The notes beneath the pieces are model-generated. The model made no database searches. It was not told the DNA's origin and saw nothing but the letters and a program-made list of their open reading frames with translations. From positions 124,001 through 188,000 of the forward strand of contig CATKHK010000047.1 in the NCBI GenBank assembly GCA_949751835.1: 64,000 bases of DNA, read 5' to 3'. Within the stretch, counting starts at the first letter, position 1. The number at the start of each line of letters is the position of its first letter. The position numbers and the translations under genes are program-made. This stretch comes from Blepharisma japonicum. Taxonomy: Eukaryota > Ciliophora > Heterotrichea > Heterotrichida > Blepharismidae. This document shows, one piece after another, positions 1-64,000 of this stretch.

Positions 1-2
1 CA

Positions 3-104
3 AAAATTTTGTCATTTTTAAAAGAAGAACATGAAGGAAAAAGTGAAAAGAAAACTGAGGAAATAAGATTTTCAAGAAAAAGAAACAGCGTGGACTCATT
101 TTAA
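3..104 (+). CDS. 3' end of an unidentified protein (partial)
   Basis: The frame that starts at base 3 stays open from the window edge and stops at TAA 102-104, giving 33 residues. They are charged and rich in Lys and Glu (FLKEEHEGKSEKKTEE), ending in RKRNSVDSF. The other two frames either stop early or read as low-complexity AT-rich sequence, so this frame is preferred. The start and most of the protein lie outside the window and the family cannot be told. Confidence 0.45.
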   Translation, partial: KILSFLKEEHEGKSEKKTEEIRFSRKRNSVDSF

Positions 105-333
105 GATGCGCAGATAATGATTTTGATGCTAATGTTAATACCTTTACAAATTATTTTTATAATATATTTCAGATGCATTATTCGAGACATCTGCTTCCTT
201 ATTTATTTAATTTAATAAAAATTATACGAAGTTTAATATTTAGTCTTTCAATAAAAGCTTTTTTCTGCTTATTAATTTTAAATAATCAGAACCATTTCAA
301 AATTTATTTTGAGGAAGATAATAGCTAATTAAA

Positions 334-1611
334 ATGAATCTCAATAAAGTTCAGCGATTTTCCAACACCCCAACAAAGCTAGGACACATCTCTTTATCCC
401 AACCCCCAAAAATCACTCTTTCTCAATCAGTCACCAACAAAGTTTCCCAAATTTACAAGAACTCCCCATATGCACGTCCAAATTCACGCTCAAAGTCTTC
501 TCCTCACAAGGCCGACCCTTCCCCAGCCAGAATTCGTCGAGCTACCCCTACAATAAAAAAAAATTCTTCGAGTTCCCTTCTACAAACCCATTCAATTCCT
601 CCTCAAAAACGGACTTCTTCGCATTCAAATTTGCCACTTCTCAATGAAAGTATCGATAATTTTACAGTCGTAAAACCTAATAGACAAGGCCACAGCGTAA
701 ATTTGTCATTTAATAATTCCTTCAAAATTTCTTCACAAGGGAACGATTCTAAAGGGTCTCCGAAAATCCCTTCAAGGCAAAGCACGGCATCGACAGAAAT
801 TCAGTTTCTTGAAGGCAAGCTTTCGCAGAAGCTAAGTGAGTTATCACAAAAAGATAGGCTGCAAACAGTAGGAAAACTTAGTGTTTATAGAGAAATTTTC
901 CAGGAAATTATAAATAAGGATACGATTTACGGGACTTTGTTGGCAAAAATCCAGAAAGCGTATGATGAAGCTATAACGGAAAGAAATACTTTGAAGTCTT
1001 TAAATACAAATGACTTAGAATCTAAATTAGAAGACTTAAACAGAAAATTAACTAACTGTGCAGAAAGTAAAAGATCGCTTGAAAAAAAAATTGAGCGAGT
1101 TTTAAAAGAAAATCAAGCTTTAAATATAAAGCTTGAAGACAAAGAAACAAGATATGAAGAATTGCAAGGCAAACTTTATAAAATATCACAAATTAATGTT
1201 GAAGGAGTGGATATGAATGAAGAAAGCTGAAAATTCATTATTGCTGAAAACAAGGCATATGCTGACTTATGTCAAAAAATGAAAACTGATATAAAAAATT
1301 ACAAGTACAAAGAAAAAAAATTATTAAAGCTTGTAATGGCGCTTAAAAAGCGAGGATACCCAGTTGAAGAAGTGTATGACCAAGATGTCCAGAAAAAGAA
1401 GAAAGAAATGCCAAAGTATGAAGGATCTGATGAGCCTGAAGATAATTCGGAAAATGAGCAGCTTGTTAGTGGCAGACCAAAAGATGTGAAGAAGCCTCAG
1501 AATATTCCAAGTTTAAAGTTGGAAGAAATTCAGCATGAAACCTTTTCATCATCTTCGTCTTCAAGCTATTCGGAGTCCAATGAATCGTCATCGTCTTCAT
1601 CAAAAGCTTAA
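334..1611 (+). CDS. Coiled-coil protein with basic N-terminus and Ser-rich tail
   Basis: This 425-residue protein reads through an in-frame TGA at 1228-1230 (Trp 299). Under the standard code it would fall into two adjacent in-frame ORFs. Residues 1-140 are basic, rich in Ser, Pro and Asn, and look disordered. About 155-310 form heptad-like coiled coil (ESKLEDLNRKL, KRSLEKKIERVL). A short conserved-looking stretch, LKKRGYPVEEVYDQDV, follows near residue 345. The tail is acidic and ends in runs of serine. This looks like a structural or adaptor protein, perhaps cytoskeletal, but I do not recognise the family. The ATG is the first in frame and follows AT-rich non-coding DNA. Confidence 0.75.
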
Positions 1612-1730
1612 TATAAATATATGTATTAGTCAAGATTGCTTGAATTTTTTGAATAATAAATCTTTTCTTTAATTTTTATTATTTATCATTTAAAAATAAT
1701 CATTATACACAATTTTTATTATTTCGCTAG

Positions 1731-2495
1731 TTAATTTTGAGTTTCATTTAAAAAACTACTTCCCTTATGCTGCTCAGTGCAGATTTCGCCTCTCATGACA
1801 AATTGGCTATCATTTTCGGTCGTTTTATTTATCATTTTTGCTTCAGTTTCGGTTTCTATTGTAACATATCTTTGCTCTTCGTATGAAAGTTTTTGAATGA
1901 TTATTTTTCTTGCAATAATTAAATAAGCAATATTTACAATTGTAATAAGAACTAGGATAGCTAATGATAGCTTTGGGGCATCTTCTGCACAAATTGTTAT
2001 GTCTACATCTCTCGAATTATGGCAGTCTCCGTTATAAGTAGCTTTTATTACACTAAGCCAGGTTACTATAGCTATAAAATGCCCCATTCAAGCCATTGCG
2101 CAGAAAAACATTGACCCTACCAAGTAGTCTTTTTTAAGTAAGAAAAATACCAATATCCCAGTCCAAACTATTGTGCACCCAATTGATAAGCACTCAAAAA
2201 TAGCATAGCTGCTTCCTCCTATATAAAGACTTTTCCAAAATTTGCATGTTTTATGTGGACAAAGGTAATAAAGATCAATAAAATTTACATAATTTGACTC
2301 TTTGGAAATTTCAGATGTTTCTAATAATTTTCCTTTATAATCTCTGCTGAGATCAGCATTATTTGAGCTGAATGAAGACCAGCTTGGAATAAATAAAGTT
2401 GCGATCATACACCCAAGAGCAATTGTATTAAGACATATAAATACGTAAAAAATTTTCCTATGACTTACTTTGAATACCTCAATTTTGTAGTCCAT
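1731..2495 (-). CDS. Four-helix (tetraspan) membrane protein
   Basis: This 254-residue protein includes one TGA-coded Trp at residue 136 (2088-2090), inside the third helix. Predicted membrane segments are about 15-36, 96-120, 124-150 and 175-195. A roughly 58-residue loop between helices 1 and 2 carries Cys79 and Cys84, close enough for a disulfide. The topology, with one long first outer loop and a short second loop (also with two Cys), resembles claudin/PMP22-like tetraspans. No family signature is clear enough to name. It is convergent with the upstream coiled-coil gene (119 bp gap) and divergent from the MFS gene. Confidence 0.7.
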
Positions 2496-2709
2496 ATTTT
2501 TCTTAAATTCTTAATATCTCCCTATGAGAAGTATTTTGATATTAAATAATTTTATCTCTTTTCAGTTAAAAAAATCTGTTCCAATTTTATTTTCTTATAA
2601 AAATATGATATAATAAAAAAAATTGAGTCAATTTAAATATTCAATTAATCCAATTTAATTCATTTTGTTGATCGAATTATTCAAATCGTGTGAACAAATT
2701 AAAGTATAA

Positions 2710-4110
2710 ATGGATATAGAAGAAGCAATATTTAGCCATCCAAACTCGAGTATTGATAGAATTCTGTCTCGAATTGGCTTTGGTCGGTATCAACTAATGG
2801 TCCTTTGCCTTTGTGGAGCTTTCTTAATGGCTGAAGGAGCTGAACTTCTCATCGTCACATTGATGTCTTCAGTTCTTCAAAAAGAATGAAATTTAAGCCT
2901 CGAAGCAGTCGAATTCATGGGCGGGATCCTATTTCTTGGCACAGCCATTGGAACTCTCATAGCAGGACCCTTAGGCGATAACTTTGGCAGACGAAAATGC
3001 ATGGTCTTTTCCTCCCTTTCCTACTGCATTTTTGCAGTGACCTCTGCTTTTATGCCAGATCTCTGGACCTTTGTATGCACAAGGCTCATTTTGTCAATTA
3101 GTCTCGGTGTTTTAGTCCCAATTGGCACCACCCTGATTGTAGAGACTGGCGTAGAAAATTCTAGAGGATTGTCCGTATTAGCTGGACAAATGCTTTATCA
3201 AGTAGGAACCACGATGGTTATTCTGCTTGGTCTTGCCTTAGTCCCAAACCTCGATCCCCTCTATTGGCGAGAGCTTTTACTACTTGCAGCTTGGCCAGCT
3301 TTTTTCAGTACAATTTTGCTAGTCTTCCTATTGGACGAAAGTCCAAGGTGGCTGGCCATGAACGATCAGCATGACCAATGTGTGAAGATTTTAAATAAAA
3401 TTGCAAGAATAAACAATGCCAGAAGAATAACTGTAGAAGAAATTGAAGCTGTCAAACTTATAGAAAAAAGTGAAGCCGAAAATCATTTAGATAGGCTTGG
3501 GCTAGTATTTGGAGGAGACTATTTAAGAATAACCCTACAAGGATTTTTCTTATGGTGGGCTATTGGGTTTTTATATTATGGATGTGTATTCATTCTGCCA
3601 AGAACTCTAGGAAGTGACTCATCTGACGGAGATGTCCTTACTAATTTGGCAATTATGAGCGTAATACAGTCACCTCTTTCGCTAATCCCGATGTTTTTGA
3701 TAGAGCAAGACAAATTTGGGAGAAAAAATACAATAATTCTGGTAAGTGTATTTCACTTGGGGACTTCACTATTGTGTGCGTATAAATGGACAAATACACT
3801 TTATTTCTCATTTGTTATGGGGCTACAGATATGTGGGATGGTGAATAGTGATGTAATAGTCCCTTATACAAATGAGTTATATTCGACTAGTGTTAGGACT
3901 ACAGGGTATTCATTGTGTTTTACGTTTATGAATATAGCAGCAATTTCGTCACCTTTTGTGCTGCTGACGCTACATCAAATGAATCCTATGTACCCTTATT
4001 ATGCATTTGCGGGTGTAGCAGCTTTGAATTTAGTCAATGGGTGCTTTTTGAAGAAAGAGTCAAATCTTGGATCGCTGGATACTTTTATAGTAAGTATCAA
4101 TAAAGTTTAA
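2710..4110 (+). CDS. MFS transporter, SV2/SVOP-like
   Basis: This 466-residue polytopic protein belongs to the major facilitator superfamily. The N-terminus (DRILSRIGFGRYQ, then AEGAEL in helix 1) matches SVOP/SV2-type carriers and organic solute transporters. The helix 2-3 loop motif GDNFGRRKC is the MFS A-motif, and the second-half equivalent DKFGRKN is present. The gene needs TGA 2887-2889 to be Trp (QKE-Trp-NLS); starting at the later ATG at 2917 would remove the first helix. Length is slightly short for SVOP (about 500). The substrate cannot be predicted. It probably sits in the plasma or a vesicle membrane. Confidence 0.88.
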
Positions 4111-4714
4111 GTGGTTGTCTCATGGTGAGGCAATCATTATAATTATTTTTTATAAAATTGGTTCTTAAATAAATTTAATTCATGGGAATATTGAAGGAAA
4201 ATCGTGCAGCATGTCAAAATTGAAGATATTTTGGAAATTAACTAATTCATAATAGAAACCTTAAAAAATATACCTCTTTGACTACTCTCAACCAATGCAC
4301 ATAGAATGCCAATTGAACTCTATGATCAGAGAGTGATTCATTTAAATTGTAGGAGTTTGCATTAGATTAAACAGAGCATTAAGCTAAAGAATAACTCTTA
4401 TATTATGATCAAAAACAAATATAATCATTTATAGGCAGCCTCAAAAAGAAAGTATAAAGCTACAAAAAACTAAAGAGTTAATTAACTGCAAATTTACGAA
4501 GTTGGTTAGAAGATAAATATATAAGATAAATTTGATTAAGGGTATCTTAATTTTATAAAATTAAATATAATAGCTTTATAAAATTGAATATAATAAATGC
4601 AGAATTTTTTCAATGTAATGTTTGCACAAATTTATCTAAAAATATAATAAATTTAAAAAGAAATAATTTTTAAATAGTATAGCCACTCAAAATCTCATAA
4701 TTTATTAATTTTTG
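4111..4714. other. Intergenic region between convergent genes, no gene seen
   Basis: This 604 bp AT-rich spacer lies between the ends of the MFS and ABCA genes. All six frames are interrupted by TAA or TAG at short intervals. I see no repeat, tRNA or intron-like element. Confidence 0.6.
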
Positions 4715-7700
4715 TTATTCTTTAGGATGTATTTTTCTGCTTAATCTTGCATTAGACATCTGCATATCCATCTCTCCTTCCGTCGCAAACATATTGAATA
4801 TTTGTTCTAGCGTAGTTTGGCTCAACGAATACTCACTCACATACAAATCTTCTTTCGCATCTTCAATTCTCCCAAAAATATCTCCAATTCCTTTACTTTG
4901 CTTCTCCAGTCTATACTTAAAATAAGTTCCATAATGCTCAATCAGCGTAATATCCACAAATTCATCTGTAAGCCACCTATATATAGCTTGTCCATATCTT
5001 TCTACAATAATCCACTCTACCAGATTATTTATTCCTAATTTCCCAGACTCATTCATTTCATCTTTCAAATGTGACCCTGTCCCTTCCTTCGATATTTCAG
5101 GGAACATATCTCCACAATCCAGGATTTCCATAGCATTTGCTACTTCTTCTTCACCAATAACGTCTTCTAAATATCTTGTCCTCAATTTATTGATAAATTC
5201 ATTAATTTCTTCTTCTCTTGGATATCTGACTTTTAAGAAAAATTCATAGCCACTGCTGAATTTATTTTTTATGTGAGTAGCTGTCCCATAGCATCTTAGC
5301 CTTCCATTTACCATTATTCCGATATTATTGCAGAGAGCTTCTGCTTCGTCCATAGAGTGAGTGGTTAAGATAATACTGACATTTTGTTTTTTTATGTTAT
5401 TTATAACACCCCACATATTTTTTCGTGCTTCTGGGTCCATACCTGCACTTGGCTCGTCTAAAAATACGACTGGAGGGTTTCCTATACAAGCTACTGCAAC
5501 TGAAAGTTTTCGCTTGTTCCCGCCACTAAGATTTCCTGCTCTTACTTTGGCATATTTTTCAAGATTCATATCTTTTAGCTGTTTTTCTACAAAATATTTG
5601 ATTAAATCTTTAGGGATTCCTTTGATTTTTGCATATAAAATCAAATGTTCTGTAGGGGTAAGTAAATCAGTTAAAGCATCAAATTGAGGGCAATAGCCTA
5701 TATTATACCTGGCCTCTGATAAATGTGTTATAACATTATACCCATTAATATAAGCTTCACCTTTAGTCGGCCCGTACTCTCCTGTCAAAATTCTAAACGT
5801 GCTAGTTTTTCCTGCACCATTAACTCCTAATAACGCAAAACACTCCTGAAAAGGCACCGCAAAAGAAATTTCTTGGATAGCTATTTTTACCTGTGTTTTA
5901 TTAAAAAAGCTTCCATATACTTTTCTCAGTGCTGACACCTTTACAGCAACACTATTTGGGTCTGTATCAGCAGTTTCTTTTTTGACTCTTTCTACATCAT
6001 CATCTTGTTTATATTCATTTTCTCCTGGATCTCTTGCAGACCCTATTTTTCTGAACCATTGTACAGTACTTGCCCATTCAATTACAAAAATCATAATCAA
6101 GCTTATTACTGTGTGTAAACATAAAAAACAAATGTCAGCTCCAGCGATCTGCCAATCTAATGGACCTCTTATATTAGATTCTTTATAAGCTGACTGATAC
6201 GCTTCTCTATTAGAAATATTCATAATTCCAAAAGAAAAACAAAAAGTGGGCGAAAAAATTCGAAAAGGCCACTCTAAGACGTCAGAAATGTTTCTGGTTG
6301 TGTCAGATATGATACGTAAGGTCCAAGTTAAAGTAGCAAAAATTGCACCTGTGATGAGGTGGTAAATAAAGGTAAAAAATTGTGCGATGGAGTAGCTTTT
6401 ATATACAAAGCTGCAGGCATAAGTAAAAGGACATATAGCGACCCCATATAGTAGGAATAGTGCTCATGTCGCCCCATAGACGTCATCAGACTCTACAAGG
6501 CTTTTTAAGCCAAAAGCTTTGATCATTAAGACTGAAATTATACCAGGGATCATAAATTTAGATAAATCCCATGCATAAGAAGATAGCCAATATGCAGGGA
6601 TTGACACGCCGCTTACCAAGTGTTGATGTTTTATATTGTTTTCACGCTCTTTTACTATAAAAGTAATAAGTCCTGTAGGAATAAATGAAACTCCGATAGC
6701 AAAAATCATAGAAACGTAAAATGTCCCGGCGTTTCTAGCAAGGTTTTGCTGCTTATGGGAGAGTGGTAATGGGTGGTTATAAATAGGAATTTTGAAATTA
6801 TCGTCATTATAGATGTTTTGCAAAAACGCTTCACCTACTGTGGCAGCAAATGTAGGGGCACCTTGTAAAGCTGTTGTATTATGGAAAATAACAACACTGT
6901 AAGCATGCTTTACTGGGTCAGCTTCATAAAAATAATAGGAGCCAAGCCTAAATGGATTATTTGTCCTTTGTTTATAGATGTTATAATCAAAATCATCTAA
7001 TGATCCTTGGTACTCTGACAGCTGAATTCGACCATTTGTATTGTCAACTGCTCTGTTCATAATAAATTTTATATCTGAAGCTCCAGCAGCTGATGGATTT
7101 AGATAAGGCTGAGGATTATAAAACACTCTTTGAGGTTTATCAAATTTATTAAGGTCTTCTTTTCATGATTTTTGATTATTCAAAATACTAAATTGTGTAA
7201 GTAAAGCTAGCCCAAATATGACACATAAAATAGGTAAAAGAATTTCTAATATAAATCCTTTAAAATCTCTCCATGAATAAATAATTCGTTTTTGTGTCAA
7301 CGCTAAAAAGTGAGACATGAATAGCATACCTTTATCATGATCTTTTGCGATATTAAAGGTTTTTGCTCTTTTGTTTTCAAACACCATTTCTTCTGCCTCT
7401 CCTAATGTGGCTGTATCAGCTTCTTTATTTTCTTCTTTTTGGAAGAATTTATCTTCATGTTCTAAGCTTGCAGTTCTGACTTTTTCAGGTGATAAATCAT
7501 TGTCTCCTCTAGCTACCCTCAAGAACACTTCTTCTAGTGTAGTTACTGATATTCCATATGCCTCAATTTTAAGATTAGCCATCTGTCTATCGAGTTCTTT
7601 GAAAAAGTTGCTAAAATAAACAGACTCTGATAAAGGAATTTGATATGTACATTCAGCTGAGACATCAGATAAAGTTTCTGCTTTTGGGATATATTTTTTT

Positions 7701-10069
7701 ACTAAATCTGTTATAGCTTGAGAGTATTCTTTTCCACTTGCCGCTATCTGTTTAACAATCGTCAAGTTATAGCCTACTCCAAACCTATTCTTAAGAAACA
7801 AAGGTGAGCCTAAACAATGCAGCTTCCCTTCAGACATAATAGCGATTCTATCAGCCAAAATATCAGCTTCTTCCATATAGTGTGTAGTCAAAATAATGAT
7901 TCTTCCATGCTTATCATTTCTCAGCATATCCCATACCCTTCGTCTTGCAGTCAAATCCATTCCTGACGTAGGCTCATCAAGCATTACTATAGAAGATCCA
8001 CCTATCAAGGCTATTGATAATGACAATTTTCGTTTTTGGCCACCTGATAAGTTTTCCGACCTTACAAATTTTTTGTCTTCTAAATTTATTTCTTTGAGAA
8101 TTTCATCAATGCTGGAATTTATTAATTGGGAATCTGTTAGACCTTTAAATCTGCAAAACATGTATAAATGCTCATAAACAGTCAGATTTTTGAACAAAAT
8201 ATCATGTTGTGGACATACACCAAGACGTTTTCTTATTTCTGGCATATCAGTTCTAAAATCAAGCCCATCAACAGTCATACTACCTCCAGTTGGTTTTAGA
8301 AGTCCAGTAAGCATTGATAATGTGGTGGTCTTTCCTGCACCATTATGTCCTAGTAGTGCAAAAATTTGGTTTCTAAATATGTCAAGATCAAGCCCATCTA
8401 CAGCGATTTTATCACCAAAATGCTTTCTTAACCCTCTCACTATCATAGCTTGATTGGCTTCTATTTGCTTAAGTAGCAACGGGTCTGGGTCTTCTATATT
8501 TTTATTTTGTCTCATTTCTTCACGTCTTTTTTCTTCTTCATCATTTATATATTCTTTAGCTTTTTCATCTAATTTATCATCATTGCTTGTGCGGCCTAGC
8601 CAAAAGGACTTCGTAAAAGGAAAATACCAAGGTAAGCTAACCCCATATTGTGACGGTACAATTTTATCAAAATAAAATGCTAAAAGTGAATATAAAATTG
8701 TATCGACAAAAAGCATAATAATGCAAGTTTCCACCTTGTAATATTCATACTCAATATCAAGATTTGAAATAGTCGAATCAATTTGGTTTCCTTTCAAGCT
8801 CAGCAAAACATAAAACCCTTGTGTCATCGCTATTGTATTAAAAATCGACAACCCATTTTTCGTTGACGCTGGCGTTGTATCAGTCACTGCAAAAATCGTA
8901 AAATATGACGCAAAATAAGCTAAAACCCCTACCAAAATTCCAGTCTTCGCTTTTGAGAAAAATGAGCTAATCAAGCTGCTAAATGCTATACAAGACATCC
9001 CATATAAAAGCAAAATCAAGAAAACTATAGCTTGAGAGCCAGAAAAAATATCCCACCCTATAAGGGTAAGCAAACCACTTATAACTGTATATATAAGCAT
9101 GTACATAATATATCAAGACAGTCAATAAGGCGCGTCATTTAATCCCATCATTTTCATAGCTTCTTTGACTTTTGTTTCTTTTTCTATTGTAATCTTATTA
9201 ATTAGCCTAGAAACAGGTACTAAAGAGGTAATAAACATAAAAAACCCAAGGGTCATGGCAAATCCAATCATAAAATTGTCTTTTACGAATTTTTGTTGAT
9301 ACATAGGGACGAATGCGAATTGGAGATATGCGTCTGCGTCTTGGGTTTTGTTAGTGAGATAGTAGTTATAAATCATATTTTGAATAGAAAAGAAGCCGCT
9401 GTATATGAAATTGTGCTGATGCTCAAGCTTGACCTCTTTTTGAAATTTATTTACAGGCGGCATAAGACTTGTCAGAAAAATAAGGTATCATTTTCCGTAT
9501 ACAGTCTGTTCATCTGGCAATATATCTGTCAAATTAAATCGTAAATAAACTTTGTGGTTGTCTTCTTTTTGTTTACTTAAGTCTACAGCGAAACATATTT
9601 TTTCATGCCCTTTATCATCATAATTTGAATCAGTGACATAATCTTCCATATCGTCAGTGGAATCAAAATAAATTGGACCTTTATAAGAAGGGAAAGGAAA
9701 ATAGCTCCCTATCTGCTCTATTAAATATTTGCTAAGACCTGGAGAAGTTTTATTCCCTATAATTCCCCATGTGAAATGATACTGAATATTTACTTGGCAT
9801 CACGCAAAAGGCCATGTGTCATCTGATTTAGTCAAGTTTGGGTTAAAATAAAGAGACTCATTCTTACTTCATGGTGGAGCTATAATCTGTCCATCATCTA
9901 GATGAGATTTCGCTGGTTTATGCTCTGCTGGAAGAGAATATCTCAACAAAAGCATGAAAAGCATGATAAAAACTGGAAAGAAAATTTCACAAGCAGACCC
10001 AACCCATTCTCTTTTTCAAATCAGCCAGTTTTTGAAGCATAGAGCTCTCAGGTGACCAAAAAATGTCAT
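4715..10069 (-). CDS. ABCA-type full ABC transporter
   Basis: This single 1784-residue protein is split into several ORFs under the standard code by at least eight TGAs (6464, 7163, 9113, 9122, 9488, 9800, 9869 and 10016, low coordinates), all read as Trp. The N-terminus FGHLRALCFKNWLIWKREW is typical of ABCA, and a long extracellular loop follows helix 1. NBD1 has Walker A GHNGAGKT (about 574-581), signature LSGGQKRKLS and Walker B MLDEPTSGMD. NBD2 has Walker A GVNGAGKT (about 1415-1422), LSGGNKRKLS and FLDEPSAGMD. Both NBDs look catalytically complete. ABCA proteins move lipids across or out of membranes. The ATG at 10069 is directly preceded by an in-frame TAA, which fixes the start. No intron is needed. 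Confidence 0.95.
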
Positions 10070-10999
10070 TTATCACCAATGCTGGTAAAACTCGCAATAA
10101 GTTATGTTAAAAATTTCCATATAAATATCATACTATTAGGTGTTAACAAGCTTTTTGAGATTCTTGTATATTATTTGAGCCTTAGAGAGCTTCCCAAAAC
10201 TTGGTGAACTTTTTAATGGCACCAAAATTTCTTTAACTCTTTTGAGAAATGTGGAAATGCTGCTCACGTTTTTTAATCAGAATAGATAAAGAGATAAAAG
10301 ATTTAGGGTCGGAAAGGTGGGGAAACGAGTTTTTTGTAAGAATTTATGGATTATAAGCTTTTGGTTAATCTAAAAAATTGTTTTGGGTAATTTAATTGAA
10401 AATATTAAAAGTTATCAATATTGTGGGTGTTTGGCAGTGTTATGTAGATTTTTTAATAGTTTTAGGTAGGCAAGAGAACGGGCAGTTATAGGTAGTGTAT
10501 ATATCAGAATTTAAATGGAAATGGGATGCAAAATTGAATAGGTTTTAATTGATGAAGTGGCGAAATGATATAATTTTGTGAATTAATTCCCAAAAAACAT
10601 TAACAATATTATTAAATCTTCAAAAACCTTTTGGCTGTTTATATTATTAGCTAAACAATTATAAATGGGAATTAAACTAAATTCCCTATTGAACATCTGA
10701 TTTTAAAAATCTCTATATAGCAGCTTCTAGCCTCTATAATAATTAATTTTTATTTCCTTAAGACATTCAAACCTTGGCTAAATAAAAATATAATCTCTTT
10801 TAAGCAGCGTTACAAAATTGAAATTTTAATCGAAAAAATCTCTATCCAAATTTAATAAGAAAATAAAATGAATTGGATCAATCCAATATAAAAAAAACCT
10901 ATATGCTAAAACAGATTTCTATTTAAAACGCATTTTTCTCTTATTTCAGCCTAACTTTAACAGCTTTTCTTATCACACTCAATTTCTATTGTATATATT
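10070..10999. other. Long intergenic region, no gene supported
   Basis: This 930 bp spacer lies between two minus-strand genes and is long for the window. It presumably holds the ABCA promoter next to 10070. The longest open stretches (about 46 codons at 10142-10282, without an ATG; 36 codons from an ATG near 10248) are too short to support. A less AT-rich patch lies at about 10150-10350. No RNA gene is recognised. Confidence 0.5.
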
Positions 11000-11536
11000 T
11001 TAGATATCGTTAAATTCTTCTAGCAGCTGGTCAACGATAACAATTTTTTCTGCATTTTTCTTCTGTGCATCAGTTCCTCCTCTTCCTGACTTATCGTTTT
11101 CTTCTAGAAAATCGAAATCAAACTCAGGTTTCAAGTTCGGAAAATTTGGTTTTTCATTAATAGGTGGCAATTTTGACGGTGGCTTTGGAGGCTGCTGAAA
11201 TGTCGTGCCTTTGTTTGCAGGTACATTTTCAATTTTTTGTTCATGAAATAGGGGTTTTGCTTTTGGTTCTTCAGCCCCACTCTTAGGAGGAAGTGTGGGG
11301 TCTTTTTTAACTGGGACGACTATTGGTACTTTTGGCTCTTCTAGGTTGTCTCTATAGTCAGTTGGTTTCTTTTTCAGCACTTTTGCGTCATTTAATACAA
11401 CTGCTTCTTCGTCAGGGATTTCGTCGTTTTTAATTTTATTTGAGCCTGGTTCATAAGCTCCACTTGCGAACGTTTCTTTTTCTCCTATTTTAGGTGGGAC
11501 AACATTTGTATCTTTTTTACTTCCTCCGCAGCCCAT
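11000..11536 (-). CDS. N-terminally lipidated, Pro/Lys-rich disordered protein
   Basis: This 178-residue protein begins MGCGGSKK, a classic N-myristoylation sequence with an adjacent Cys for palmitoylation, so it is likely anchored to the inner face of a membrane. The rest is rich in Lys, Pro and Glu, with PPKPPSKLPP-like stretches, and has no folded domain that I can see. The C-terminus (QLLEEFNDI) may be a short helix. Similar small MGCGGSK proteins occur in several protists, but no function can be assigned. It is divergent from the K+ channel gene, sharing a 91 bp start-to-start region. Confidence 0.75.
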   Translation of the reverse strand: MGCGGSKKDTNVVPPKIGEKETFASGAYEPGSNKIKNDEIPDEEAVVLNDAKVLKKKPTDYRDNLEEPKVPIVVPVKKDPTLPPKSGAEEPKAKPLFHEQKIENVPANKGTTFQQPPKPPSKLPPINEKPNFPNLKPEFDFDFLEENDKSGRGGTDAQKKNAEKIVIVDQLLEEFNDI

Positions 11537-11627
11537 AATTATTCTTGAAATATTTAAAATTTTTCATAGTGATTTATGTGAAACTTCTACCTATAAGTTT
11601 TAAATCATTGAAAATTAAATAGCCAAT

Positions 11628-13136
11628 ATGAGCGACTCTATCAGAGACGACACAACTTTTGATTTATCAAGGGTCGAAAACCCCAAAAAAATTGTCAGTC
11701 ACAAGAATTCCATGAAAGCAGACTTCAGAAAAATTGTTCCGAAAGGAGTTCTGGTGAATTCGTTGGAATTTGTGTGCAAAAAGCAGCTTAAAATTGATTT
11801 GATTAATGCAGCCCTTGCATTTTCGTCAATTATGATCGTCTATTATGAAGTAGCATCTATTTAGAGTGAAGAGTTTTATAAGCAGGATACTAAATGCTCA
11901 GCTGGAGAGTGTGTAATAACGAAAAGTCATAATGAAAGCAATAATTATGTGACTTCCATGAGGGTTACTAATATCGGTATTACATTGGTGATTCGTAAGA
12001 TTTATTTAGTATGTTTAATATATCAACACTACCTTTATGAGCTTGAAAAAATGAAGATTCGGAAACAAGTTCCTCCACAAAGTACATTGAAGACTTCCAG
12101 CCTTTTAAAAGCAATGATCCCCGAAATGATCATTATGGGAATTTTTTGTCCACCTTATTTTGATTCTACGTTTTCAGGGACCATGCTTAATGGAAAATAT
12201 GTGTACTCATATGACGTGATTATTGCAGTTTTGACGATTTTGCGTGTTTTTCTTATTTTAAGAGTTTACACACATTTTTCTATATGGCTAAGCAACGAGT
12301 CTTTTAAAGAAGGAAAAAAGCTTGGAGTCAACACAAACGTGTTTTTTGCCCTTAAAGCTGACCTAAAGTATCAGCCCCACATCATTCTATCAGCAGCAAT
12401 TGGGACCCTCGTCATTTGTATAGGCTATGCTGTAAGAGATTTAGAGCGCCCATTTGTCTCAACTACAAAATCAAGGCTGAATTTTGACTACCTCACAAAT
12501 GGCTGGTGGATGACTGTTGTCACAATGACTACAGTTGGTTATGGAGATGGCTACCCATCCACTCATTTTGGAAGAGCCTTAATGTTATTTACCGCTATAG
12601 CTGGACTAGTCATGGTTTCTTTATATGTCGTCACTTTAACAGTTGCCACAATGTTTAGCAAAGAAGAAACCAAAGCTTATTATATGATAAAAAAAGTCAA
12701 AGCTAATAGCGATGTTAGGCACAAGGCATCAAATGTAATAAAAGCCACTTTTAAGCTAAAAGAAGCACTTTTGAGGAAAAAAGGCATAAATTATTTAAGA
12801 AGGGTATTTATTTATGGAGCTCTTCTGAGAAGGCATATACATTATTTTAAAAGAGATACAAGTGTTGCTAATACAAGATATTTGCCGCCTCCAGAAATGC
12901 TGGTTCAGCTAGAACAGAAATTGATTTCTGATATTGATGATATTAGGAAAGAAATTATTGATATTGATTATATAGGCGAAAGACTGCAAGAATTGATTGG
13001 GAATCAGCAGGTTATGACGGAAAATCTTGATAGGATTTTAAATGCACAGAATTCAATTGAAAGATTGATGACTCAGGTGAATATTGAGCAGCTTATAAAG
13101 GGTGGGAAAGAAGAGGCTGATAACAAGTTGACTTAA
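11628..13136 (+). CDS. Potassium channel, SK-like (Ca2+/calmodulin-type)
   Basis: Two exons (11628-11849 and 11865-13136) encode 497 residues once the 15-nt intron is removed. There are six predicted membrane segments. The selectivity filter TTVGYGDGYP lies at about 295-304 (GYGD 299-302) between S5 and S6. S4 lacks the regular Arg ladder of voltage-gated channels. The stretch ALKADLKYQPHIILSA before S5 and the basic region after S6 (RHKASNVIKATFKLKEALLRKK) resemble SK channels, where that region binds calmodulin. A coiled coil ends the protein. This suggests a Ca2+-gated K+ channel, but calmodulin binding is inferred only. The start ATG is the first in frame after the divergent promoter. Confidence 0.9.
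11850..11864 (+). other. 15-nt intron (K+ channel gene)
   Basis: GTAGCATCTATTTAG lies between Glu74 and Ser75 in phase 0. Without its removal the ORF ends at the intron's own TAG. After removal the frame continues to the pore domain. Confidence 0.9.
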
Positions 13137-13233
13137 TTTGGATAAAATATATATATTATATGCTAATTCTTTAATAATTCAAAAAATATATAACTGACTG
13201 TTAAAACTAAATTTATTAAATATTGAATTTCGA

Positions 13234-14178
13234 TTATTGTGGACTTGCATCAAAATTGAGCATAAAGCTCGGACTTTCAAACAGCACCGAGCATGGCGAC
13301 TTGCTCTGGTCAGGTGTTCTCAAGCTGTACGAGTTCGTATTTGTGCTTGCAGTAGTATCCGTAAGGAAGCTAGAAGTATAAAAAGCAGTTAAATTAGTCT
13401 TGGCTGGAGGACTCACTATAGGCGTGAACTGAAAAGCTACATCTTCATTATCATTTGAAGGCCCATAAACTTTGTAAACTGGGGTTGAGTCAGCTGAAAT
13501 TCTCTTTTTATGTATCAAAGGAGTCGACGGGGTGTTTTCTTTGCTGTCATCAGAGGAGTAACTTTCTCGCTGATAAGCTTCCAAAGCTTCAGCTAAAATC
13601 TGTCTATGAGCTTGCATACAGTAAATTTCGCACTGCTCTGTGGCTTCATTAGTAGATCTCCTGCCTCGTTTCCTTCTGCTTAAATCTTCAAAAGAATGCT
13701 CGACACATACATGGGACTCATCATCGTGGCCATGATATCGAATAAGGACGTCGTATTTACAAGCGAACTCAGGGATCATTTTTTTCATTGAAGAATTCCA
13801 ATGATTTTTTATTGAATTATCAGTTCTACCTCTAAGGATCTTTGAAATTTCTGCCCATCTATTCCCTAGAGTTTTGTGATATAAAAACAAAAGCCACTCC
13901 TCACTGACCGTCCAAGTGTCATTTCGAATGTGTGGGTTTAAGTGGTTATGCCAGCGTTCTCTGCATTGTTTTCCTATACGTCCAGGCAGATGTCTTGCAA
14001 TATAACTTCACTTTTGAGGACCATTTTTGCTTACAAGTTTGATTACCATTGCATCTTCTTCTTCAGTCCAAGGTCCTGTCTTGATGCCCATTCCTGATGA
14101 CTCGTCGATGGTCCAATTGTATTCTTTTCCTTTCGTCTTTCGGGTTGATCTGTGATTTGAGTTTTCTAATGTTGCCAT
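13234..14178 (-). CDS. Myb DNA-binding protein (R2R3-like)
   Basis: This 314-residue protein has Myb repeats at about 33-84 ([15 protein letters not shown] to ERWHNHLNP) and 86-135 ([14 protein letters not shown] to NHWNSSMKK). A weaker WTIDE remnant at about 22 may be what is left of an R1 repeat. The third Trp-like position of the first repeat, Trp57 ([15 protein letters not shown]), is coded by TGA at 14008-14010. That Trp belongs to the hydrophobic core of every Myb repeat, so this is strong evidence for UGA=Trp. The C-terminal half is Ser/Thr/Pro-rich and contains TP and SP sites ([18 protein letters not shown]) of the kind phosphorylated by CDKs in 3R-Myb proteins. It is probably a nuclear transcription factor, possibly cell-cycle linked. 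Confidence 0.92.
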
Positions 14179-14465
14179 TTTAATTTAAATATATATGAAA
14201 GTTTAGAAATAAAAGAATTTATAAATGGACATTCATAAGAAAGAATCTTTTAGGATTTTATATTGAGATTGGTGATAATTTAATCTATATTTAGGAGTTA
14301 TAAGAAATTGAGGGCTTGGGGTTATTTAAATGATTAGGATTTTGATTTCTAATTTTTTTGAATTTTTTAATAAGCATTTTCAGCTGGGATTTATTAGGAA
14401 TTTGTGTGGGATGCTCATTTATGAAAATAAATATTTGAAAAACTTAAAATCTAAAGAGATTAATT

Positions 14466-17400
14466 TTATGCTTTACTTCTAAAGATGCTGCCACAGATCT
14501 CACACTTCAACGCTCCACTGTCATTATGGAAAGTGCACATCGGACAAGCAATCTTCCCTGTTGGTGCTTTAGTATCTTCATTCTCTGACCCAACATCACT
14601 AATATTAACCGCCACATCATCAGTCGGATAATACGCAATTGCACTGCTTTCTTTATAATAATCTTCACTTGGCTCCGATTTCAGGGCAAACGGTTTCGGC
14701 TCAGATGTGCTAAAATCATACTTTAAGTCTCCCCATGGTAGCCCTGGGTTTTTCTTCGTCAGAATAATCAAGTCTTTAAACGTATGTGCTGAAAGCTCAA
14801 TAACAATAGGAGTAGACGGGTACAAATAATTAGGGTTTTCATCAGGCGAGTGAATTTGCAAGTTTACCCTAACAGGGTCACTTGATCTATTGTAAACTTC
14901 AAATCTCATGATAGTTTGGTCTTCAAAGAAAAGCTTGTCATGATCTTCTTCTTCCTCTTTATGCTCTTCTTTAGGCTCTTCTTGGGTCGTGATGTGGACC
15001 TTGGGGTACTCTTCAGCTGGGGTGTTAAAACTACTACCAGGGCTTGGGATAATAGGGACTGCTTCATCAGTTGTTTCTTCTTCACATTCTTCGTCTGCGT
15101 GCTTCTGCTGCAGATATGCATTGGATTGGGTTGCTGAAGTCTTCCCAGGAGGTGGTGGACCATATGCAACAGCCCTTTCATCAGTCGATGGATAGTTAAA
15201 GCTTGAATAAGGATAAGACCCATAAGACTGAGCATTGGTACTTGTGTAGCTATATCCTTGAGAGTCTACATTAATTCCTGCAGGTCTCGAGCTTGAATAA
15301 GAAGCTTTTATATTAAGCTCGCTTCTCAATGGTTTTGTAGGTAGTGCAAGATTTCTTTTTCCATCCGGCTCACTTCTGCCCCATTGAGTTGTATATTCTG
15401 TGACTGTCAGCAGTACATCTTCCTGCTCACTTTGGCTGGCTATTTCTTTTTTAGTGGTCCTGCCAAGTATAAACATTTCTTTGTTCTCACATGGGTATTT
15501 TTCTTTAAATTCTTGTAAATATTTAGAAGCGTCGATACTGTGGTCTTCTTTTTTAGTGGAATAAGAGCTGGAGCCATAAGAGACATAAGAAGAGGAATAG
15601 TTCTTGTAATTGGTGATGTATTCTTCAATTCAGTCAATATAATGTTTATATTGATAAGTTGCAGGAGGAAGGTTATTGATATAGCTGGCAAGCTCAGGGT
15701 TTTTGAGGCAGATTCCTAAGAGATGCTTGATACTCATGATGCAGTAATGGTCCCATCTTCGCCTGTGCTTCCAAATTAAGGATAAAACACTTTCTGCAGC
15801 GTCATAGATTGTATAGCCAAAACAGAGGGTGGTAGAATAGGTGACGACTTCGTCATCAATTGCAGTGATTATGGAGCTGCCGAAGAAAGGATACATTAAA
15901 TCAGCTCTGTTGATTTTCACTAAAGTGGGGAAACCCATAATCCACTCAATACGGTGTTCTAAATAGAAAATTACTGGTCAAGCTGTCTTTTATGGTCAAA
16001 AATTCTTCTAAGACTTCGTAAAATCCTTTAACTTCTTCATATTCTATTTCATTAAGCCCTTTAAGGATAATCTGTGCTATCATCTGTGAGTACTCTTTAT
16101 CTTCATAGCTCCAATGTGACACAATTTCTGACAGTGCTTTTCCATCATACCCATTTCTCAGTGTTTTATCATAAGTCTCCTTATCAAGTAAGCATGATTT
16201 TTCCTCATAAGTCAGTCTATATTGTCCATCAGCCACATTAGTTGCACAATACTTGTCAAGGATCGCAATAATCTGTATAAGTGCGTCAAAGTTCGGGGTC
16301 CAGAGCTTATTTCCAAGAGCTTGCCTATTTTCTCCTGGCTTTAGCAGAGGAGATTTATTCCCTAAATAAAAATCTAAGAAAATTCCAATGGCTCCTTTGT
16401 GAATCAAATACAAAGCATGCTCAGGGCTTTCAGCGGCAAAATCTTTAATGACCTCCCAGAACTGCTGGAACCTTGTCCAATGCTTCGAGATGTCTTGTGG
16501 GATCAAATTCAATAGCCCGTCAATAAAGATTTTTGCAATAGAGTTATCAGAAAAGTCTCTTTTCGCTAACAAGTTCAAACTAAATGAAAACAAGTCTGCA
16601 AGGGCAGATCGGGTTGTTTTTTCAATACAGGTTAGGAGTAATTGCGTTACTGAGAACATACTATTGTCGAGCAGCTTCAGCATCCATTTTTCACAGCTTT
16701 CAGGAAATTCGCTGAATAAGTCTTTGATGACTTTTACTAAGTCAGGAAGTGCTCGGTTGTGGTAGGCATGAGACATTACTTCTAAAGCGAAATCAGCTCC
16801 AATAGCGCTTAAGTCTGTGAAGCTTGCTTCAGCACTTTTGATAATTTCGACGAAAAAGTTGAAGAATTCAGCGCTGTATAGGTTTCGCTCAAACATATAC
16901 CTTTCATTATCCTTCAGTACACTTTGATATATAGATGAAGGCATAGTACGTCTCAGGTCGTTAAAGTTCCGCAATTCAAACTCCTCCTCACTCCTAGGGG
17001 AAGTGGTACTATCACCTTCTAGGACGGGAGCTTTCAATATTTTTAAAGGATGTTTTCTCTTCTTTTCATACACTAGCATATAAGCATTTTTTGAGTTTTC
17101 CTTGAAGCTTTTCAGCCAAGTCGCAGAAAAATCATCTCCTCCAAAATCTTGAGCTCCTCCAAAGCATTCGCTTTCAATATTGTCAGGACTAAATAAAAAT
17201 TACTTAAAAACTCTGACTGTAGAATCATTAAATTCATACCATTTCTGAGGGTCGGCTTCTCCATTTGGCAATCTATGGCGAATAAACGAATAATAGTGGC
17301 CCATCTGTGCAGTTCCAAGATGCAGCACAATACCTACAAGATAATATTTATAATCTTCTGGGTCAATCTCTGAAGCCGGCTGCTCAGCTGTTTCTTGTTC

Positions 17401-20400
17401 TTTTCTTGCCTCTTTTTCTTTTTCTTCTTTTTCCACCTTTTCTTTTTCCTCTTGCACCTTAACACCTTCTTTTGAATATGGGAAAAGATCTAGCTCAATC
17501 GGGAATTCCAGCCTAGAATTAATTTTTTCATTTTCAAAAGTATCAAAATTAAACACAATCCTCTGTAAATGGACTATCAAAATATTAGGAAGATCAGCTA
17601 AAAGTGCTCTTTTAGTAATATCGACCTTTTTATCACACGTTTCGCAGTAGTAATCACTAATAGTTTCTCCTTGGATGTATTTTTTTAATGACTCAAATAG
17701 TGTTTTAGAGTGTTTTACGTCAACTGAAAGATTGTAATAGTCTTCAAAGCTTTCTTTAACTTTTCCACATTCTTTACATATAAGCTGAACTGAGTTTTTC
17801 CCTCCGAAAATCCCTTGTGTCAAATATTTACTGGTAGTATTTTTCAGTGCACTTTCCAGTTTTTCAAAAATTCGGTTAAGAAATTCTTGAGCGTCCTGCT
17901 GGATTGAGATATTGACTGGCTGGCCTGAGGAGTCTTTGAAAGCTTGGCACCATGGGTGTGGGTTATATGCATTTCTATCAGTAAGGTCTAGAAAAGAAAA
18001 CATTGACTGTAGCTGATGTAACATATTGTCGTCTAAATCATAGCCAGGCCTAGATTTGTCTGCATTAGGGTCTCCTTTTAAGTAAGCGAGATTTGTAGGC
18101 TCTTTTTTGTCGTCTACGTCTAAAATGGAGTACCTGAATTGTGGGATCATATAAAACTGCTGAAGCATTGAAATCATATAACAGATACAGCCTAAGTTGA
18201 CAATTCCTGCATACCCGTGGCTTGATCTTACGTCTGAAGCTGGGGAGTATGACCAGGATTTAACAGGAGTTATTTGAGTTCTGAGGGATTCCAGGACTTC
18301 TATGATAGACATAAGGTTTTCTGAATGGTCATGCACAAGTGCATTTATAAGCTTATAAGCTGCGTTTCGAGTATCTCTAGCTTTTGCTTTGGGTGGCTGG
18401 AAGTGGCCTGTTTCTTGGACATACTCAGGGTCATATTTAAGGTCATCAAACACTTGTTCAGGTGGGAAAAGCAGCTCAAAGAAGCAGTCTCTGGTAAAAT
18501 TCTTCTCATAAGCCATATTTTTCAGCTCAGGGACAAACTTGAAAACACGCTCAGCAAGGCTTAAATATCCGACCAAGACTTTATCTGACACAAAGGTGTT
18601 ACGTTTTTCTATATAAGGATGCTGCTTAATAGTGTTCATCAGATGAACTGCAAGCTGTTCATAGTCAATAGAAGGTTGAGCGACATCAAGCTCTACAAGT
18701 TCACAGAGAAGCTCGAAAAACTGGGTATGATCAGCTTCTTTTGGATCTATTATCCCTGTAGGCATTCTATTAATCAAAATATCTAAGAAGAAAGGTGTTG
18801 GCATCTTTTCTGGGTAGGACACTTTAAGACAGATCGACTTAAAGCTCTGACAAAATGCTTTTCTCACCAGCGCCATCTTGGCAAAAGTCAAGCCTCTAAT
18901 AGTAAACTCAGACACATCCATTTCGCCTTGATAATCATATACAGACTGTATCAGCTCATTTTTGTGCATAAGGCAGCTGACCCATAGCTCTAATGCAGAA
19001 TCAATGATATGTTTATCTTCTGGCTCATAGTCTTCATTTTTAAGGGTGTTTACCATAAGACCTATAAGTTTTGACATCAAAAGAGATAAATCCACGCTGT
19101 TAATTAAGCTGTCTCCAAGGTCATTCATCATAACTTCATTGACTAGGTCTTTAAAGCCCCTGGTTTCTTGGTATTTCATCATTGACGAGTCTTCTTCTAC
19201 CACTTTTTGTGGCTCAATTGGCAAGCTTTCTTGTAGCAAACTGGCATAACCGCTTAGTTCATCAGTTTGGGTACCTTCTTCGCCAAAGTTTACCTTTTTG
19301 TCAGATTTCTTTTCTTCAGGCTCTGCGGATGGTTTTTCTTCTAATTCAAGCCCGCCGCTTTGTTTTCTGACAAGTTTTACTACTTCATAAATGTCAGGCT
19401 TTACGGCTGAAAAGGCAGCAATAATGAAAACACAGATAAGTTTTAATACAAAACCGATACAGGATTTCTGGAAAATGTCAAGATTGGCTTGATATTTAAG
19501 GAGAATTGAATAGAGGTGCCCAAATCCGCCTTTTTGTAAGAATTTTACTTTCCATTGGCAACGCTCTTCAAAAGCAGCTAAGTCATCTTCTGGAGGATCT
19601 TCCATGAATGATTCAATTATTTGCAGAGCATAGAGCAGCTTGTGGTTGGAGGTCGAGTCAAGCAGACTTTCCCAGTTTTCGTATCCTTCGAGATTTTTTA
19701 TTTTTTCAAAAATTTGAGGATTTGTTGGGAGTTTTATAATTAGATCCCAAGCATCATTTGCTAAGTCTTCCTCATTAAGTGCTGAAAAAATCAAGTCAAA
19801 GTTCTCTTGTTTTTGTGTCAAAATAAACCCTGGCAGTGCTTTTGGGTCTACAAAATCTTCTTCTTCATCATCGTAGCACTTTAAGTCGTTTCTATAATGA
19901 TGGGACGCTAAATTAGTCCAAACCACATTGGGACGCTGGATACAGGCTTGTCTGTAAAACTCTAAAAAGTTCTCCTCTGTGAGCAAGCCATCTCTGTCGT
20001 CATCGTGACTTGTAAAGAATTCCTGGATACGCTTATCAGTTGCTTTACAAGGATCACCGGTACAAGAGTTTGTAAATGCAGAACAGCCTTCAGGGCTCAT
20101 TTTATCACCCTTGTCTGCGTATTTGTGGAACCACTGGCTGAAGATTTTTCGGGCTTTTTCAGTTAGTTGGTTATCAGCTGTAGTCAAAGCCGCTTTAGGT
20201 ATATTAGTAATTCTTCTATAAACAGAAAAAGTTTCATTGACCCTGATTCTCAAATCACTCAATGTTTTCCCATTATCGCTGTCTTTTATTTCTTTTTGTA
20301 ACAAGCTCCTATATATCTTAAACTGATCGCTCATGCATTTTATTTTTTTCCCAATTATGCAGCGCAGTTCCCAAAAAGTAGTATTGCTATATACTTTTAG

Positions 20401-23400
20401 CTCAATTCTTCTAGGAATGTCAGCACTTTGAGGATAATAGGAAACCTGGTTCAATATCACTAAATTATGAATGTCTCCTTTTAGTAGTGCAGAATGAGAC
20501 TTCAGCCCTGCAGTTCCTTTCTTTTCACATTCTTCCATAAAGCTCTTCATAAGTGACAGCGCTCTCTTCTTTTCAGTTACAGTTCCTTTTTTAAGGTATC
20601 CTAAGCAAAATCCTATAAATTCTTCTCTAATTTCTATCAGATTTTCTGAGGTGTTCAGATTATCATACAAATCGTTCAAGAAATCTGAGGCTTGGGACAG
20701 GACTTTTTCATTCTTTACCTCCATAATGATTTTTCTCAGACATTCCATGCCGACTAAAGATAGCGGTGCCGTGATTATTTGATAATCGAATTCTTTAACT
20801 GTATATTCGTTTTGATATGATGGGTTTATATAAGTTGAGGTTGTGGTGGTATTTGAAGAATAAGAAGTCTTAGGGTTTTGTTTCATGTTACTCAAAGAAG
20901 CATTGATTAATAAAAAGTAGGACTTGAATACTGTAAAGCCTTCAGGGGACATGTCAAAGTAACTGTTTTTCAGGTTTGCGACCTTTTCTAAGAAGAAAGA
21001 ATGGACATCAGAGTCATCAAAAATTTTTTTGCCTTGGCTTTGGCTTTCAGTGACATCTCCAAGCCATTTCAAAAAGCATTCTCTTTCAGCACTGCAGTAA
21101 GAGTTTTGTAGAAGCAAGTCCCAAAGAGTGTCCATTTGTTTTTGAGACAGCGTAATTGATATAGAGCTTGTTAGCAGTGTATGCAAAAAGCTTAATCTTT
21201 GTTCTATTTGGTCTTTATAACTAGTTCTATCACAAATAACTACATTTTTAATATCTTCTCCCTTTCCCCACTGTGCTGCTTTTTCTTTAAAATAATAAAG
21301 ATTGTCAAAAAATGCGACCAAGATTTCATGTTCTTTAATCAGCATATCAACTATTGTCCCTCTTGAGGTCGGTTCTGTTGGTGTAGAATATACAAAGAAG
21401 TTAGCTAGTAGTTTTTTAATAATCTGTATAGACTGAATGACAGCTTTATTTTCTCTGATTTTTTCAACACATTGAACCATAACTGGAATTCTGTTTTTCC
21501 TTAAATCCCAACTTTTCATTAGGCTGCAAAAGTTTTCAAGTGCCAAATCTTTGACTGGGTCTAAGTATTTTTCTTCATCTAATAAGATCATCCATAATAG
21601 CTCACAAGCCCTATTAGTTGCATTTCCAGCTCTTAATGGATATTTAGTTAGCTCATGCAAAAGGTCGACTTCTTCTTTAAAAAGCTTATTAGGAGGGATT
21701 TCCGCAATTTTGTCGACCAAAAATTCTAAATGTTCAGACTTAAGATTTGTGCTGACATCTGCAAGAATTTTATAAACACTATGCTTCATATCTTCGTCAT
21801 TTTTTTGTGAGGCATTCCATACTTCTTGAAGCTCAGAAGCTGAGATTTCATTTTCATTAGCAAAAAGACGGATAATTTCTGCAGCTCTTTGGACCAGTTG
21901 ATAGTGTCCTTTTATGCCAAAAATTTCATTAATTACGTCATGGTCTTTAAGCCATTTTACCAGTGATTCAATTTTTACAGATCTGGTTTGAGTGTATTTT
22001 GACTTATTGACTGCATCAATAATTCCTTTAAGTCCTTGTATTCTTCTTTCTAAATAAGGAGTTTCAAAGCAAATTAATGAAAGATCTAAAGTAAACTGCT
22101 CAATTATAGAATTTTTCTCTTGAATGGTATAGAAGCGCTTGAGGAAGGATTCCATTAATCCTAACATTTGGTCTAATTTTTCTTTATTGAAATCTCTGAT
22201 GATATTTATTGGACAGTTTACTAAATACCCAAAGAGTGCATCTTTAAACTTGTTGAGGTAAGAAGTAACAAATGTTTTGTGATACAGTGCATATAATTTC
22301 CCCACCACATAAGTGAATGAATAAACTGTCTCAAAAGACGCCCATTGGTCTCTATTGTTAATGATATCCACTATTAAATCAAAAGCATGTGCCATTTCGA
22401 GCCTATTTAAATTCCTTATAAGTATCATACTTTTAGACTTCTTATGTCTGGTCACAAAATATGCATATGGAGCATCCTCAATAAGGTCGTTAGAATCATC
22501 AATTATACTTTCTTCCATAACCGTCACAAGTGGTATTGGCCATTTTCTAGCATGGGTGTTATAAGGTGCAAGTCTTGGGGATCATATAGAAAGCCATTCA
22601 TCATACTTCGAAGACCATCCTCTAAAATTACCAGTCTCGTCGAACTTCTCGCCTGAAGCCTCATAAACTCTATAACCAACTAGCAGCTCAGGTGTTATAG
22701 TACCATGATCGTTTTGCTTGTGCCTTTTCCCTAGAATAGTTGAGTTATACCAAGTGCTTGCAGTGTCATAGGCATCAATCATCATGTCTTTGTCCAGGTT
22801 AAGTCTCCATTCTTTGTCTTTATTTTTTGTGTCTACAGGTGCTATTTCTTGGCTGGTTTTAGGCAAAAACCTGTCAAACTCTGACCCTTCGTCTTGGAAT
22901 TCTATAGTCAAGTAGTCATCAGAATCGACTGAAGTGATTTTGGCAGTGCCCCATATCTTTCGGTCGTAGCCGGTATCAACTTTGACAGCGTCAATCAGGT
23001 CGCCTTCTTTAAGCTCTTCACGCCACTCTGCAAGGGAGTCTGCGACTGGTTCAGGAGGGATTGCCCAGGAAATGGTTCGTTCGTCTTGCATGTAGGTTTG
23101 GTAGAAGGCTCTATCTAGTTCTGCTGTCATCCTGAGGGCTTCTAAGTACTTCGGGGAAGAAAAGTATTGAGGAAGCAGAAGCATGACGTTAGACAGAATA
23201 TCACCGGCTAGCTGGATAGCTTCTCTGCTGAGATATTTTCTGTTGTTTAATAAAGACCCGACTAAAGAAGGAAGGAATGAGACTACGCAGTTAGCTTGCT
23301 CGGCTGGCAAGGATTGAGGAGAGTCCTTCATTGTTTTTGTGAGCTCATTAAGCCGCCTTAGCTCTTCTACAGGCTCAGGGTCGTGGTTGTAGTTTGAAAG

Positions 23401-23478
23401 TTTGGAACTGATTGATTTCAGCTCGTCAACGTAATCAGACGCCATTAAATTATATTGGGATCGATTTTTGGGACTCAT
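14466..23478 (-). CDS. Giant ubiquitin-specific protease (USP/UCH family)
   Basis: Three exons (23478-17204, 17188-15975, 15958-14466) give 2993 residues, and the phases match at both junctions. In order I see a Tudor/Agenet-like module (about 157-220), helical armadillo-like sequence, a ubiquitin-like segment (about 1000-1090), an EF-hand (DDDRDGLLTEENF, about 1155), and the USP catalytic domain. That domain has Cys box NLGCICYMISMLQQ (about 1766), zinc ribbon CKECGK/CETCDK, His box GHYYSFI (about 2062) and YEFNDSTVRVFN. A RanBP2-type zinc finger ends the protein (CPMCTFHNDSGALKCEIC). The general plan recalls USP9X/USP24/USP34. It removes ubiquitin from substrates that cannot be predicted. 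TGA-coded Trp residues include 22582-22584 and 15630-15632. Confidence 0.93.
15959..15974 (-). other. 16-nt intron (second intron of the USP gene)
   Basis: On the minus strand it reads GTAATTTTCTATTTAG, in phase 1. Removing exactly 16 nt moves the reading frame from that of exon 2 to that of exon 3 and restores HRIEWIMGFPTLVKINRAD. A 15-nt cut would not. Confidence 0.88.
17189..17203 (-). other. 15-nt intron (first intron of the USP gene)
   Basis: On the minus strand it reads GTAATTTTTATTTAG, in phase 2. Removal restores the end of the catalytic domain (NDSTVRVFNPDNIESECFGG and NAYMLVYEKK, the usual USP C-terminal motif). Retention gives an immediate TAA. Confidence 0.92.
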
Positions 23479-23781
23479 GGATCATCCTTTTAAAGCAGCA
23501 GTTTTAACTAAACACCCAAAACTTATATTTGTGCGTCAATAAGAGATGTGATAAAAGAAAAAATATGCAACAAATTTAGAATTTTTTTGATTTTTTTGAG
23601 TTTTAGAAGAAGTTTTAAAAGGCTGGGTGATATTTTATATGAATTAAGCTTGTTAAGCGTGGATTTTATGTAAATTAATATAGGAAAATGTGAAATAGTT
23701 ATCTTGTAACATAAAAACTGTTTCAAAAAGAAGCTTTATATAAGTCCAAAAGTAAAGGCAGTTTTTAATAAAAATAATAAG

Positions 23782-24720
23782 TTAATGAATACTTAATCTT
23801 TCAGTCAAAACTCCTGTGCTCTTCAAAAAAGGCTAAATAAATATTACATGATTAAGAGCATCTCTAGCAGAAATCCTTTTTTCAGGATTCATAGACAAAA
23901 GCCGTTCAAGCAGATCAAGGCCTACTTCACTAAATCCAGGGAACAGTCTTTCAAATGGCACTGGCGTCCATTTTGGAAAATCAGGCGAATAATAGCTAAA
24001 ATTAGTGACACCTTCCCAAGTAGATTCACTAGGGGTTCCTAAAAGTCTGAAAATCGTAAATAACTGATCAATATGATTTCGACCAGGAAAAAGAGGATAC
24101 CCATTGATAAGCTCTGCCATTATACACCCTACAGACCACAGGTCAATTGCTGTATTATATATTTCACAGCCTAAAATAATTTCAGGAGCTCTGTATCATA
24201 AAGTTTGGACTGAAGTTGTATATGGACGGCATGGGATCTGAAAAGCTCTGGCAAGGCCAAAATCAGCGATTTTAAGGTCGTTATTTGAGTCTAATAGAAG
24301 ATTATGAGGCTTAAGATCTCTGTGGATAATCCTATGTGAGTGGCAGTAGTTTAAAGCATTGAGAAGCTGTATCAGGAATTTCTTAAGGATAGGCTCAGGT
24401 AGTGGGAGCATACAATTGTCGAGAAAAAAGCGTAAATCTTGCTCTAAGTACTCAAAGATTAAATAAAGCTTATTTTCTAATATAAGAACGTCTTGGAGGT
24501 AAACTACACCTGGATGAAGAAGGTCTCTCAGTAGGCAGATCTCGCGGATAGTCTGAGCTGGGATTCCTTCAGAATCCATAGTGATAACTGATTCTTTAAG
24601 AGCTACAATGGAGTTAGTTTTAGTATCTTTTGCCTTATAAACTTTTCCATATGCACCTTCGCCTAATTTACTAATCATTTGATATCGAGTTTGATCTCTT
24701 GTGATGGTTAATCCAATCAT
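23782..24720 (-). CDS. Cyclin-dependent kinase-like Ser/Thr kinase
   Basis: Two exons (24720-23848 and 23832-23782) give 307 residues, the usual size for a bare CDK catalytic domain. Visible motifs are the P-loop [16 protein letters not shown] with the catalytic Lys, a PSTAIRE-helix equivalent [27 protein letters not shown], and [16 protein letters not shown]. The Trp of the last motif (Trp175) is coded by TGA at 24196-24198. The second exon only adds [16 protein letters not shown], completing the normal CDK ending LNHPFL. The changed PAQTIRE helix suggests a non-canonical cyclin partner. It is divergent from the DnaJ gene with a 510 bp gap. Confidence 0.94.
23833..23847 (-). other. 15-nt intron (CDK gene)
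   Basis: On the minus strand it reads GTAATATTTATTTAG, in phase 0, after His291. Retention stops translation at the intron's TAG and loses the last 16 residues. Confidence 0.88.
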
Positions 24721-25230
24721 TGTTTATAAGCAAGAATTTCTGCAGCTTAAATCATAGTTATTTGCTCGTCAGATGATTTGGATTAAATTTTGCTCATCTG
24801 ATGATTGTAAGAGTTGATCCATTTTTATAGATTCAAAAGGTTGTGAATTTTAAAAATATGTTGTATTTTTATCTATTTCTTTTTTTCCTTTAATTAATTG
24901 TGAAATTTAAAAAGAATCTAATAATCTTGCTGGATTAGTAAAGAAATAATGCTCATTCTTTTATTATTTTTAATTGTGACGCCCAATAGTTTATTAATAT
25001 GTCTCAGCATATTTATAGTTTATAGATTTTTATAATATATGAAAATAATTCATTTATTAGTGCTCAATAAATTATTATCATCAATTTTCCATTTACACTA
25101 AATAATAGTTTATTAATAGTAATTTCTCTCAGTCATATTTTCTTTTACTTAATTAATTTGCATTGAGCTTATCACAAAATGCAAAAATTAAAAATAAACA
25201 GTTTTTGATTTTCCCTATTAAAGTATTTTT
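24721..25230. promoter_or_regulatory. Shared upstream region of the CDK and DnaJ genes
   Basis: This 510 bp AT-rich region lies between divergent starts. It has stop-rich frames and several TATA-like runs, but no specific binding site that I can support. Confidence 0.4.
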
Positions 25231-26250
25231 ATGACACGTGTATTTTTTGTCCTTCTCATAGGGATTGTTCTAGGTATCGACTATTACGAAGTCCTTGAAG
25301 TTTCTCCAGATGCAGATGAATCTGAAATAAAAAAAGCCTTCAGAAGTCTAAGTAGAAAATACCACCCAGATAAAAACCCTGGAAATGAGGAGGCTCACCA
25401 AAAATACTTAGAAGTCACAAAAGCAAACGAAATTCTATCTGACTCCGCAAAGAGACAAATATATGATATTTACGGAGAAGATGGGCTTAATGACCAACAG
25501 CTCTTCAATAGGCGACGAGGCCCGAATTTTCGATTCGAATTAGAAGTTGATTTAGAAGATGTCTATAATGGCCTCGCTAAAGAAACTACTATAAGAAGAA
25601 ACGAACTCTGTAAGAAATGCAAAGGAACAGGAGCAAAAGACAAAAAAACTGTCCCTTGTAAAGCGTGCGGGGGCAAAGGTGTAAGGCTTCAAAACGTGGG
25701 AGGCTTTGGATTTAACATGCAAATGCAAGTTCAGTGCGAAAGATGTGGAGGAAGAGGATTTGTAAGATTTATTTAGCTTGCTGCAGAGAGATGTCCTAAC
25801 TGTGGAGGGCAAAAGGTCGTAAATGCATTGAAAACTCTTAATGTACAGATTGAGCCAGGGATGGACAATGGTTCTGAAATTATATTTCCAGGACAAAGTG
25901 AGCAAAGTCCTGATTGGTTTCCTGGGGACATTATTTTTGTGCTGAAATTGAAGCCTCATACACGTTTTGAAAGGAAAGGAAACGATTTGTCAACCTCTAT
26001 TAGATTGACGCTGAAAGAAGCTTTGTTAGGGTATTCAAAGCAAATTAGCCATCTTGATGGGCATGTAGTGCAGATTGATTACACTGGGGTTACACAGCCA
26101 GAGTCTGTGAGGATTGTTAAAGGTGAAGGAATGCCACATCAAGATGTCCCATCAAATAAAGGAAATTTGCATGTGCGGTTTATAGTTGATTTGCCAGGAA
26201 AATTGACCCCTGATCAAGAAAATACAATTAGGCAGCTGTTTCCTCGTTAA
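25231..26250 (+). CDS. DnaJ/Hsp40 co-chaperone, secretory (ER) type
   Basis: Two exons (25231-25761 and 25777-26250) encode 334 residues. A hydrophobic N-terminus ([15 protein letters not shown]) is a likely signal peptide. The J domain follows directly, with the HPD tripeptide at 45-47 that activates Hsp70 ATPase. A cysteine-rich region has four motifs ([32 protein letters not shown]), and the fourth comes from exon 2. C-terminal substrate-binding beta domains follow ([17 protein letters not shown]). It is a class A-like architecture with little Gly/Phe linker. It resembles ER-luminal Scj1/ERdj3 proteins but has no KDEL-type tail (it ends LFPR). It probably works with an ER Hsp70 (BiP). Confidence 0.93.
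25762..25776 (+). other. 15-nt intron (DnaJ gene)
   Basis: GTAAGATTTATTTAG in phase 0, inside the zinc-finger region. Retention ends the protein at its TAG before the fourth CxxC motif. Confidence 0.93.
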
Positions 26251-27613
26251 ATAATACAAACTTGCATAAGTATATTAGTCTTTTAATTGAATAAGAAATT
26301 TCATCAATAGTGCATAAATACTGAAAGTATTAAAAAGAAAAGTGAGTAATTCAAAATAATTATTTTTAAAATAAAAACTTTTGTTTTTTAGCTTAACTAT
26401 GAGTTTAATACTTTTGGCAAGTGAATAGCATTGCTCAATCTCAAAGCTCAGAAAATTAATATTTATAAAATGTTTTTCTTTTAGTAATGGATCTAAAATA
26501 AAATTTAATTATATTAAAGCGTTAAGAATGCACTATTAAAGTTAAAATCAAAAACTATTGACATAAAGTATTATTTTTTATCTATTAATTGTTATTTTAG
26601 TTGAATATGCAAAAAATGTGGTTTTTAAAAAAATTTTGAATCATTAAATTGTTTTCATTTTTAAAGTGATTTTAGAAATTTTTTGCAATACTTTGAATTT
26701 AGCATTTTGAAGCTAATCAAATTATCAATCTCAGAATTCAGTTTTGACTACTCTCTTCATAAGCTAAAAATATAGTAAGTTTATAATTTTAGCATATAAA
26801 AACTATTAATTAATTCTTAGCACAATTTTATCTATTTTAAATTATTTGAGCTTAATATATTTAATGATTTTTGGATTTTAAAAAACTGCCTTACATGATA
26901 ATTAGCAAATTATGGAATTATTAAGACTAAATATAATATATAATTACTAAAAAATTATTCCCCTTTAATCTGAATGGCATATTATTGGTTCATTAAGCAG
27001 CTGCTTAATAATTTCAAAATTTTAATAAAATATTTCAACAAATTATAATTGCATAATAGCAAGCTTTTTTTATTATTTATAATAAAGCACTAATTATTAA
27101 TACTTTTTCAGCCTTCATATATATTTTAATTTGTGCTAATATTTCATTGCCTTTAAAATAATGCTATAATTAACTTTCAATTTAAGAAATATTCATAAAA
27201 TTAATTAAATTTACAATTAAATAAATTCAACAATTAAGATATGTGAGCTTTTAAATAAATCAATAGATAAATTTAAATAATATGACAAATTAATAAGCCT
27301 TTTTAAGAGAAATAAAGAAGCTTATTATAAGAATTGACCACATAGTATAAAAGAGATATTATAAATTATAAAATTATAAAAAATAGAAAACTAATTTCCA
27401 CATAAATCCTTCTCAGAGGTAACAGAATATTTTTTCACCCATACAATTATTTTCACTTAAGATTCTCTAAAATTGCAAATAATTCTTAAATAATACCTTA
27501 AATAATTTTAATGCCCTTAAATAATTTAATTTCCCCTCAAAAAGCGCACTTATAATATTATCGTTCACATAATATGATGATTATCATTTATTTGGTATAA
27601 ATACCACTATAAT
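26251..27613. other. Longest gene-free stretch of the window
   Basis: This 1363 bp of very AT-rich DNA has no supported ORF, tRNA or rRNA. Three direct copies of CTTAAATAAT lie at 27485-27494, 27497-27506 and 27516-27525, 89-129 bp upstream of the zinc-finger ATG. A TATA-like, near-palindromic GGTATAAATACC ends about 10 nt before that ATG. The remainder shows only AT-rich low complexity. Confidence 0.55.
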
Positions 27614-28087
27614 ATGAAAAATATACCAATACTTTCATATGGAGAAGTCGAACAAAATGTTTTCACAAACATGTTTTCCCTGTTGTCACCCATGTCAATA
27701 GAAAGACAGTGGCCGATAAGTCTAAACTTACCAGAACTGTCTTTTATCGGAAGACCTCCTGCTTCTGAGGATCCTGCCCACAGCACCATTGAATCCTCTT
27801 ACAAGCTAGAGGACGAAGGAAAGCGGAAAGCCAAAGCAATTACAGCTTGTCCACATGTCGATCGCAAACATTATGCGAAGAATATGTGCAACAACTGTTA
27901 CCACAGACTTGGAAGGGACAAGCAAGCTTGGGCCTGTCCCCATCAAGATCGTCAACACTATGCGAAAGGTAAATGCCAAATGTGCTACCTGCAGCACTAT
28001 CATAAAGCAAGAACTCACGGGAGGAAGAAAGGCAGAAGAATGCATAGATTTAATGTGATTAAGGAGGAAGGAAATACTAAAATTTAA
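27614..28087 (+). CDS. Tandem CHCC zinc-finger protein
   Basis: This 157-residue protein has two near-identical putative zinc-binding units, CPHVDRKHYAKNMCNNCY and CPHQDRQHYAKGKCQMCY. Ligands would be Cys79, His81, Cys92 and Cys95, then Cys108, His110, Cys121 and Cys124. A strongly basic stretch follows (HGRKKGRRMHR), as expected for DNA or RNA binding or a nuclear signal. The first 70 residues look unfolded. I do not recognise a named family. The architecture suggests a nucleic-acid-binding regulator. An alternative start is the Met at residue 20. A separate, protein-like open frame lies just downstream (28131-28355) and may be a detached C-terminus. Confidence 0.72.
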   Translation: MKNIPILSYGEVEQNVFTNMFSLLSPMSIERQWPISLNLPELSFIGRPPASEDPAHSTIESSYKLEDEGKRKAKAITACPHVDRKHYAKNMCNNCYHRLGRDKQAWACPHQDRQHYAKGKCQMCYLQHYHKARTHGRKKGRRMHRFNVIKEEGNTKI

Positions 28088-28130
28088 CTAATAAACATTT
28101 ATATTGATAGCATATTTATCCCTAACTTAA

Positions 28131-28355
28131 TATGAGCTATCACAGATTTATTGGAATTATGGCAATCCACAATTGGCTATTAGCGGTTACAATAATGATT
28201 CAAAATTCAAGGCGAATTTTGAATGAATAAATAGTCTGCTTAACCGATGTGAGCATGCTAAGGATATGCTGGCCAGAATTCTGGCTAATAATGAAAAGTT
28301 TGTGGAAAGCCAACAAATAATCATCAATTCGCTTTTAAAAAATTTTTGAGAATAA
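28131..28355 (+). pseudogene. Possible relic or detached C-terminal coding fragment
   Basis: With UGA=Trp this frame is open for 74 codons up to TAA 28353-28355, but it has no ATG near its start and is preceded by an in-frame TAA. It encodes a helix-like sequence (FEWINSLLNRCEHAKDM, then VESQQIIINSLLKNFWE). The two Trp at positions expected for amphipathic helices are TGA. No GT within intron distance could join it to the zinc-finger gene upstream. It may be the decayed C-terminus of that gene, or a short unrelated ORF. Confidence 0.35.
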
Positions 28356-28615
28356 TTAAATGAATATATTTCAATTTTTTGAAACTTTCTCTGTTGATGA
28401 AGCTAATTGAATGCAAGTTTACTGATCTGACTTCTTCATAATAATAATATTCAACTGATTTATTGAAATTTAATAAAATCGGACCTTTTCTTACTGCGGG
28501 ATCAAAAAATTATGAAAGCTTATCATAACAAGCATAAATTGATCGGTTACCTCAATTATTTTTTTTTAAACAGTCTATCTAAAAATGGAACTTTATTAAA
28601 AACAAGCCTAGTCTT
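28356..28615. other. Spacer upstream of the Rab-like gene
   Basis: This AT-rich spacer contains a 38-codon ORF from ATG 28360 (TGA as Trp). It is too short and too hydrophobic to support as a gene. Confidence 0.4.
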
Positions 28616-29152
28616 ATGAAGTACAAATCAACCATGAAGGTAAAGGATTATGATTTCTTATTCAAGGTAATTTTCATTGGAAATTATGGGTGCGGCAAGT
28701 CAAGCGCATTAATAAGATACTGCGAGAAGATTTATCATGACTATGCATATACAGCAGGGAGATTTGAATTCAAATTCAATAAGCTTAAAATACTTGGAAA
28801 GACTATTAAACTCATAATCTGAGATTGTCAAGTCGATGATAGACTCAGAAATTTCTCACCAACAAATTTTTGGCGTACGAATGGACTTTTTCTTGTATTT
28901 GATATAACAAATAGAGAATCATTTATTTCTGTTAACAAGTGATATGAGAAAGCAAGGAGCTTCGGAGAACCTAATACAAGTGCAATTTTAGTAGGAAATA
29001 AATGTGATTTAGAAAACGAAAGGCAAGTATCTTATAACGAAGCAAAAGAGTTAGCGGATAGTTTAAATATTGTGTATATTGAAACATCGGCGAAGAACAA
29101 TAAAAATATTGAAGCTGCTTTTAATATTTTGACACTTTTGATGATGGATTAA
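28616..29152 (+). CDS. Divergent Rab/Ras-like small GTPase with degenerate G3
   Basis: This 178-residue protein has two Trp coded by TGA (first at 28820-28822). The G1 P-loop is GNYGCGKSS, close to Rab GxxGVGKSS. G4 is GNKCDL and G5 is ETSAK, so guanine specificity should be kept. The usual G3 (WDTAGQE) reads WDCQVDDR: the Asp remains, but the Gly and the catalytic Gln are gone. The Rab-like YYRGA region is NFWRTNGLFLVFDIT. The C-terminus (LTLLMMD) has no cysteine for prenylation. Expected behaviour is GTP binding with poor intrinsic hydrolysis and no usual membrane anchor. It could also be an expressed but decaying paralogue. Confidence 0.82.
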
Positions 29153-29973
29153 TTAAATTAAGCAAACCAATTAGATTTTTATGCACCTATTTGTCTGAGA
29201 CTAGCTCTGCGTTCATTGTTAAATATAAACGATTTTTTTTCACTGCCAGCAAAATGAAATGCTATCATCACTTAGCTGTGGACTAAGGAATCAAGCTAGA
29301 CCGTATTAATCTCCGGGGAGTTTAAATTATGAAAATCTTTGCTTCTTCTAGACCTAATTTGCCATTTGAAGGTAAGAGAATACATCTCTAGAGTTATGGT
29401 ATTGAGTTTGGGGAAAACTTGGCCAGTTTAGAAATTTAAACAAATAGAGACCACATAGTAAAATTATCTTGGAATTGCTAATCCAAATCTAATTCTGCGA
29501 TATCAAAATTATGGATGGTGTCGAAAAGGAAATCAGATCCCCTTAGATTTGTATTTAAATTAGCAATTTTAAATTTGGAAATTATCATATTTTCTTGTAT
29601 TTTAAATATAAAATTTAGTTATAAAAATATAAATTCAAAAATAATCTGAAATCCTCTATGCTGTTTAAAATAATTAAAATTATTTAAAATAAGCTTTTTA
29701 TTTATGCAAATACTTCAAAAATATTTACTATCTTTTGGTTCCTCCATATAAATTCCAAACTTATGAAATTTAATACTTATTCTGTTTTAAAAGCTTAAAC
29801 AGATGCAATTAACATTTCTACAGTCTTCTAATTATATCTTTGTGTTATTTAAATTCAAAAATTTAAATAATCCTTAAAAGAGTCCATGCACTTAATAAAC
29901 CATTTTTTTGATCAGATCAATAATTTAAATTATTAAAGTTTAACCATTAATAAATCTATAAGCTTTTTCATAT
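29153..29973. other. Intergenic region with an imperfect inverted repeat
   Basis: This 821 bp spacer separates convergent genes. A roughly 20 bp left arm at 29473-29492 (AATTGCTAATCCAAATCTAA) is matched by its complement in two pieces at 29543-29551 and 29559-29568, separated by about 50 bp. This could form a hairpin. The patch at 29200-29540 is less AT-rich than its surroundings. No ORF or tRNA is supported. Confidence 0.45.
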
Positions 29974-32900
29974 TTAATCTTTATCGTCCCATGAATTTTT
30001 AGCTATTCCATAACCTTTAATCAGCAAAAATATTACAACTGGGAAAATTGGTAATATAAGATATCAATTTCCAAATATATATGGAATAGCAATTGGCCAA
30101 AATATCCAAGCAAGAACTAATGGAGTGTATATTAAATCTCCTATATAGCCCCAGTTTTTAAGAGTTCCTCCACTGGAAATTAAAATTAACTTATAAAGGT
30201 AAAAAATCTGTCCTTTTGGCAAAAATACAGTAAGCCCTCTAAAAAATTCTGAAATTATTCTCCTTGCAGATTTCACAATTGCTATTAGAGCATTCAATAA
30301 AATAACTCCAATATCAATCCCTTTATAAGCAAAAACAACTATAAAGTTTCCTGCTAAGTGAGGCCTAAATTGTGGAAAATGACTGAAGTATCTATAAACT
30401 GTCATTAAATTTGCATAGAGCACCAAATAAGCTAGTATATTTATATATGCTGGCCCAAAAACACAGCCAAAAATAGTATAACTAGTGAATTTATAGGACA
30501 TCATAAATGGTAATACTAATATCCCGATCTTCAAAGTAATAATTACTAATAAAGCGACTAGCTGCAGTGCATACTGGACCGTCCACAACTGCTGCACATT
30601 TCTTTGGACCACAACTGCAGTTAATGGAATAGCAGTGCCAAATGAAAATATCCTCAGTAACAAAAAATCAACTGCACAAATAAAAAATGAGGCCTGCTCT
30701 ACAATAATCATAATAATGCACATAATAATATAAAGGCAATTTAATTGAATATGATAAAAGCTCTTCAAAGTGTCTTCATCTGGTTTTACCCCACTTTTAC
30801 AAGTATTGTAAAACATCGTAATATTTTCACTTGGACTTGCCCAAATTTCAAAAGAAAATATGCCAGAATATCGAGGGCCTTGGAAGTATTTATCATAATC
30901 AATTTTTGACAAAACATACACTACAGCTTTAGCAGGCAAGGCAATAATATGAGGAAACCCAAAAATGCTCAGCACAAACTCTTCTAGTACAATGGCCCTC
31001 GCTCCCATCCTATAGTCTCTTTCTTGTTCATCTAATATGACATCTTTATTTTTTTCAATAAAATTAGTGTAGCCTTCAATTGCAAGCTTTTTATAGTCAT
31101 CGTCCCATGCGATTTCTCTTACTGAGCTAGCCGGTATATGGCTTTTCCAATATTTTTCGTACTGCTCTTTCCATACAGGTGGAAATGATACTAAATCTTT
31201 GAATTTCTTATTCGCTTGGGCTACATTTCCTAATGTTTTTATGTCCAAAAAGCTGCAAACATTAGTAAAAACGTTTTTATTGAATTTATTTATGTGTTCT
31301 TTTTTCTCTTTAACCACTGGTTTAGATGGGAATAATGATTGAATGTAAATCAAAAACTGTATCCCTCTTCTTTCTTTGTATAAATAGTAGAAAGAACGCA
31401 TTCTTCTGAAAAAGTTAGGGACTTCTATCATCATGATGAAAATTAAAATCATCATAATTAGCATCAGAGAGTCTATTAAAAGCTGGCAGAATTTTCTGAA
31501 GACTTTTCTGAATAAGGATGATGTAACTTTTTCATGGTTTATGACTTGGCGAATATGCGAAACTACTAAGGAAATTATTTCTGCTGTTCTTCATATTGAT
31601 AAAATCAGGATAATTACGAAGAAGAAGGTGAGATAGTCTTCTAAAGGCCTCAACCCATCTTGTTTCATAATTTTTCGTTGCTCTTTAGGAATATTTGTCC
31701 TCCATATCTGTATCATGGTAGGAATAAGCCTCCAAGGACATACCAATTTTACAAGAAAATAAGGAAGAGTCAAAAAATCCTTCAAAATTTCTCTTGTCAC
31801 GTCAATCATTAATGAAAGCCAATACTCATGTTGTCTTTTTCTTCTTATTGCTAATGGGATTCTATATATAGTGATTAAAATAATGCAGCCCAATAGAATT
31901 GCAGGAATATCAGAAAGGCCGCTTTTGAAAAGCTTGAGGACATCTTCATGCCAATCATTACCAAATCTAAATTTCAAAATAAATGGGAAAAATCTCCAGA
32001 AAAATATTACACTAGTTAAAAGCAGCATGATATGGAATAAATCAGAAATTTCTTCAGGAATTTGCAATAAAAGCTCATAGAGGAATATGTGATAGTCTTC
32101 GCTATTGCTGGCGATACTATCAAAATCAAAGTGTATATACTTTAATCTATACACTGGAATTAATACTAATAAGAAAATAATGCACCCTGGGATAAATAAA
32201 ATTGTGTCAAATAAATGTATAAGCATATCTTCAAATAAATGACCTCTATCAGCCCCTGCTCTTGCCAAATGTATGCGTATTGACTTGTATAGAGCTTTAG
32301 ACCTTACAATTCCACAGAAAATAACAACTCCTAGAATAACTTTAATCACATCTAAAATCAGCATGAAAAAATGATGCAGAATAAGAGCTCTGCAAAGTCT
32401 GTTTTCTTTAATAATCTTGATCATAGTGCTGGCCTTGACAACTGTTACTAAAAGAAATAGCAAAATCGCTATATATGGGATATCTGTAATCCCATTGATA
32501 AAATAAAGTAATGCTAGTAATATTCTTTTACCTTTGCTTTGGAGTTTTGAAACTTCTGAAAAGAACATAATTAACCTCCAAGGAACCGCTATTAAGAGTA
32601 TTATAAAAGGAAGTTCCACAATATTGACTATTCCTAATGAGAAAGCTTTAAGTACAAATATGAAATATTTATCAGCATCTTTGGGACTATTCTTAAGATT
32701 TGGTATTCCTACCAATGTGGAAATGGTGAGGAGAGTTAGAATAACTGATGCAAAATCTTTGAACCCTTGGCGGACTGCTAAATTATATTTTGCTTTAGTA
32801 TTAGGCAATACCATACCCCATCCTTTTTTAAGTACATATGCTGCAAGGATGAGCTCAGCCACAACTATCAAGCTAGATAAAATAGGGTGATCTTCATACC

Positions 32901-33159
32901 AAAGTCTTTTTAATCCTAATACATAAGAATAAGCAGCTCCAGACAAAAATGAGCTTAAAATAAGCACTCTGAAAACTCCACTGATTGCAAGCTGAGTAAA
33001 ACCACTTCTGAAGTTAAAAATCATGAGCAAGCTCAAAATGAACTGTATAATAGCTTCAGAAGCCCATCCTACCACTTTTCCTGTATGCTGTCTAATCCCA
33101 ACAGCCAATCTAAAAGGCACACTAAGCAAAACGACCACTAAGGGTTGTCTTTTTACCAT
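29974..33159 (-). CDS. Large polytopic membrane protein with an internal F-box
   Basis: This 1061-residue protein is continuous through TGA codons at 31591-31593 (Trp 523) and 30064-30066 (near the end), finishing ..GIAKNSWDDKD at TAA 29974-29976. It has many hydrophobic segments in two blocks (about 1-580 and 750-1050). Between them a soluble stretch at about 625-675 matches the F-box fold (NVFTNVCSFLDIKTLGNVAQ, then KKFKDLVSFPPVWKEQYEKYW). F-boxes bind Skp1 and recruit substrates to SCF ubiquitin ligases. An F-box inside a many-pass membrane protein is uncommon and suggests a membrane-anchored ligase adaptor. I do not recognise the membrane part, and its substrate or transport role is unknown. 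Confidence 0.82.
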
Positions 33160-33232
33160 TTAATATATATCAGATTTAATTCAGCGGGGATATGAAACCC
33201 CATTTTACAGTTAATTAAGTTTTTTGTAAAAT

Positions 33233-33886
33233 TTAACTTATTATATCATAGGCAGAGCTATCTTTGTAGCCTTCATATCTGATTCGGAACTTTATTTGAT
33301 TGAAAAATTCTTTGTACTCGATTGGGTCTATATGTGGACACCAGACGTCACAAAGCTCAAACATAGCGTCAAAAAGCATTTCCCTTGACATTTTGTCTTG
33401 GCCTTTTGAGTCTTTTTTCCAGTCGTCGTCTAAAATTTTGCGTTTTTCGCTAGGGTCGATGCTGATGCGTAAAACTGAGCAGATCTTATGGTACATTCTT
33501 TCGTATTCTTTGCGGCCGATACAGCCTTTATTGTCTGATTGATACAGGTCCATAAAGTCATTGATGCTCTCAATGACCATTGGTTCGGATTTCAGGTTGG
33601 CTCTGCTAACGATTGATGATTCTGTATACATTGAAGTATCGCCATCTAAATGATAAGGCTTAACTTCATCTCGGAGAGGATTAAAAAGAAAGGTCAGATC
33701 CGGCTTCTCAATCTGGTCCGCTTCATTTTCTTTGTTAGATTGAAATTCATCATAGTTGGAGTTAAGCTTTTTTGTAGGAGAAGATGGGTCAAGAGAAAAA
33801 GAATTGCCAGTTCGTGTATTGTTTTTGGGATCTTTTCGTGCAGAACTGCTGGAACTGTGGTGTTTATGCTCTCGACAAGAGTCCAT
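33233..33886 (-). CDS. Uncharacterised 217-residue protein, possibly EF-hand-like
   Basis: Residues 1-60 are Ser-, Lys- and Asn-rich and look disordered (HKHHSSSSSARKD). The C-terminal 120 residues look folded and helical. SINDFMDLYQSDNKGCIGRK with EYERMYHKI resembles a helix-loop-helix with Asp/Asn/Gly in a Ca-loop-like order, but the loop is not a complete EF-hand. WCPHIDPIEYKEFFNQI and a terminal SAYDIIS look conserved. The ATG is preceded by an in-frame TAA. Function unknown; a degenerate EF-hand protein is the best guess. Confidence 0.65.
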   Translation of the reverse strand: MDSCREHKHHSSSSSARKDPKNNTRTGNSFSLDPSSPTKKLNSNYDEFQSNKENEADQIEKPDLTFLFNPLRDEVKPYHLDGDTSMYTESSIVSRANLKSEPMVIESINDFMDLYQSDNKGCIGRKEYERMYHKICSVLRISIDPSEKRKILDDDWKKDSKGQDKMSREMLFDAMFELCDVWCPHIDPIEYKEFFNQIKFRIRYEGYKDSSAYDIIS

Positions 33887-34287
33887 TTAAATTATAACAA
33901 TTAGGTTGGATCAAATATGATAGGAAATTTTTGAAAATGCTAACAGTTTTTTGAATTTGAATATTGGAAATAATAAATAGATAGGTTTTTTATTATTTAA
34001 ATAAAATTAACTTGAATATTTTTCTTGTGATTAAGGTTATAGAGTGATTGAGTTTCTAGACAATTAGGACGATTTTCGTGATTTGATTTTTTAAAATAAT
34101 AATTTTCAGATAAATGAATTTCATTGATGATAGTTTTAATTTTGTATTTTGATATTAAATTTTGATTATAATGATCAATTATTTTGCTATTTGTGCTCTA
34201 TATAAAGGAAATATGAATTGAAATGAAGTCCTGAATGATTTTTAATCATAGTTAAAATTACAATGAAAGCCAAAATATTAATTTAAA
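33887..34287. other. Intergenic spacer, nothing seen
   Basis: This 401 bp AT-rich spacer separates two tandem minus-strand genes. No ORF, repeat or RNA gene is visible. Confidence 0.5.
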
Positions 34288-37200
34288 CTACAAAAAGTTA
34301 ACATCATTTTTTCTCCTTGAAACTGCTTGCTTTATATATCTCTTAATATCAGGAGGTCCTCCTCCTAGAATAAGAGGATTTGGCTGACTTGGAGGTTTTG
34401 GATTTTTCTTGCCTATGCTTGGCAATTTGACATCCCCGCTTCTTGGAGTCTGCTCCATGCTATCTTCCCCTTCTCCTGTGAAAGACCTGCTAGTTTCATG
34501 CTTATACATGCTGTTTAAGTGAACTGGAGTCATCTCTTCTCTTATATTTGAGTCTTTGCTTATAACAGTTGCTTTGCTTGCTCTTTTTATTATATCATTT
34601 TCTTCTTCTAGTTTTTTCCTAAGAGGAAACTCATTTGCATCTGAAATTAGTGAAAGTCCTGAACTATCTTTATTCATATTGTTTCGCGATGAATTGAAAA
34701 ATCCTTGGTTCACTGCTGAAGATCCGGATTTACTAGTTCCTGGAGTTTTTGGTTTATTAAGTTTGTCGAAAAAGGATGATCCTATTTCAGTTTGAGTGTT
34801 CTGATCGGTAACCTCAGGCTCATAATCATATTGAACTTCAAAATCTTGCATAGCTGCCTTAATAGCTTCAATTTCTTCAATTTGAGCTTTTTTTTCTTCA
34901 ATTTCATTTACTAATATTTTAAAAGGATCTGGCTCATTTTTAAGATTTTCTGGTATTAATTCTATAAAATCATGGTGCTCTTTTTGTAGTTCTTCGAATT
35001 TTGTTGTAGTTTCTTCTAATTTATCACTAGTGATAACGATTTTTTCACATTGCTCAATAGCTAAATGTCTATATTCTTCAATCTCCATCATTTTATTTTC
35101 CAATTTTTCAGTAATGTCTTCCATCAGCTCTTTTTCATTATCTAATGATTTTTCTGTAATTTCCAGATTTTTTTGAGTTTTTTCTAAATTTTTCGCAGTT
35201 TCTCCTAATTGTTCATAGCTGAAATTAGCTTGAGACCAAACATCTTCAATATTCATTTTCAAAATTTCTGTTTGTATCCCATGATTTACTTTGATTTCTT
35301 CTATTTCATTTTCCAGCTCATCCAGCTTTGCTTTATTTTCTGCATCTACAGCGTCAAGTAGCATTTGTAAAGTTTTATTTTTCCTTCCTAATTCTTCATG
35401 CTGTGACCTTAATTCTAATACTTCTTCTAGCAGCTCTTGGGCTTTTGCCTTTGCTTTTTCTAGCTGTGTATTTCTTTCTTCAGCTAAAGATTTTAATGAA
35501 TTTATTTTTAATTGTCCTTCATTGCATTCATCTTGTGCGTCCATCAGCTCTTTTGTGGTCTGTGAATGGATTTTTTGTTCTTCCTCATACCTATAAATTC
35601 AATTTTCTCTGATTTTTTTTTCTGATGCCAAAATGTCAGTCAAACTTTTTATTTTTTCTTGTAAGGTTTCTTTGTTTGTTTCAAATTGTTTTTCGAGACT
35701 TTGGATCTTTATTTGCAGTGTCGCTATTTCTGTTTGAAGCTCGGATTCTCTGGTTTTGTATCTTTCAAGCTCTCCTTTGTTTTCGTTATATTGGGTTCTT
35801 AAATCTTTAAGCTCTTCAGATCTTTCGGCGAGTCTTGCAGTTAAATTTTCATTTTGTTCTTCTACAATTCTTCTCCCTCGATTCATTTCTTCTATTCTTT
35901 CTTGTGCTCTTTTTACTTGTATTTTATATTCTTCAGCAATTTCTGTAACACTTTCTAGCTGCACTTTTAGTTTATCCCTTTCTTTTTCTAGCTCATGTGA
36001 CAATTTTTCAAACTTTTCAGATTTTTCTCGAAATTTAAACAGTTCAAGTGTTTTCATAGAGTCTGATTCCTTAATTCTGACATATTCTTGCTCAAAATGT
36101 TGATGCTTTTCGCATTCTTCATTATAAGAATTTTCGATTTCAGCTATTCTTTTGGTATATAATTGACGCTCACTTTTAAGTTCTTCAATTAAGCTTTCGA
36201 GCTTTGAGACTTGGACTTTAGTGACTTCTACTTCAAATTTTAAATTATCAATTTCTATTCTTTTTTGGGCAAGCTCATTTAAAGATTCGTTATAAAGTGT
36301 ATGGAAATTGCTTAGCTGGGTGCTGGCTTCTTCATTTTTTTTAAAACTCTCAGAAAGTCTTGATTCTAAATTGTTGTTAAGCCCTTCAAGCTGCCTGATT
36401 TTTTCTTCAAGTCGCTTAACTTCTTGTTCAAGCTCAATTTTGTGCTGAGAAAGCTCGCCAATTCTTTTCTTTTCTCTATTTAAAGTTTCAGTTTTCAGCT
36501 CAATCTGCCTTTGCTGCTCATTAATAGTTTCCATCAGCTGAGCCATTCTAGTCTGCATATCCCTTTGTTTTGCGAACATTTGGTTTAATTTGCTTTCAAA
36601 CTGCAGCCTCATTGCGACTTCTTCTTCATGCCCTGAGCCTCTCTGCATAATTTCGTCTTCAAGCTCTTCTCTTTTTTGTATTTCTTTTTGCAGATCTCTT
36701 TGTACTTGTAGTAGCTGAGCTCTAGTTTGGCTTATATTATCTAATAATTGCCTTTCGTGCTCTTCCATCTGGGAAATCTGTTTTTTGTACTCTTCTTCTA
36801 GCTGTTCTAATTCTTCCCTTTTTTCAAGATTTAGAGTAGTAATAATCATCTGATAGTCCAGCTGACAACAATATTCTAACAAAATCGCAAAAACTTTTCA
36901 TATCCCAGCCACAATTGTGTACTTCTTATCAGTATGCTCTAAAACTTTGAGTATCATCTGATAAAAGCCAATTGAGTACACAAATAAAGACCTATATAAC
37001 CGATCTACCTCTTGAGGAGGTAGCCCAGCATTAAGTAAGCTTGTCCTGTCAATTCCATACCTAATAAGTGGCAGCCTATTTTCTGGCTTAATCACGCACC
37101 CTGGTATATCTAACTGCTCTGCATCCGCAACTGTATTGTTAATTCACGCTTCCAGGATCCTCGGATTCAATTTTTGGGTATTTCTCAAAAACTCCTGAGC

Positions 37201-37452
37201 AATCCCCCCAATCTGTGATGCCTTGCTCGCTTCAATATTCGGTATAATCAAACTCATCCCTGACATTGGGCTTCTTTTTTGTTCTACTCTCCTTTGAACA
37301 GCTTCATTTAAAGGCTCTTTCAAGGTATCAAAGAAATTTGTTTTATAAAACACAGAAGCACTGGAGTCAATTAAATATTTCTGCGAAATTTCATGCTGGA
37401 TCTTGGAGCTCTGCTCTACGAGTTTTCGCTTTGGACTGAGACTTCTACTCAT
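34288..37452 (-). CDS. Large coiled-coil protein
   Basis: This 1054-residue protein needs TGA=Trp at 37144, 36898 and 35599 (low coordinates); under the standard code it falls into four in-frame pieces. Residues 1-185 look globular (INNTVADAEQLDIPGC, then LLNAGLPPQEVDRLYRSLFV). About 195-880 are nearly continuous heptad coiled coil rich in Glu, Lys and Leu. The last 170 residues are disordered and include short Ser/Pro-rich and Lys-rich stretches. The globular head with a long rod suggests a cytoskeletal, basal-body or axonemal scaffold. I cannot name the family, so cilia association is inference from type only. Confidence 0.85.
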
Positions 37453-37486
37453 TTTATTAACGAAGAATATTTGAATAGATTTATTA

Positions 37487-38974
37487 TTAGAGTCCTATAG
37501 TCCCTTTGAGTGTAGCATCATCAATTCTTTGCAAAGAGTTTACATAGGCTGCAATTCTGAGGTTCACGCCAAGTCTTTCACTGGTTTCTTTTGTTTCTTG
37601 GACTGCTTCGCTCATAATTTGTTCAAGGCCTGAGTAGACCAGGTCAAGCTCACTGGCACCTTCTGCGAGTTTTTTCCAGTCAGCACTTTTAGCTTCAAGT
37701 TCTACTTGGGAGATCCCTTTTAAGGTAGCGATGGCTTCTATGATACTTCTGTTACGTTTTCCTTGCCATCTTTTTGTGAGCAGGCCAGGCTTGATGTGTC
37801 CGAGATTTTTGACGTATTCGAAGAAAGAGACTGTAACACCGCCAGCGTTCATAAGGAGGTCAGGGAGGACCAAGACACCTTTCTTCTCGAGGGCTTCTTC
37901 ACCAAGAGGTGTTGTAGGGCCGTTAGCACCTTCTGCTAGAATTTTGCATTGGAAGTTTGGAGCGTTGCCGCCGTGGACTGATCGTTCGACAGCTGCTGGG
38001 ATTATGATGTCAGTTTTTCTGGTGAAAACTTCTTGGCCGTTTTCGACGAGCTCAGCTTTAGGGTAGCCTTTGAGAGTTTTGTGCTGGATCATGAAAGCTT
38101 TGAGATCATCGACATCAATGCCGTTTTCATTAAATACAGAACCACTTGGCTCGATTACTCCAAGGACTTTTGCACCGTCTTTTTGTAGGAAGTGGCAAGC
38201 CCAATAGCCAACATTACCGAATCCTTGAACAATTACTTTTTTACCATTAATTCCAGTAGGCAGTTCAACCTTATCAGTATATTTTTTGTCTCTTAAAAAC
38301 TCTCTTAATGCATAATAAAGCCCAAGCCCAGTTGACTCTGCTCTGCCTGGGATACCTCCCATCTCTAATGGTTTTCCAGTGGTGCATGCAACAGCATTTA
38401 AGTTTGTTGGATTTAGGGATTTATAAGTATCCATCATCCATGCCATTTCAAGTTCTCCTGTTCCCAGATCTGGTCCTGGTACATCAGCAGCAGGGCTTAA
38501 GAATCCTTTTTTGCTCAATTCTAATGCATACCTCCTTGTTAATCTTTCTCTTTCACCAAGTGAAAGTGTCTTAGGATCTACAGTAATTCCTCCTTTCCCT
38601 CCTCCAAATGGTAAGTTCACACATGCACATTTGAGTGTCATAAGGAAAGAAAGAGCTTCAACCTCATTAAGATCAACATCCAATGCATATCTTGTACCTC
38701 CTTTACAAGGTAGTCTATGATGAGAATGCTGTGCTCTATAAGCTTTGTAGTATTTAATAGACCCATCATCTAGTTTGAGGGGAAGGGTTACACGTAATAC
38801 AGTATCACATGTTTTAATCAGCTCTAGGACTTCTGGCTTGATATCTGTATGTTTTGCTGCTTTGTCAAAATACATGTTGACCATTTCCAAGAAATTAGGC
38901 TCTGTTGAAGGCCCCGAACTCATTTGTCTGAAAGAAGTGCGATTTGCGAAGGTTTTTAGAACTTTGGACAGCAT
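37487..38974 (-). CDS. GDH: Glutamate dehydrogenase, mitochondrial
   Basis: This 495-residue enzyme interconverts glutamate and 2-oxoglutarate plus ammonia with NAD(P). The N-terminus (MLSKVLKTFANRTSFRQMSS) is a typical mitochondrial presequence. Family motifs are HRLPCKGGTRY (about 87-95) and NLPFGGGKGGI, whose Lys127 matches the catalytic lysine. The dinucleotide-binding VQGFGNVGYWA is at about 249. Length matches animal-type hexameric GDH without a large insertion. All tryptophans are TGG. It lies 34 bp from the start of the coiled-coil gene on the same strand. Confidence 0.97.
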   Translation of the reverse strand: MLSKVLKTFANRTSFRQMSSGPSTEPNFLEMVNMYFDKAAKHTDIKPEVLELIKTCDTVLRVTLPLKLDDGSIKYYKAYRAQHSHHRLPCKGGTRYALDVDLNEVEALSFLMTLKCACVNLPFGGGKGGITVDPKTLSLGERERLTRRYALELSKKGFLSPAADVPGPDLGTGELEMAWMMDTYKSLNPTNLNAVACTTGKPLEMGGIPGRAESTGLGLYYALREFLRDKKYTDKVELPTGINGKKVIVQGFGNVGYWACHFLQKDGAKVLGVIEPSGSVFNENGIDVDDLKAFMIQHKTLKGYPKAELVENGQEVFTRKTDIIIPAAVERSVHGGNAPNFQCKILAEGANGPTTPLGEEALEKKGVLVLPDLLMNAGGVTVSFFEYVKNLGHIKPGLLTKRWQGKRNRSIIEAIATLKGISQVELEAKSADWKKLAEGASELDLVYSGLEQIMSEAVQETKETSERLGVNLRIAAYVNSLQRIDDATLKGTIGL

Positions 38975-39160
38975 CCTTTCAAATATTTATATTAATAGCC
39001 ACATATTGTGCAGTTAATGTTAATAGATTATTTAATTGTGAAAATTTCTGTTTTCGTTAAGTTTACTATTATTATTATTTGTATAAAAATCAGAGCTTTT
39101 TAATGGCTTGCTCATTTTTATAATAAGAATTATTTGATTTAAAATTAGGGTAGCATTAAT

Positions 39161-41098
39161 CTAAAAGCCAAGCTCATTTGCTCTGAGATTCCTACAAATG
39201 GAGCACCCCAATGCAAACTCTTCTCCATTAGCAGGGTGTCTTATTTTCAGTGGACATAGGCTTGGCCCTGGGCATTTAGGCAGTTCTTCTTTTTTCTTTT
39301 TGGTCAGATAATTCCCTTCATTTTGCTGAGTATGGCATGTATCACAAAAATGAGTATTTCCCCAGCAGAACCATGCTGCAATATTACAGCAGAATTTGCA
39401 TTTAAATTCAATAAATTCCAGCCCATGAGTGCCACAAGTCTGTCCTTCCAATCCTACAGCGGCACATCCAGGACATACAAGCTCAGAAGCCTCATAATTC
39501 CCCCTATCCATATTCTGCTCACATTCTTTTTTACCTCCAAAATACGGTTTTTTGCATTTAAAACACTCATAATATGCAAACCTGTCCATTGCATATTTTT
39601 CTGGCTGCTTATAATAATGGTCTTCTGGGTTCGTTAGCCTTGCATCTTTTTCCATCCCTTCAAATTTTAGCCTTTTTACTGCTTTTCCTATAATATCATT
39701 ATATAATTCAATAATTTCAGCCATTTTGATAGAGATTTTTTCATTATTTGGAGCATTTGCCCAGGCTTTACAAGATGGGCATTTCGCGAAATTAAAAGTA
39801 ATTCTTGGTCCTACCCATCTTTTTTCTAATGAAGTTAATACACAATGATAATGAAGAACGTGGCCACATTCGAGCTGGACACAAGGAGCAGCTCCTAGTC
39901 CTTCTGTATAGCAAATTGTACAATAATCATTTTCATTAGCAATATTACCACAGCCATCAGCAATACAAGGAAGACATTCAGTTTCATGTTTTACCCCAAA
40001 GCACTGATGTCCACAGGAATGGACTTTGCGGCAAGCAGTTCTGTAGCGGGCTCTGCACACTGGGTCTTTGCAAACTGGCCTAGAAGAATGCACAACTTTT
40101 TGGCAGTATCGGCAATGCTTGGATTTTTTGAAATTTTGATGCTCTTCACAGGTTTTTCCAAGATGATAAGGCTCGACTTTGCATTTGGCACAAATAACTC
40201 GGTTGCAAGCTGCACAGCGAAAGCGGTATTTTGCCATATGTTCTGCAGTTTCTCTTGATATGCCAGCTCCATTTTCATCTTTATAGGTATAATCTACAAT
40301 TCCTGGGTCTACTATAGAAGAAACCCCACAGATGCATTCTACTATCATAGCGTCGTCTCCTATGAATTCTTTTAAAGAATTGTTCCCTAGCTCTTCTAGT
40401 TCTTTTTTCCCTATTAAATCTTCTAATTCTTCATTACACAGCACATATTCACAGCCTTCTTTTGGGCATGATATTTTATTATTTGTAGGGTATCTAGCTA
40501 TGATTGTTTGTATGATGTGATCTTTACACATCATATGGCAGCATTCAGGAAAGAACATTTTTGTCATATCAGGCCACACTTTTCTGCAGATTTCACACAT
40601 AAGCTCATCCTTAGTTTGCTGACGCTCTTTTTCTTCCTGTTCTCTCTGCAAAGCCATAATAAGCTTGATGCTTTCTTCTTCTGATGTAGATTGTTTTCTT
40701 TTTTTGGCTGGCTCTATTGGAGGTGGTAAATTCGGGACCATAGCAGGGATTTCTTGTTTTTTTCTTGTCGGAATTTGTATGAAATCTGTGTTATTGGGTT
40801 TTATTTCTAATGGGTTCTTAATCCTAGGAAGCTCTGGAGGTAGTATTGGCTCAGGGAAAGAATTATCAACTTTTTTTGGAGATAAAGGGCTTGCAATCAA
40901 GTCAAATTCTGTATACATTAAAGCTTCACATTCTAGCCTTAAAAGTGAGATGCTGCCAGTTTCTTTTACTTGTTTTTCAGCAGCCCGATATAGAGACGAT
41001 TTCTTTTTTCATGCATTGCAGCCCATCATATGTTTCAGCCCTTTTTGGACGCTTAGTTTGGTCCCACAGTAGCATGATACTTCTAAGCTTTGAAGCAT
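39161..41098 (-). CDS. E3 ubiquitin ligase: RBR-like RING/IBR plus MYCBP2-type RING-Cys-relay
   Basis: This 645-residue protein reads one TGA-coded Trp near residue 30. A Cys/His stretch (SCYCGTKLS..KHMMGC) opens it, followed by a Pro-rich linker. At about 168-222 lies a RING1-like domain (CEICRKVW, CCHMMCKDH, CPKEGCEYVL) and at 235-330 IBR-like zinc binding (FRCAACNRVICAKCK, YHLGKTCEEH). The C-terminal 300 residues resemble the end of MYCBP2/PAM/Highwire: CTICYTEGLGAAPCVQLECG, GPRITFNF, KYAMDRFAYYECFKCKKPYF, FKCKFCCNIAAWFCWGNTHF and EEFALGCSICRN. In MYCBP2 this is the RING-Cys-relay catalytic unit, which passes ubiquitin between two cysteines onto Thr or Ser. The match is from memory of the family, not a search. 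The ATG at 41098 extends the frame 60 residues beyond a later Met. Confidence 0.88.
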
Positions 41099-41380
41099 TT
41101 TAATTATCGTAAAATGAGAATTTTAAAAATCAGCTAAAATTGTGGCAGAAATATAAAACAAATAAAATAGAAATGCTTATAAATTCCTGTTTTAAGAGAA
41201 TTATAAGGCAGGATTTTTTTCTAGTTATGTAGAATGATGGAAAATATTTTATTATGATAATTTTTTATTATTAATTTTATGTCAAGTGCCCTAAATGTAG
41301 TCATTAGCCATACAAAACCCCAATAATAATTTCTGGCGAAAATCTTATTTTCAGCTTACCATTGATTATTATAATTTATC

Positions 41381-41716
41381 ATGGGTAAGAAAGCGGTAAA
41401 AGCAAAAGTCGCTAAAAAAGGCAAGAGGGAAAAGAAAGATGGCCCTAAGAAGCCAAAATCAGCTTTTATGTTTTATTCTCAAGAAAGAAGGGTTACACTT
41501 AAAGAAGAACAGCCTGATCTCAAAATCACTGAGCAATCTAAAGTCATCGGGCAAGAATGGGGCAAGCTAACAAATGATCAAAAGGCTCCTTATGCAGAAA
41601 AAGCAAGCCAAGATAAAGAAAGATATAATCAAGAAAAAGCTAATATTTCAGGACATGCAGGAGATGAGCAGGAAGAGGAGAAAAAAGAGGAATCTGAAGA
41701 GAGTGAAGAAGATTAA
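41381..41716 (+). CDS. HMG-box chromatin protein
   Basis: This 111-residue protein has a very basic N-terminus (KKAVKAKVAKKGKREKK) and one HMG box at about 22-90 (GPKKPKSAFMFYSQERR, then GQEWGKLTNDQKAPYAEKA). The tail is acidic (EEEKKEESEESEED). This matches small HMGB/NHP6-type proteins that bend DNA without sequence preference and loosen nucleosomes. The box is complete with its core Phe, Trp and Tyr. It is divergent from the E3 ligase gene with a 282 bp gap. Confidence 0.95.
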   Translation: MGKKAVKAKVAKKGKREKKDGPKKPKSAFMFYSQERRVTLKEEQPDLKITEQSKVIGQEWGKLTNDQKAPYAEKASQDKERYNQEKANISGHAGDEQEEEKKEESEESEED

Positions 41717-41943
41717 AATTAAATTTCTATCCTTAATATGAAAACTGATTGGTTAATTTTTGATAAATATGAAAATCTAAAGGAGAAATTTGACGACAGG
41801 ACATAGAAAAAATTGGAGGTAAAAGGATTATTTTTGGATGATAAAAAATAAACGGATGAATCCCCCAGATTTAAATTCGAAAATAAAGAATATAAATTGA
41901 GGAGCAGGGGCTTATCTTAATTTAAAGAAATAATTCTAAATAA

Positions 41944-43380
41944 TTAAAGATCTGTTTTCTCGGGTGTTTTCTCAGCTGGTTTGGTTGTAGCTTTTTCAGT
42001 CACAAATTTAAGCAGCTCGTCATAGGTTCTTTCTCCATCGTAATCTATACCTTTTTTATCGTTAGAAGGGAACCATTTCAATGTAGGGAATGATGAGATG
42101 TTAACTCCTTTGACTTCATTTGTAGTACCGTCTACTTTTGCTATTATAATATCAGTGTTGTTTTTAACTTCAGCAGCAAGTTTTTCATAATCAGGGGCAA
42201 GGGCTTGACAATGGCCACACCAAGGCGCGTAAAACTCAACGAGAACATCTTTTGTTGGGTCATAGACGACGCTTTCAAAATTTTTTCCGACCAAAATTCT
42301 TACGCTTCCATCAAATTCGTTATCTGGGATTGGATCTGATTTTATAAATGGGGTAAGATTTTCGTCTTTTCAGTCTTGAATAAAGGTTTTTATTGATAGC
42401 TCGCTTAGCGCTTCAGATATTTTATATTTGTTAAGCCCATCTTTGTGGTCGACAATCATAACAGTTGGCATATCTTTGACTCCAAATCCTAAATATTCCC
42501 CAAGTCTTTTATTTTCACTTAGCGAAAGATCAGCATATGAAAACGCAATGTGTTGTTTAAATGGTTTTCCTACTTTTGATACCATTTGGTCATATGAAGA
42601 AGTATCATTTTCAAATCTGAATAAAAATACACAAGGGTGCTGTTTTTGGAAAATATATTCAATTGCTGCATCATCAAATTTCATGAGCAATGGTTTTTTA
42701 TTTTCCTCAACCCATTTCTTAAATCTAACTTCAGTAAATTTCCCATCATATTTGTCTTGTTTATCATCAAATGGTTTAAATAAAATTACTTTTGATTCAG
42801 TGACTTCATATTCTTGAAGCGCTGCAGGATCTGTGGATAAATAAAATTTAAGATCTTCTAAACTTTTAGCAACTTTTTCAAAAATGCTTGCTTTAGGGGA
42901 GTCTTTTTGAGCAAAAAGCACTACTGCAACTTTAGAATTTTCTAATTTTGTTTTAAGGTCAGATAAATTGTCAACAATTATAGTGGCTGGCCCAGCTTTT
43001 TTCCAAACCCAAGCGACAATCTCGTCTTCAGTTTTTCCTCCAGAGTATTCAGTGGCATTTTTGTTTACGAAATATTTTAGGGAAGGGTAGCCATCTACTC
43101 CATATTGTGATGCAAGATTTGAATTTCGTGTGCCATCAACTTTAGCAATTCTGACTGATGGGGTTTTTGCTTTGAGGACTTTAGCTGCTTTTGCGTATTC
43201 TGGGGCAAGCTTTTTGCAGTTCCCACACCATGGAGCATAGAATTCAACTAGAAGATCTGGTTGTATGTCTAAAGCTTCTTGGAAGTTTGACTCATTAAGA
43301 ACCCATACATCATTTTCTTCTGTAATTGCGGCAAAAGAAAGAGAGAGCAGGAATAGGCCAACCCAAAGCTTATAGGCCAT
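41944..43380 (-). CDS. Protein disulfide isomerase (two-thioredoxin PDI)
   Basis: This 478-residue protein begins with a signal peptide (KLWVGLFLLSLSFAA). The first thioredoxin domain has FYAPWCGNCKKLAP (CGNC at about 52-55) and the second has FYAPWCGHCQALAP (CGHC at about 388-391), with two redox-inactive domains between them: the a-b-b'-a' order of PDI. The protein ends EKTDL, a plausible KDEL-like ER retention signal. TGA 42370-42372 codes one Trp; the rest are TGG. CGNC instead of CGHC in the first site changes the dipeptide that tunes redox potential, so the two sites may differ in oxidising strength. Confidence 0.95.
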
Positions 43381-43950
43381 TTTATATAGATAGATTATAT
43401 CTTAAATTGTCAAGCAGAGTCGTATATTTCTTATCTTGATATTTAAATGATTTCAATGCCTAATATGAAGATTCATTTATCAATAATTGTATTATGATTA
43501 TTAAGTGAGGATAAGAATGCTAAAAAATTTCCCGTGTCTCATGTAATTCAATTTAAAAAAATTTATAGTAGATTATGGCTTTTGATATTGAAAAAATTAT
43601 AAATATCCTAAATCGGTATAAATAAATAAAATATCCTTGATAATTTCGACATAAATGAAAAAATATTAAAGCTCAAGAAAGTTTCAATTAAGCAATTGAT
43701 AGTTGAATAATAATTTTTTTGGGTTTATAATCCTTTGAGTCAGAGAATTTATTTTGAGCTTGGTTCACAATAGCAAAATTCTAATGAATTTATTCTCCCC
43801 TTTAAAGGAAAGCAAAATCATTGAAAAAAGTTCCTATTTTTAAGAAAATTAACATTTTTTTAATTGTTAATATTTTTAAGTTATATAAAGAAAATACTTG
43901 ATAAAAGAACTTACTATATGTATACCTTGCAAAATCATAAAATTAAATGA
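43381..43950. other. Intergenic region, nothing seen
   Basis: This 570 bp AT-rich spacer separates two tandem minus-strand genes and presumably carries the PDI promoter. No ORF or RNA gene is supported. Confidence 0.5.
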
Positions 43951-45411
43951 TTATACTTTTTTCATCAAAATTTCTTGAAATTCTCGTAAATCGATTTCTC
44001 CGTCTCCGTTTTGGTCAACTTCTCCTACTATTTTTTCCCATAATGAATCATCAGACAGCCTTCCATCTGATAAACACTCCCTTAACTCTTGGGCTGAAAT
44101 GCTTCCGCTTCCATCTTTATCAAATAGTCGAAATGCTGTTTCTAAGTTCTTTTTAGAAAAAAGAATTTCATGGCTTAATGCAGCTTGAATAAACTCAGTA
44201 TAATCAATATACCCGCTACCATCCGTATCTACATTTCTCATTATTTCACCTACATCTTTTTCTGGATTTATACCTCCTACGACTTCTTTATATATAACTA
44301 ACAATTCTTTCTGGCTCACTTTCCCATCTCCATCTTTATCCAGCATCATAAACGCATCTTGAAGCTTTTTGGTTTCTGTATGTGTAACAAGCTGTGCAGA
44401 AATAAAAGTAATTATCGCGTTTTTCAGCTTAATATTCGAGTTAAACGATCTCAAATTCAATAATACATCATGAAGAGCATTAGGCTCAGCAAGTGTGGTG
44501 GATTTATTATTTTTAATCCAGCTGTGATTTAATGCATCTTTTGCCCTTAACCTTGTATCTAAATTTCTATCAATGAGCTGTTTTATAAGATCTTTCGCCT
44601 CGTCTGAAACTCGGTCAAAATTTTGTCCTTCTGTCATTAAAACACCAAAACGGATATTATGAAGGATTTCCGCGTCACTTTTACCTGCAAATGGAGGACG
44701 GCCTGATAAAAGAATGTATAAAATAACTCCACAGCTTCATTCATCACATAGCTCATTATAAGAGCCAGTCAATACTTCTGGAGCTACGTAGTAAAGCGAT
44801 CCATAAATTCCTGAAAGCTTTTTTTTCATATCAAAAAATACGGAACTGCCAAAGTCCGCCACTTTTATAGTAAAGTCATCAGATTTTTCGTCTAAAAGAA
44901 TATTTTCAGGTTTTAAATCCCTATGTGTGATATTAAGCCCGTGGCAATATGTAACTGCAGATAAAAGCTCATACATCACTTTTGCAGCCTCTTTTTCAGA
45001 AAAAAAATGTTTTTTAGCAATTTTAGAAAACAATTCTCCTCCTGAGCAATATTCCATTATAATGTAAAAATTCTTCTTATCTTCAAATATTTGGTAGACT
45101 TTTAAGATATTGGGATGATCTAGCTTTTTCATTATGGAAATTTCTTGAAGTTTGTTTACGGTTGATTTTTGGTCTTCAGCTAGTGCATCTTTCGAAATAA
45201 TTTTTACAGCTCGTAGGTTTTGGCTTCGTCGCTCTATGCATTGGAAAACCGTTGAAAATTTCCCACTTCCAAGCCTATCGCCAATTTCGTATTCGTCATT
45301 GAAATTGTCCAATCTTTCTGAGATAAAGGTTCCTGGAGAGACTTTTAGCTGCCCTACACTCCTTAAATACGAATGTTTCTTTTTTGATTTTCCTGCCATA
45401 CATGAACCCAT
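43951..45411 (-). CDS. Calcium-dependent protein kinase (CDPK)
   Basis: This 486-residue protein starts MGSCMAGKSKKK, a likely myristoyl and palmitoyl anchor. The kinase domain (about 38-300) has the P-loop LGSGKFSTVF, VKIISKDAL, HRDLKPENILLDEKSDD, ADFGSS and APEVL. DEWSCGVILYILLSGRPPF has its Trp225 coded by TGA 44737-44739. A junction helix is followed by four EF-hands (DKDGDGKVSQKE, DTDGSGYIDYTE, DKDGSGSISAQE, DQNGDGEIDLRE), all with complete Ca2+ ligands. This is the classic plant/protist CDPK, activated directly by Ca2+. Confidence 0.97.
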
Positions 45412-45761
45412 TTTATTATTTTAATTCTGAGTTAAATTAATAAAATCAAATGTGATCATCATACAGTAAGTTACATTAAAACAATAGAATTTCAAAAAAA
45501 AATTATTCATAAGACAACAAAATAGTTCTCCATCATTTATAATTAATTAAATCAATTTTCCTATAACAATTTTGAAAATTAAAATCTAGTAAATTTCCTT
45601 ATCTATAGTTGTACATGTATAAATTTTTTAAAAATTAAATATTTTTACACTCTTGACTCCTATTAGTTACTGATATAAATTTAATAAAAAATCTTACCTT
45701 AATATGCTGCACTTATCAATTAAAGTTTCACCAATTTCGAATTAATAAAAATTTTGAGAAA
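45412..45761. promoter_or_regulatory. Shared upstream region of the CDPK and Rab-like genes
   Basis: This 350 bp AT-rich region lies between divergent starts. No specific regulatory motif can be supported. Confidence 0.4.
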
Positions 45762-46358
45762 ATGGGTTGCTTATTTAGCATTACTACGAAAACAGCAAGT
45801 TTATTATTTCAAAGTGACGGAAGTATTCAATTTGACATAAAATTAATCCTGCTTGGCGATCCAGGAGTTGGCAAAAGCGCAATTGTGTATAGATATTTGC
45901 AAAATACTTTTAATGAAGGCTATGAGCAGACTTTCGGAGCTTGTCTATTGAAAAAGCACGTGAAGCTTGACGATAACAGACTGGTTGATATAAATATTTG
46001 GGATACAGGAGGACAAGAACGCTTCAAGTCTTTGATGTATCTTTACTATAAAAGTGCAAATGCTGCAATTATAACTTATGATGTCTGTAATGAGAACTCT
46101 TTAAATTCTTGTGAATATTGAATACAAGAGCTTAAAAAAAGTGAACAAAATTGTATATTAATATTAGTTGGGAATAAATGCGACATAGAGGATGAGGATA
46201 GGAGAATTAAAGAGTCAACAATTAAAAATTTCGTTGCAAAGCACGAAATAAAATGAATGGAAACCTCCGCAAGGACTGGAAAAGGCATCCAAGAACTGTT
46301 TGAGCAATTAATAAATGAAACAGATAAAACCTTAATATCTAGTAAAATTCTAAATTAA
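45762..46358 (+). CDS. Rab-like small GTPase with N-terminal MGC and no C-terminal cysteine
   Basis: This 198-residue protein has complete G motifs: GDPGVGKSAIV, effector Thr (YEQTFGACL), WDTGGQERFK, GNKCDI and ETSART. TGA codes two Trp, including 46119-46121 in CEYWIQEL, the place where Rabs have a conserved Trp. The C-terminus (SSKILN) has no cysteine, so ordinary prenylation is impossible. The N-terminus is MGCLFS, which fits N-myristoylation plus palmitoylation instead. G3 is TGGQ rather than TAGQ. It probably acts in vesicle traffic with an unusual membrane anchor. Its last 20 bases overlap the end of the Kelch gene on the other strand. Confidence 0.9.
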
Positions 46359-48258
46359 AAGAAAACTCGAGCCCAATTGTTCCAGTTTCAACTTGAAATT
46401 TAAAAGCATTAAAATGTGTAATAAAATAAACATAATCACTTGTAATCACAGGATCTGCAGGAGTCCACCATTCTGCTTCTTCAATGGCTGAGATTTCAGT
46501 GCACGACATTGTTGTGGGGCTAAAAGAAATGGCTTTTTTCCTTTGGAATAATAAAATGTTTTTATTGTGAGGAAACATACAGCATCTGCCAGGGACTGGG
46601 AGCCTTACTCTGATCAATGAAAATTTTTCACTTACAGCATTAAATACTTCGATTGAATCTATTCCAGTACCTCCGGCAACAAAAATCCTTCCGCTGTGAA
46701 CACAAGCAGCGTGACAATCTCTTGCTATTATTAAATTTCCGGTTTTTTGCCACTTTTTGGTAAAAAGGTTCAATTTTTCGCATTCTTTTAAAGGAGATGT
46801 ATTGAAGCCTCCGATAACGTAAATATAATGCCCAAGTGCAACTTGTGCATGATTATATCTAGAAATTAGCATGTTTGGGGCTTTTTCGATGTATTTTTCA
46901 TAGAGATTGTACATAAATGTTTGTTTTCGAGGACTGCCGTCATATCCACCTGTTAAAATTAGTTTGCCATCTTCACTTACGCCCCAAGCACTTTTGGAAT
47001 AAAATATATCTGCTTCAAATTCTATTAATTCTGGGTTCTTTGTTGAAGTATTATATATTATTAACCTCGAGGACTCAGGAATAAAGCAATAAAGTGAAGG
47101 AGGAAGAGGATCAAAATGCCGTGTACGCTGATTTTTTTGCGGAGATAATTGCTGAGTTCTCGGCTCTATAGACTGCCTACCTTTGATTAAGCCTAATTCT
47201 ATATTCTTAGCTGATCTAAAAGAATCATTAATAAGCCTTGGCGAAGCTTCTAAAGACAATGCTTCTTGGAATATCCCTTTATCAGGCGGCACAGTCCTGC
47301 TATGTGAAATCGGAGCATCCTTTATATGTCGTGTCATTAAAGGTGTATCATAAAAATCAAGTTTTTCTATTTTTACATCTTCGTTACATCTCGGCAAAAC
47401 ATTAAATGTTTTCCTTGCAAATGCTTCTTCAACAATAGGCGTTGGTGTTCTCTCTGGTGAATTTTCTGAAAAAGTCCTTTCAGTTCTATGAGGAGTCATG
47501 ATTTCTTCTACTTCTTCTTTTTCCATTTCTGCAGATTTCCCATGTCCCATCCCAGGGATTCCTACTTTTACTCTTCGGATTGTTTCTAATTTATTGGAGC
47601 CTACTCCAGGGTGTAGCTGTGGGAACTTATTTGCTGTGATATTATTATCTTTTACAATATCAAAACAAAAATAAATCCCGTCTTTTATAGTTTCTTTTAT
47701 CTTTAAGTCTTTAAAAGTCAAGTCTTTTTTAGTGATTTCAATATTCCTAACTTCTTCTACAGACTTGCATCGTAAAAGAAGGCTTAAAATAGGATGATTT
47801 GCGTCATGTGAAAGTTTTAGTAAAACTAAAGCATTTCGCAGCTCTTTTTGAGCATTATCACACTGTTCGGTCACAAAGGTATTGATTATTTTTGAGGCAT
47901 CTATAACGTCTCTTTGTATTCCTTTTATAAATTCTGCAATTACTTCTAGCGAAAGTTTTTTAAATTCTTCCAATTCTAAAATTTCATTAGCAAGCTTTGA
48001 TTGAATTGCATTAATCACTTCTTGTTGGCAGGTGGCCACTTGTAGTATTTTTTCTTCTGTTTTGTTTAAATCTTCAAGATTTTGAGTGTATTTTGATGAC
48101 AAGTATGAATCACTTAAGGGAACAGGCTTGTGGTTAATTGACGGATTATTTAAGAGATGTTTTCCAATACACTTATCGCAGAGAGATATGTTCGAGCAAA
48201 AACAAATTAGTTTGGCCTTTTCTTGGCAGATTATGCAGTTTAGGAATTGAGTAGACAT
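46339..48258 (-). CDS. B-box zinc finger and Kelch-repeat protein
   Basis: This 639-residue protein starts with a B-box-like zinc finger (CIICQEKAKLICFCSNISLCDKCIGKH). A helical, coiled-coil-like stretch (about 60-150) and a disordered linker (about 220-390) follow. A C-terminal Kelch beta-propeller (about 395-639) contains GKLILTGGYDGS, HYIYVIGGFN and GRIFVAGGTG repeats. The layout resembles a TRIM-type protein without RING. It is probably a scaffold or substrate adaptor; the partner is unknown. Its stop lies within the 3' end of the convergent Rab-like gene. Confidence 0.85.
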   Translation of the reverse strand: MSTQFLNCIICQEKAKLICFCSNISLCDKCIGKHLLNNPSINHKPVPLSDSYLSSKYTQNLEDLNKTEEKILQVATCQQEVINAIQSKLANEILELEEFKKLSLEVIAEFIKGIQRDVIDASKIINTFVTEQCDNAQKELRNALVLLKLSHDANHPILSLLLRCKSVEEVRNIEITKKDLTFKDLKIKETIKDGIYFCFDIVKDNNITANKFPQLHPGVGSNKLETIRRVKVGIPGMGHGKSAEMEKEEVEEIMTPHRTERTFSENSPERTPTPIVEEAFARKTFNVLPRCNEDVKIEKLDFYDTPLMTRHIKDAPISHSRTVPPDKGIFQEALSLEASPRLINDSFRSAKNIELGLIKGRQSIEPRTQQLSPQKNQRTRHFDPLPPSLYCFIPESSRLIIYNTSTKNPELIEFEADIFYSKSAWGVSEDGKLILTGGYDGSPRKQTFMYNLYEKYIEKAPNMLISRYNHAQVALGHYIYVIGGFNTSPLKECEKLNLFTKKWQKTGNLIIARDCHAACVHSGRIFVAGGTGIDSIEVFNAVSEKFSLIRVRLPVPGRCCMFPHNKNILLFQRKKAISFSPTTMSCTEISAIEEAEWWTPADPVITSDYVYFITHFNAFKFQVETGTIGLEFSFNLEFY

Positions 48259-48413
48259 TTATTTTTATGAATTTTTGTTGAGGTGAAGAAAATTATCTCA
48301 TTTCTTCATCTTGCGCTGGTTTTATAACGCAACCTTATGAAATGGTTAAATCTAGAATTTTTAAAGTCAAATTTAAGAGTTAATCCCTTATTTTTTTAGC
48401 TTTTCTATTAAGC

Positions 48414-48836
48414 TTAATCTTCTTCAACCTTATCGTAAAATGGATTTTCGCCTGGTTTCCAATTAGGCACTGGATCACGAGAAACATTTGGCTTGGCTCC
48501 TACAGAAACCTTAAGAACCCACCAATACGTGGCTTGACTTATAGGGATGAAGCCCCAGAGTACAAGCATACATGGGAGATAATATCTTGAGGACCAAATC
48601 ATTGTTCTTTCTAAAAAGAAATTATTCTTCACATTGTGTCTATTCTTGAGAAGATATTTGTCAAGAGCAACATTGAACGCTCCCCATGCTACTGAGATTT
48701 CTGCTAATAAGATTTTAAACTTTCTTGTACGGCCACCTCCATAGAGATAAGTGTTTTCTATCTTTGATGGACAAAGATCATCAGGTCCTTGAGGCCATCT
48801 AATGCCTTTAGCTTGTGCTTCTTTGAACGAAGTCAT
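48414..48836 (-). CDS. Small membrane protein of unknown function
   Basis: This 140-residue basic protein has one or two hydrophobic stretches (KILLAEISVAWGAFNVAL, and YYLPCMLVLWGFIPISQATY at about 85-105) and a polar C-terminus (PNWKPGENPFYDKVEED). The composition, many aromatic residues and short length are typical of accessory mitochondrial inner-membrane subunits in ciliates, but no motif proves this. The ATG is the first in frame. It is divergent from the anoctamin gene with a 129 bp gap. Confidence 0.65.
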   Translation of the reverse strand: MTSFKEAQAKGIRWPQGPDDLCPSKIENTYLYGGGRTRKFKILLAEISVAWGAFNVALDKYLLKNRHNVKNNFFLERTMIWSSRYYLPCMLVLWGFIPISQATYWWVLKVSVGAKPNVSRDPVPNWKPGENPFYDKVEED

Positions 48837-48965
48837 TTATAAATGGTTAAGATTTAATAAATCCATGCTTGGAAGCGTAATAGCTTAATTTTCTAAAAGA
48901 AAATTTATTGAGAAATAAGATAAAGATATGAAAAATCACTGAATTTTAAAATTAATATTATTTTT

Positions 48966-51900
48966 ATGGAATTTGAGCTTATTAAGCTTAAAAATCAAAT
49001 AGGATGTCAATTAAGACAGCAAATTATAGATCAACAATCATATGAAGTAATGCTCAATGAAAGAAACAGATTATTAGAAAAGCTTCATGAGCTAGAAAAT
49101 CACCCGTTTTTTCAGCAAAAGGCCAAGCTTGCGAAAAAGGCTGAAGAAAAAACTATTGAACCTAAAAAAAGTAAGCTAAGCACAAGTCTTATATTTAAAA
49201 GTACAGCGCAGGTGACCCGAACAGTCGCTTTAAAAAAATATTTCCAAGGCGAGTTTGAAAATAACAATATAAATACTACCACAACTACAAGGACTATTTC
49301 AGGCTCAAACTGAGAATATGTAATTGTTTTACCTAATCCAGATTATTCTTCATATTGAAATAGAGGAGTTACGAAAGAAGAAGCTTTAAGAATTTTTCAA
49401 AAATGTTTCAATCCTGAATTCTCTTTAAATGCACAGCTAACAAGGACCAATAAATTTGCAGAACAAGCTGCCTTTAGTGGAGCTTTTGATAATTTAGATG
49501 ACTTTGAAAAAGGGGGTGGAAAAAAATTAAAATGTGGAGGAAGGCTACAGAGGACACCTGGAAATTTATTTGCTGATAATGGAGGGCCAGCACGAGATGT
49601 ATTAACCCTATTTAGAAATGTTTTATTAGTAAAACTTGGCTCTCATTTAGGACTGCATCTAAAGCAAGTGATTAGCTCAAATTTTAAATATATTTATATT
49701 TTAGTATGTGCAGATGATAATGATTTAGAACAAGAAGCAGAATCTACTGAATATAATTTACAATTAGAAATTGGGGTTTCTGATTTGTCATCAATGGAGC
49801 CATGTGATAAGTCGTTTAGACCATTAAGACTTGTGAACTCTGACCCAGAAATTGCTGAGAGGCTTAGAGAACTTTATGAGAATTACCCAGAAATTATGAA
49901 TTGTTTTAAGGTAAATGAGTCAGAAAACAGCTTTTTCCCTGCAGTTGGGGTGACTCCTGAAAACTGGAGGGCTTATTCTTTGTATCTTAGCAAGCTTAAA
50001 GAAGGCCTAAAATATGTGTCTGAGCTGCATTTGACTCCTATCCAAAGGATGACTTATTATCAGAAATTAGTAAGGAAATGCATACAAGAGTCTAATGATG
50101 CACAAGTTAAAAAGAAAAAATTACTTTTCAGCCTTTGAGATAGATTAGAGATTTCTAAGCCAATTGGGGCTTATTCTGATTATGTGAGGAATATTGATTC
50201 AAAATCTGGAGTAGATTTATTTAAGTTTTTATGAAGATTGCACAGAAACGACCAGTACAATAAACGCTCAATTTTCAAAAACATCGACAGGCTTAAGCTC
50301 TTGCAATCCCTCATATCCCGCCAAGTAAAGCTCCACTATCTTCAACAAAAAGAGTTAGTAATCTGCCATTTCCCCCTTGTAAACCACTGAGAGCTCTCCG
50401 GTAAGTCAAAATTCCCCAATTCCGAGCTCGACACAGACCGAGACACTGACCTAGACGATGCTTTAAATTTCTTAAAAGACAAAAATGACGTCTACCAAGG
50501 CTTAATCCACGAATGAAACAACAAAATTTGAAGCACCGATCTCCCACTAGGAAAAATTCGCAACTACTTCGGTGAAAAAATTGCTTTATATTTCAGTTTT
50601 ATTGCTTTTGCAGCTGAATTTCTCAAGCGATCGTCATATGTAGGATTGATAATATTTATTTTGCAGTATTCCTTAGGCTTGCGTGATACAAAAGTAATAT
50701 GATTTAATGCAATATTTTGTGTCTATATTTCTGGCTGAGCTACGACTTTTTTGGAAATATGAAGGAGAAAAGAATCCGCATTATCAGTAGAATGAGGGCA
50801 AACGGATTATGAGGATGATGAAGTAGCAAGACCACAGTTTAGAGGAACTTTGAGAAGATCACCAGTAAACGATGATTTAGAAGAAGTTTATTATAACCCA
50901 AGGAAGAGAATTAGATACTTTGTACTGGCTGCAGTTATTACAACTCTTATGGTTTGTGTGGTACTTGGGATGGTTGCTTCAATTATGGTCCTTAGATGGG
51001 AGCTGACTGATAAATTGACATTTCATGGGCTGGATTATTCAGGGACAGTTTGCTCAACTTTGAACGCATTCCAAATACAGTTCTTCAATGTGATTTATGG
51101 GAAAATTGCAATTAAACTTAATAATTTGGAAAATCATAGGACACAAAGTGAGTATGAAAATTCTTTAGTTATAAAAACCTATGCATTTCAATTTGCAAAC
51201 TCCTTTAACTCTTTATTTTATATAGCTTTTTTCAAAACAGACTGAGAAGGATGCATTGTAAGAACAGGAACAGGGAAACAACGAAAAATTGGCGCCAGCT
51301 GTATGGATGAGCTCAACACCCAGCTAATCTGCCTTTTTGTCGTCGCATTTCTCAAAAATATCTTAGAGCTTGGCATTCCTTTTATAAAATTCAAGCTAAA
51401 ACAAAAAGAATTCAAACAAAAAGAAGCTGACCGCAAAAGACTACTTGCCTTAATCTCTGTCACTGATTACGACGTCTTACGTGAAGATATTGATGCCCAA
51501 GTGCAGCTGCCTCCTTATGTTACTAGAGAAGTAGACGGCACACTAGGAGATTATATGGAATTAGCAATCTTATTCGGCTATATCACGCTATTTGCTGTCT
51601 CTTTTCCATTATCAAGCGTCCTTGCTTTTATTATTTTAGTTTTTGAAATTCAAGTAGACAAATATAAACTTTTACATTTGGTTAGAAGACCTCAGCCGAT
51701 GGGAGCAAAAGATATAGGAACTTGGTGGCCAATTTTCAATTTTAATTGTATTGCAGCGATTTTTACGAATTTAGCGATTTTGTGCTTCACGTCAAAAACT
51801 TTTGAAGATGTTGCGTTTATTAATGATAATATTTTTGTGGTTTTTGCACTGCTGGCACTGATTTTGATGGTTGTAAGGTATTTACTGAGGGTGATTATAC

Positions 51901-52085
51901 CAGATATTCCTGAAAATTATATGAATTTGTTTAAAAGGCATCAAACTATTGTAGAGAGGCATTTAAGAGGGTGGGATTCAATTAAAAGCAAATATAAAGG
52001 AGAAAGCGAAGGGTATGTAAACCCGAAGATTTATTGTACAATTTCTAAAGAAAACGCAGAGCAAGCACTTGAAGAAGGTGATTAA
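48966..52085 (+). CDS. Anoctamin (TMEM16) family scramblase/channel
   Basis: One frame runs 1039 residues from ATG 48966 to TAA, crossing twelve TGAs that must all be Trp; the standard code would break it into many pieces. The N-terminal 480 residues are cytosolic. The membrane part starts after GKIRNYFGEKIALYFSF and YVGLIIFILQYSLG. Anoctamin features include the segment around TTFLEIWRRKESALSVEWGQ, AFQIQFFNVIYGKIA, and acidic residues in YDVLREDIDAQ and EVDGTLGDYMELAILFGYIT, which match the family's Ca2+-binding helix region. Family members scramble phospholipids or pass chloride in response to Ca2+. No intron is needed. Confidence 0.95.
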
Positions 52086-52160
52086 TAAATGTAAATTTAT
52101 TAGCTTTTACTATAAAAGGCTCTAAATCATACATTAATAATTTTTCATTTATAAAACATA

Positions 52161-52565
52161 ATGCCCAAGGTTGAATTTCAGAAGCCAGAAGGATTTTACG
52201 AAAACGTCGAAGCCTTTTTATACGCTGTAGACATCACCGAGCCTTTTATCTTTGCAATTTTTGCATCGCATTTCCTATTTTTCCTCCTCATTATTTTATT
52301 CAGAAAAAACAGCAGGATCATTATGTTTCTTTTTGTCTTTCTTTTAGGCCTCTGTTATATTCTAGAAAGTATCAACACATATCTTAATCAGAACTGGCAA
52401 TCTCTTGTAAAGCAAAACTATTTTGATAAAAGCGGTCTATTTGTGTGCATTATGATTGGAATCCCATGCTTAGTCAACAGCTGCTTAATAGTCGTGATTT
52501 CTATATGTTCAACAATATCCTCGCTCACAGAATTTGTCAAGTTAAAAAAGCAGAAAAAAGAATAA
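52161..52565 (+). CDS. TMEM18: TMEM18 homologue
   Basis: This 134-residue protein has three predicted membrane helices (about 28-50, 53-73 and 92-115) and a lysine-rich tail (KLKKQKKE). The stretch LESINTYLNQNWQSL followed by QNYFDKSGLFVCIMIGIPCLV and NSCLIVVI matches the TMEM18 family pattern (ENLN..A..W..F....YFD..G.F). TMEM18 is a small nuclear-envelope/ER membrane protein in animals, with an unclear role. It lies 75 bp downstream of the anoctamin on the same strand and 24 bp from the convergent DNAAF1 gene. Confidence 0.85.
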   Translation: MPKVEFQKPEGFYENVEAFLYAVDITEPFIFAIFASHFLFFLLIILFRKNSRIIMFLFVFLLGLCYILESINTYLNQNWQSLVKQNYFDKSGLFVCIMIGIPCLVNSCLIVVISICSTISSLTEFVKLKKQKKE

Positions 52566-52589
52566 TTAAAATTTTATGCAAAATAATCA

Positions 52590-53876
52590 TTAATCAAGCT
52601 CGTCAAGAGGGTTAGATTGAAGGAAAATTTCATAGTCACTCCATTTCAGCCTCAGTGCGTCAGAGGAACATATATATTTTGACTTGAAAAATTCATAAGC
52701 TTCGTCAAAGTTGAAGCAGGTTTCAATTAATTTTGATTCAAGCTCAGAAATTTGCAGATCGGAAAGTGGGAGCATTATGTCCTCCTCTTCTGGATAAATT
52801 TCTGCTACTTCTTTATCGTTTGGGGCGTCAATGATAATGTGACCATATTTGTCGAGTTCTCCAGTTTTATAGGTGCATTTTCCTTCTTTTATGCCGAAAA
52901 TTAGTAATAATTTTTCATCAATAGGCTCAGAAAGTTCTTTTGATTTTTTTTCTATTTCTTCTAGGGCTAGTTCAAAGCCTTCTTCTTGGTTAGCTAAAAC
53001 TTGCTTTTTTAATTCTTCTAAAGACCTTCGTTGAACTTTCCTTTCTTCTTCAAGTTTTTTTCTTAATGCTTCTTTTTTCCGAATGCCTTCATCTTCAAGG
53101 CGGGAATAATCCATGAAACTTTTTAGTCTATCAGCGTCTTGGTTATCATAATATTTTTTTCTTACTTCCATTTCAGCTTCTTTTCCATCTGTAAACCAAG
53201 CCTCAGAGCCTAATCGTTCAACCTCAAATACAGGCTTTTCATCAAGATGCTTTAATGAAGGAATCCTTGCAATTAAAGTTTTTCTATAATTTGATATATA
53301 TCTGATACAGTTATTGTTTTTTAAATATAAGCACCCAAGATTTCTCAGAGAGGTAAAAACAGTGAAAAATTCATCGACATCCCAAATATTGTTATAGCTT
53401 AAATCTAATGATGTTAAAGAAGGGACTTGAATTAGACCTTTAAGGTTTTCAGTGCTTGATATTCTATTGTGAGATAAGTCTAAGTCAGAAAGAGACTTTA
53501 AAGCTGATAAATTTTCAATTTTTTCAATTCGGTTGTGTGATAGATTAAGAGTCCTGAGCTCGGTCAGTTGATCTAAATTCTCAATTTTATTGATGTTATT
53601 GTTTTGGAGATAAAGACATCGCAGTAATTTGAGGTTGCTTAGGCCATCAATTTTTTCTATTAAATTATTTTCTAGCCACAAGGCATATAAGTTTTTATAA
53701 TCATCTAGGTTTTGAATTTCAGAGATACCTAAAAAGTGGAGATAGAGATAGGCATTAAGATGAGGCTGTTCGTATAGGCCTTGGTATATGCATAGTCTTT
53801 TTATATAAGGGAGGGTTATAATTCTTCTGCCGTACTCATTTCTTTCTGGCTGAGGCTTGTCTTTACTGCTTGACAT
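52590..53876 (-). CDS. DNAAF1: Dynein axonemal assembly factor 1 (LRR protein)
   Basis: This 428-residue protein has a start typical of DNAAF1/ODA7/LRRC50 (YQGLYEQPHLNAYLYLHFLG). Six SDS22-type leucine-rich repeats then run from about 55 to 190 (LYALWLENNLIEKI, CLYLQNNNINKIENL, TLNLSHNRIEKIENL, DLDLSHNRIS, SLDLSYNNIWD), followed by an LRR cap (ARIPSLKHLDEKPV). The C-terminal half is acidic coiled coil. DNAAF1 helps preassemble outer and inner arm dyneins in the cytoplasm, as expected in a ciliated cell. No TGA codon is used; all Trp are TGG. Confidence 0.93.
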   Translation of the reverse strand: MSSSKDKPQPERNEYGRRIITLPYIKRLCIYQGLYEQPHLNAYLYLHFLGISEIQNLDDYKNLYALWLENNLIEKIDGLSNLKLLRCLYLQNNNINKIENLDQLTELRTLNLSHNRIEKIENLSALKSLSDLDLSHNRISSTENLKGLIQVPSLTSLDLSYNNIWDVDEFFTVFTSLRNLGCLYLKNNNCIRYISNYRKTLIARIPSLKHLDEKPVFEVERLGSEAWFTDGKEAEMEVRKKYYDNQDADRLKSFMDYSRLEDEGIRKKEALRKKLEEERKVQRRSLEELKKQVLANQEEGFELALEEIEKKSKELSEPIDEKLLLIFGIKEGKCTYKTGELDKYGHIIIDAPNDKEVAEIYPEEEDIMLPLSDLQISELESKLIETCFNFDEAYEFFKSKYICSSDALRLKWSDYEIFLQSNPLDELD

Positions 53877-54309
53877 TTATAACTTTTTAATTAAGTTTCA
53901 TATTAATGAAGATGATTAAAATAGATAATTAAATTGAGAGATTATAATTATTAGAAGATTAAATAAACTCACACAAAATATAAAAAATTAATTTAATTTT
54001 TTTAATTATATTATAATTTTTTTTGAATTATTACTAATCGATTGCCATTAATTAAATAGAGCTCTTCTGTATTTTATCTTAATAAGTAGCATAAATTATA
54101 TTAAATCAAATATCCTGAAAAGCCATATTTAAAAATCATGATAATTCACTAATTATATATTTCAATAAAATCTTTTAACTGATGAATTTAAGTCTCTTCC
54201 CAAAATCCCCCTAGCTTTATTTTCTGTCTCTAATATATCTTATAGTCTCCATTACCATTAAATCATCTAATTTTTATTGTAAACCGTTTTACAAGTGATA
54301 AAAATTGAT
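53877..54309. promoter_or_regulatory. Shared upstream region of DNAAF1 and the A20/AN1 gene
   Basis: This 433 bp AT-rich region lies between divergent starts. It has no ORF and no specific motif that I can support. Confidence 0.4.
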
Positions 54310-54687
54310 ATGGATTCTCAAATGTGTAGGTGCTGCAAAATGTTTTTCGGCAGCCAAGACGGAATGTGCTCGAAGTGTTTTAAACTAGAAAGCCTCAAAA
54401 AGGAAGCAGATAAGGCCTTACCAGAACTAATTTCAAGCAGCCAAGCACTTCCTGAAGAAAATAAAATAGAGGCACCTGAACCTTTATATGAATCTGATCG
54501 ATGCTGGACTTGTAAGAAAAGAGTAGGGCCTCTGATTTTCAAATGCAAATGCAATTATCCTTTTTGTGCTAAGCATAGGGTTCCTGAGGCACATGGATGT
54601 ACATTTGATCACCGAAGTCATGGAATTAGAAAGCTTTCTGAAGATAACCCTCAAGTTGTGGCTGAGAAGTTTAACAAACTCTTATAG
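54310..54687 (+). CDS. A20/AN1 zinc-finger protein
   Basis: This 125-residue protein starts at the first true ATG, 54310; a GTG five codons upstream is unlikely. An A20-type finger lies at the start (MCRCCKMFFGSQDGMCSKC), then an acidic linker, then an AN1 finger (CWTCKKRVGPLIFKCKC, FCAKHR, HGCTFDH). The C-terminus (RKLSEDNPQVVAEKFNKL) is the usual ending. This matches the ZFAND5/6 and plant SAP family, which bind ubiquitin through A20 and act in stress response. Confidence 0.95.
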   Translation: MDSQMCRCCKMFFGSQDGMCSKCFKLESLKKEADKALPELISSSQALPEENKIEAPEPLYESDRCWTCKKRVGPLIFKCKCNYPFCAKHRVPEAHGCTFDHRSHGIRKLSEDNPQVVAEKFNKLL

Positions 54688-54982
54688 CTTATTAGTTTTT
54701 GCGATCCCTACCTTAATCATTAAGATTTCTTATGCTAAACTAGAAGTAATAAATTATTCTTAATGATGGGATAAAAGGAATGGCGCTATGTGATATTTAA
54801 CACGAAATGGAAGAGGGTGAATTTTTAGAGTTGCAAATAATTGCTCTTTATCTTTATCAGCCATATAAAAAATCGAGGAAATTATCATTGATTCCAAAAA
54901 AATATGATTCCCCATTTTATAATTTGTGCTATTGCTATAATATACTGATCTAATAATTTCGCTGGATAAAATACTTATAAAA

Positions 54983-55570
54983 ATGTTACGAAATGTTATG
55001 AACCAATGTGCTCTTCTTACAATATCTATACTAACTCAAAGTGTATATGGAAGTCAAGAGGAAAAAAATAAAAATAGAAAGCAAGTGAACTTTCACTGGG
55101 ACGATGACGATCAAGATGATGGAGATTGTTCATACCATATCAGTGATGAAACTTGGGTATGAATAATTACAGGGATTGTAGTTGCTGTTCTTGCCTTCAG
55201 CTTCTGCGCTTATTGTGGAGTTAGATATGTGAAAAGAAGACAAGTCCATTCTGAGCTGAGAGAAAATTTAGTTGAGAATGCTAGGCAGCCTCAAGCTCCT
55301 TCTAACTCAAATCAAGCTTCATATATCCCACCTCAAAATATTAACCAGCCTCCATATCCTTATGCACAGCCAAATAGCCAGGCTCAAAACTCATTTGTGC
55401 AGCAAAACTATCAAAACCAATATCAGCAGCCACCAAATCAAGTGCCAGCTCAAGCATTATACCCTCAATTTGCAGTTCCAATAGTCCAAAATAACCCTCA
55501 GCAAGGGCTTTATCCAGTGCTACAGCCATTGCCAAACAATCCTCAATATCAATCTAACTTTAATAGATAA
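54983..55570 (+). CDS. Small type I membrane protein with Pro/Asn/Gln-rich tail
   Basis: This 195-residue protein includes a TGA-coded Trp (55160-55162) in the TM segment. A signal peptide (MNQCALLTISILTQSVYG) leads a short acidic outer region (DDDDQDDGDC). One TM helix (IITGIVVAVLAFSFCAYCG, about 60-80) is followed by a basic stop-transfer KRR and a cytosolic tail rich in Pro, Asn, Gln and Tyr (YIPPQNINQPPYPYAQP). Without the TGA read as Trp, the TM would be lost and only the tail would remain. The first Met could be 54983 or 54998. Function unknown; a small receptor-like or adaptor protein. Confidence 0.78.
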
Positions 55571-55598
55571 ATTATTATAAAAAAATTCTCAGAAAATA

Positions 55599-58409
55599 TT
55601 AACTTAGCTCTTTCAACGAGGTTCCATCGATTTTTGAGTTATACCCATTAATTTTCTTCTGCTCCTCTGTACTTGTAGAAGGAGGACCAATATACATAAG
55701 TAGAACTGGTTGAAAAGCTAGCCCATGGAAGAAACCTAGGCAAAACATTCCAAAATACATTCTAAAATAGTACAAGTTAAACACAAGACTGGGTGCTAGC
55801 CCAAGGACAATGACTCCAATTAACTTGGTTGAAGCAATTCCTGTCATGACGACACTTCCCATATCCACTAAAGCTTTTCTGGCTCTTTCTTTTCTTGTTC
55901 CAGTGAATTTCAAAAATGATGTCATGATGTGGATTGAAAATTCGACAGCAAGGCCACAGCACATGACAAGGTTGACGACACTGACCGCGTTAATTTCTGT
56001 TTTATACCCTCCAGCTAGCTCGTTCCAAATGTATAAAAATCCAACCAAGCCCCAAGAAGTGCCAGCTACCATCAATGTTACTAAGAGTGCTGCATAAATA
56101 TTAGTCAGAAGCTCAATAGCCAAAATAATCGCCGCGAACGCTAAAAACAGATTTTGCACAGCAACCCCTCTAATAGTCCTATACTGATCATAAAACACAT
56201 AAAACAGTGAATAACTAAATGCAAGTCTCTCATCCGAAGTATACGAATCTGTCGTATCAATTCATTCCTGTGACGCTTTTAATTGATAATTGCTCATTGA
56301 AGGGTTAGTCTTCATATTTGGTACTAATCCAGCACCAATAGTATCAACGGCATACCTTGTATCCCTGAGTGCATCAATATAATCAGACTGATCTTTTAGT
56401 GCTGTATGCTGGAACCTAAACCGGCTTGCCACAATTTCTCCATCATCGTCAAAAATAATATCAGTCTCATACTGTTCTCCACAGACCCCAAATTTCTTAC
56501 AACAAATGCTATCAATGCTGACTGTCAAAAATAGCCTCACCTGTGTATTAAAATCAAAACTAGCGACTTGAGAATTGTTGCATTCAGGCTCTACATCATT
56601 TATGTAGCTGTTTAAAGCTTTTACCCAAGAATAGACTGGCGGCTGGACGGTTTTGCTCATCTGACTGAGCGCGTCACTCATTTGGCTGAGAAGCTGCTGA
56701 TTATTGGCGTTTGTATAATTGATGTCTTTGAATACTAGATAAGCGATAGCACCTGTCTGTAAATAATTATCATAAGAGTCAAAGTATTTATAAAGGTCAG
56801 ACTTGTGGATACAGGTTACTTGTTCAGTTAAGCCTAAGTTAATGTCATCATAGCTGCCGAATGACAAAATAATTAAAGAAATAAAGGTAATAGCTAAGCA
56901 GACTTGGGTGACTGGGTGGAATATCACAGGGGCGTATATTTTTTTGACGAATTTTTTGACTAGTCGTCTTCGTGGCTCTTTTACTGATTTTTCAAGATCA
57001 AAACAAGGGAAACAATCAATTCTTCGGCCTGTCCATCTTCTATAATCAAGCTCTATGACTGCTACAAAGGCTGTTATCTGCAAGAAGTAGTCAGCAAGGA
57101 CAGCAATTGCAGCTGTAATACAAAAGTTTGTAAGGGCTGGCACATTGGTTGTTGCGCCAACCATAAATGCAGCACATTCTGAAAATGCAGCGGCTGTAAT
57201 TGTAGGGGCGACTTCTCTTAGTGCGCATCCCATAATTTCCTGATGATCTCTGATCCCTCTTTTCTTCAAAATATCTCTTTCTTTGCTTTCTCCCATAGAA
57301 ATGATAAACATGTTATCAACTCCAATAGCCAAAATCAAGAAAGGCACGACTTCAATACTAATCATTGACAATGGAATTCCAGCATAAGAAGTAATGCCAA
57401 TTGATATACAAACACTGCAAATTACACAAATAACACCTGAAAGACCGACCATAAACCTTGTGTGAAGCCTTGATGGAAAAGTCCCAATAGCCATTGAGAC
57501 GTATAAAAACATACACAGATAAGAAATCACAACATAAATGAAGTTTTGAGAGTCTTCTTTGTCAAGCTCATCTGGGACTGATCTTTCTGAATAATATGCG
57601 GCTTTTAGCTGCTTTGTATTGTCATCGTTAAAGTCTTTCAAGTATTTTTCAAAGACATGTTTTTCCCAGTTTTCAACACCCATATCTTTAGTATCATCAT
57701 TATTGTTAAGCAAAAATGTAATGATCAATGCTTTTGCTTTGATTTTGCAAGCTTGGCAAGTGCCTTGGGTGCCATCTTCACAAGAAATCCCACCAAACGT
57801 TAAGTTTCTGATGATTGGGATATTATTTCTATCACTGCATAAAATTTGTTGGCCCTCAATTTGATTAATGCACTGGGCAGTTAACTTAATATCAGCATCG
57901 CTTTCTAGCTGGGTAATATTCATTTTCCAGTAGTCCATTGGAGAGGAAATAAAGCATCCTTTCCCATGGACTGGCTTATAGCAAAAGCTATCCACAGTAT
58001 GAAGAGAATTATCATATAAAATTTCAGCGTTCTCAATTCTTGATTGGACTTCCCACAATTCTGCTAGAAATTCTTTTTGAAAAACATCAGTATGCTCAGG
58101 ATCTGTCCTGTGGCTGAAAATTGCCTGCTCAACACGATAAAATTTGCCGAACTTGTCCTCAAAATAATTTTGCTCGTGGTTTGATCGTGAGCCAGGGTCA
58201 ACCCAGAGCTTCTGTGGATTGGTTTGGACATCCAAAAATATAAAACCAATAGAAAATATGATTGTAGCAAGAAGAGAGAGACAAATAACCAGGATGGGGT
58301 GTTTGGCATTGAATTTGCCAAGATTATAAAAGAACGATGCCAGAACCATTTTTGCCACTGATTCTTTAGGTATATTTAATAGCTGAAATGAAATTAAATC
58401 AACAAACAT
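55599..58409 (-). CDS. NPC1/Patched-like sterol-sensing RND transporter
   Basis: This 936-residue protein crosses TGA 56262-56264. About twelve membrane helices are arranged in two halves. LDVQTNPQKLWVDPGS followed by YFEDKFGKFYRVEQ matches the NPC1/Patched entry sequence, and a sterol-sensing domain follows (SIEVVPFLILAIGVDNMF). The second half has TEQVTCIHKSDLYKYFDSYD and the usual second luminal loop. The large N-terminal sterol-binding domain of true NPC1 is absent, because the protein starts directly before helix 1. The best description is an NPC1-related or Patched/Dispatched-type member. A later Met (residue 21, MVLASFF) is a possible start. Confidence 0.92.
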
Positions 58410-58782
58410 GAGATTATTATTCAGGGGAAAATTTTGGGATTTTTCTTTGAGTTCTTTATAGTAAAAAATGATGTATTTATCAACAAAATTTTGTTGACAT
58501 TTTTCTGGCTTAAAATTTTGAATAAAAAGTTTAAAAATTATAAACTAATTTTATTAAATACATAAAAAGGAAAATTAATCGGAATTGATGTCAAGCTTGA
58601 TTAATGAAAAAAAGTTTGCATTTGCATCATACTTATTTATAGTTATCGTATTTCCTTTTAACAAATCAAATTTCCAGCAATATTATGGTTTTATTTTTTC
58701 ATCCTAAATCTATTACTAAGCTGGTAGAAAATTCTCCAAGCTAAAGAAAATTTTTATATATATAAATTTAGGTAGTTATTAT
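58410..58782. other. Intergenic spacer, nothing seen
   Basis: This 373 bp AT-rich spacer separates two tandem minus-strand genes. No ORF or RNA gene is visible. Confidence 0.5.
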
Positions 58783-61290
58783 TTAGTTTGTCCCTTGCAC
58801 ATCAGAAATAATTTCTTTATGGTCCTTAGAAGCCATTTCAACAGTGTTATTAACAGCCGAAGCTCCCATTTTTTTAGTCTGCTCAGCAGTCGAATTCATG
58901 GATATCACAAGTGGCGCATAGCTTGGATTTTCCATAATATCATAGCTATGTATCCCTATCGCTCTCAAATTCTTCAACTCCTCCATATAAGTGTTTGCAG
59001 CCCTTTCTGTCAAAACCTGGTTCTTATGCTTACTTTTCAAGAAATCCTTTAAAAAGAATTGCCAGAAAAAAAGTAGAAAGGAAATCCCACATAATATAAT
59101 ATTGACTCTCCCTGGAAATACCCAAATTCTATCTCCTATAGTCTCAGTTCTTACATCAGAAATATAAGTTTCTCCAGTCGAGTCTGTATATGAAACATAT
59201 TTTCTTGGGAAAATATCTTGGCTTCCATACATATATAAAGAAAACCCACAATGCAGCATTATTCCAAATGGCAAAAAAAAGCCTATTCGTTTGTACATTA
59301 ATTCTGAATATACTGGAGGTTTTCGGTAGTGCCTTAAAACTAAAAATTTATCAGTCCAATAGACTACAACCAAGATGACAAAACATATGATATTTAATAA
59401 TGGAATTCCTCCAGAGTAAAGGTAGCAGCTAAAAATCACAGTAAGGACTACTGAGGTTCTTGAGGAAATATCAAATTCAGGCCCTGTAAAAGCTGCGTTC
59501 ATCTGATATTGGGTGATGTATCTTCTACGGCAGCAATGTCGCTTAATAACACCGATTGGGTAAAATATCAATAAGTTGATAAAATGAGGAAGAGCAATAC
59601 TTACTAATAAAGTCGCTGTAATAGTGGCGCCTACATCTTCGTACCACTCTCTTGAAAAATCTTTATAGTCTCCATTAAAAAGGTACTCTTTAAACGCCAG
59701 CCTCTGCACAAACCACAAAGATTGAAAATTGGCATTAACAAGTAGCGTTATAAACGCAGTGTTAATAAACATGGCGACGAAAACTTTTGACATCATTGAC
59801 ATCCTCATCCCACTGACTGTAGAAATTCTTTCAAATTTGGTAAGTTTGGTTAGCATTATCCTCAGAATGGTATTTATAAAAACAATACCAATGCTCGAAA
59901 GAAAACGAACAGAGCTCGTAAGGGACACTTTTTCTATATAATCGGTGCAATACGAATTAAGATCACTATCACTGAAAAGCTTGTACCAATTTTGCTTCTT
60001 GCAATAGCAGTATATTTCATCGGTTGTTGTGTAGTCTTGCTTAGCTGCTGCTAATGATTCGTCTTTGACATCTAATTCTGAGCAATGGTTTTGATTTGGA
60101 ATTTCATTTTGCAAGTATTTTATCGCATAAATTAAAGCTATTGATAAAATCATTAAGGCTAAAGTGGGAGCAATTGCAAAGACCCTGCGAGCGTTTCGTT
60201 TCCAGCGAGGATATTCAATATTTTCCCATAAAATATTTGAAGGTTCTGGGGCTTGTTTTACTTTAAGCTCATGTCTGCCTCTGAACATTAAATGCCTTTT
60301 CATTTTCCGACAGCAGCAGCATTTGATATAAGAATTTTTATACTCGTTAAGGCACTTTTTTTTGTCTTCAACTTTATTAAATATAATAAATGCTTTTATG
60401 ACTGGAAGTTCGTCAAAGGTTTTAACATTTCCATTATCAGCTTTATATAATTTTCTGTCAAAAATTGACATTTGTCTTTGCAGGTTTCTTAACTGCAATG
60501 TATTTTTGTTTTTTAACTTCTCATGACCAATTTTTATACTGATTTGTGCTCGTTTACTATAAAAAAATAATCTCCCTGAAAAATCTTTGGCAAAAGCAAC
60601 TTCCACAACTTCTCCAAATTGGCTGAAATGTTCTTTAACTTCTTGGGCCCGCAAAGGTTCTTTTGGAAGACCTTTAACTTCGACCGCAAAAGATCCAGGA
60701 GTTACCGTTTGAAGTTTACGCTTCTTGACGATCCTATTAACATAAATCTCAAAATAAACCAAAAAAATGATGAAAAAGCTTGTATAAATAAGGTCAGCTA
60801 TAGTGATGTTCATTTGATTATCTTTAACAGTATCCAGCATTGAGTCTGCTTCTGAATACAACGTGTAATTAAAATCAGCACCTTCTTGATTTGCAAGGGA
60901 AATAAAAGTGTACGATGCTTTTTGTGCCGTGTCAGCTAAATAATTTCCTTGATAATTTTCATAGATCGGCCATATAGATATGCCAGAAATAATGAAAAAA
61001 ATAATTGCAAATTGTTTGATTAGCTGGAAATAAAGCTCTAGACCAACTCCATATTCGCCTAAAGTGGATAGATTAGTCCCAATGATCGGGTATTTATAGT
61101 AGTGATCATCTTTAAACTGCCTGAGACTTGTTTTGTTGCGGTGGTCTTTGGCGACCTCGAAATTTGCATAGGTGACGCTGTCGCTTACAGTTTGTCTCTT
61201 TTTATAGTTATCAGCACTATCAATCCCTCCTGAGGCAAGTGCAACGTTCCCGGCTTGAATTTGAAAAGCCTGTTCTAGCATGTCGTTCAT
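58783..61290 (-). CDS. OSCA/TMEM63-like membrane channel
   Basis: This 835-residue protein has about ten predicted membrane segments. An N-terminal cytosolic segment and early helices come first, then a large cytosolic domain with an RRM-like fold (FAVEVKGLPKEPLRAQEVKE, FGEVVEVAFAKD). Next is APEPSNILWENIEYPRWKR, which matches the APEP..I.WENL motif before the pore helices of the CSC1/OSCA/TMEM63 (DUF221) family. Members are mechanically or osmotically gated cation channels. The membrane part is more diverged than in plants or animals. All tryptophans are TGG. It is divergent from the mitochondrial carrier with an 889 bp gap. Confidence 0.82.
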   Translation of the reverse strand: MNDMLEQAFQIQAGNVALASGGIDSADNYKKRQTVSDSVTYANFEVAKDHRNKTSLRQFKDDHYYKYPIIGTNLSTLGEYGVGLELYFQLIKQFAIIFFIISGISIWPIYENYQGNYLADTAQKASYTFISLANQEGADFNYTLYSEADSMLDTVKDNQMNITIADLIYTSFFIIFLVYFEIYVNRIVKKRKLQTVTPGSFAVEVKGLPKEPLRAQEVKEHFSQFGEVVEVAFAKDFSGRLFFYSKRAQISIKIGHEKLKNKNTLQLRNLQRQMSIFDRKLYKADNGNVKTFDELPVIKAFIIFNKVEDKKKCLNEYKNSYIKCCCCRKMKRHLMFRGRHELKVKQAPEPSNILWENIEYPRWKRNARRVFAIAPTLALMILSIALIYAIKYLQNEIPNQNHCSELDVKDESLAAAKQDYTTTDEIYCYCKKQNWYKLFSDSDLNSYCTDYIEKVSLTSSVRFLSSIGIVFINTILRIMLTKLTKFERISTVSGMRMSMMSKVFVAMFINTAFITLLVNANFQSLWFVQRLAFKEYLFNGDYKDFSREWYEDVGATITATLLVSIALPHFINLLIFYPIGVIKRHCCRRRYITQYQMNAAFTGPEFDISSRTSVVLTVIFSCYLYSGGIPLLNIICFVILVVVYWTDKFLVLRHYRKPPVYSELMYKRIGFFLPFGIMLHCGFSLYMYGSQDIFPRKYVSYTDSTGETYISDVRTETIGDRIWVFPGRVNIILCGISFLLFFWQFFLKDFLKSKHKNQVLTERAANTYMEELKNLRAIGIHSYDIMENPSYAPLVISMNSTAEQTKKMGASAVNNTVEMASKDHKEIISDVQGTN

Positions 61291-62179
61291 TTTTTATTAT
61301 TGTAACCTACTTCTCAGAATGAGTTTTTTTATTTTTGGTAAAAGAATTTACTATCTTTAATTATTGTTATAGAAAGATTGGAGTTGATTAAACGTAAAAA
61401 TATCATATAGGATAAGATAATGGATAATTTATTTAGTTTTGGATTTTAGTAAGTTTTAATTATTGAAAGGTCGCTGAGATTAGTTTTTTGTCTGGTTTTT
61501 ATTAATATTTTATAATGCTTTAGCTATATAACCTTCCACTTTACGTCATCTTGCATTTTTTGCCATATTTTAATTCTAATTTTGTTTTAATTGTAAATAA
61601 CTTTTTTGATAGGAAAATCCCTTTTAATTGTTCAAGTCAATAGATTTGAGCATTATTTATAAAATATTAATTTTATACTAATTTCGACATAATAATTATA
61701 TCAGATTATTTATATTATTGTGCTTTTAAGTTTATCTTAAAATTTGAATTTTTAGAATATTTTATATATTTTGGTTTATTAAATAACATTAAGTGATAGT
61801 AATTTGGATGAATTTTATAATCCATTAATTATCTTTATTAATTTATGATAAGAATTAATTTTTTTTAATCCTCGTTAAAGCTTAATTCCAAAGTCTTGAA
61901 GCATTTATACAATGAAAATTATATAAGCATTTACAATTATGCTTCTCTTTTAAATTATTGTCCTATTGCTTTTCATTTGTGACCTTTTTCAAAAATCAAT
62001 AATATTTAAAATTTTTAAAGCTACTCAAATAATTTTTACATAGCCTAAATAAGAATATTTTTCCACAACTCTAGCTTGGTATTTTCAAGTTTCCTTAAAT
62101 TCTGACCTGCCATGCTAAATTTTCATCACAGCTATCCATTTTCAGATGTTACTGATTTTATGATTTGTTATAATTAAAT
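61291..62179. promoter_or_regulatory. Long region between divergent genes, no gene seen
   Basis: This 889 bp AT-rich region separates the channel and carrier starts. TAA and TAG are frequent in all frames, and I see no RNA gene or clear repeat. Confidence 0.45.
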
Positions 62180-63112
62180 ATGAGCCAACAAGAACTTCCA
62201 TTCATAATCTCTTTCTTGGGTGGTAGCATCTCTTCCACTACAGCAGAGCTAGTAACATTCCCTATGGACATGCTCAAAACTAGAATGCAATTAGGAGGGA
62301 CTCAAGGCGCAATGAAATACAGAGGAATTTTCCATATAATCACTCATACCTATCAGACTGGAGGCATTGGAGCTTTCTATAGAGGAATGATCCCTGCCTT
62401 AGTCAGACAATTCACTTTTTCAGGAATCAGGATTTCGCTCTATGACAAAGTTAAATTTTTGATGGGAGATGACCTTGCTTCAGGCGGATTTTGGCAAAGA
62501 TTTGTATTCGGCGCTGGCTGTGGTGGTTTCGCATCCTTTTTAGTCACTCCGTTAGACGTCTGCAAAGTTAGAGTCATCAACGACGCAAAAAAAGAAAAAT
62601 ATTCTGGCCTAATTGACTGTTTAAAAAAGACATGGTCAAAAGATGGTTTTGTCCATGGTTTTTATAAAGGAAGCTCACCAAATATCTACAGATCAGTTGT
62701 AGTAAACGCAGCTGAGCTCGGAACCTACGACAATTCTAAAGCTTTACTAATGAAAAACTTCTCTATGAGAGAAGATTCATTATGGACTAGATTTTGGGCT
62801 TCAGTTATGGCAGGGTTTATTGCAGCTGTAGCAAGCTCTCCAATTGACGTCGTCAAAACAAGATATATGAATGCAACTAAAGAGGATCCTAATGTGCCTA
62901 AAGGGAGTGAAGTCAGATACACAAGTCCTTTAGACTGCTTCAAGAAAATCATCAAGAATGAAGGTGTAGGCGCTCTTTACAACGGCTTCATGTTCCTCTG
63001 GATGAGACTTGGGCCTTGGTGCGTAGTCATGTTCATCACCTGGGACCTCTACAAAGACGCTGCAAAAAAATACTACCTGCAGCAGAAAACCAAAGAAGAG
63101 CTCCGAAAATAA
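62180..63112 (+). CDS. Mitochondrial carrier (SLC25) protein
   Basis: This 310-residue protein has three tandem repeats of about 100 residues. Each holds the carrier signature PxDxxK: PMDMLK (28-33), PLDVCK (124-129) and PIDVVK (221-226), and each odd helix is followed by a matrix helix. Closest in style to the SLC25 group of dicarboxylate, oxoglutarate and uncoupling carriers; the substrate cannot be fixed from sequence alone. It sits in the inner mitochondrial membrane. All seven Trp are TGG, as in other probably highly expressed genes here. Its end lies 32 bp from the convergent ribosomal gene. Confidence 0.95.
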   Translation: MSQQELPFIISFLGGSISSTTAELVTFPMDMLKTRMQLGGTQGAMKYRGIFHIITHTYQTGGIGAFYRGMIPALVRQFTFSGIRISLYDKVKFLMGDDLASGGFWQRFVFGAGCGGFASFLVTPLDVCKVRVINDAKKEKYSGLIDCLKKTWSKDGFVHGFYKGSSPNIYRSVVVNAAELGTYDNSKALLMKNFSMREDSLWTRFWASVMAGFIAAVASSPIDVVKTRYMNATKEDPNVPKGSEVRYTSPLDCFKKIIKNEGVGALYNGFMFLWMRLGPWCVVMFITWDLYKDAAKKYYLQQKTKEELRK

Positions 63113-63144
63113 GGTAATCAGTATTAATCAATAAGGATTATTTA

Positions 63145-63954
63145 TTAATCCCAAGATGTAGGTGGGTTTGCCTCTTCTCCTTCAGCTTGGTTTCCCCAGT
63201 TTCCTTCATCCCAGGAAGCTCCCACTTCTTGTTCTTCTCCTGCTTCTCCAGCTCCTTGGTCCCATTCTTCTTTTTGTTTATAAACTTTGGCTTCTCTTGT
63301 GACCTGTCCTTGTTCTTTGGCAGCCTTTTCTTCAGCCTCGATATCTCTCCATATGAATAAATCGACCATGACATCCCATTGTTGAGATCTGCTTAAAGCT
63401 CCTCTGAGGTACAAAACTTCTCTGGCAAGTAGCCAATACATCATGGCGATGGAATTTTTGGCTTTATTATTGCAAGGAATTGCAATGTCGACGAACTTCA
63501 TAGGGGAGTCTGTGTCACAAAAAGCAATAGTTGGGACGTTTACGTAAGAAGCTTCTTGTAAGGCTTGGTAATCGGTGAGAGGGTCTGTGACAATAATAAG
63601 GCGAGGCTCCATGAATTTTGGAATTCTTTGGTTTGTAAAAGTACCAGGAGTCCAGCGGCCAGCGAGATATGAGGTTTCTGTGTATTGAGAAAACTTGTAG
63701 ACTGCTCTTTGACCGTATGGTCTTGCACTGATTACGATCACGTCTTGAGGGTTTTCGACGGCGACGATAGCTCTTGCGGCAAGCATTAGTTTTTCCCATG
63801 TTTTTCCTAAATGGATGAGGTTAAGTCCATCTGCACGTTTTGTGAAAACATAAGGTTTCATAAATTCGCTGACATTATTTGTGCCGAGATGTGCTTTTAC
63901 GGCTAACAAAAGTTGAATGTCCTCTTCCCTTTGCTGCTTGCGTTGTTGGCTCAT
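63145..63954 (-). CDS. RPSA: Ribosomal protein SA (uS2)
   Basis: This 269-residue protein matches cytosolic 40S uS2/[24 protein letters not shown], then [66 protein letters not shown] and [20 protein letters not shown]. The acidic tail carries E/D-W motifs (EEWDQG, SWDEGNW, TSWD), the repeated tail pattern of RPSA. The start is ATG 63954; a TTG just upstream is not needed and an in-frame TAG lies four codons before the ATG. Nine tryptophans are all TGG. Expression should be very high. Confidence 0.97.
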
Positions 63955-64000
63955 CAATGGCGACTATTAAAAATGTCCGTATGTTGGGATAGCTATATAG

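Follow-up and report, generated by a model that had tools for sequence, protein, structure and literature searches.

Genes and introns of the window

To follow how UGA is read, we analysed the whole stretch of 64,000 nucleotides (hereafter the window) with intron-aware gene models, from which three predicted introns of 15–16 nt were removed. In-frame TGA was present in 17 of the 31 models (Table 1). Together the models comprised 17,457 codons with 41 TGA and 182 TGG, giving a TGA density of 2.35 per 1000 codons; out of frame, TGA, TAA and TAG occurred 36, 32 and 19 times per 1000, respectively. Twenty-six models ended at TAA and five at TAG, and none contained either codon internally, a pattern that is partly built in because the frames were cut at TAA and TAG. 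The claim of the initial annotation that UAA and UAG keep ending genes agrees with these counts. Before correction the list held 35 ORFs with 48 TGAs, seven of which proved to be out of frame: six lie beyond the exon end in ORF 15673-17079, which is interrupted by the 16-nt intron, and the seventh is in ORF 63467-63799, whose frame differs from that of the gene it overlaps. The count was therefore reduced from 48 to 41. The region 14466-23478 forms a single gene that contains two introns as well as two TGAs. Intron lengths of 15, 16 and 15 nt, as predicted here, are the same as those published for B. stoltei (excerpts of PMC9942806).

Table 1. Genes with in-frame TGA and predicted introns in the window (codon numbers refer to the joined proteins).
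Feature	Position	Strand	Length	TGA codons	Remarks
TSNAXIP1_N-domain coiled-coil protein	334..1611	+	425 aa	299	
Four-pass membrane protein	1731..2495	-	254 aa	136	name from initial annotation; without Pfam match
MFS transporter	2710..4110	+	466 aa	60	Pfam Sugar_tr/MFS_1
ABCA transporter	4715..10069	-	1784 aa	18, 67, 90, 194, 316, 319, 969, 1202	
Myb protein	13234..14178	-	314 aa	57	faces Trp of c-Myb R2
Putative ubiquitin hydrolase, very large	14466..23478	-	2993 aa after intron removal	299, 2606	named by reading
Predicted intron GTAATTTTCTATTTAG	15959..15974	-	16 nt		within gene 14466-23478
Predicted intron GTAATTTTTATTTAG	17189..17203	-	15 nt		within gene 14466-23478
CDK-like kinase	23833..24720	-	295 aa	175	TL-TGA-YRAPE; faces Trp of CDK2
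DnaJ-like gene	25231-26250	+	334 aa		named by reading; one predicted 15-nt intron
Predicted intron GTAAGATTTATTTAG	25762..25776	+	15 nt		within DnaJ-like gene
Rab-like GTPase	28616..29152	+	178 aa	69, 109	both face Trp of Rab1A
Large membrane protein	29974..33159	-	1061 aa	523, 1032	without Pfam match
Coiled-coil protein	34288..37452	-	1054 aa	103, 185, 618	
RING-type E3-like protein	39161..41098	-	645 aa	30	weak zf-RING_2 match below cut-off
Protein disulfide isomerase (PDI)	41944..43380	-	478 aa	337	
Calcium-dependent protein kinase (CDPK)	43951..45411	-	486 aa	225	DE-TGA-SCG; faces Trp of CDPK1
Rab GTPase	45762..46358	+	198 aa	120, 165	
Anoctamin	48966..52085	+	1039 aa	116, 131, 391, 423, 475, 517, 522, 579, 591, 599, 610, 760	
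Small membrane protein	54983..55570	+	195 aa	60	weak SARAF match below cut-off
NPC1/Patched-type protein with sterol-sensing domain	55599..58409	-	936 aa	716	

The genes joined across TGA had been described as family-length, and the alignments agree: solved homologues match most of the length of the CDK, the CDPK and the PDI, and the best metagenome relatives (P0003, P0012) cover 99% of the anoctamin and 100% of the ABCA transporter. The twelve TGAs reported for the anoctamin were all counted. B. stoltei is the closest named relative and the best match for the three proteins searched, which supports the proposed Blepharisma source; in global alignments the anoctamin is 94% and the ABCA transporter 95% identical to the B. 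stoltei protein (95 and 96% in database searches). As judged by its gene density, the DNA is probably macronuclear. Within the window, Rfam at gathering cut-offs gave no match and ARAGORN found no tRNA.

Residues aligned with in-frame TGA

Of the 41 TGAs, 29 were scored against homologues. Trp was the commonest residue at 17 of these and held a strict majority at 15, while the remaining 12 faced F, I, L, K, M, R or mixed residues. The initial annotation had placed the TGAs exactly where families require Trp, which is too strong given that Trp leads at 17 of 29; its three named examples did stand, since CDK TL-TGA-YRAPE, CDPK DE-TGA-SCG and Myb R2 K-TGA-S all face Trp in the top three alignments each, these being close versions of one protein. 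When solved structures were searched with the TGA residue masked as X (CDK, CDPK, Myb, Rab-like and Rab), Trp was found at the CDK, CDPK and Myb sites, at both Rab-like sites and at one of the two Rab sites, again in the top three alignments each. For this Rab GTPase, compared with Rab5A, codon 120 faces Trp and codon 165 faces Phe. Codon 60 of the MFS transporter faces Met of SV2A and codon 337 of the PDI faces Arg rather than Trp, in two alignments each.

The anoctamin and ABCA alignments were then scored codon by codon. Over 19 of their 20 TGA columns, Trp scored +47.1, followed by Tyr (-7.6), Phe (-9.0) and lower values for the others, so that every residue except Trp was negative. TGG columns gave +60.2 for Trp over 22 columns, and all 59 sense codons represented by four or more columns returned their standard residue, including Cys for TGT/TGC and Arg for CGA. 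TGA thus behaves like TGG in these two alignments. Column by column, Trp was commonest in 8 of the 12 anoctamin TGA columns (one a tie; 8 homologues) and in 3 of the 8 ABCA columns, at codons 90 (plurality), 316 and 319 (116 homologues). Together with the in-frame TGAs in 17 models, these scores bear out the reading of UGA as Trp across the window, and this codon meaning is directly supported by our analysis.

By eye, two Rdx-domain paralogues (L085 and L086) carry TGA where a third (L081) has TGG.

It is thus very likely that the window uses the Blepharisma nuclear code, in which UGA means Trp and UAA and UAG mean stop, with decoding of UGA most likely achieved without a cognate tRNA. Were UGA still a stop, the genes split by TGA would have to be pseudogenes or assembly errors. 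The lower number of TGA than of TGG codons would fit such an explanation, but 41 TGAs stand against no internal TAA or TAG (an absence that is partly by construction), conserved genes such as the CDK, the PDI and two eRF1 paralogues contain TGA, and Trp occupies all 12 anoctamin and all 8 ABCA TGA sites in the two B. stoltei proteins, which are about 95% identical. We rejected this explanation on the codon-specific pattern, and its probability is negligible. The mixed residues in some TGA columns could instead be taken to mean that UGA encodes another amino acid, either Cys as in Euplotes or Arg; however, all residues other than Trp fall below zero in the codon-column scores, where Cys and Arg are returned by their own codons, and this alternative, likewise rejected, has next to no chance of being correct.

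An ambiguous code resembling that of Condylostoma, with UGA read as Trp inside genes and as stop near the 3' end, is very improbable. It predicts depletion of TGA towards gene ends, and the last 25 codons did hold 6 of 175 TGAs compared with 38 of 486 TGGs in a larger ORF set (Fisher p = 0.051), and 0 of 41 compared with 7 of 182 in the window models (p = 0.35). Neither depletion is significant, however, and the larger set includes uncurated ORFs and one probable selenocysteine (Sec) codon. Moreover, no gene model ends at TGA, although rare TGA ends would be missed because the frames were cut at TAA and TAG only.

tRNA-Trp and eRF1 paralogues

A tRNA-Trp(UCA) in the same assembly had been expected as a check on the code, but none was found by a genome pattern search, a DNA search or ARAGORN on the loci examined, and only tRNA-Trp(CCA) was recovered. 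Of the 30 matches of the pattern search, six were tRNA-Trp and three tRNA-Cys, and the other 21, which include a tRNA-Arg, had two mismatches; 20 of the 30 loci were scanned with ARAGORN. The tRNA set is incomplete, since just 63 of 2483 candidates were scored in the RF00005 search. The six tRNA-Trp genes are identical, and three of them reside on the window's own contig. In all six, pair 27:43 is an A.C mismatch that cuts the anticodon stem to 4 bp. The loci examined contain 22 further distinct tRNA sequences, of which tRNA-Ser(CGA) is the only one with this pair broken. A 4-bp anticodon stem in tRNA-Trp(CCA) has been shown elsewhere to permit reading of UGA; according to excerpts of the respective papers it is reported for Blepharisma (PMC13092985, PMC12005148) and recurs in unrelated eukaryotes with UGA as Trp (PMC13092985). 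Most likely, then, UGA would be decoded without a cognate tRNA, by tRNA-Trp(CCA) with its stem shortened through A27.C43. The alternative that UGA is read in its place by a mitochondrial tRNA-Trp(UCA), through import or leakage, is very improbable in view of the mismatch in every tRNA-Trp copy found and of the recurrence of the same design elsewhere.

With tRNA-Trp(CCA) as the reader of UGA, eRF1 would be its competitor at this codon and would have to yield to the tRNA. The genome contains three eRF1 paralogues (a, b and c), each with a B. stoltei orthologue. Paralogue a lacks TGA and has KSSNIKS, A70, YICDNKF and I126, the first three being the same as in the B. americanum, B. japonicum and B. 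musculus entries of the table excerpted from PMC4695839. A modified eRF1 had been anticipated; contrary to this expectation, this one is near-canonical in KSSNIKS and YICDNKF. Paralogues b and c have SIKS and K123, and codon 14 of each is an in-frame UGA; c has S70 as in standard-code eRF1s. Readthrough of UGA is reported to increase with L126I in yeast eRF1 and with S70A (PMC4695839, in excerpt). A70 is also present in Stentor, where UGA is a stop, and thus explains nothing by itself. Since the Blepharisma eRF1 carries L126I, termination at UGA should be weak, and termination at UAR would be retained. The excerpted literature is in conflict on this factor: in vitro recognition of all three stops has been reported for a B. 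japonicum eRF1 (Eliseev 2011, as cited in PMC4967479 and PMC6879139), whereas PMC4695839 has Blepharisma eRF1 recognising UAR only.

An unlikely but conceivable arrangement is that stop reading is divided among the three paralogues, with a UGA-recognising c that limits itself and thereby adjusts how UGA is shared among Trp, Sec and stop. Paralogue a would then serve routine UAR termination, and b and c would be produced only if reading of UGA outcompetes termination, because their codon 14 needs UGA as Trp; c, if still UGA-recognising, would shut off its own synthesis. Bacterial RF2 also has an in-frame UGA, and autoregulation of c would be a eukaryotic counterpart. No mention of the two extra paralogues was found in the excerpts of the Blepharisma literature searched. 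As only one of the three genes has published motifs, the puzzle of eRF1 omnipotence can now be tested paralogue by paralogue.

Selenocysteine and comparison with known codes

UGA probably has two sense meanings in this genome, Trp and Sec, as suggested by a tRNA-Sec(UCA), genes for SepSecS and selenophosphate synthetase (SelD), and TGA at the Sec sites of two genes. The tRNA-Sec(UCA) scored 75.6 bits, over the cut-off, and ARAGORN also finds a tRNA-Sec. Thioredoxin reductase has TGA at its Sec site (C-terminal GC-TGA-G) and one glutathione peroxidase (GPX) at its catalytic Sec site; SelD has Cys at its potential Sec site (by eye). In selenoprotein mRNAs, tRNA-Sec(UCA) probably inserts selenocysteine at UGA.

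With regard to SECIS elements, Rfam gave no match near either selenoprotein gene, even at E up to 10, and a first ad hoc scan returned nothing at thioredoxin reductase. A later ad hoc scan ranked SECIS-like hairpins at thioredoxin reductase and GPX first and second, a ranking that is partly circular because the scan was designed after both 3' flanks had been viewed by eye. It hit 3 of 159 flanks, and the gene of the third hit is without in-frame TGA. The hairpins fold only mildly better than shuffled sequences (z -1.60, 15 of 200 as good; z -1.96, 7 of 200). For GPX, the minimum-energy fold does not fully coincide with the SECIS-like pairing. A Trp/Sec duality of UGA is known in other protists. 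For Blepharisma, no report of it was found in the excerpts of the literature searched. If UGA means Trp and Sec with little or no role as stop, Blepharisma would offer a simple setting in which Sec-tRNA competes with Trp-tRNA and not with a release factor.

UGA as Trp is already known for the genus Blepharisma and published for B. stoltei, so the code itself is not new. What the window mainly contributes is a further genome from the genus, and the decoding machinery around the code is the useful part. The known Blepharisma code (B. americanum, B. japonicum, B. stoltei) has the same features as found here, with UGA as Trp, UAA and UAG as stops and UAA preferred; tiny introns, the eRF1 motifs KSSNIKS/YICDNKF and a 4-bp anticodon stem in tRNA-Trp (for the stem, PMC13092985 and PMC12005148, in excerpt) are also shared. 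The TGA density of the window models, 2.35 per 1000 codons, differs from the 0.059% given for B. japonicum in excerpts of PMC4967479. According to the same excerpts, Condylostoma and Parduczia likewise use UGA for Trp in coding sequence and also for Sec, and the Condylostoma nuclear assembly is without a detected tRNA-Trp(UCA). In contrast to the window, UAA and UAG are sense codons in these two, and UGA gave no evidence of ending genes in the window, where frames were cut at TAA and TAG only. In Blastocrithidia and Amoebophrya, UAA and UAG are reassigned too. Euplotes shares a reassigned UGA, I126 in eRF1 and the presence of at least two eRF1s (table excerpted from PMC4695839), and UGA also as Sec (cited in PMC12153298, in excerpt), but there UGA means Cys, whereas in the window it means Trp.

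UGA as a tryptophan codon in the window

The whole assembly (G000), of which the window is C47:124001-188000, amounts to 45.19 Mb in 224 contigs, and base counts gave a G+C content of 34%. Window ORFs were listed as frames closed by TAA or TAG only, and removal of introns then resulted in 31 gene models; three tiny introns were found (GTAATTTTTATTTAG, 15 nt; GTAATTTTCTATTTAG, 16 nt; GTAAGATTTATTTAG, 15 nt). The models comprise 17,457 codons, with 41 TGA versus 182 TGG, and 17 of them carry TGA. TGA density was 2.35 per 1000 in frame versus 35.5 out of frame, where TAA and TAG reached 31.6 and 19.5 per 1000, respectively. The initial annotation had proposed that genes split by TGA become family-length proteins when UGA is read as Trp, and this was borne out by the CDK product, which aligned with CDK2 over residues 12–294 of 295, and by the CDPK and PDI products, which aligned with homologues almost end to end (residues 21–484 of 486 and 18–461 of 478, respectively). 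Its view that UAA and UAG still act as stops also agrees with the models, as none of the 31 contains an internal TAA or TAG and they end in TAA (26) or TAG (5), a clean pattern that is partly by construction because the frames were cut at these codons. The ion-channel ORF starts with GTG, and an upstream exon is probably absent from its model.

To identify the residue meant by TGA, this codon was replaced by X in the two window proteins with the most TGAs, anoctamin and ABCA, which were then compared with homologues in alignments. Rows of known or suspected Blepharisma origin (P0001 and P0002 for anoctamin; P0011, P0026, P0028 and the MMETSP entry P0016, which we take to be B. japonicum, for ABCA) were removed before counting, leaving 8 and 116 homologues, respectively. 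Trp was the commonest residue in 8 of the 12 TGA columns of anoctamin, tied with Tyr in one of these, and in 3 of the 8 columns of ABCA (at codon 90, only 13 of 67 residues). The TGG columns of the same alignments behaved alike (Trp commonest in 4/5 and 9/19, respectively), and the non-Trp TGA columns therefore do not weaken the Trp assignment. With log-odds scoring limited to columns with a residue in no fewer than half of the rows, a threshold passed by 19 of the 20 at TGA, W obtained +47.1 at TGA columns, Y -7.6 and F -9.0, and W obtained +60.2 at TGG columns; the same scoring recovered the standard residue for 59/59 sense codons having four or more columns. In X-masked searches of solved structures, each judged on two or three top alignments, Trp was found under TGA at all three sites that the initial annotation had named (in CDK, CDPK and Myb), under both TGAs of the Rab-like GTPase and under one TGA of the Rab GTPase, the other aligning with Phe, and the TGAs of the MFS transporter and PDI aligned with Met and Arg, respectively. 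Overall, 29 of the 41 TGAs in the window models were scored, and Trp is the commonest residue at 17 of them. The claim that TGAs lie exactly where families require Trp thus holds for somewhat over half of those scored.

The use of TGA is uneven. Anoctamin, a gene chosen for its high count, has 12 TGA and 5 TGG versus 29 and 177 in the other window models (Fisher p = 1e-6), and the genes without any TGA include the three so marked in the table. At other loci, 137 uncurated ORFs, probably including shadow frames, contained 134 TGA versus 321 TGG. By eye, the same Trp in Rdx-domain paralogues is TGA in loci L085 and L086 and TGG in L081.

The best named relatives of the searched proteins were from B. 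stoltei. Anoctamin and ABCA were 94% and 95% identical to them over 1039 and 1521 residues, with Trp at 12/12 and 8/8 TGA sites, respectively; since these relatives were presumably translated with UGA as Trp, the matches show conserved positions, not independent decoding. The source is either another species of the genus Blepharisma or a divergent strain of B. stoltei. According to the available text of the sources, B. stoltei has UGA as Trp, an A+T content of 66% and introns mostly of 15 and 16 bp (PMC9942806), and UGA has the same meaning in B. americanum and B. japonicum (PMC4967479), so the finding was already known for the genus. The observation and interpretation of the initial annotation are both right, and the code itself is known.

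Coordinates of the features discussed (plain numbers refer to the window, unless a locus is given)
Feature	Locus	Position	Remarks
ABCA		4715-10069	
Ion-channel ORF		11949-13136	
Glutamate dehydrogenase (by reading)		37487-38974	0 TGA
Anoctamin		48966-52085	
Mitochondrial carrier (by reading)		62180-63112	0 TGA
Ribosomal SA (by reading)		63145-63954	0 TGA
Three tRNA-Trp genes		G000:C47:94422-98151	
eRF1 a	L002	G000:C121:90287-90658	KSSNIKS, A70, YICDNKF; no TGA, 3 TGG
eRF1 b	L003	G000:C29:400682-401053	SATSIKS, A70, K123, YICNNVF; 1 TGA
eRF1 c	L004	G000:C9:327595-327966	SATSIKS, S70, K123, YICDNKF; 2 TGA
tRNA-Sec(UCA)	L055	G000:C60:226544-226629	75.6 bits
Thioredoxin reductase	L064	G000:C4:745634-747091	
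Oxidoreductase ORF	L070	1458-2901	
Glutathione peroxidase with TGA	L076	G000:C59:43824-44147	

tRNA-Trp and the reading of UGA

A backbone pattern permitting a CCA or UCA anticodon and a DNA search with the gene itself both returned the same six tRNA-Trp genes, identical across 74 bases and all CCA. Three of the six fall inside a 4-kb stretch of the contig from which the window is taken, 26–30 kb upstream of the window. The tRNA-Trp(UCA) for which the initial annotation had suggested a search was not found in the nuclear assembly by pattern (20 of 30 matches examined), DNA search or ARAGORN at the loci examined; a general tRNA search of the assembly scored 63 of 2483 candidates. In the ARAGORN drawing, the tRNA-Trp copy L035 has a 4-bp anticodon stem with A27 opposite C43, and among 23 distinct tRNA sequences at the loci examined the 27:43 pair was broken in tRNA-Trp and tRNA-Ser(CGA) only. 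The primary paper on 4-bp-stem tRNA-Trp reading UGA is reportedly that of Swart et al. (eLife). A 4-bp stem enables tRNA-Trp(CCA) to read UGA, and such tRNAs are present in Blepharisma and Loxodes, as described in the available text of PMC13092985 and PMC12005148. It is likely that a shortened-stem tRNA-Trp(CCA), in place of a UCA tRNA, would read UGA near-cognately.

Three eRF1 paralogues

PF03463 matched four places in the assembly, L001–L004; L001 is Pelota-like by a reading of its sequence and the others are eRF1 a, b and c (see table). GGQ is kept in all three, b and c carry SIKS where a has NIKS, and the motifs of a are the ones that PMC4695839, in its available text, lists for three Blepharisma species. 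A70 is not Blepharisma-specific, as it also occurs in Stentor and further eRF1 rows; I126 separates the Blepharisma eRF1s from the Stentor-clade rows shown, although P0147 has Ile too. Each paralogue has a B. stoltei orthologue (94% identity for c). In a tree of 34 rows rooted at midpoint, the paralogues, these orthologues and the homologue P0133 formed one clade (99/95), adjoining a clade containing Stentor, and within it b and c grouped with P0133 (100/100). This topology implies, on the midpoint-rooted tree, that the triplication predates the B. stoltei split and postdates the Stentor split. Codon 14 is TGA in both b and c, and the aligned residue is Trp in 18/18 covering rows (19 rows, P0133 gapped). 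Since 18% of Trp codons in the window models and 26% in the larger set of all ORFs are TGA, this common codon may reflect inheritance plus chance. The available text of the literature searched on Blepharisma and eRF1 yielded no mention of a second Blepharisma eRF1.

Selenocysteine as a possible second meaning of UGA

Besides tRNA-Sec(UCA), the assembly contains a SepSecS (L063, 425 bits; the match includes one TGA and one TAG) and a Cys-type selenophosphate synthetase (L088). The C-terminus of the thioredoxin reductase reads GC-TGA-G-stop, with all five Trp codons being TGG, and its TGA aligns with X of chain 3ean and Cys of chain 1h6v. Among the eight glutathione peroxidases found, the catalytic site is Cys in seven and TGA in L076, where it aligns with Ser of 2wgr and Cys of 2v1m; these residues, like the Cys in 1h6v, are presumably Sec replacements. 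Since, given general knowledge of these enzymes, Trp at the Sec site of either would be expected to abolish activity, Sec would be the natural reading of UGA at both sites. Rfam gave no SECIS match near the two selenoprotein genes, and a first ad hoc scan detected none at the thioredoxin reductase. Hairpins 3' of both stops carry GTGA, followed eleven bases later by AAA, and a GA on the opposite side, as scored by a scan made after they had been seen, and the SECIS support is thus weak. The same later scan picked up a weaker SECIS-like hairpin in the 3' flank of the L070 ORF, an oxidoreductase of the TrxR superfamily whose match is without a stop-codon TGA.

The available text of the literature searched on Blepharisma, ciliates and selenocysteine contained no report of Blepharisma selenoproteins. 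The eRF1 trio and the Trp/Sec duality appear to be the parts worth following, and such duality of UGA has been published, as seen in the available text, for Blastocrithidia (PMC12153298), Amoebophrya (PMC6394959) and Condylostoma/Parduczia (PMC4967479).
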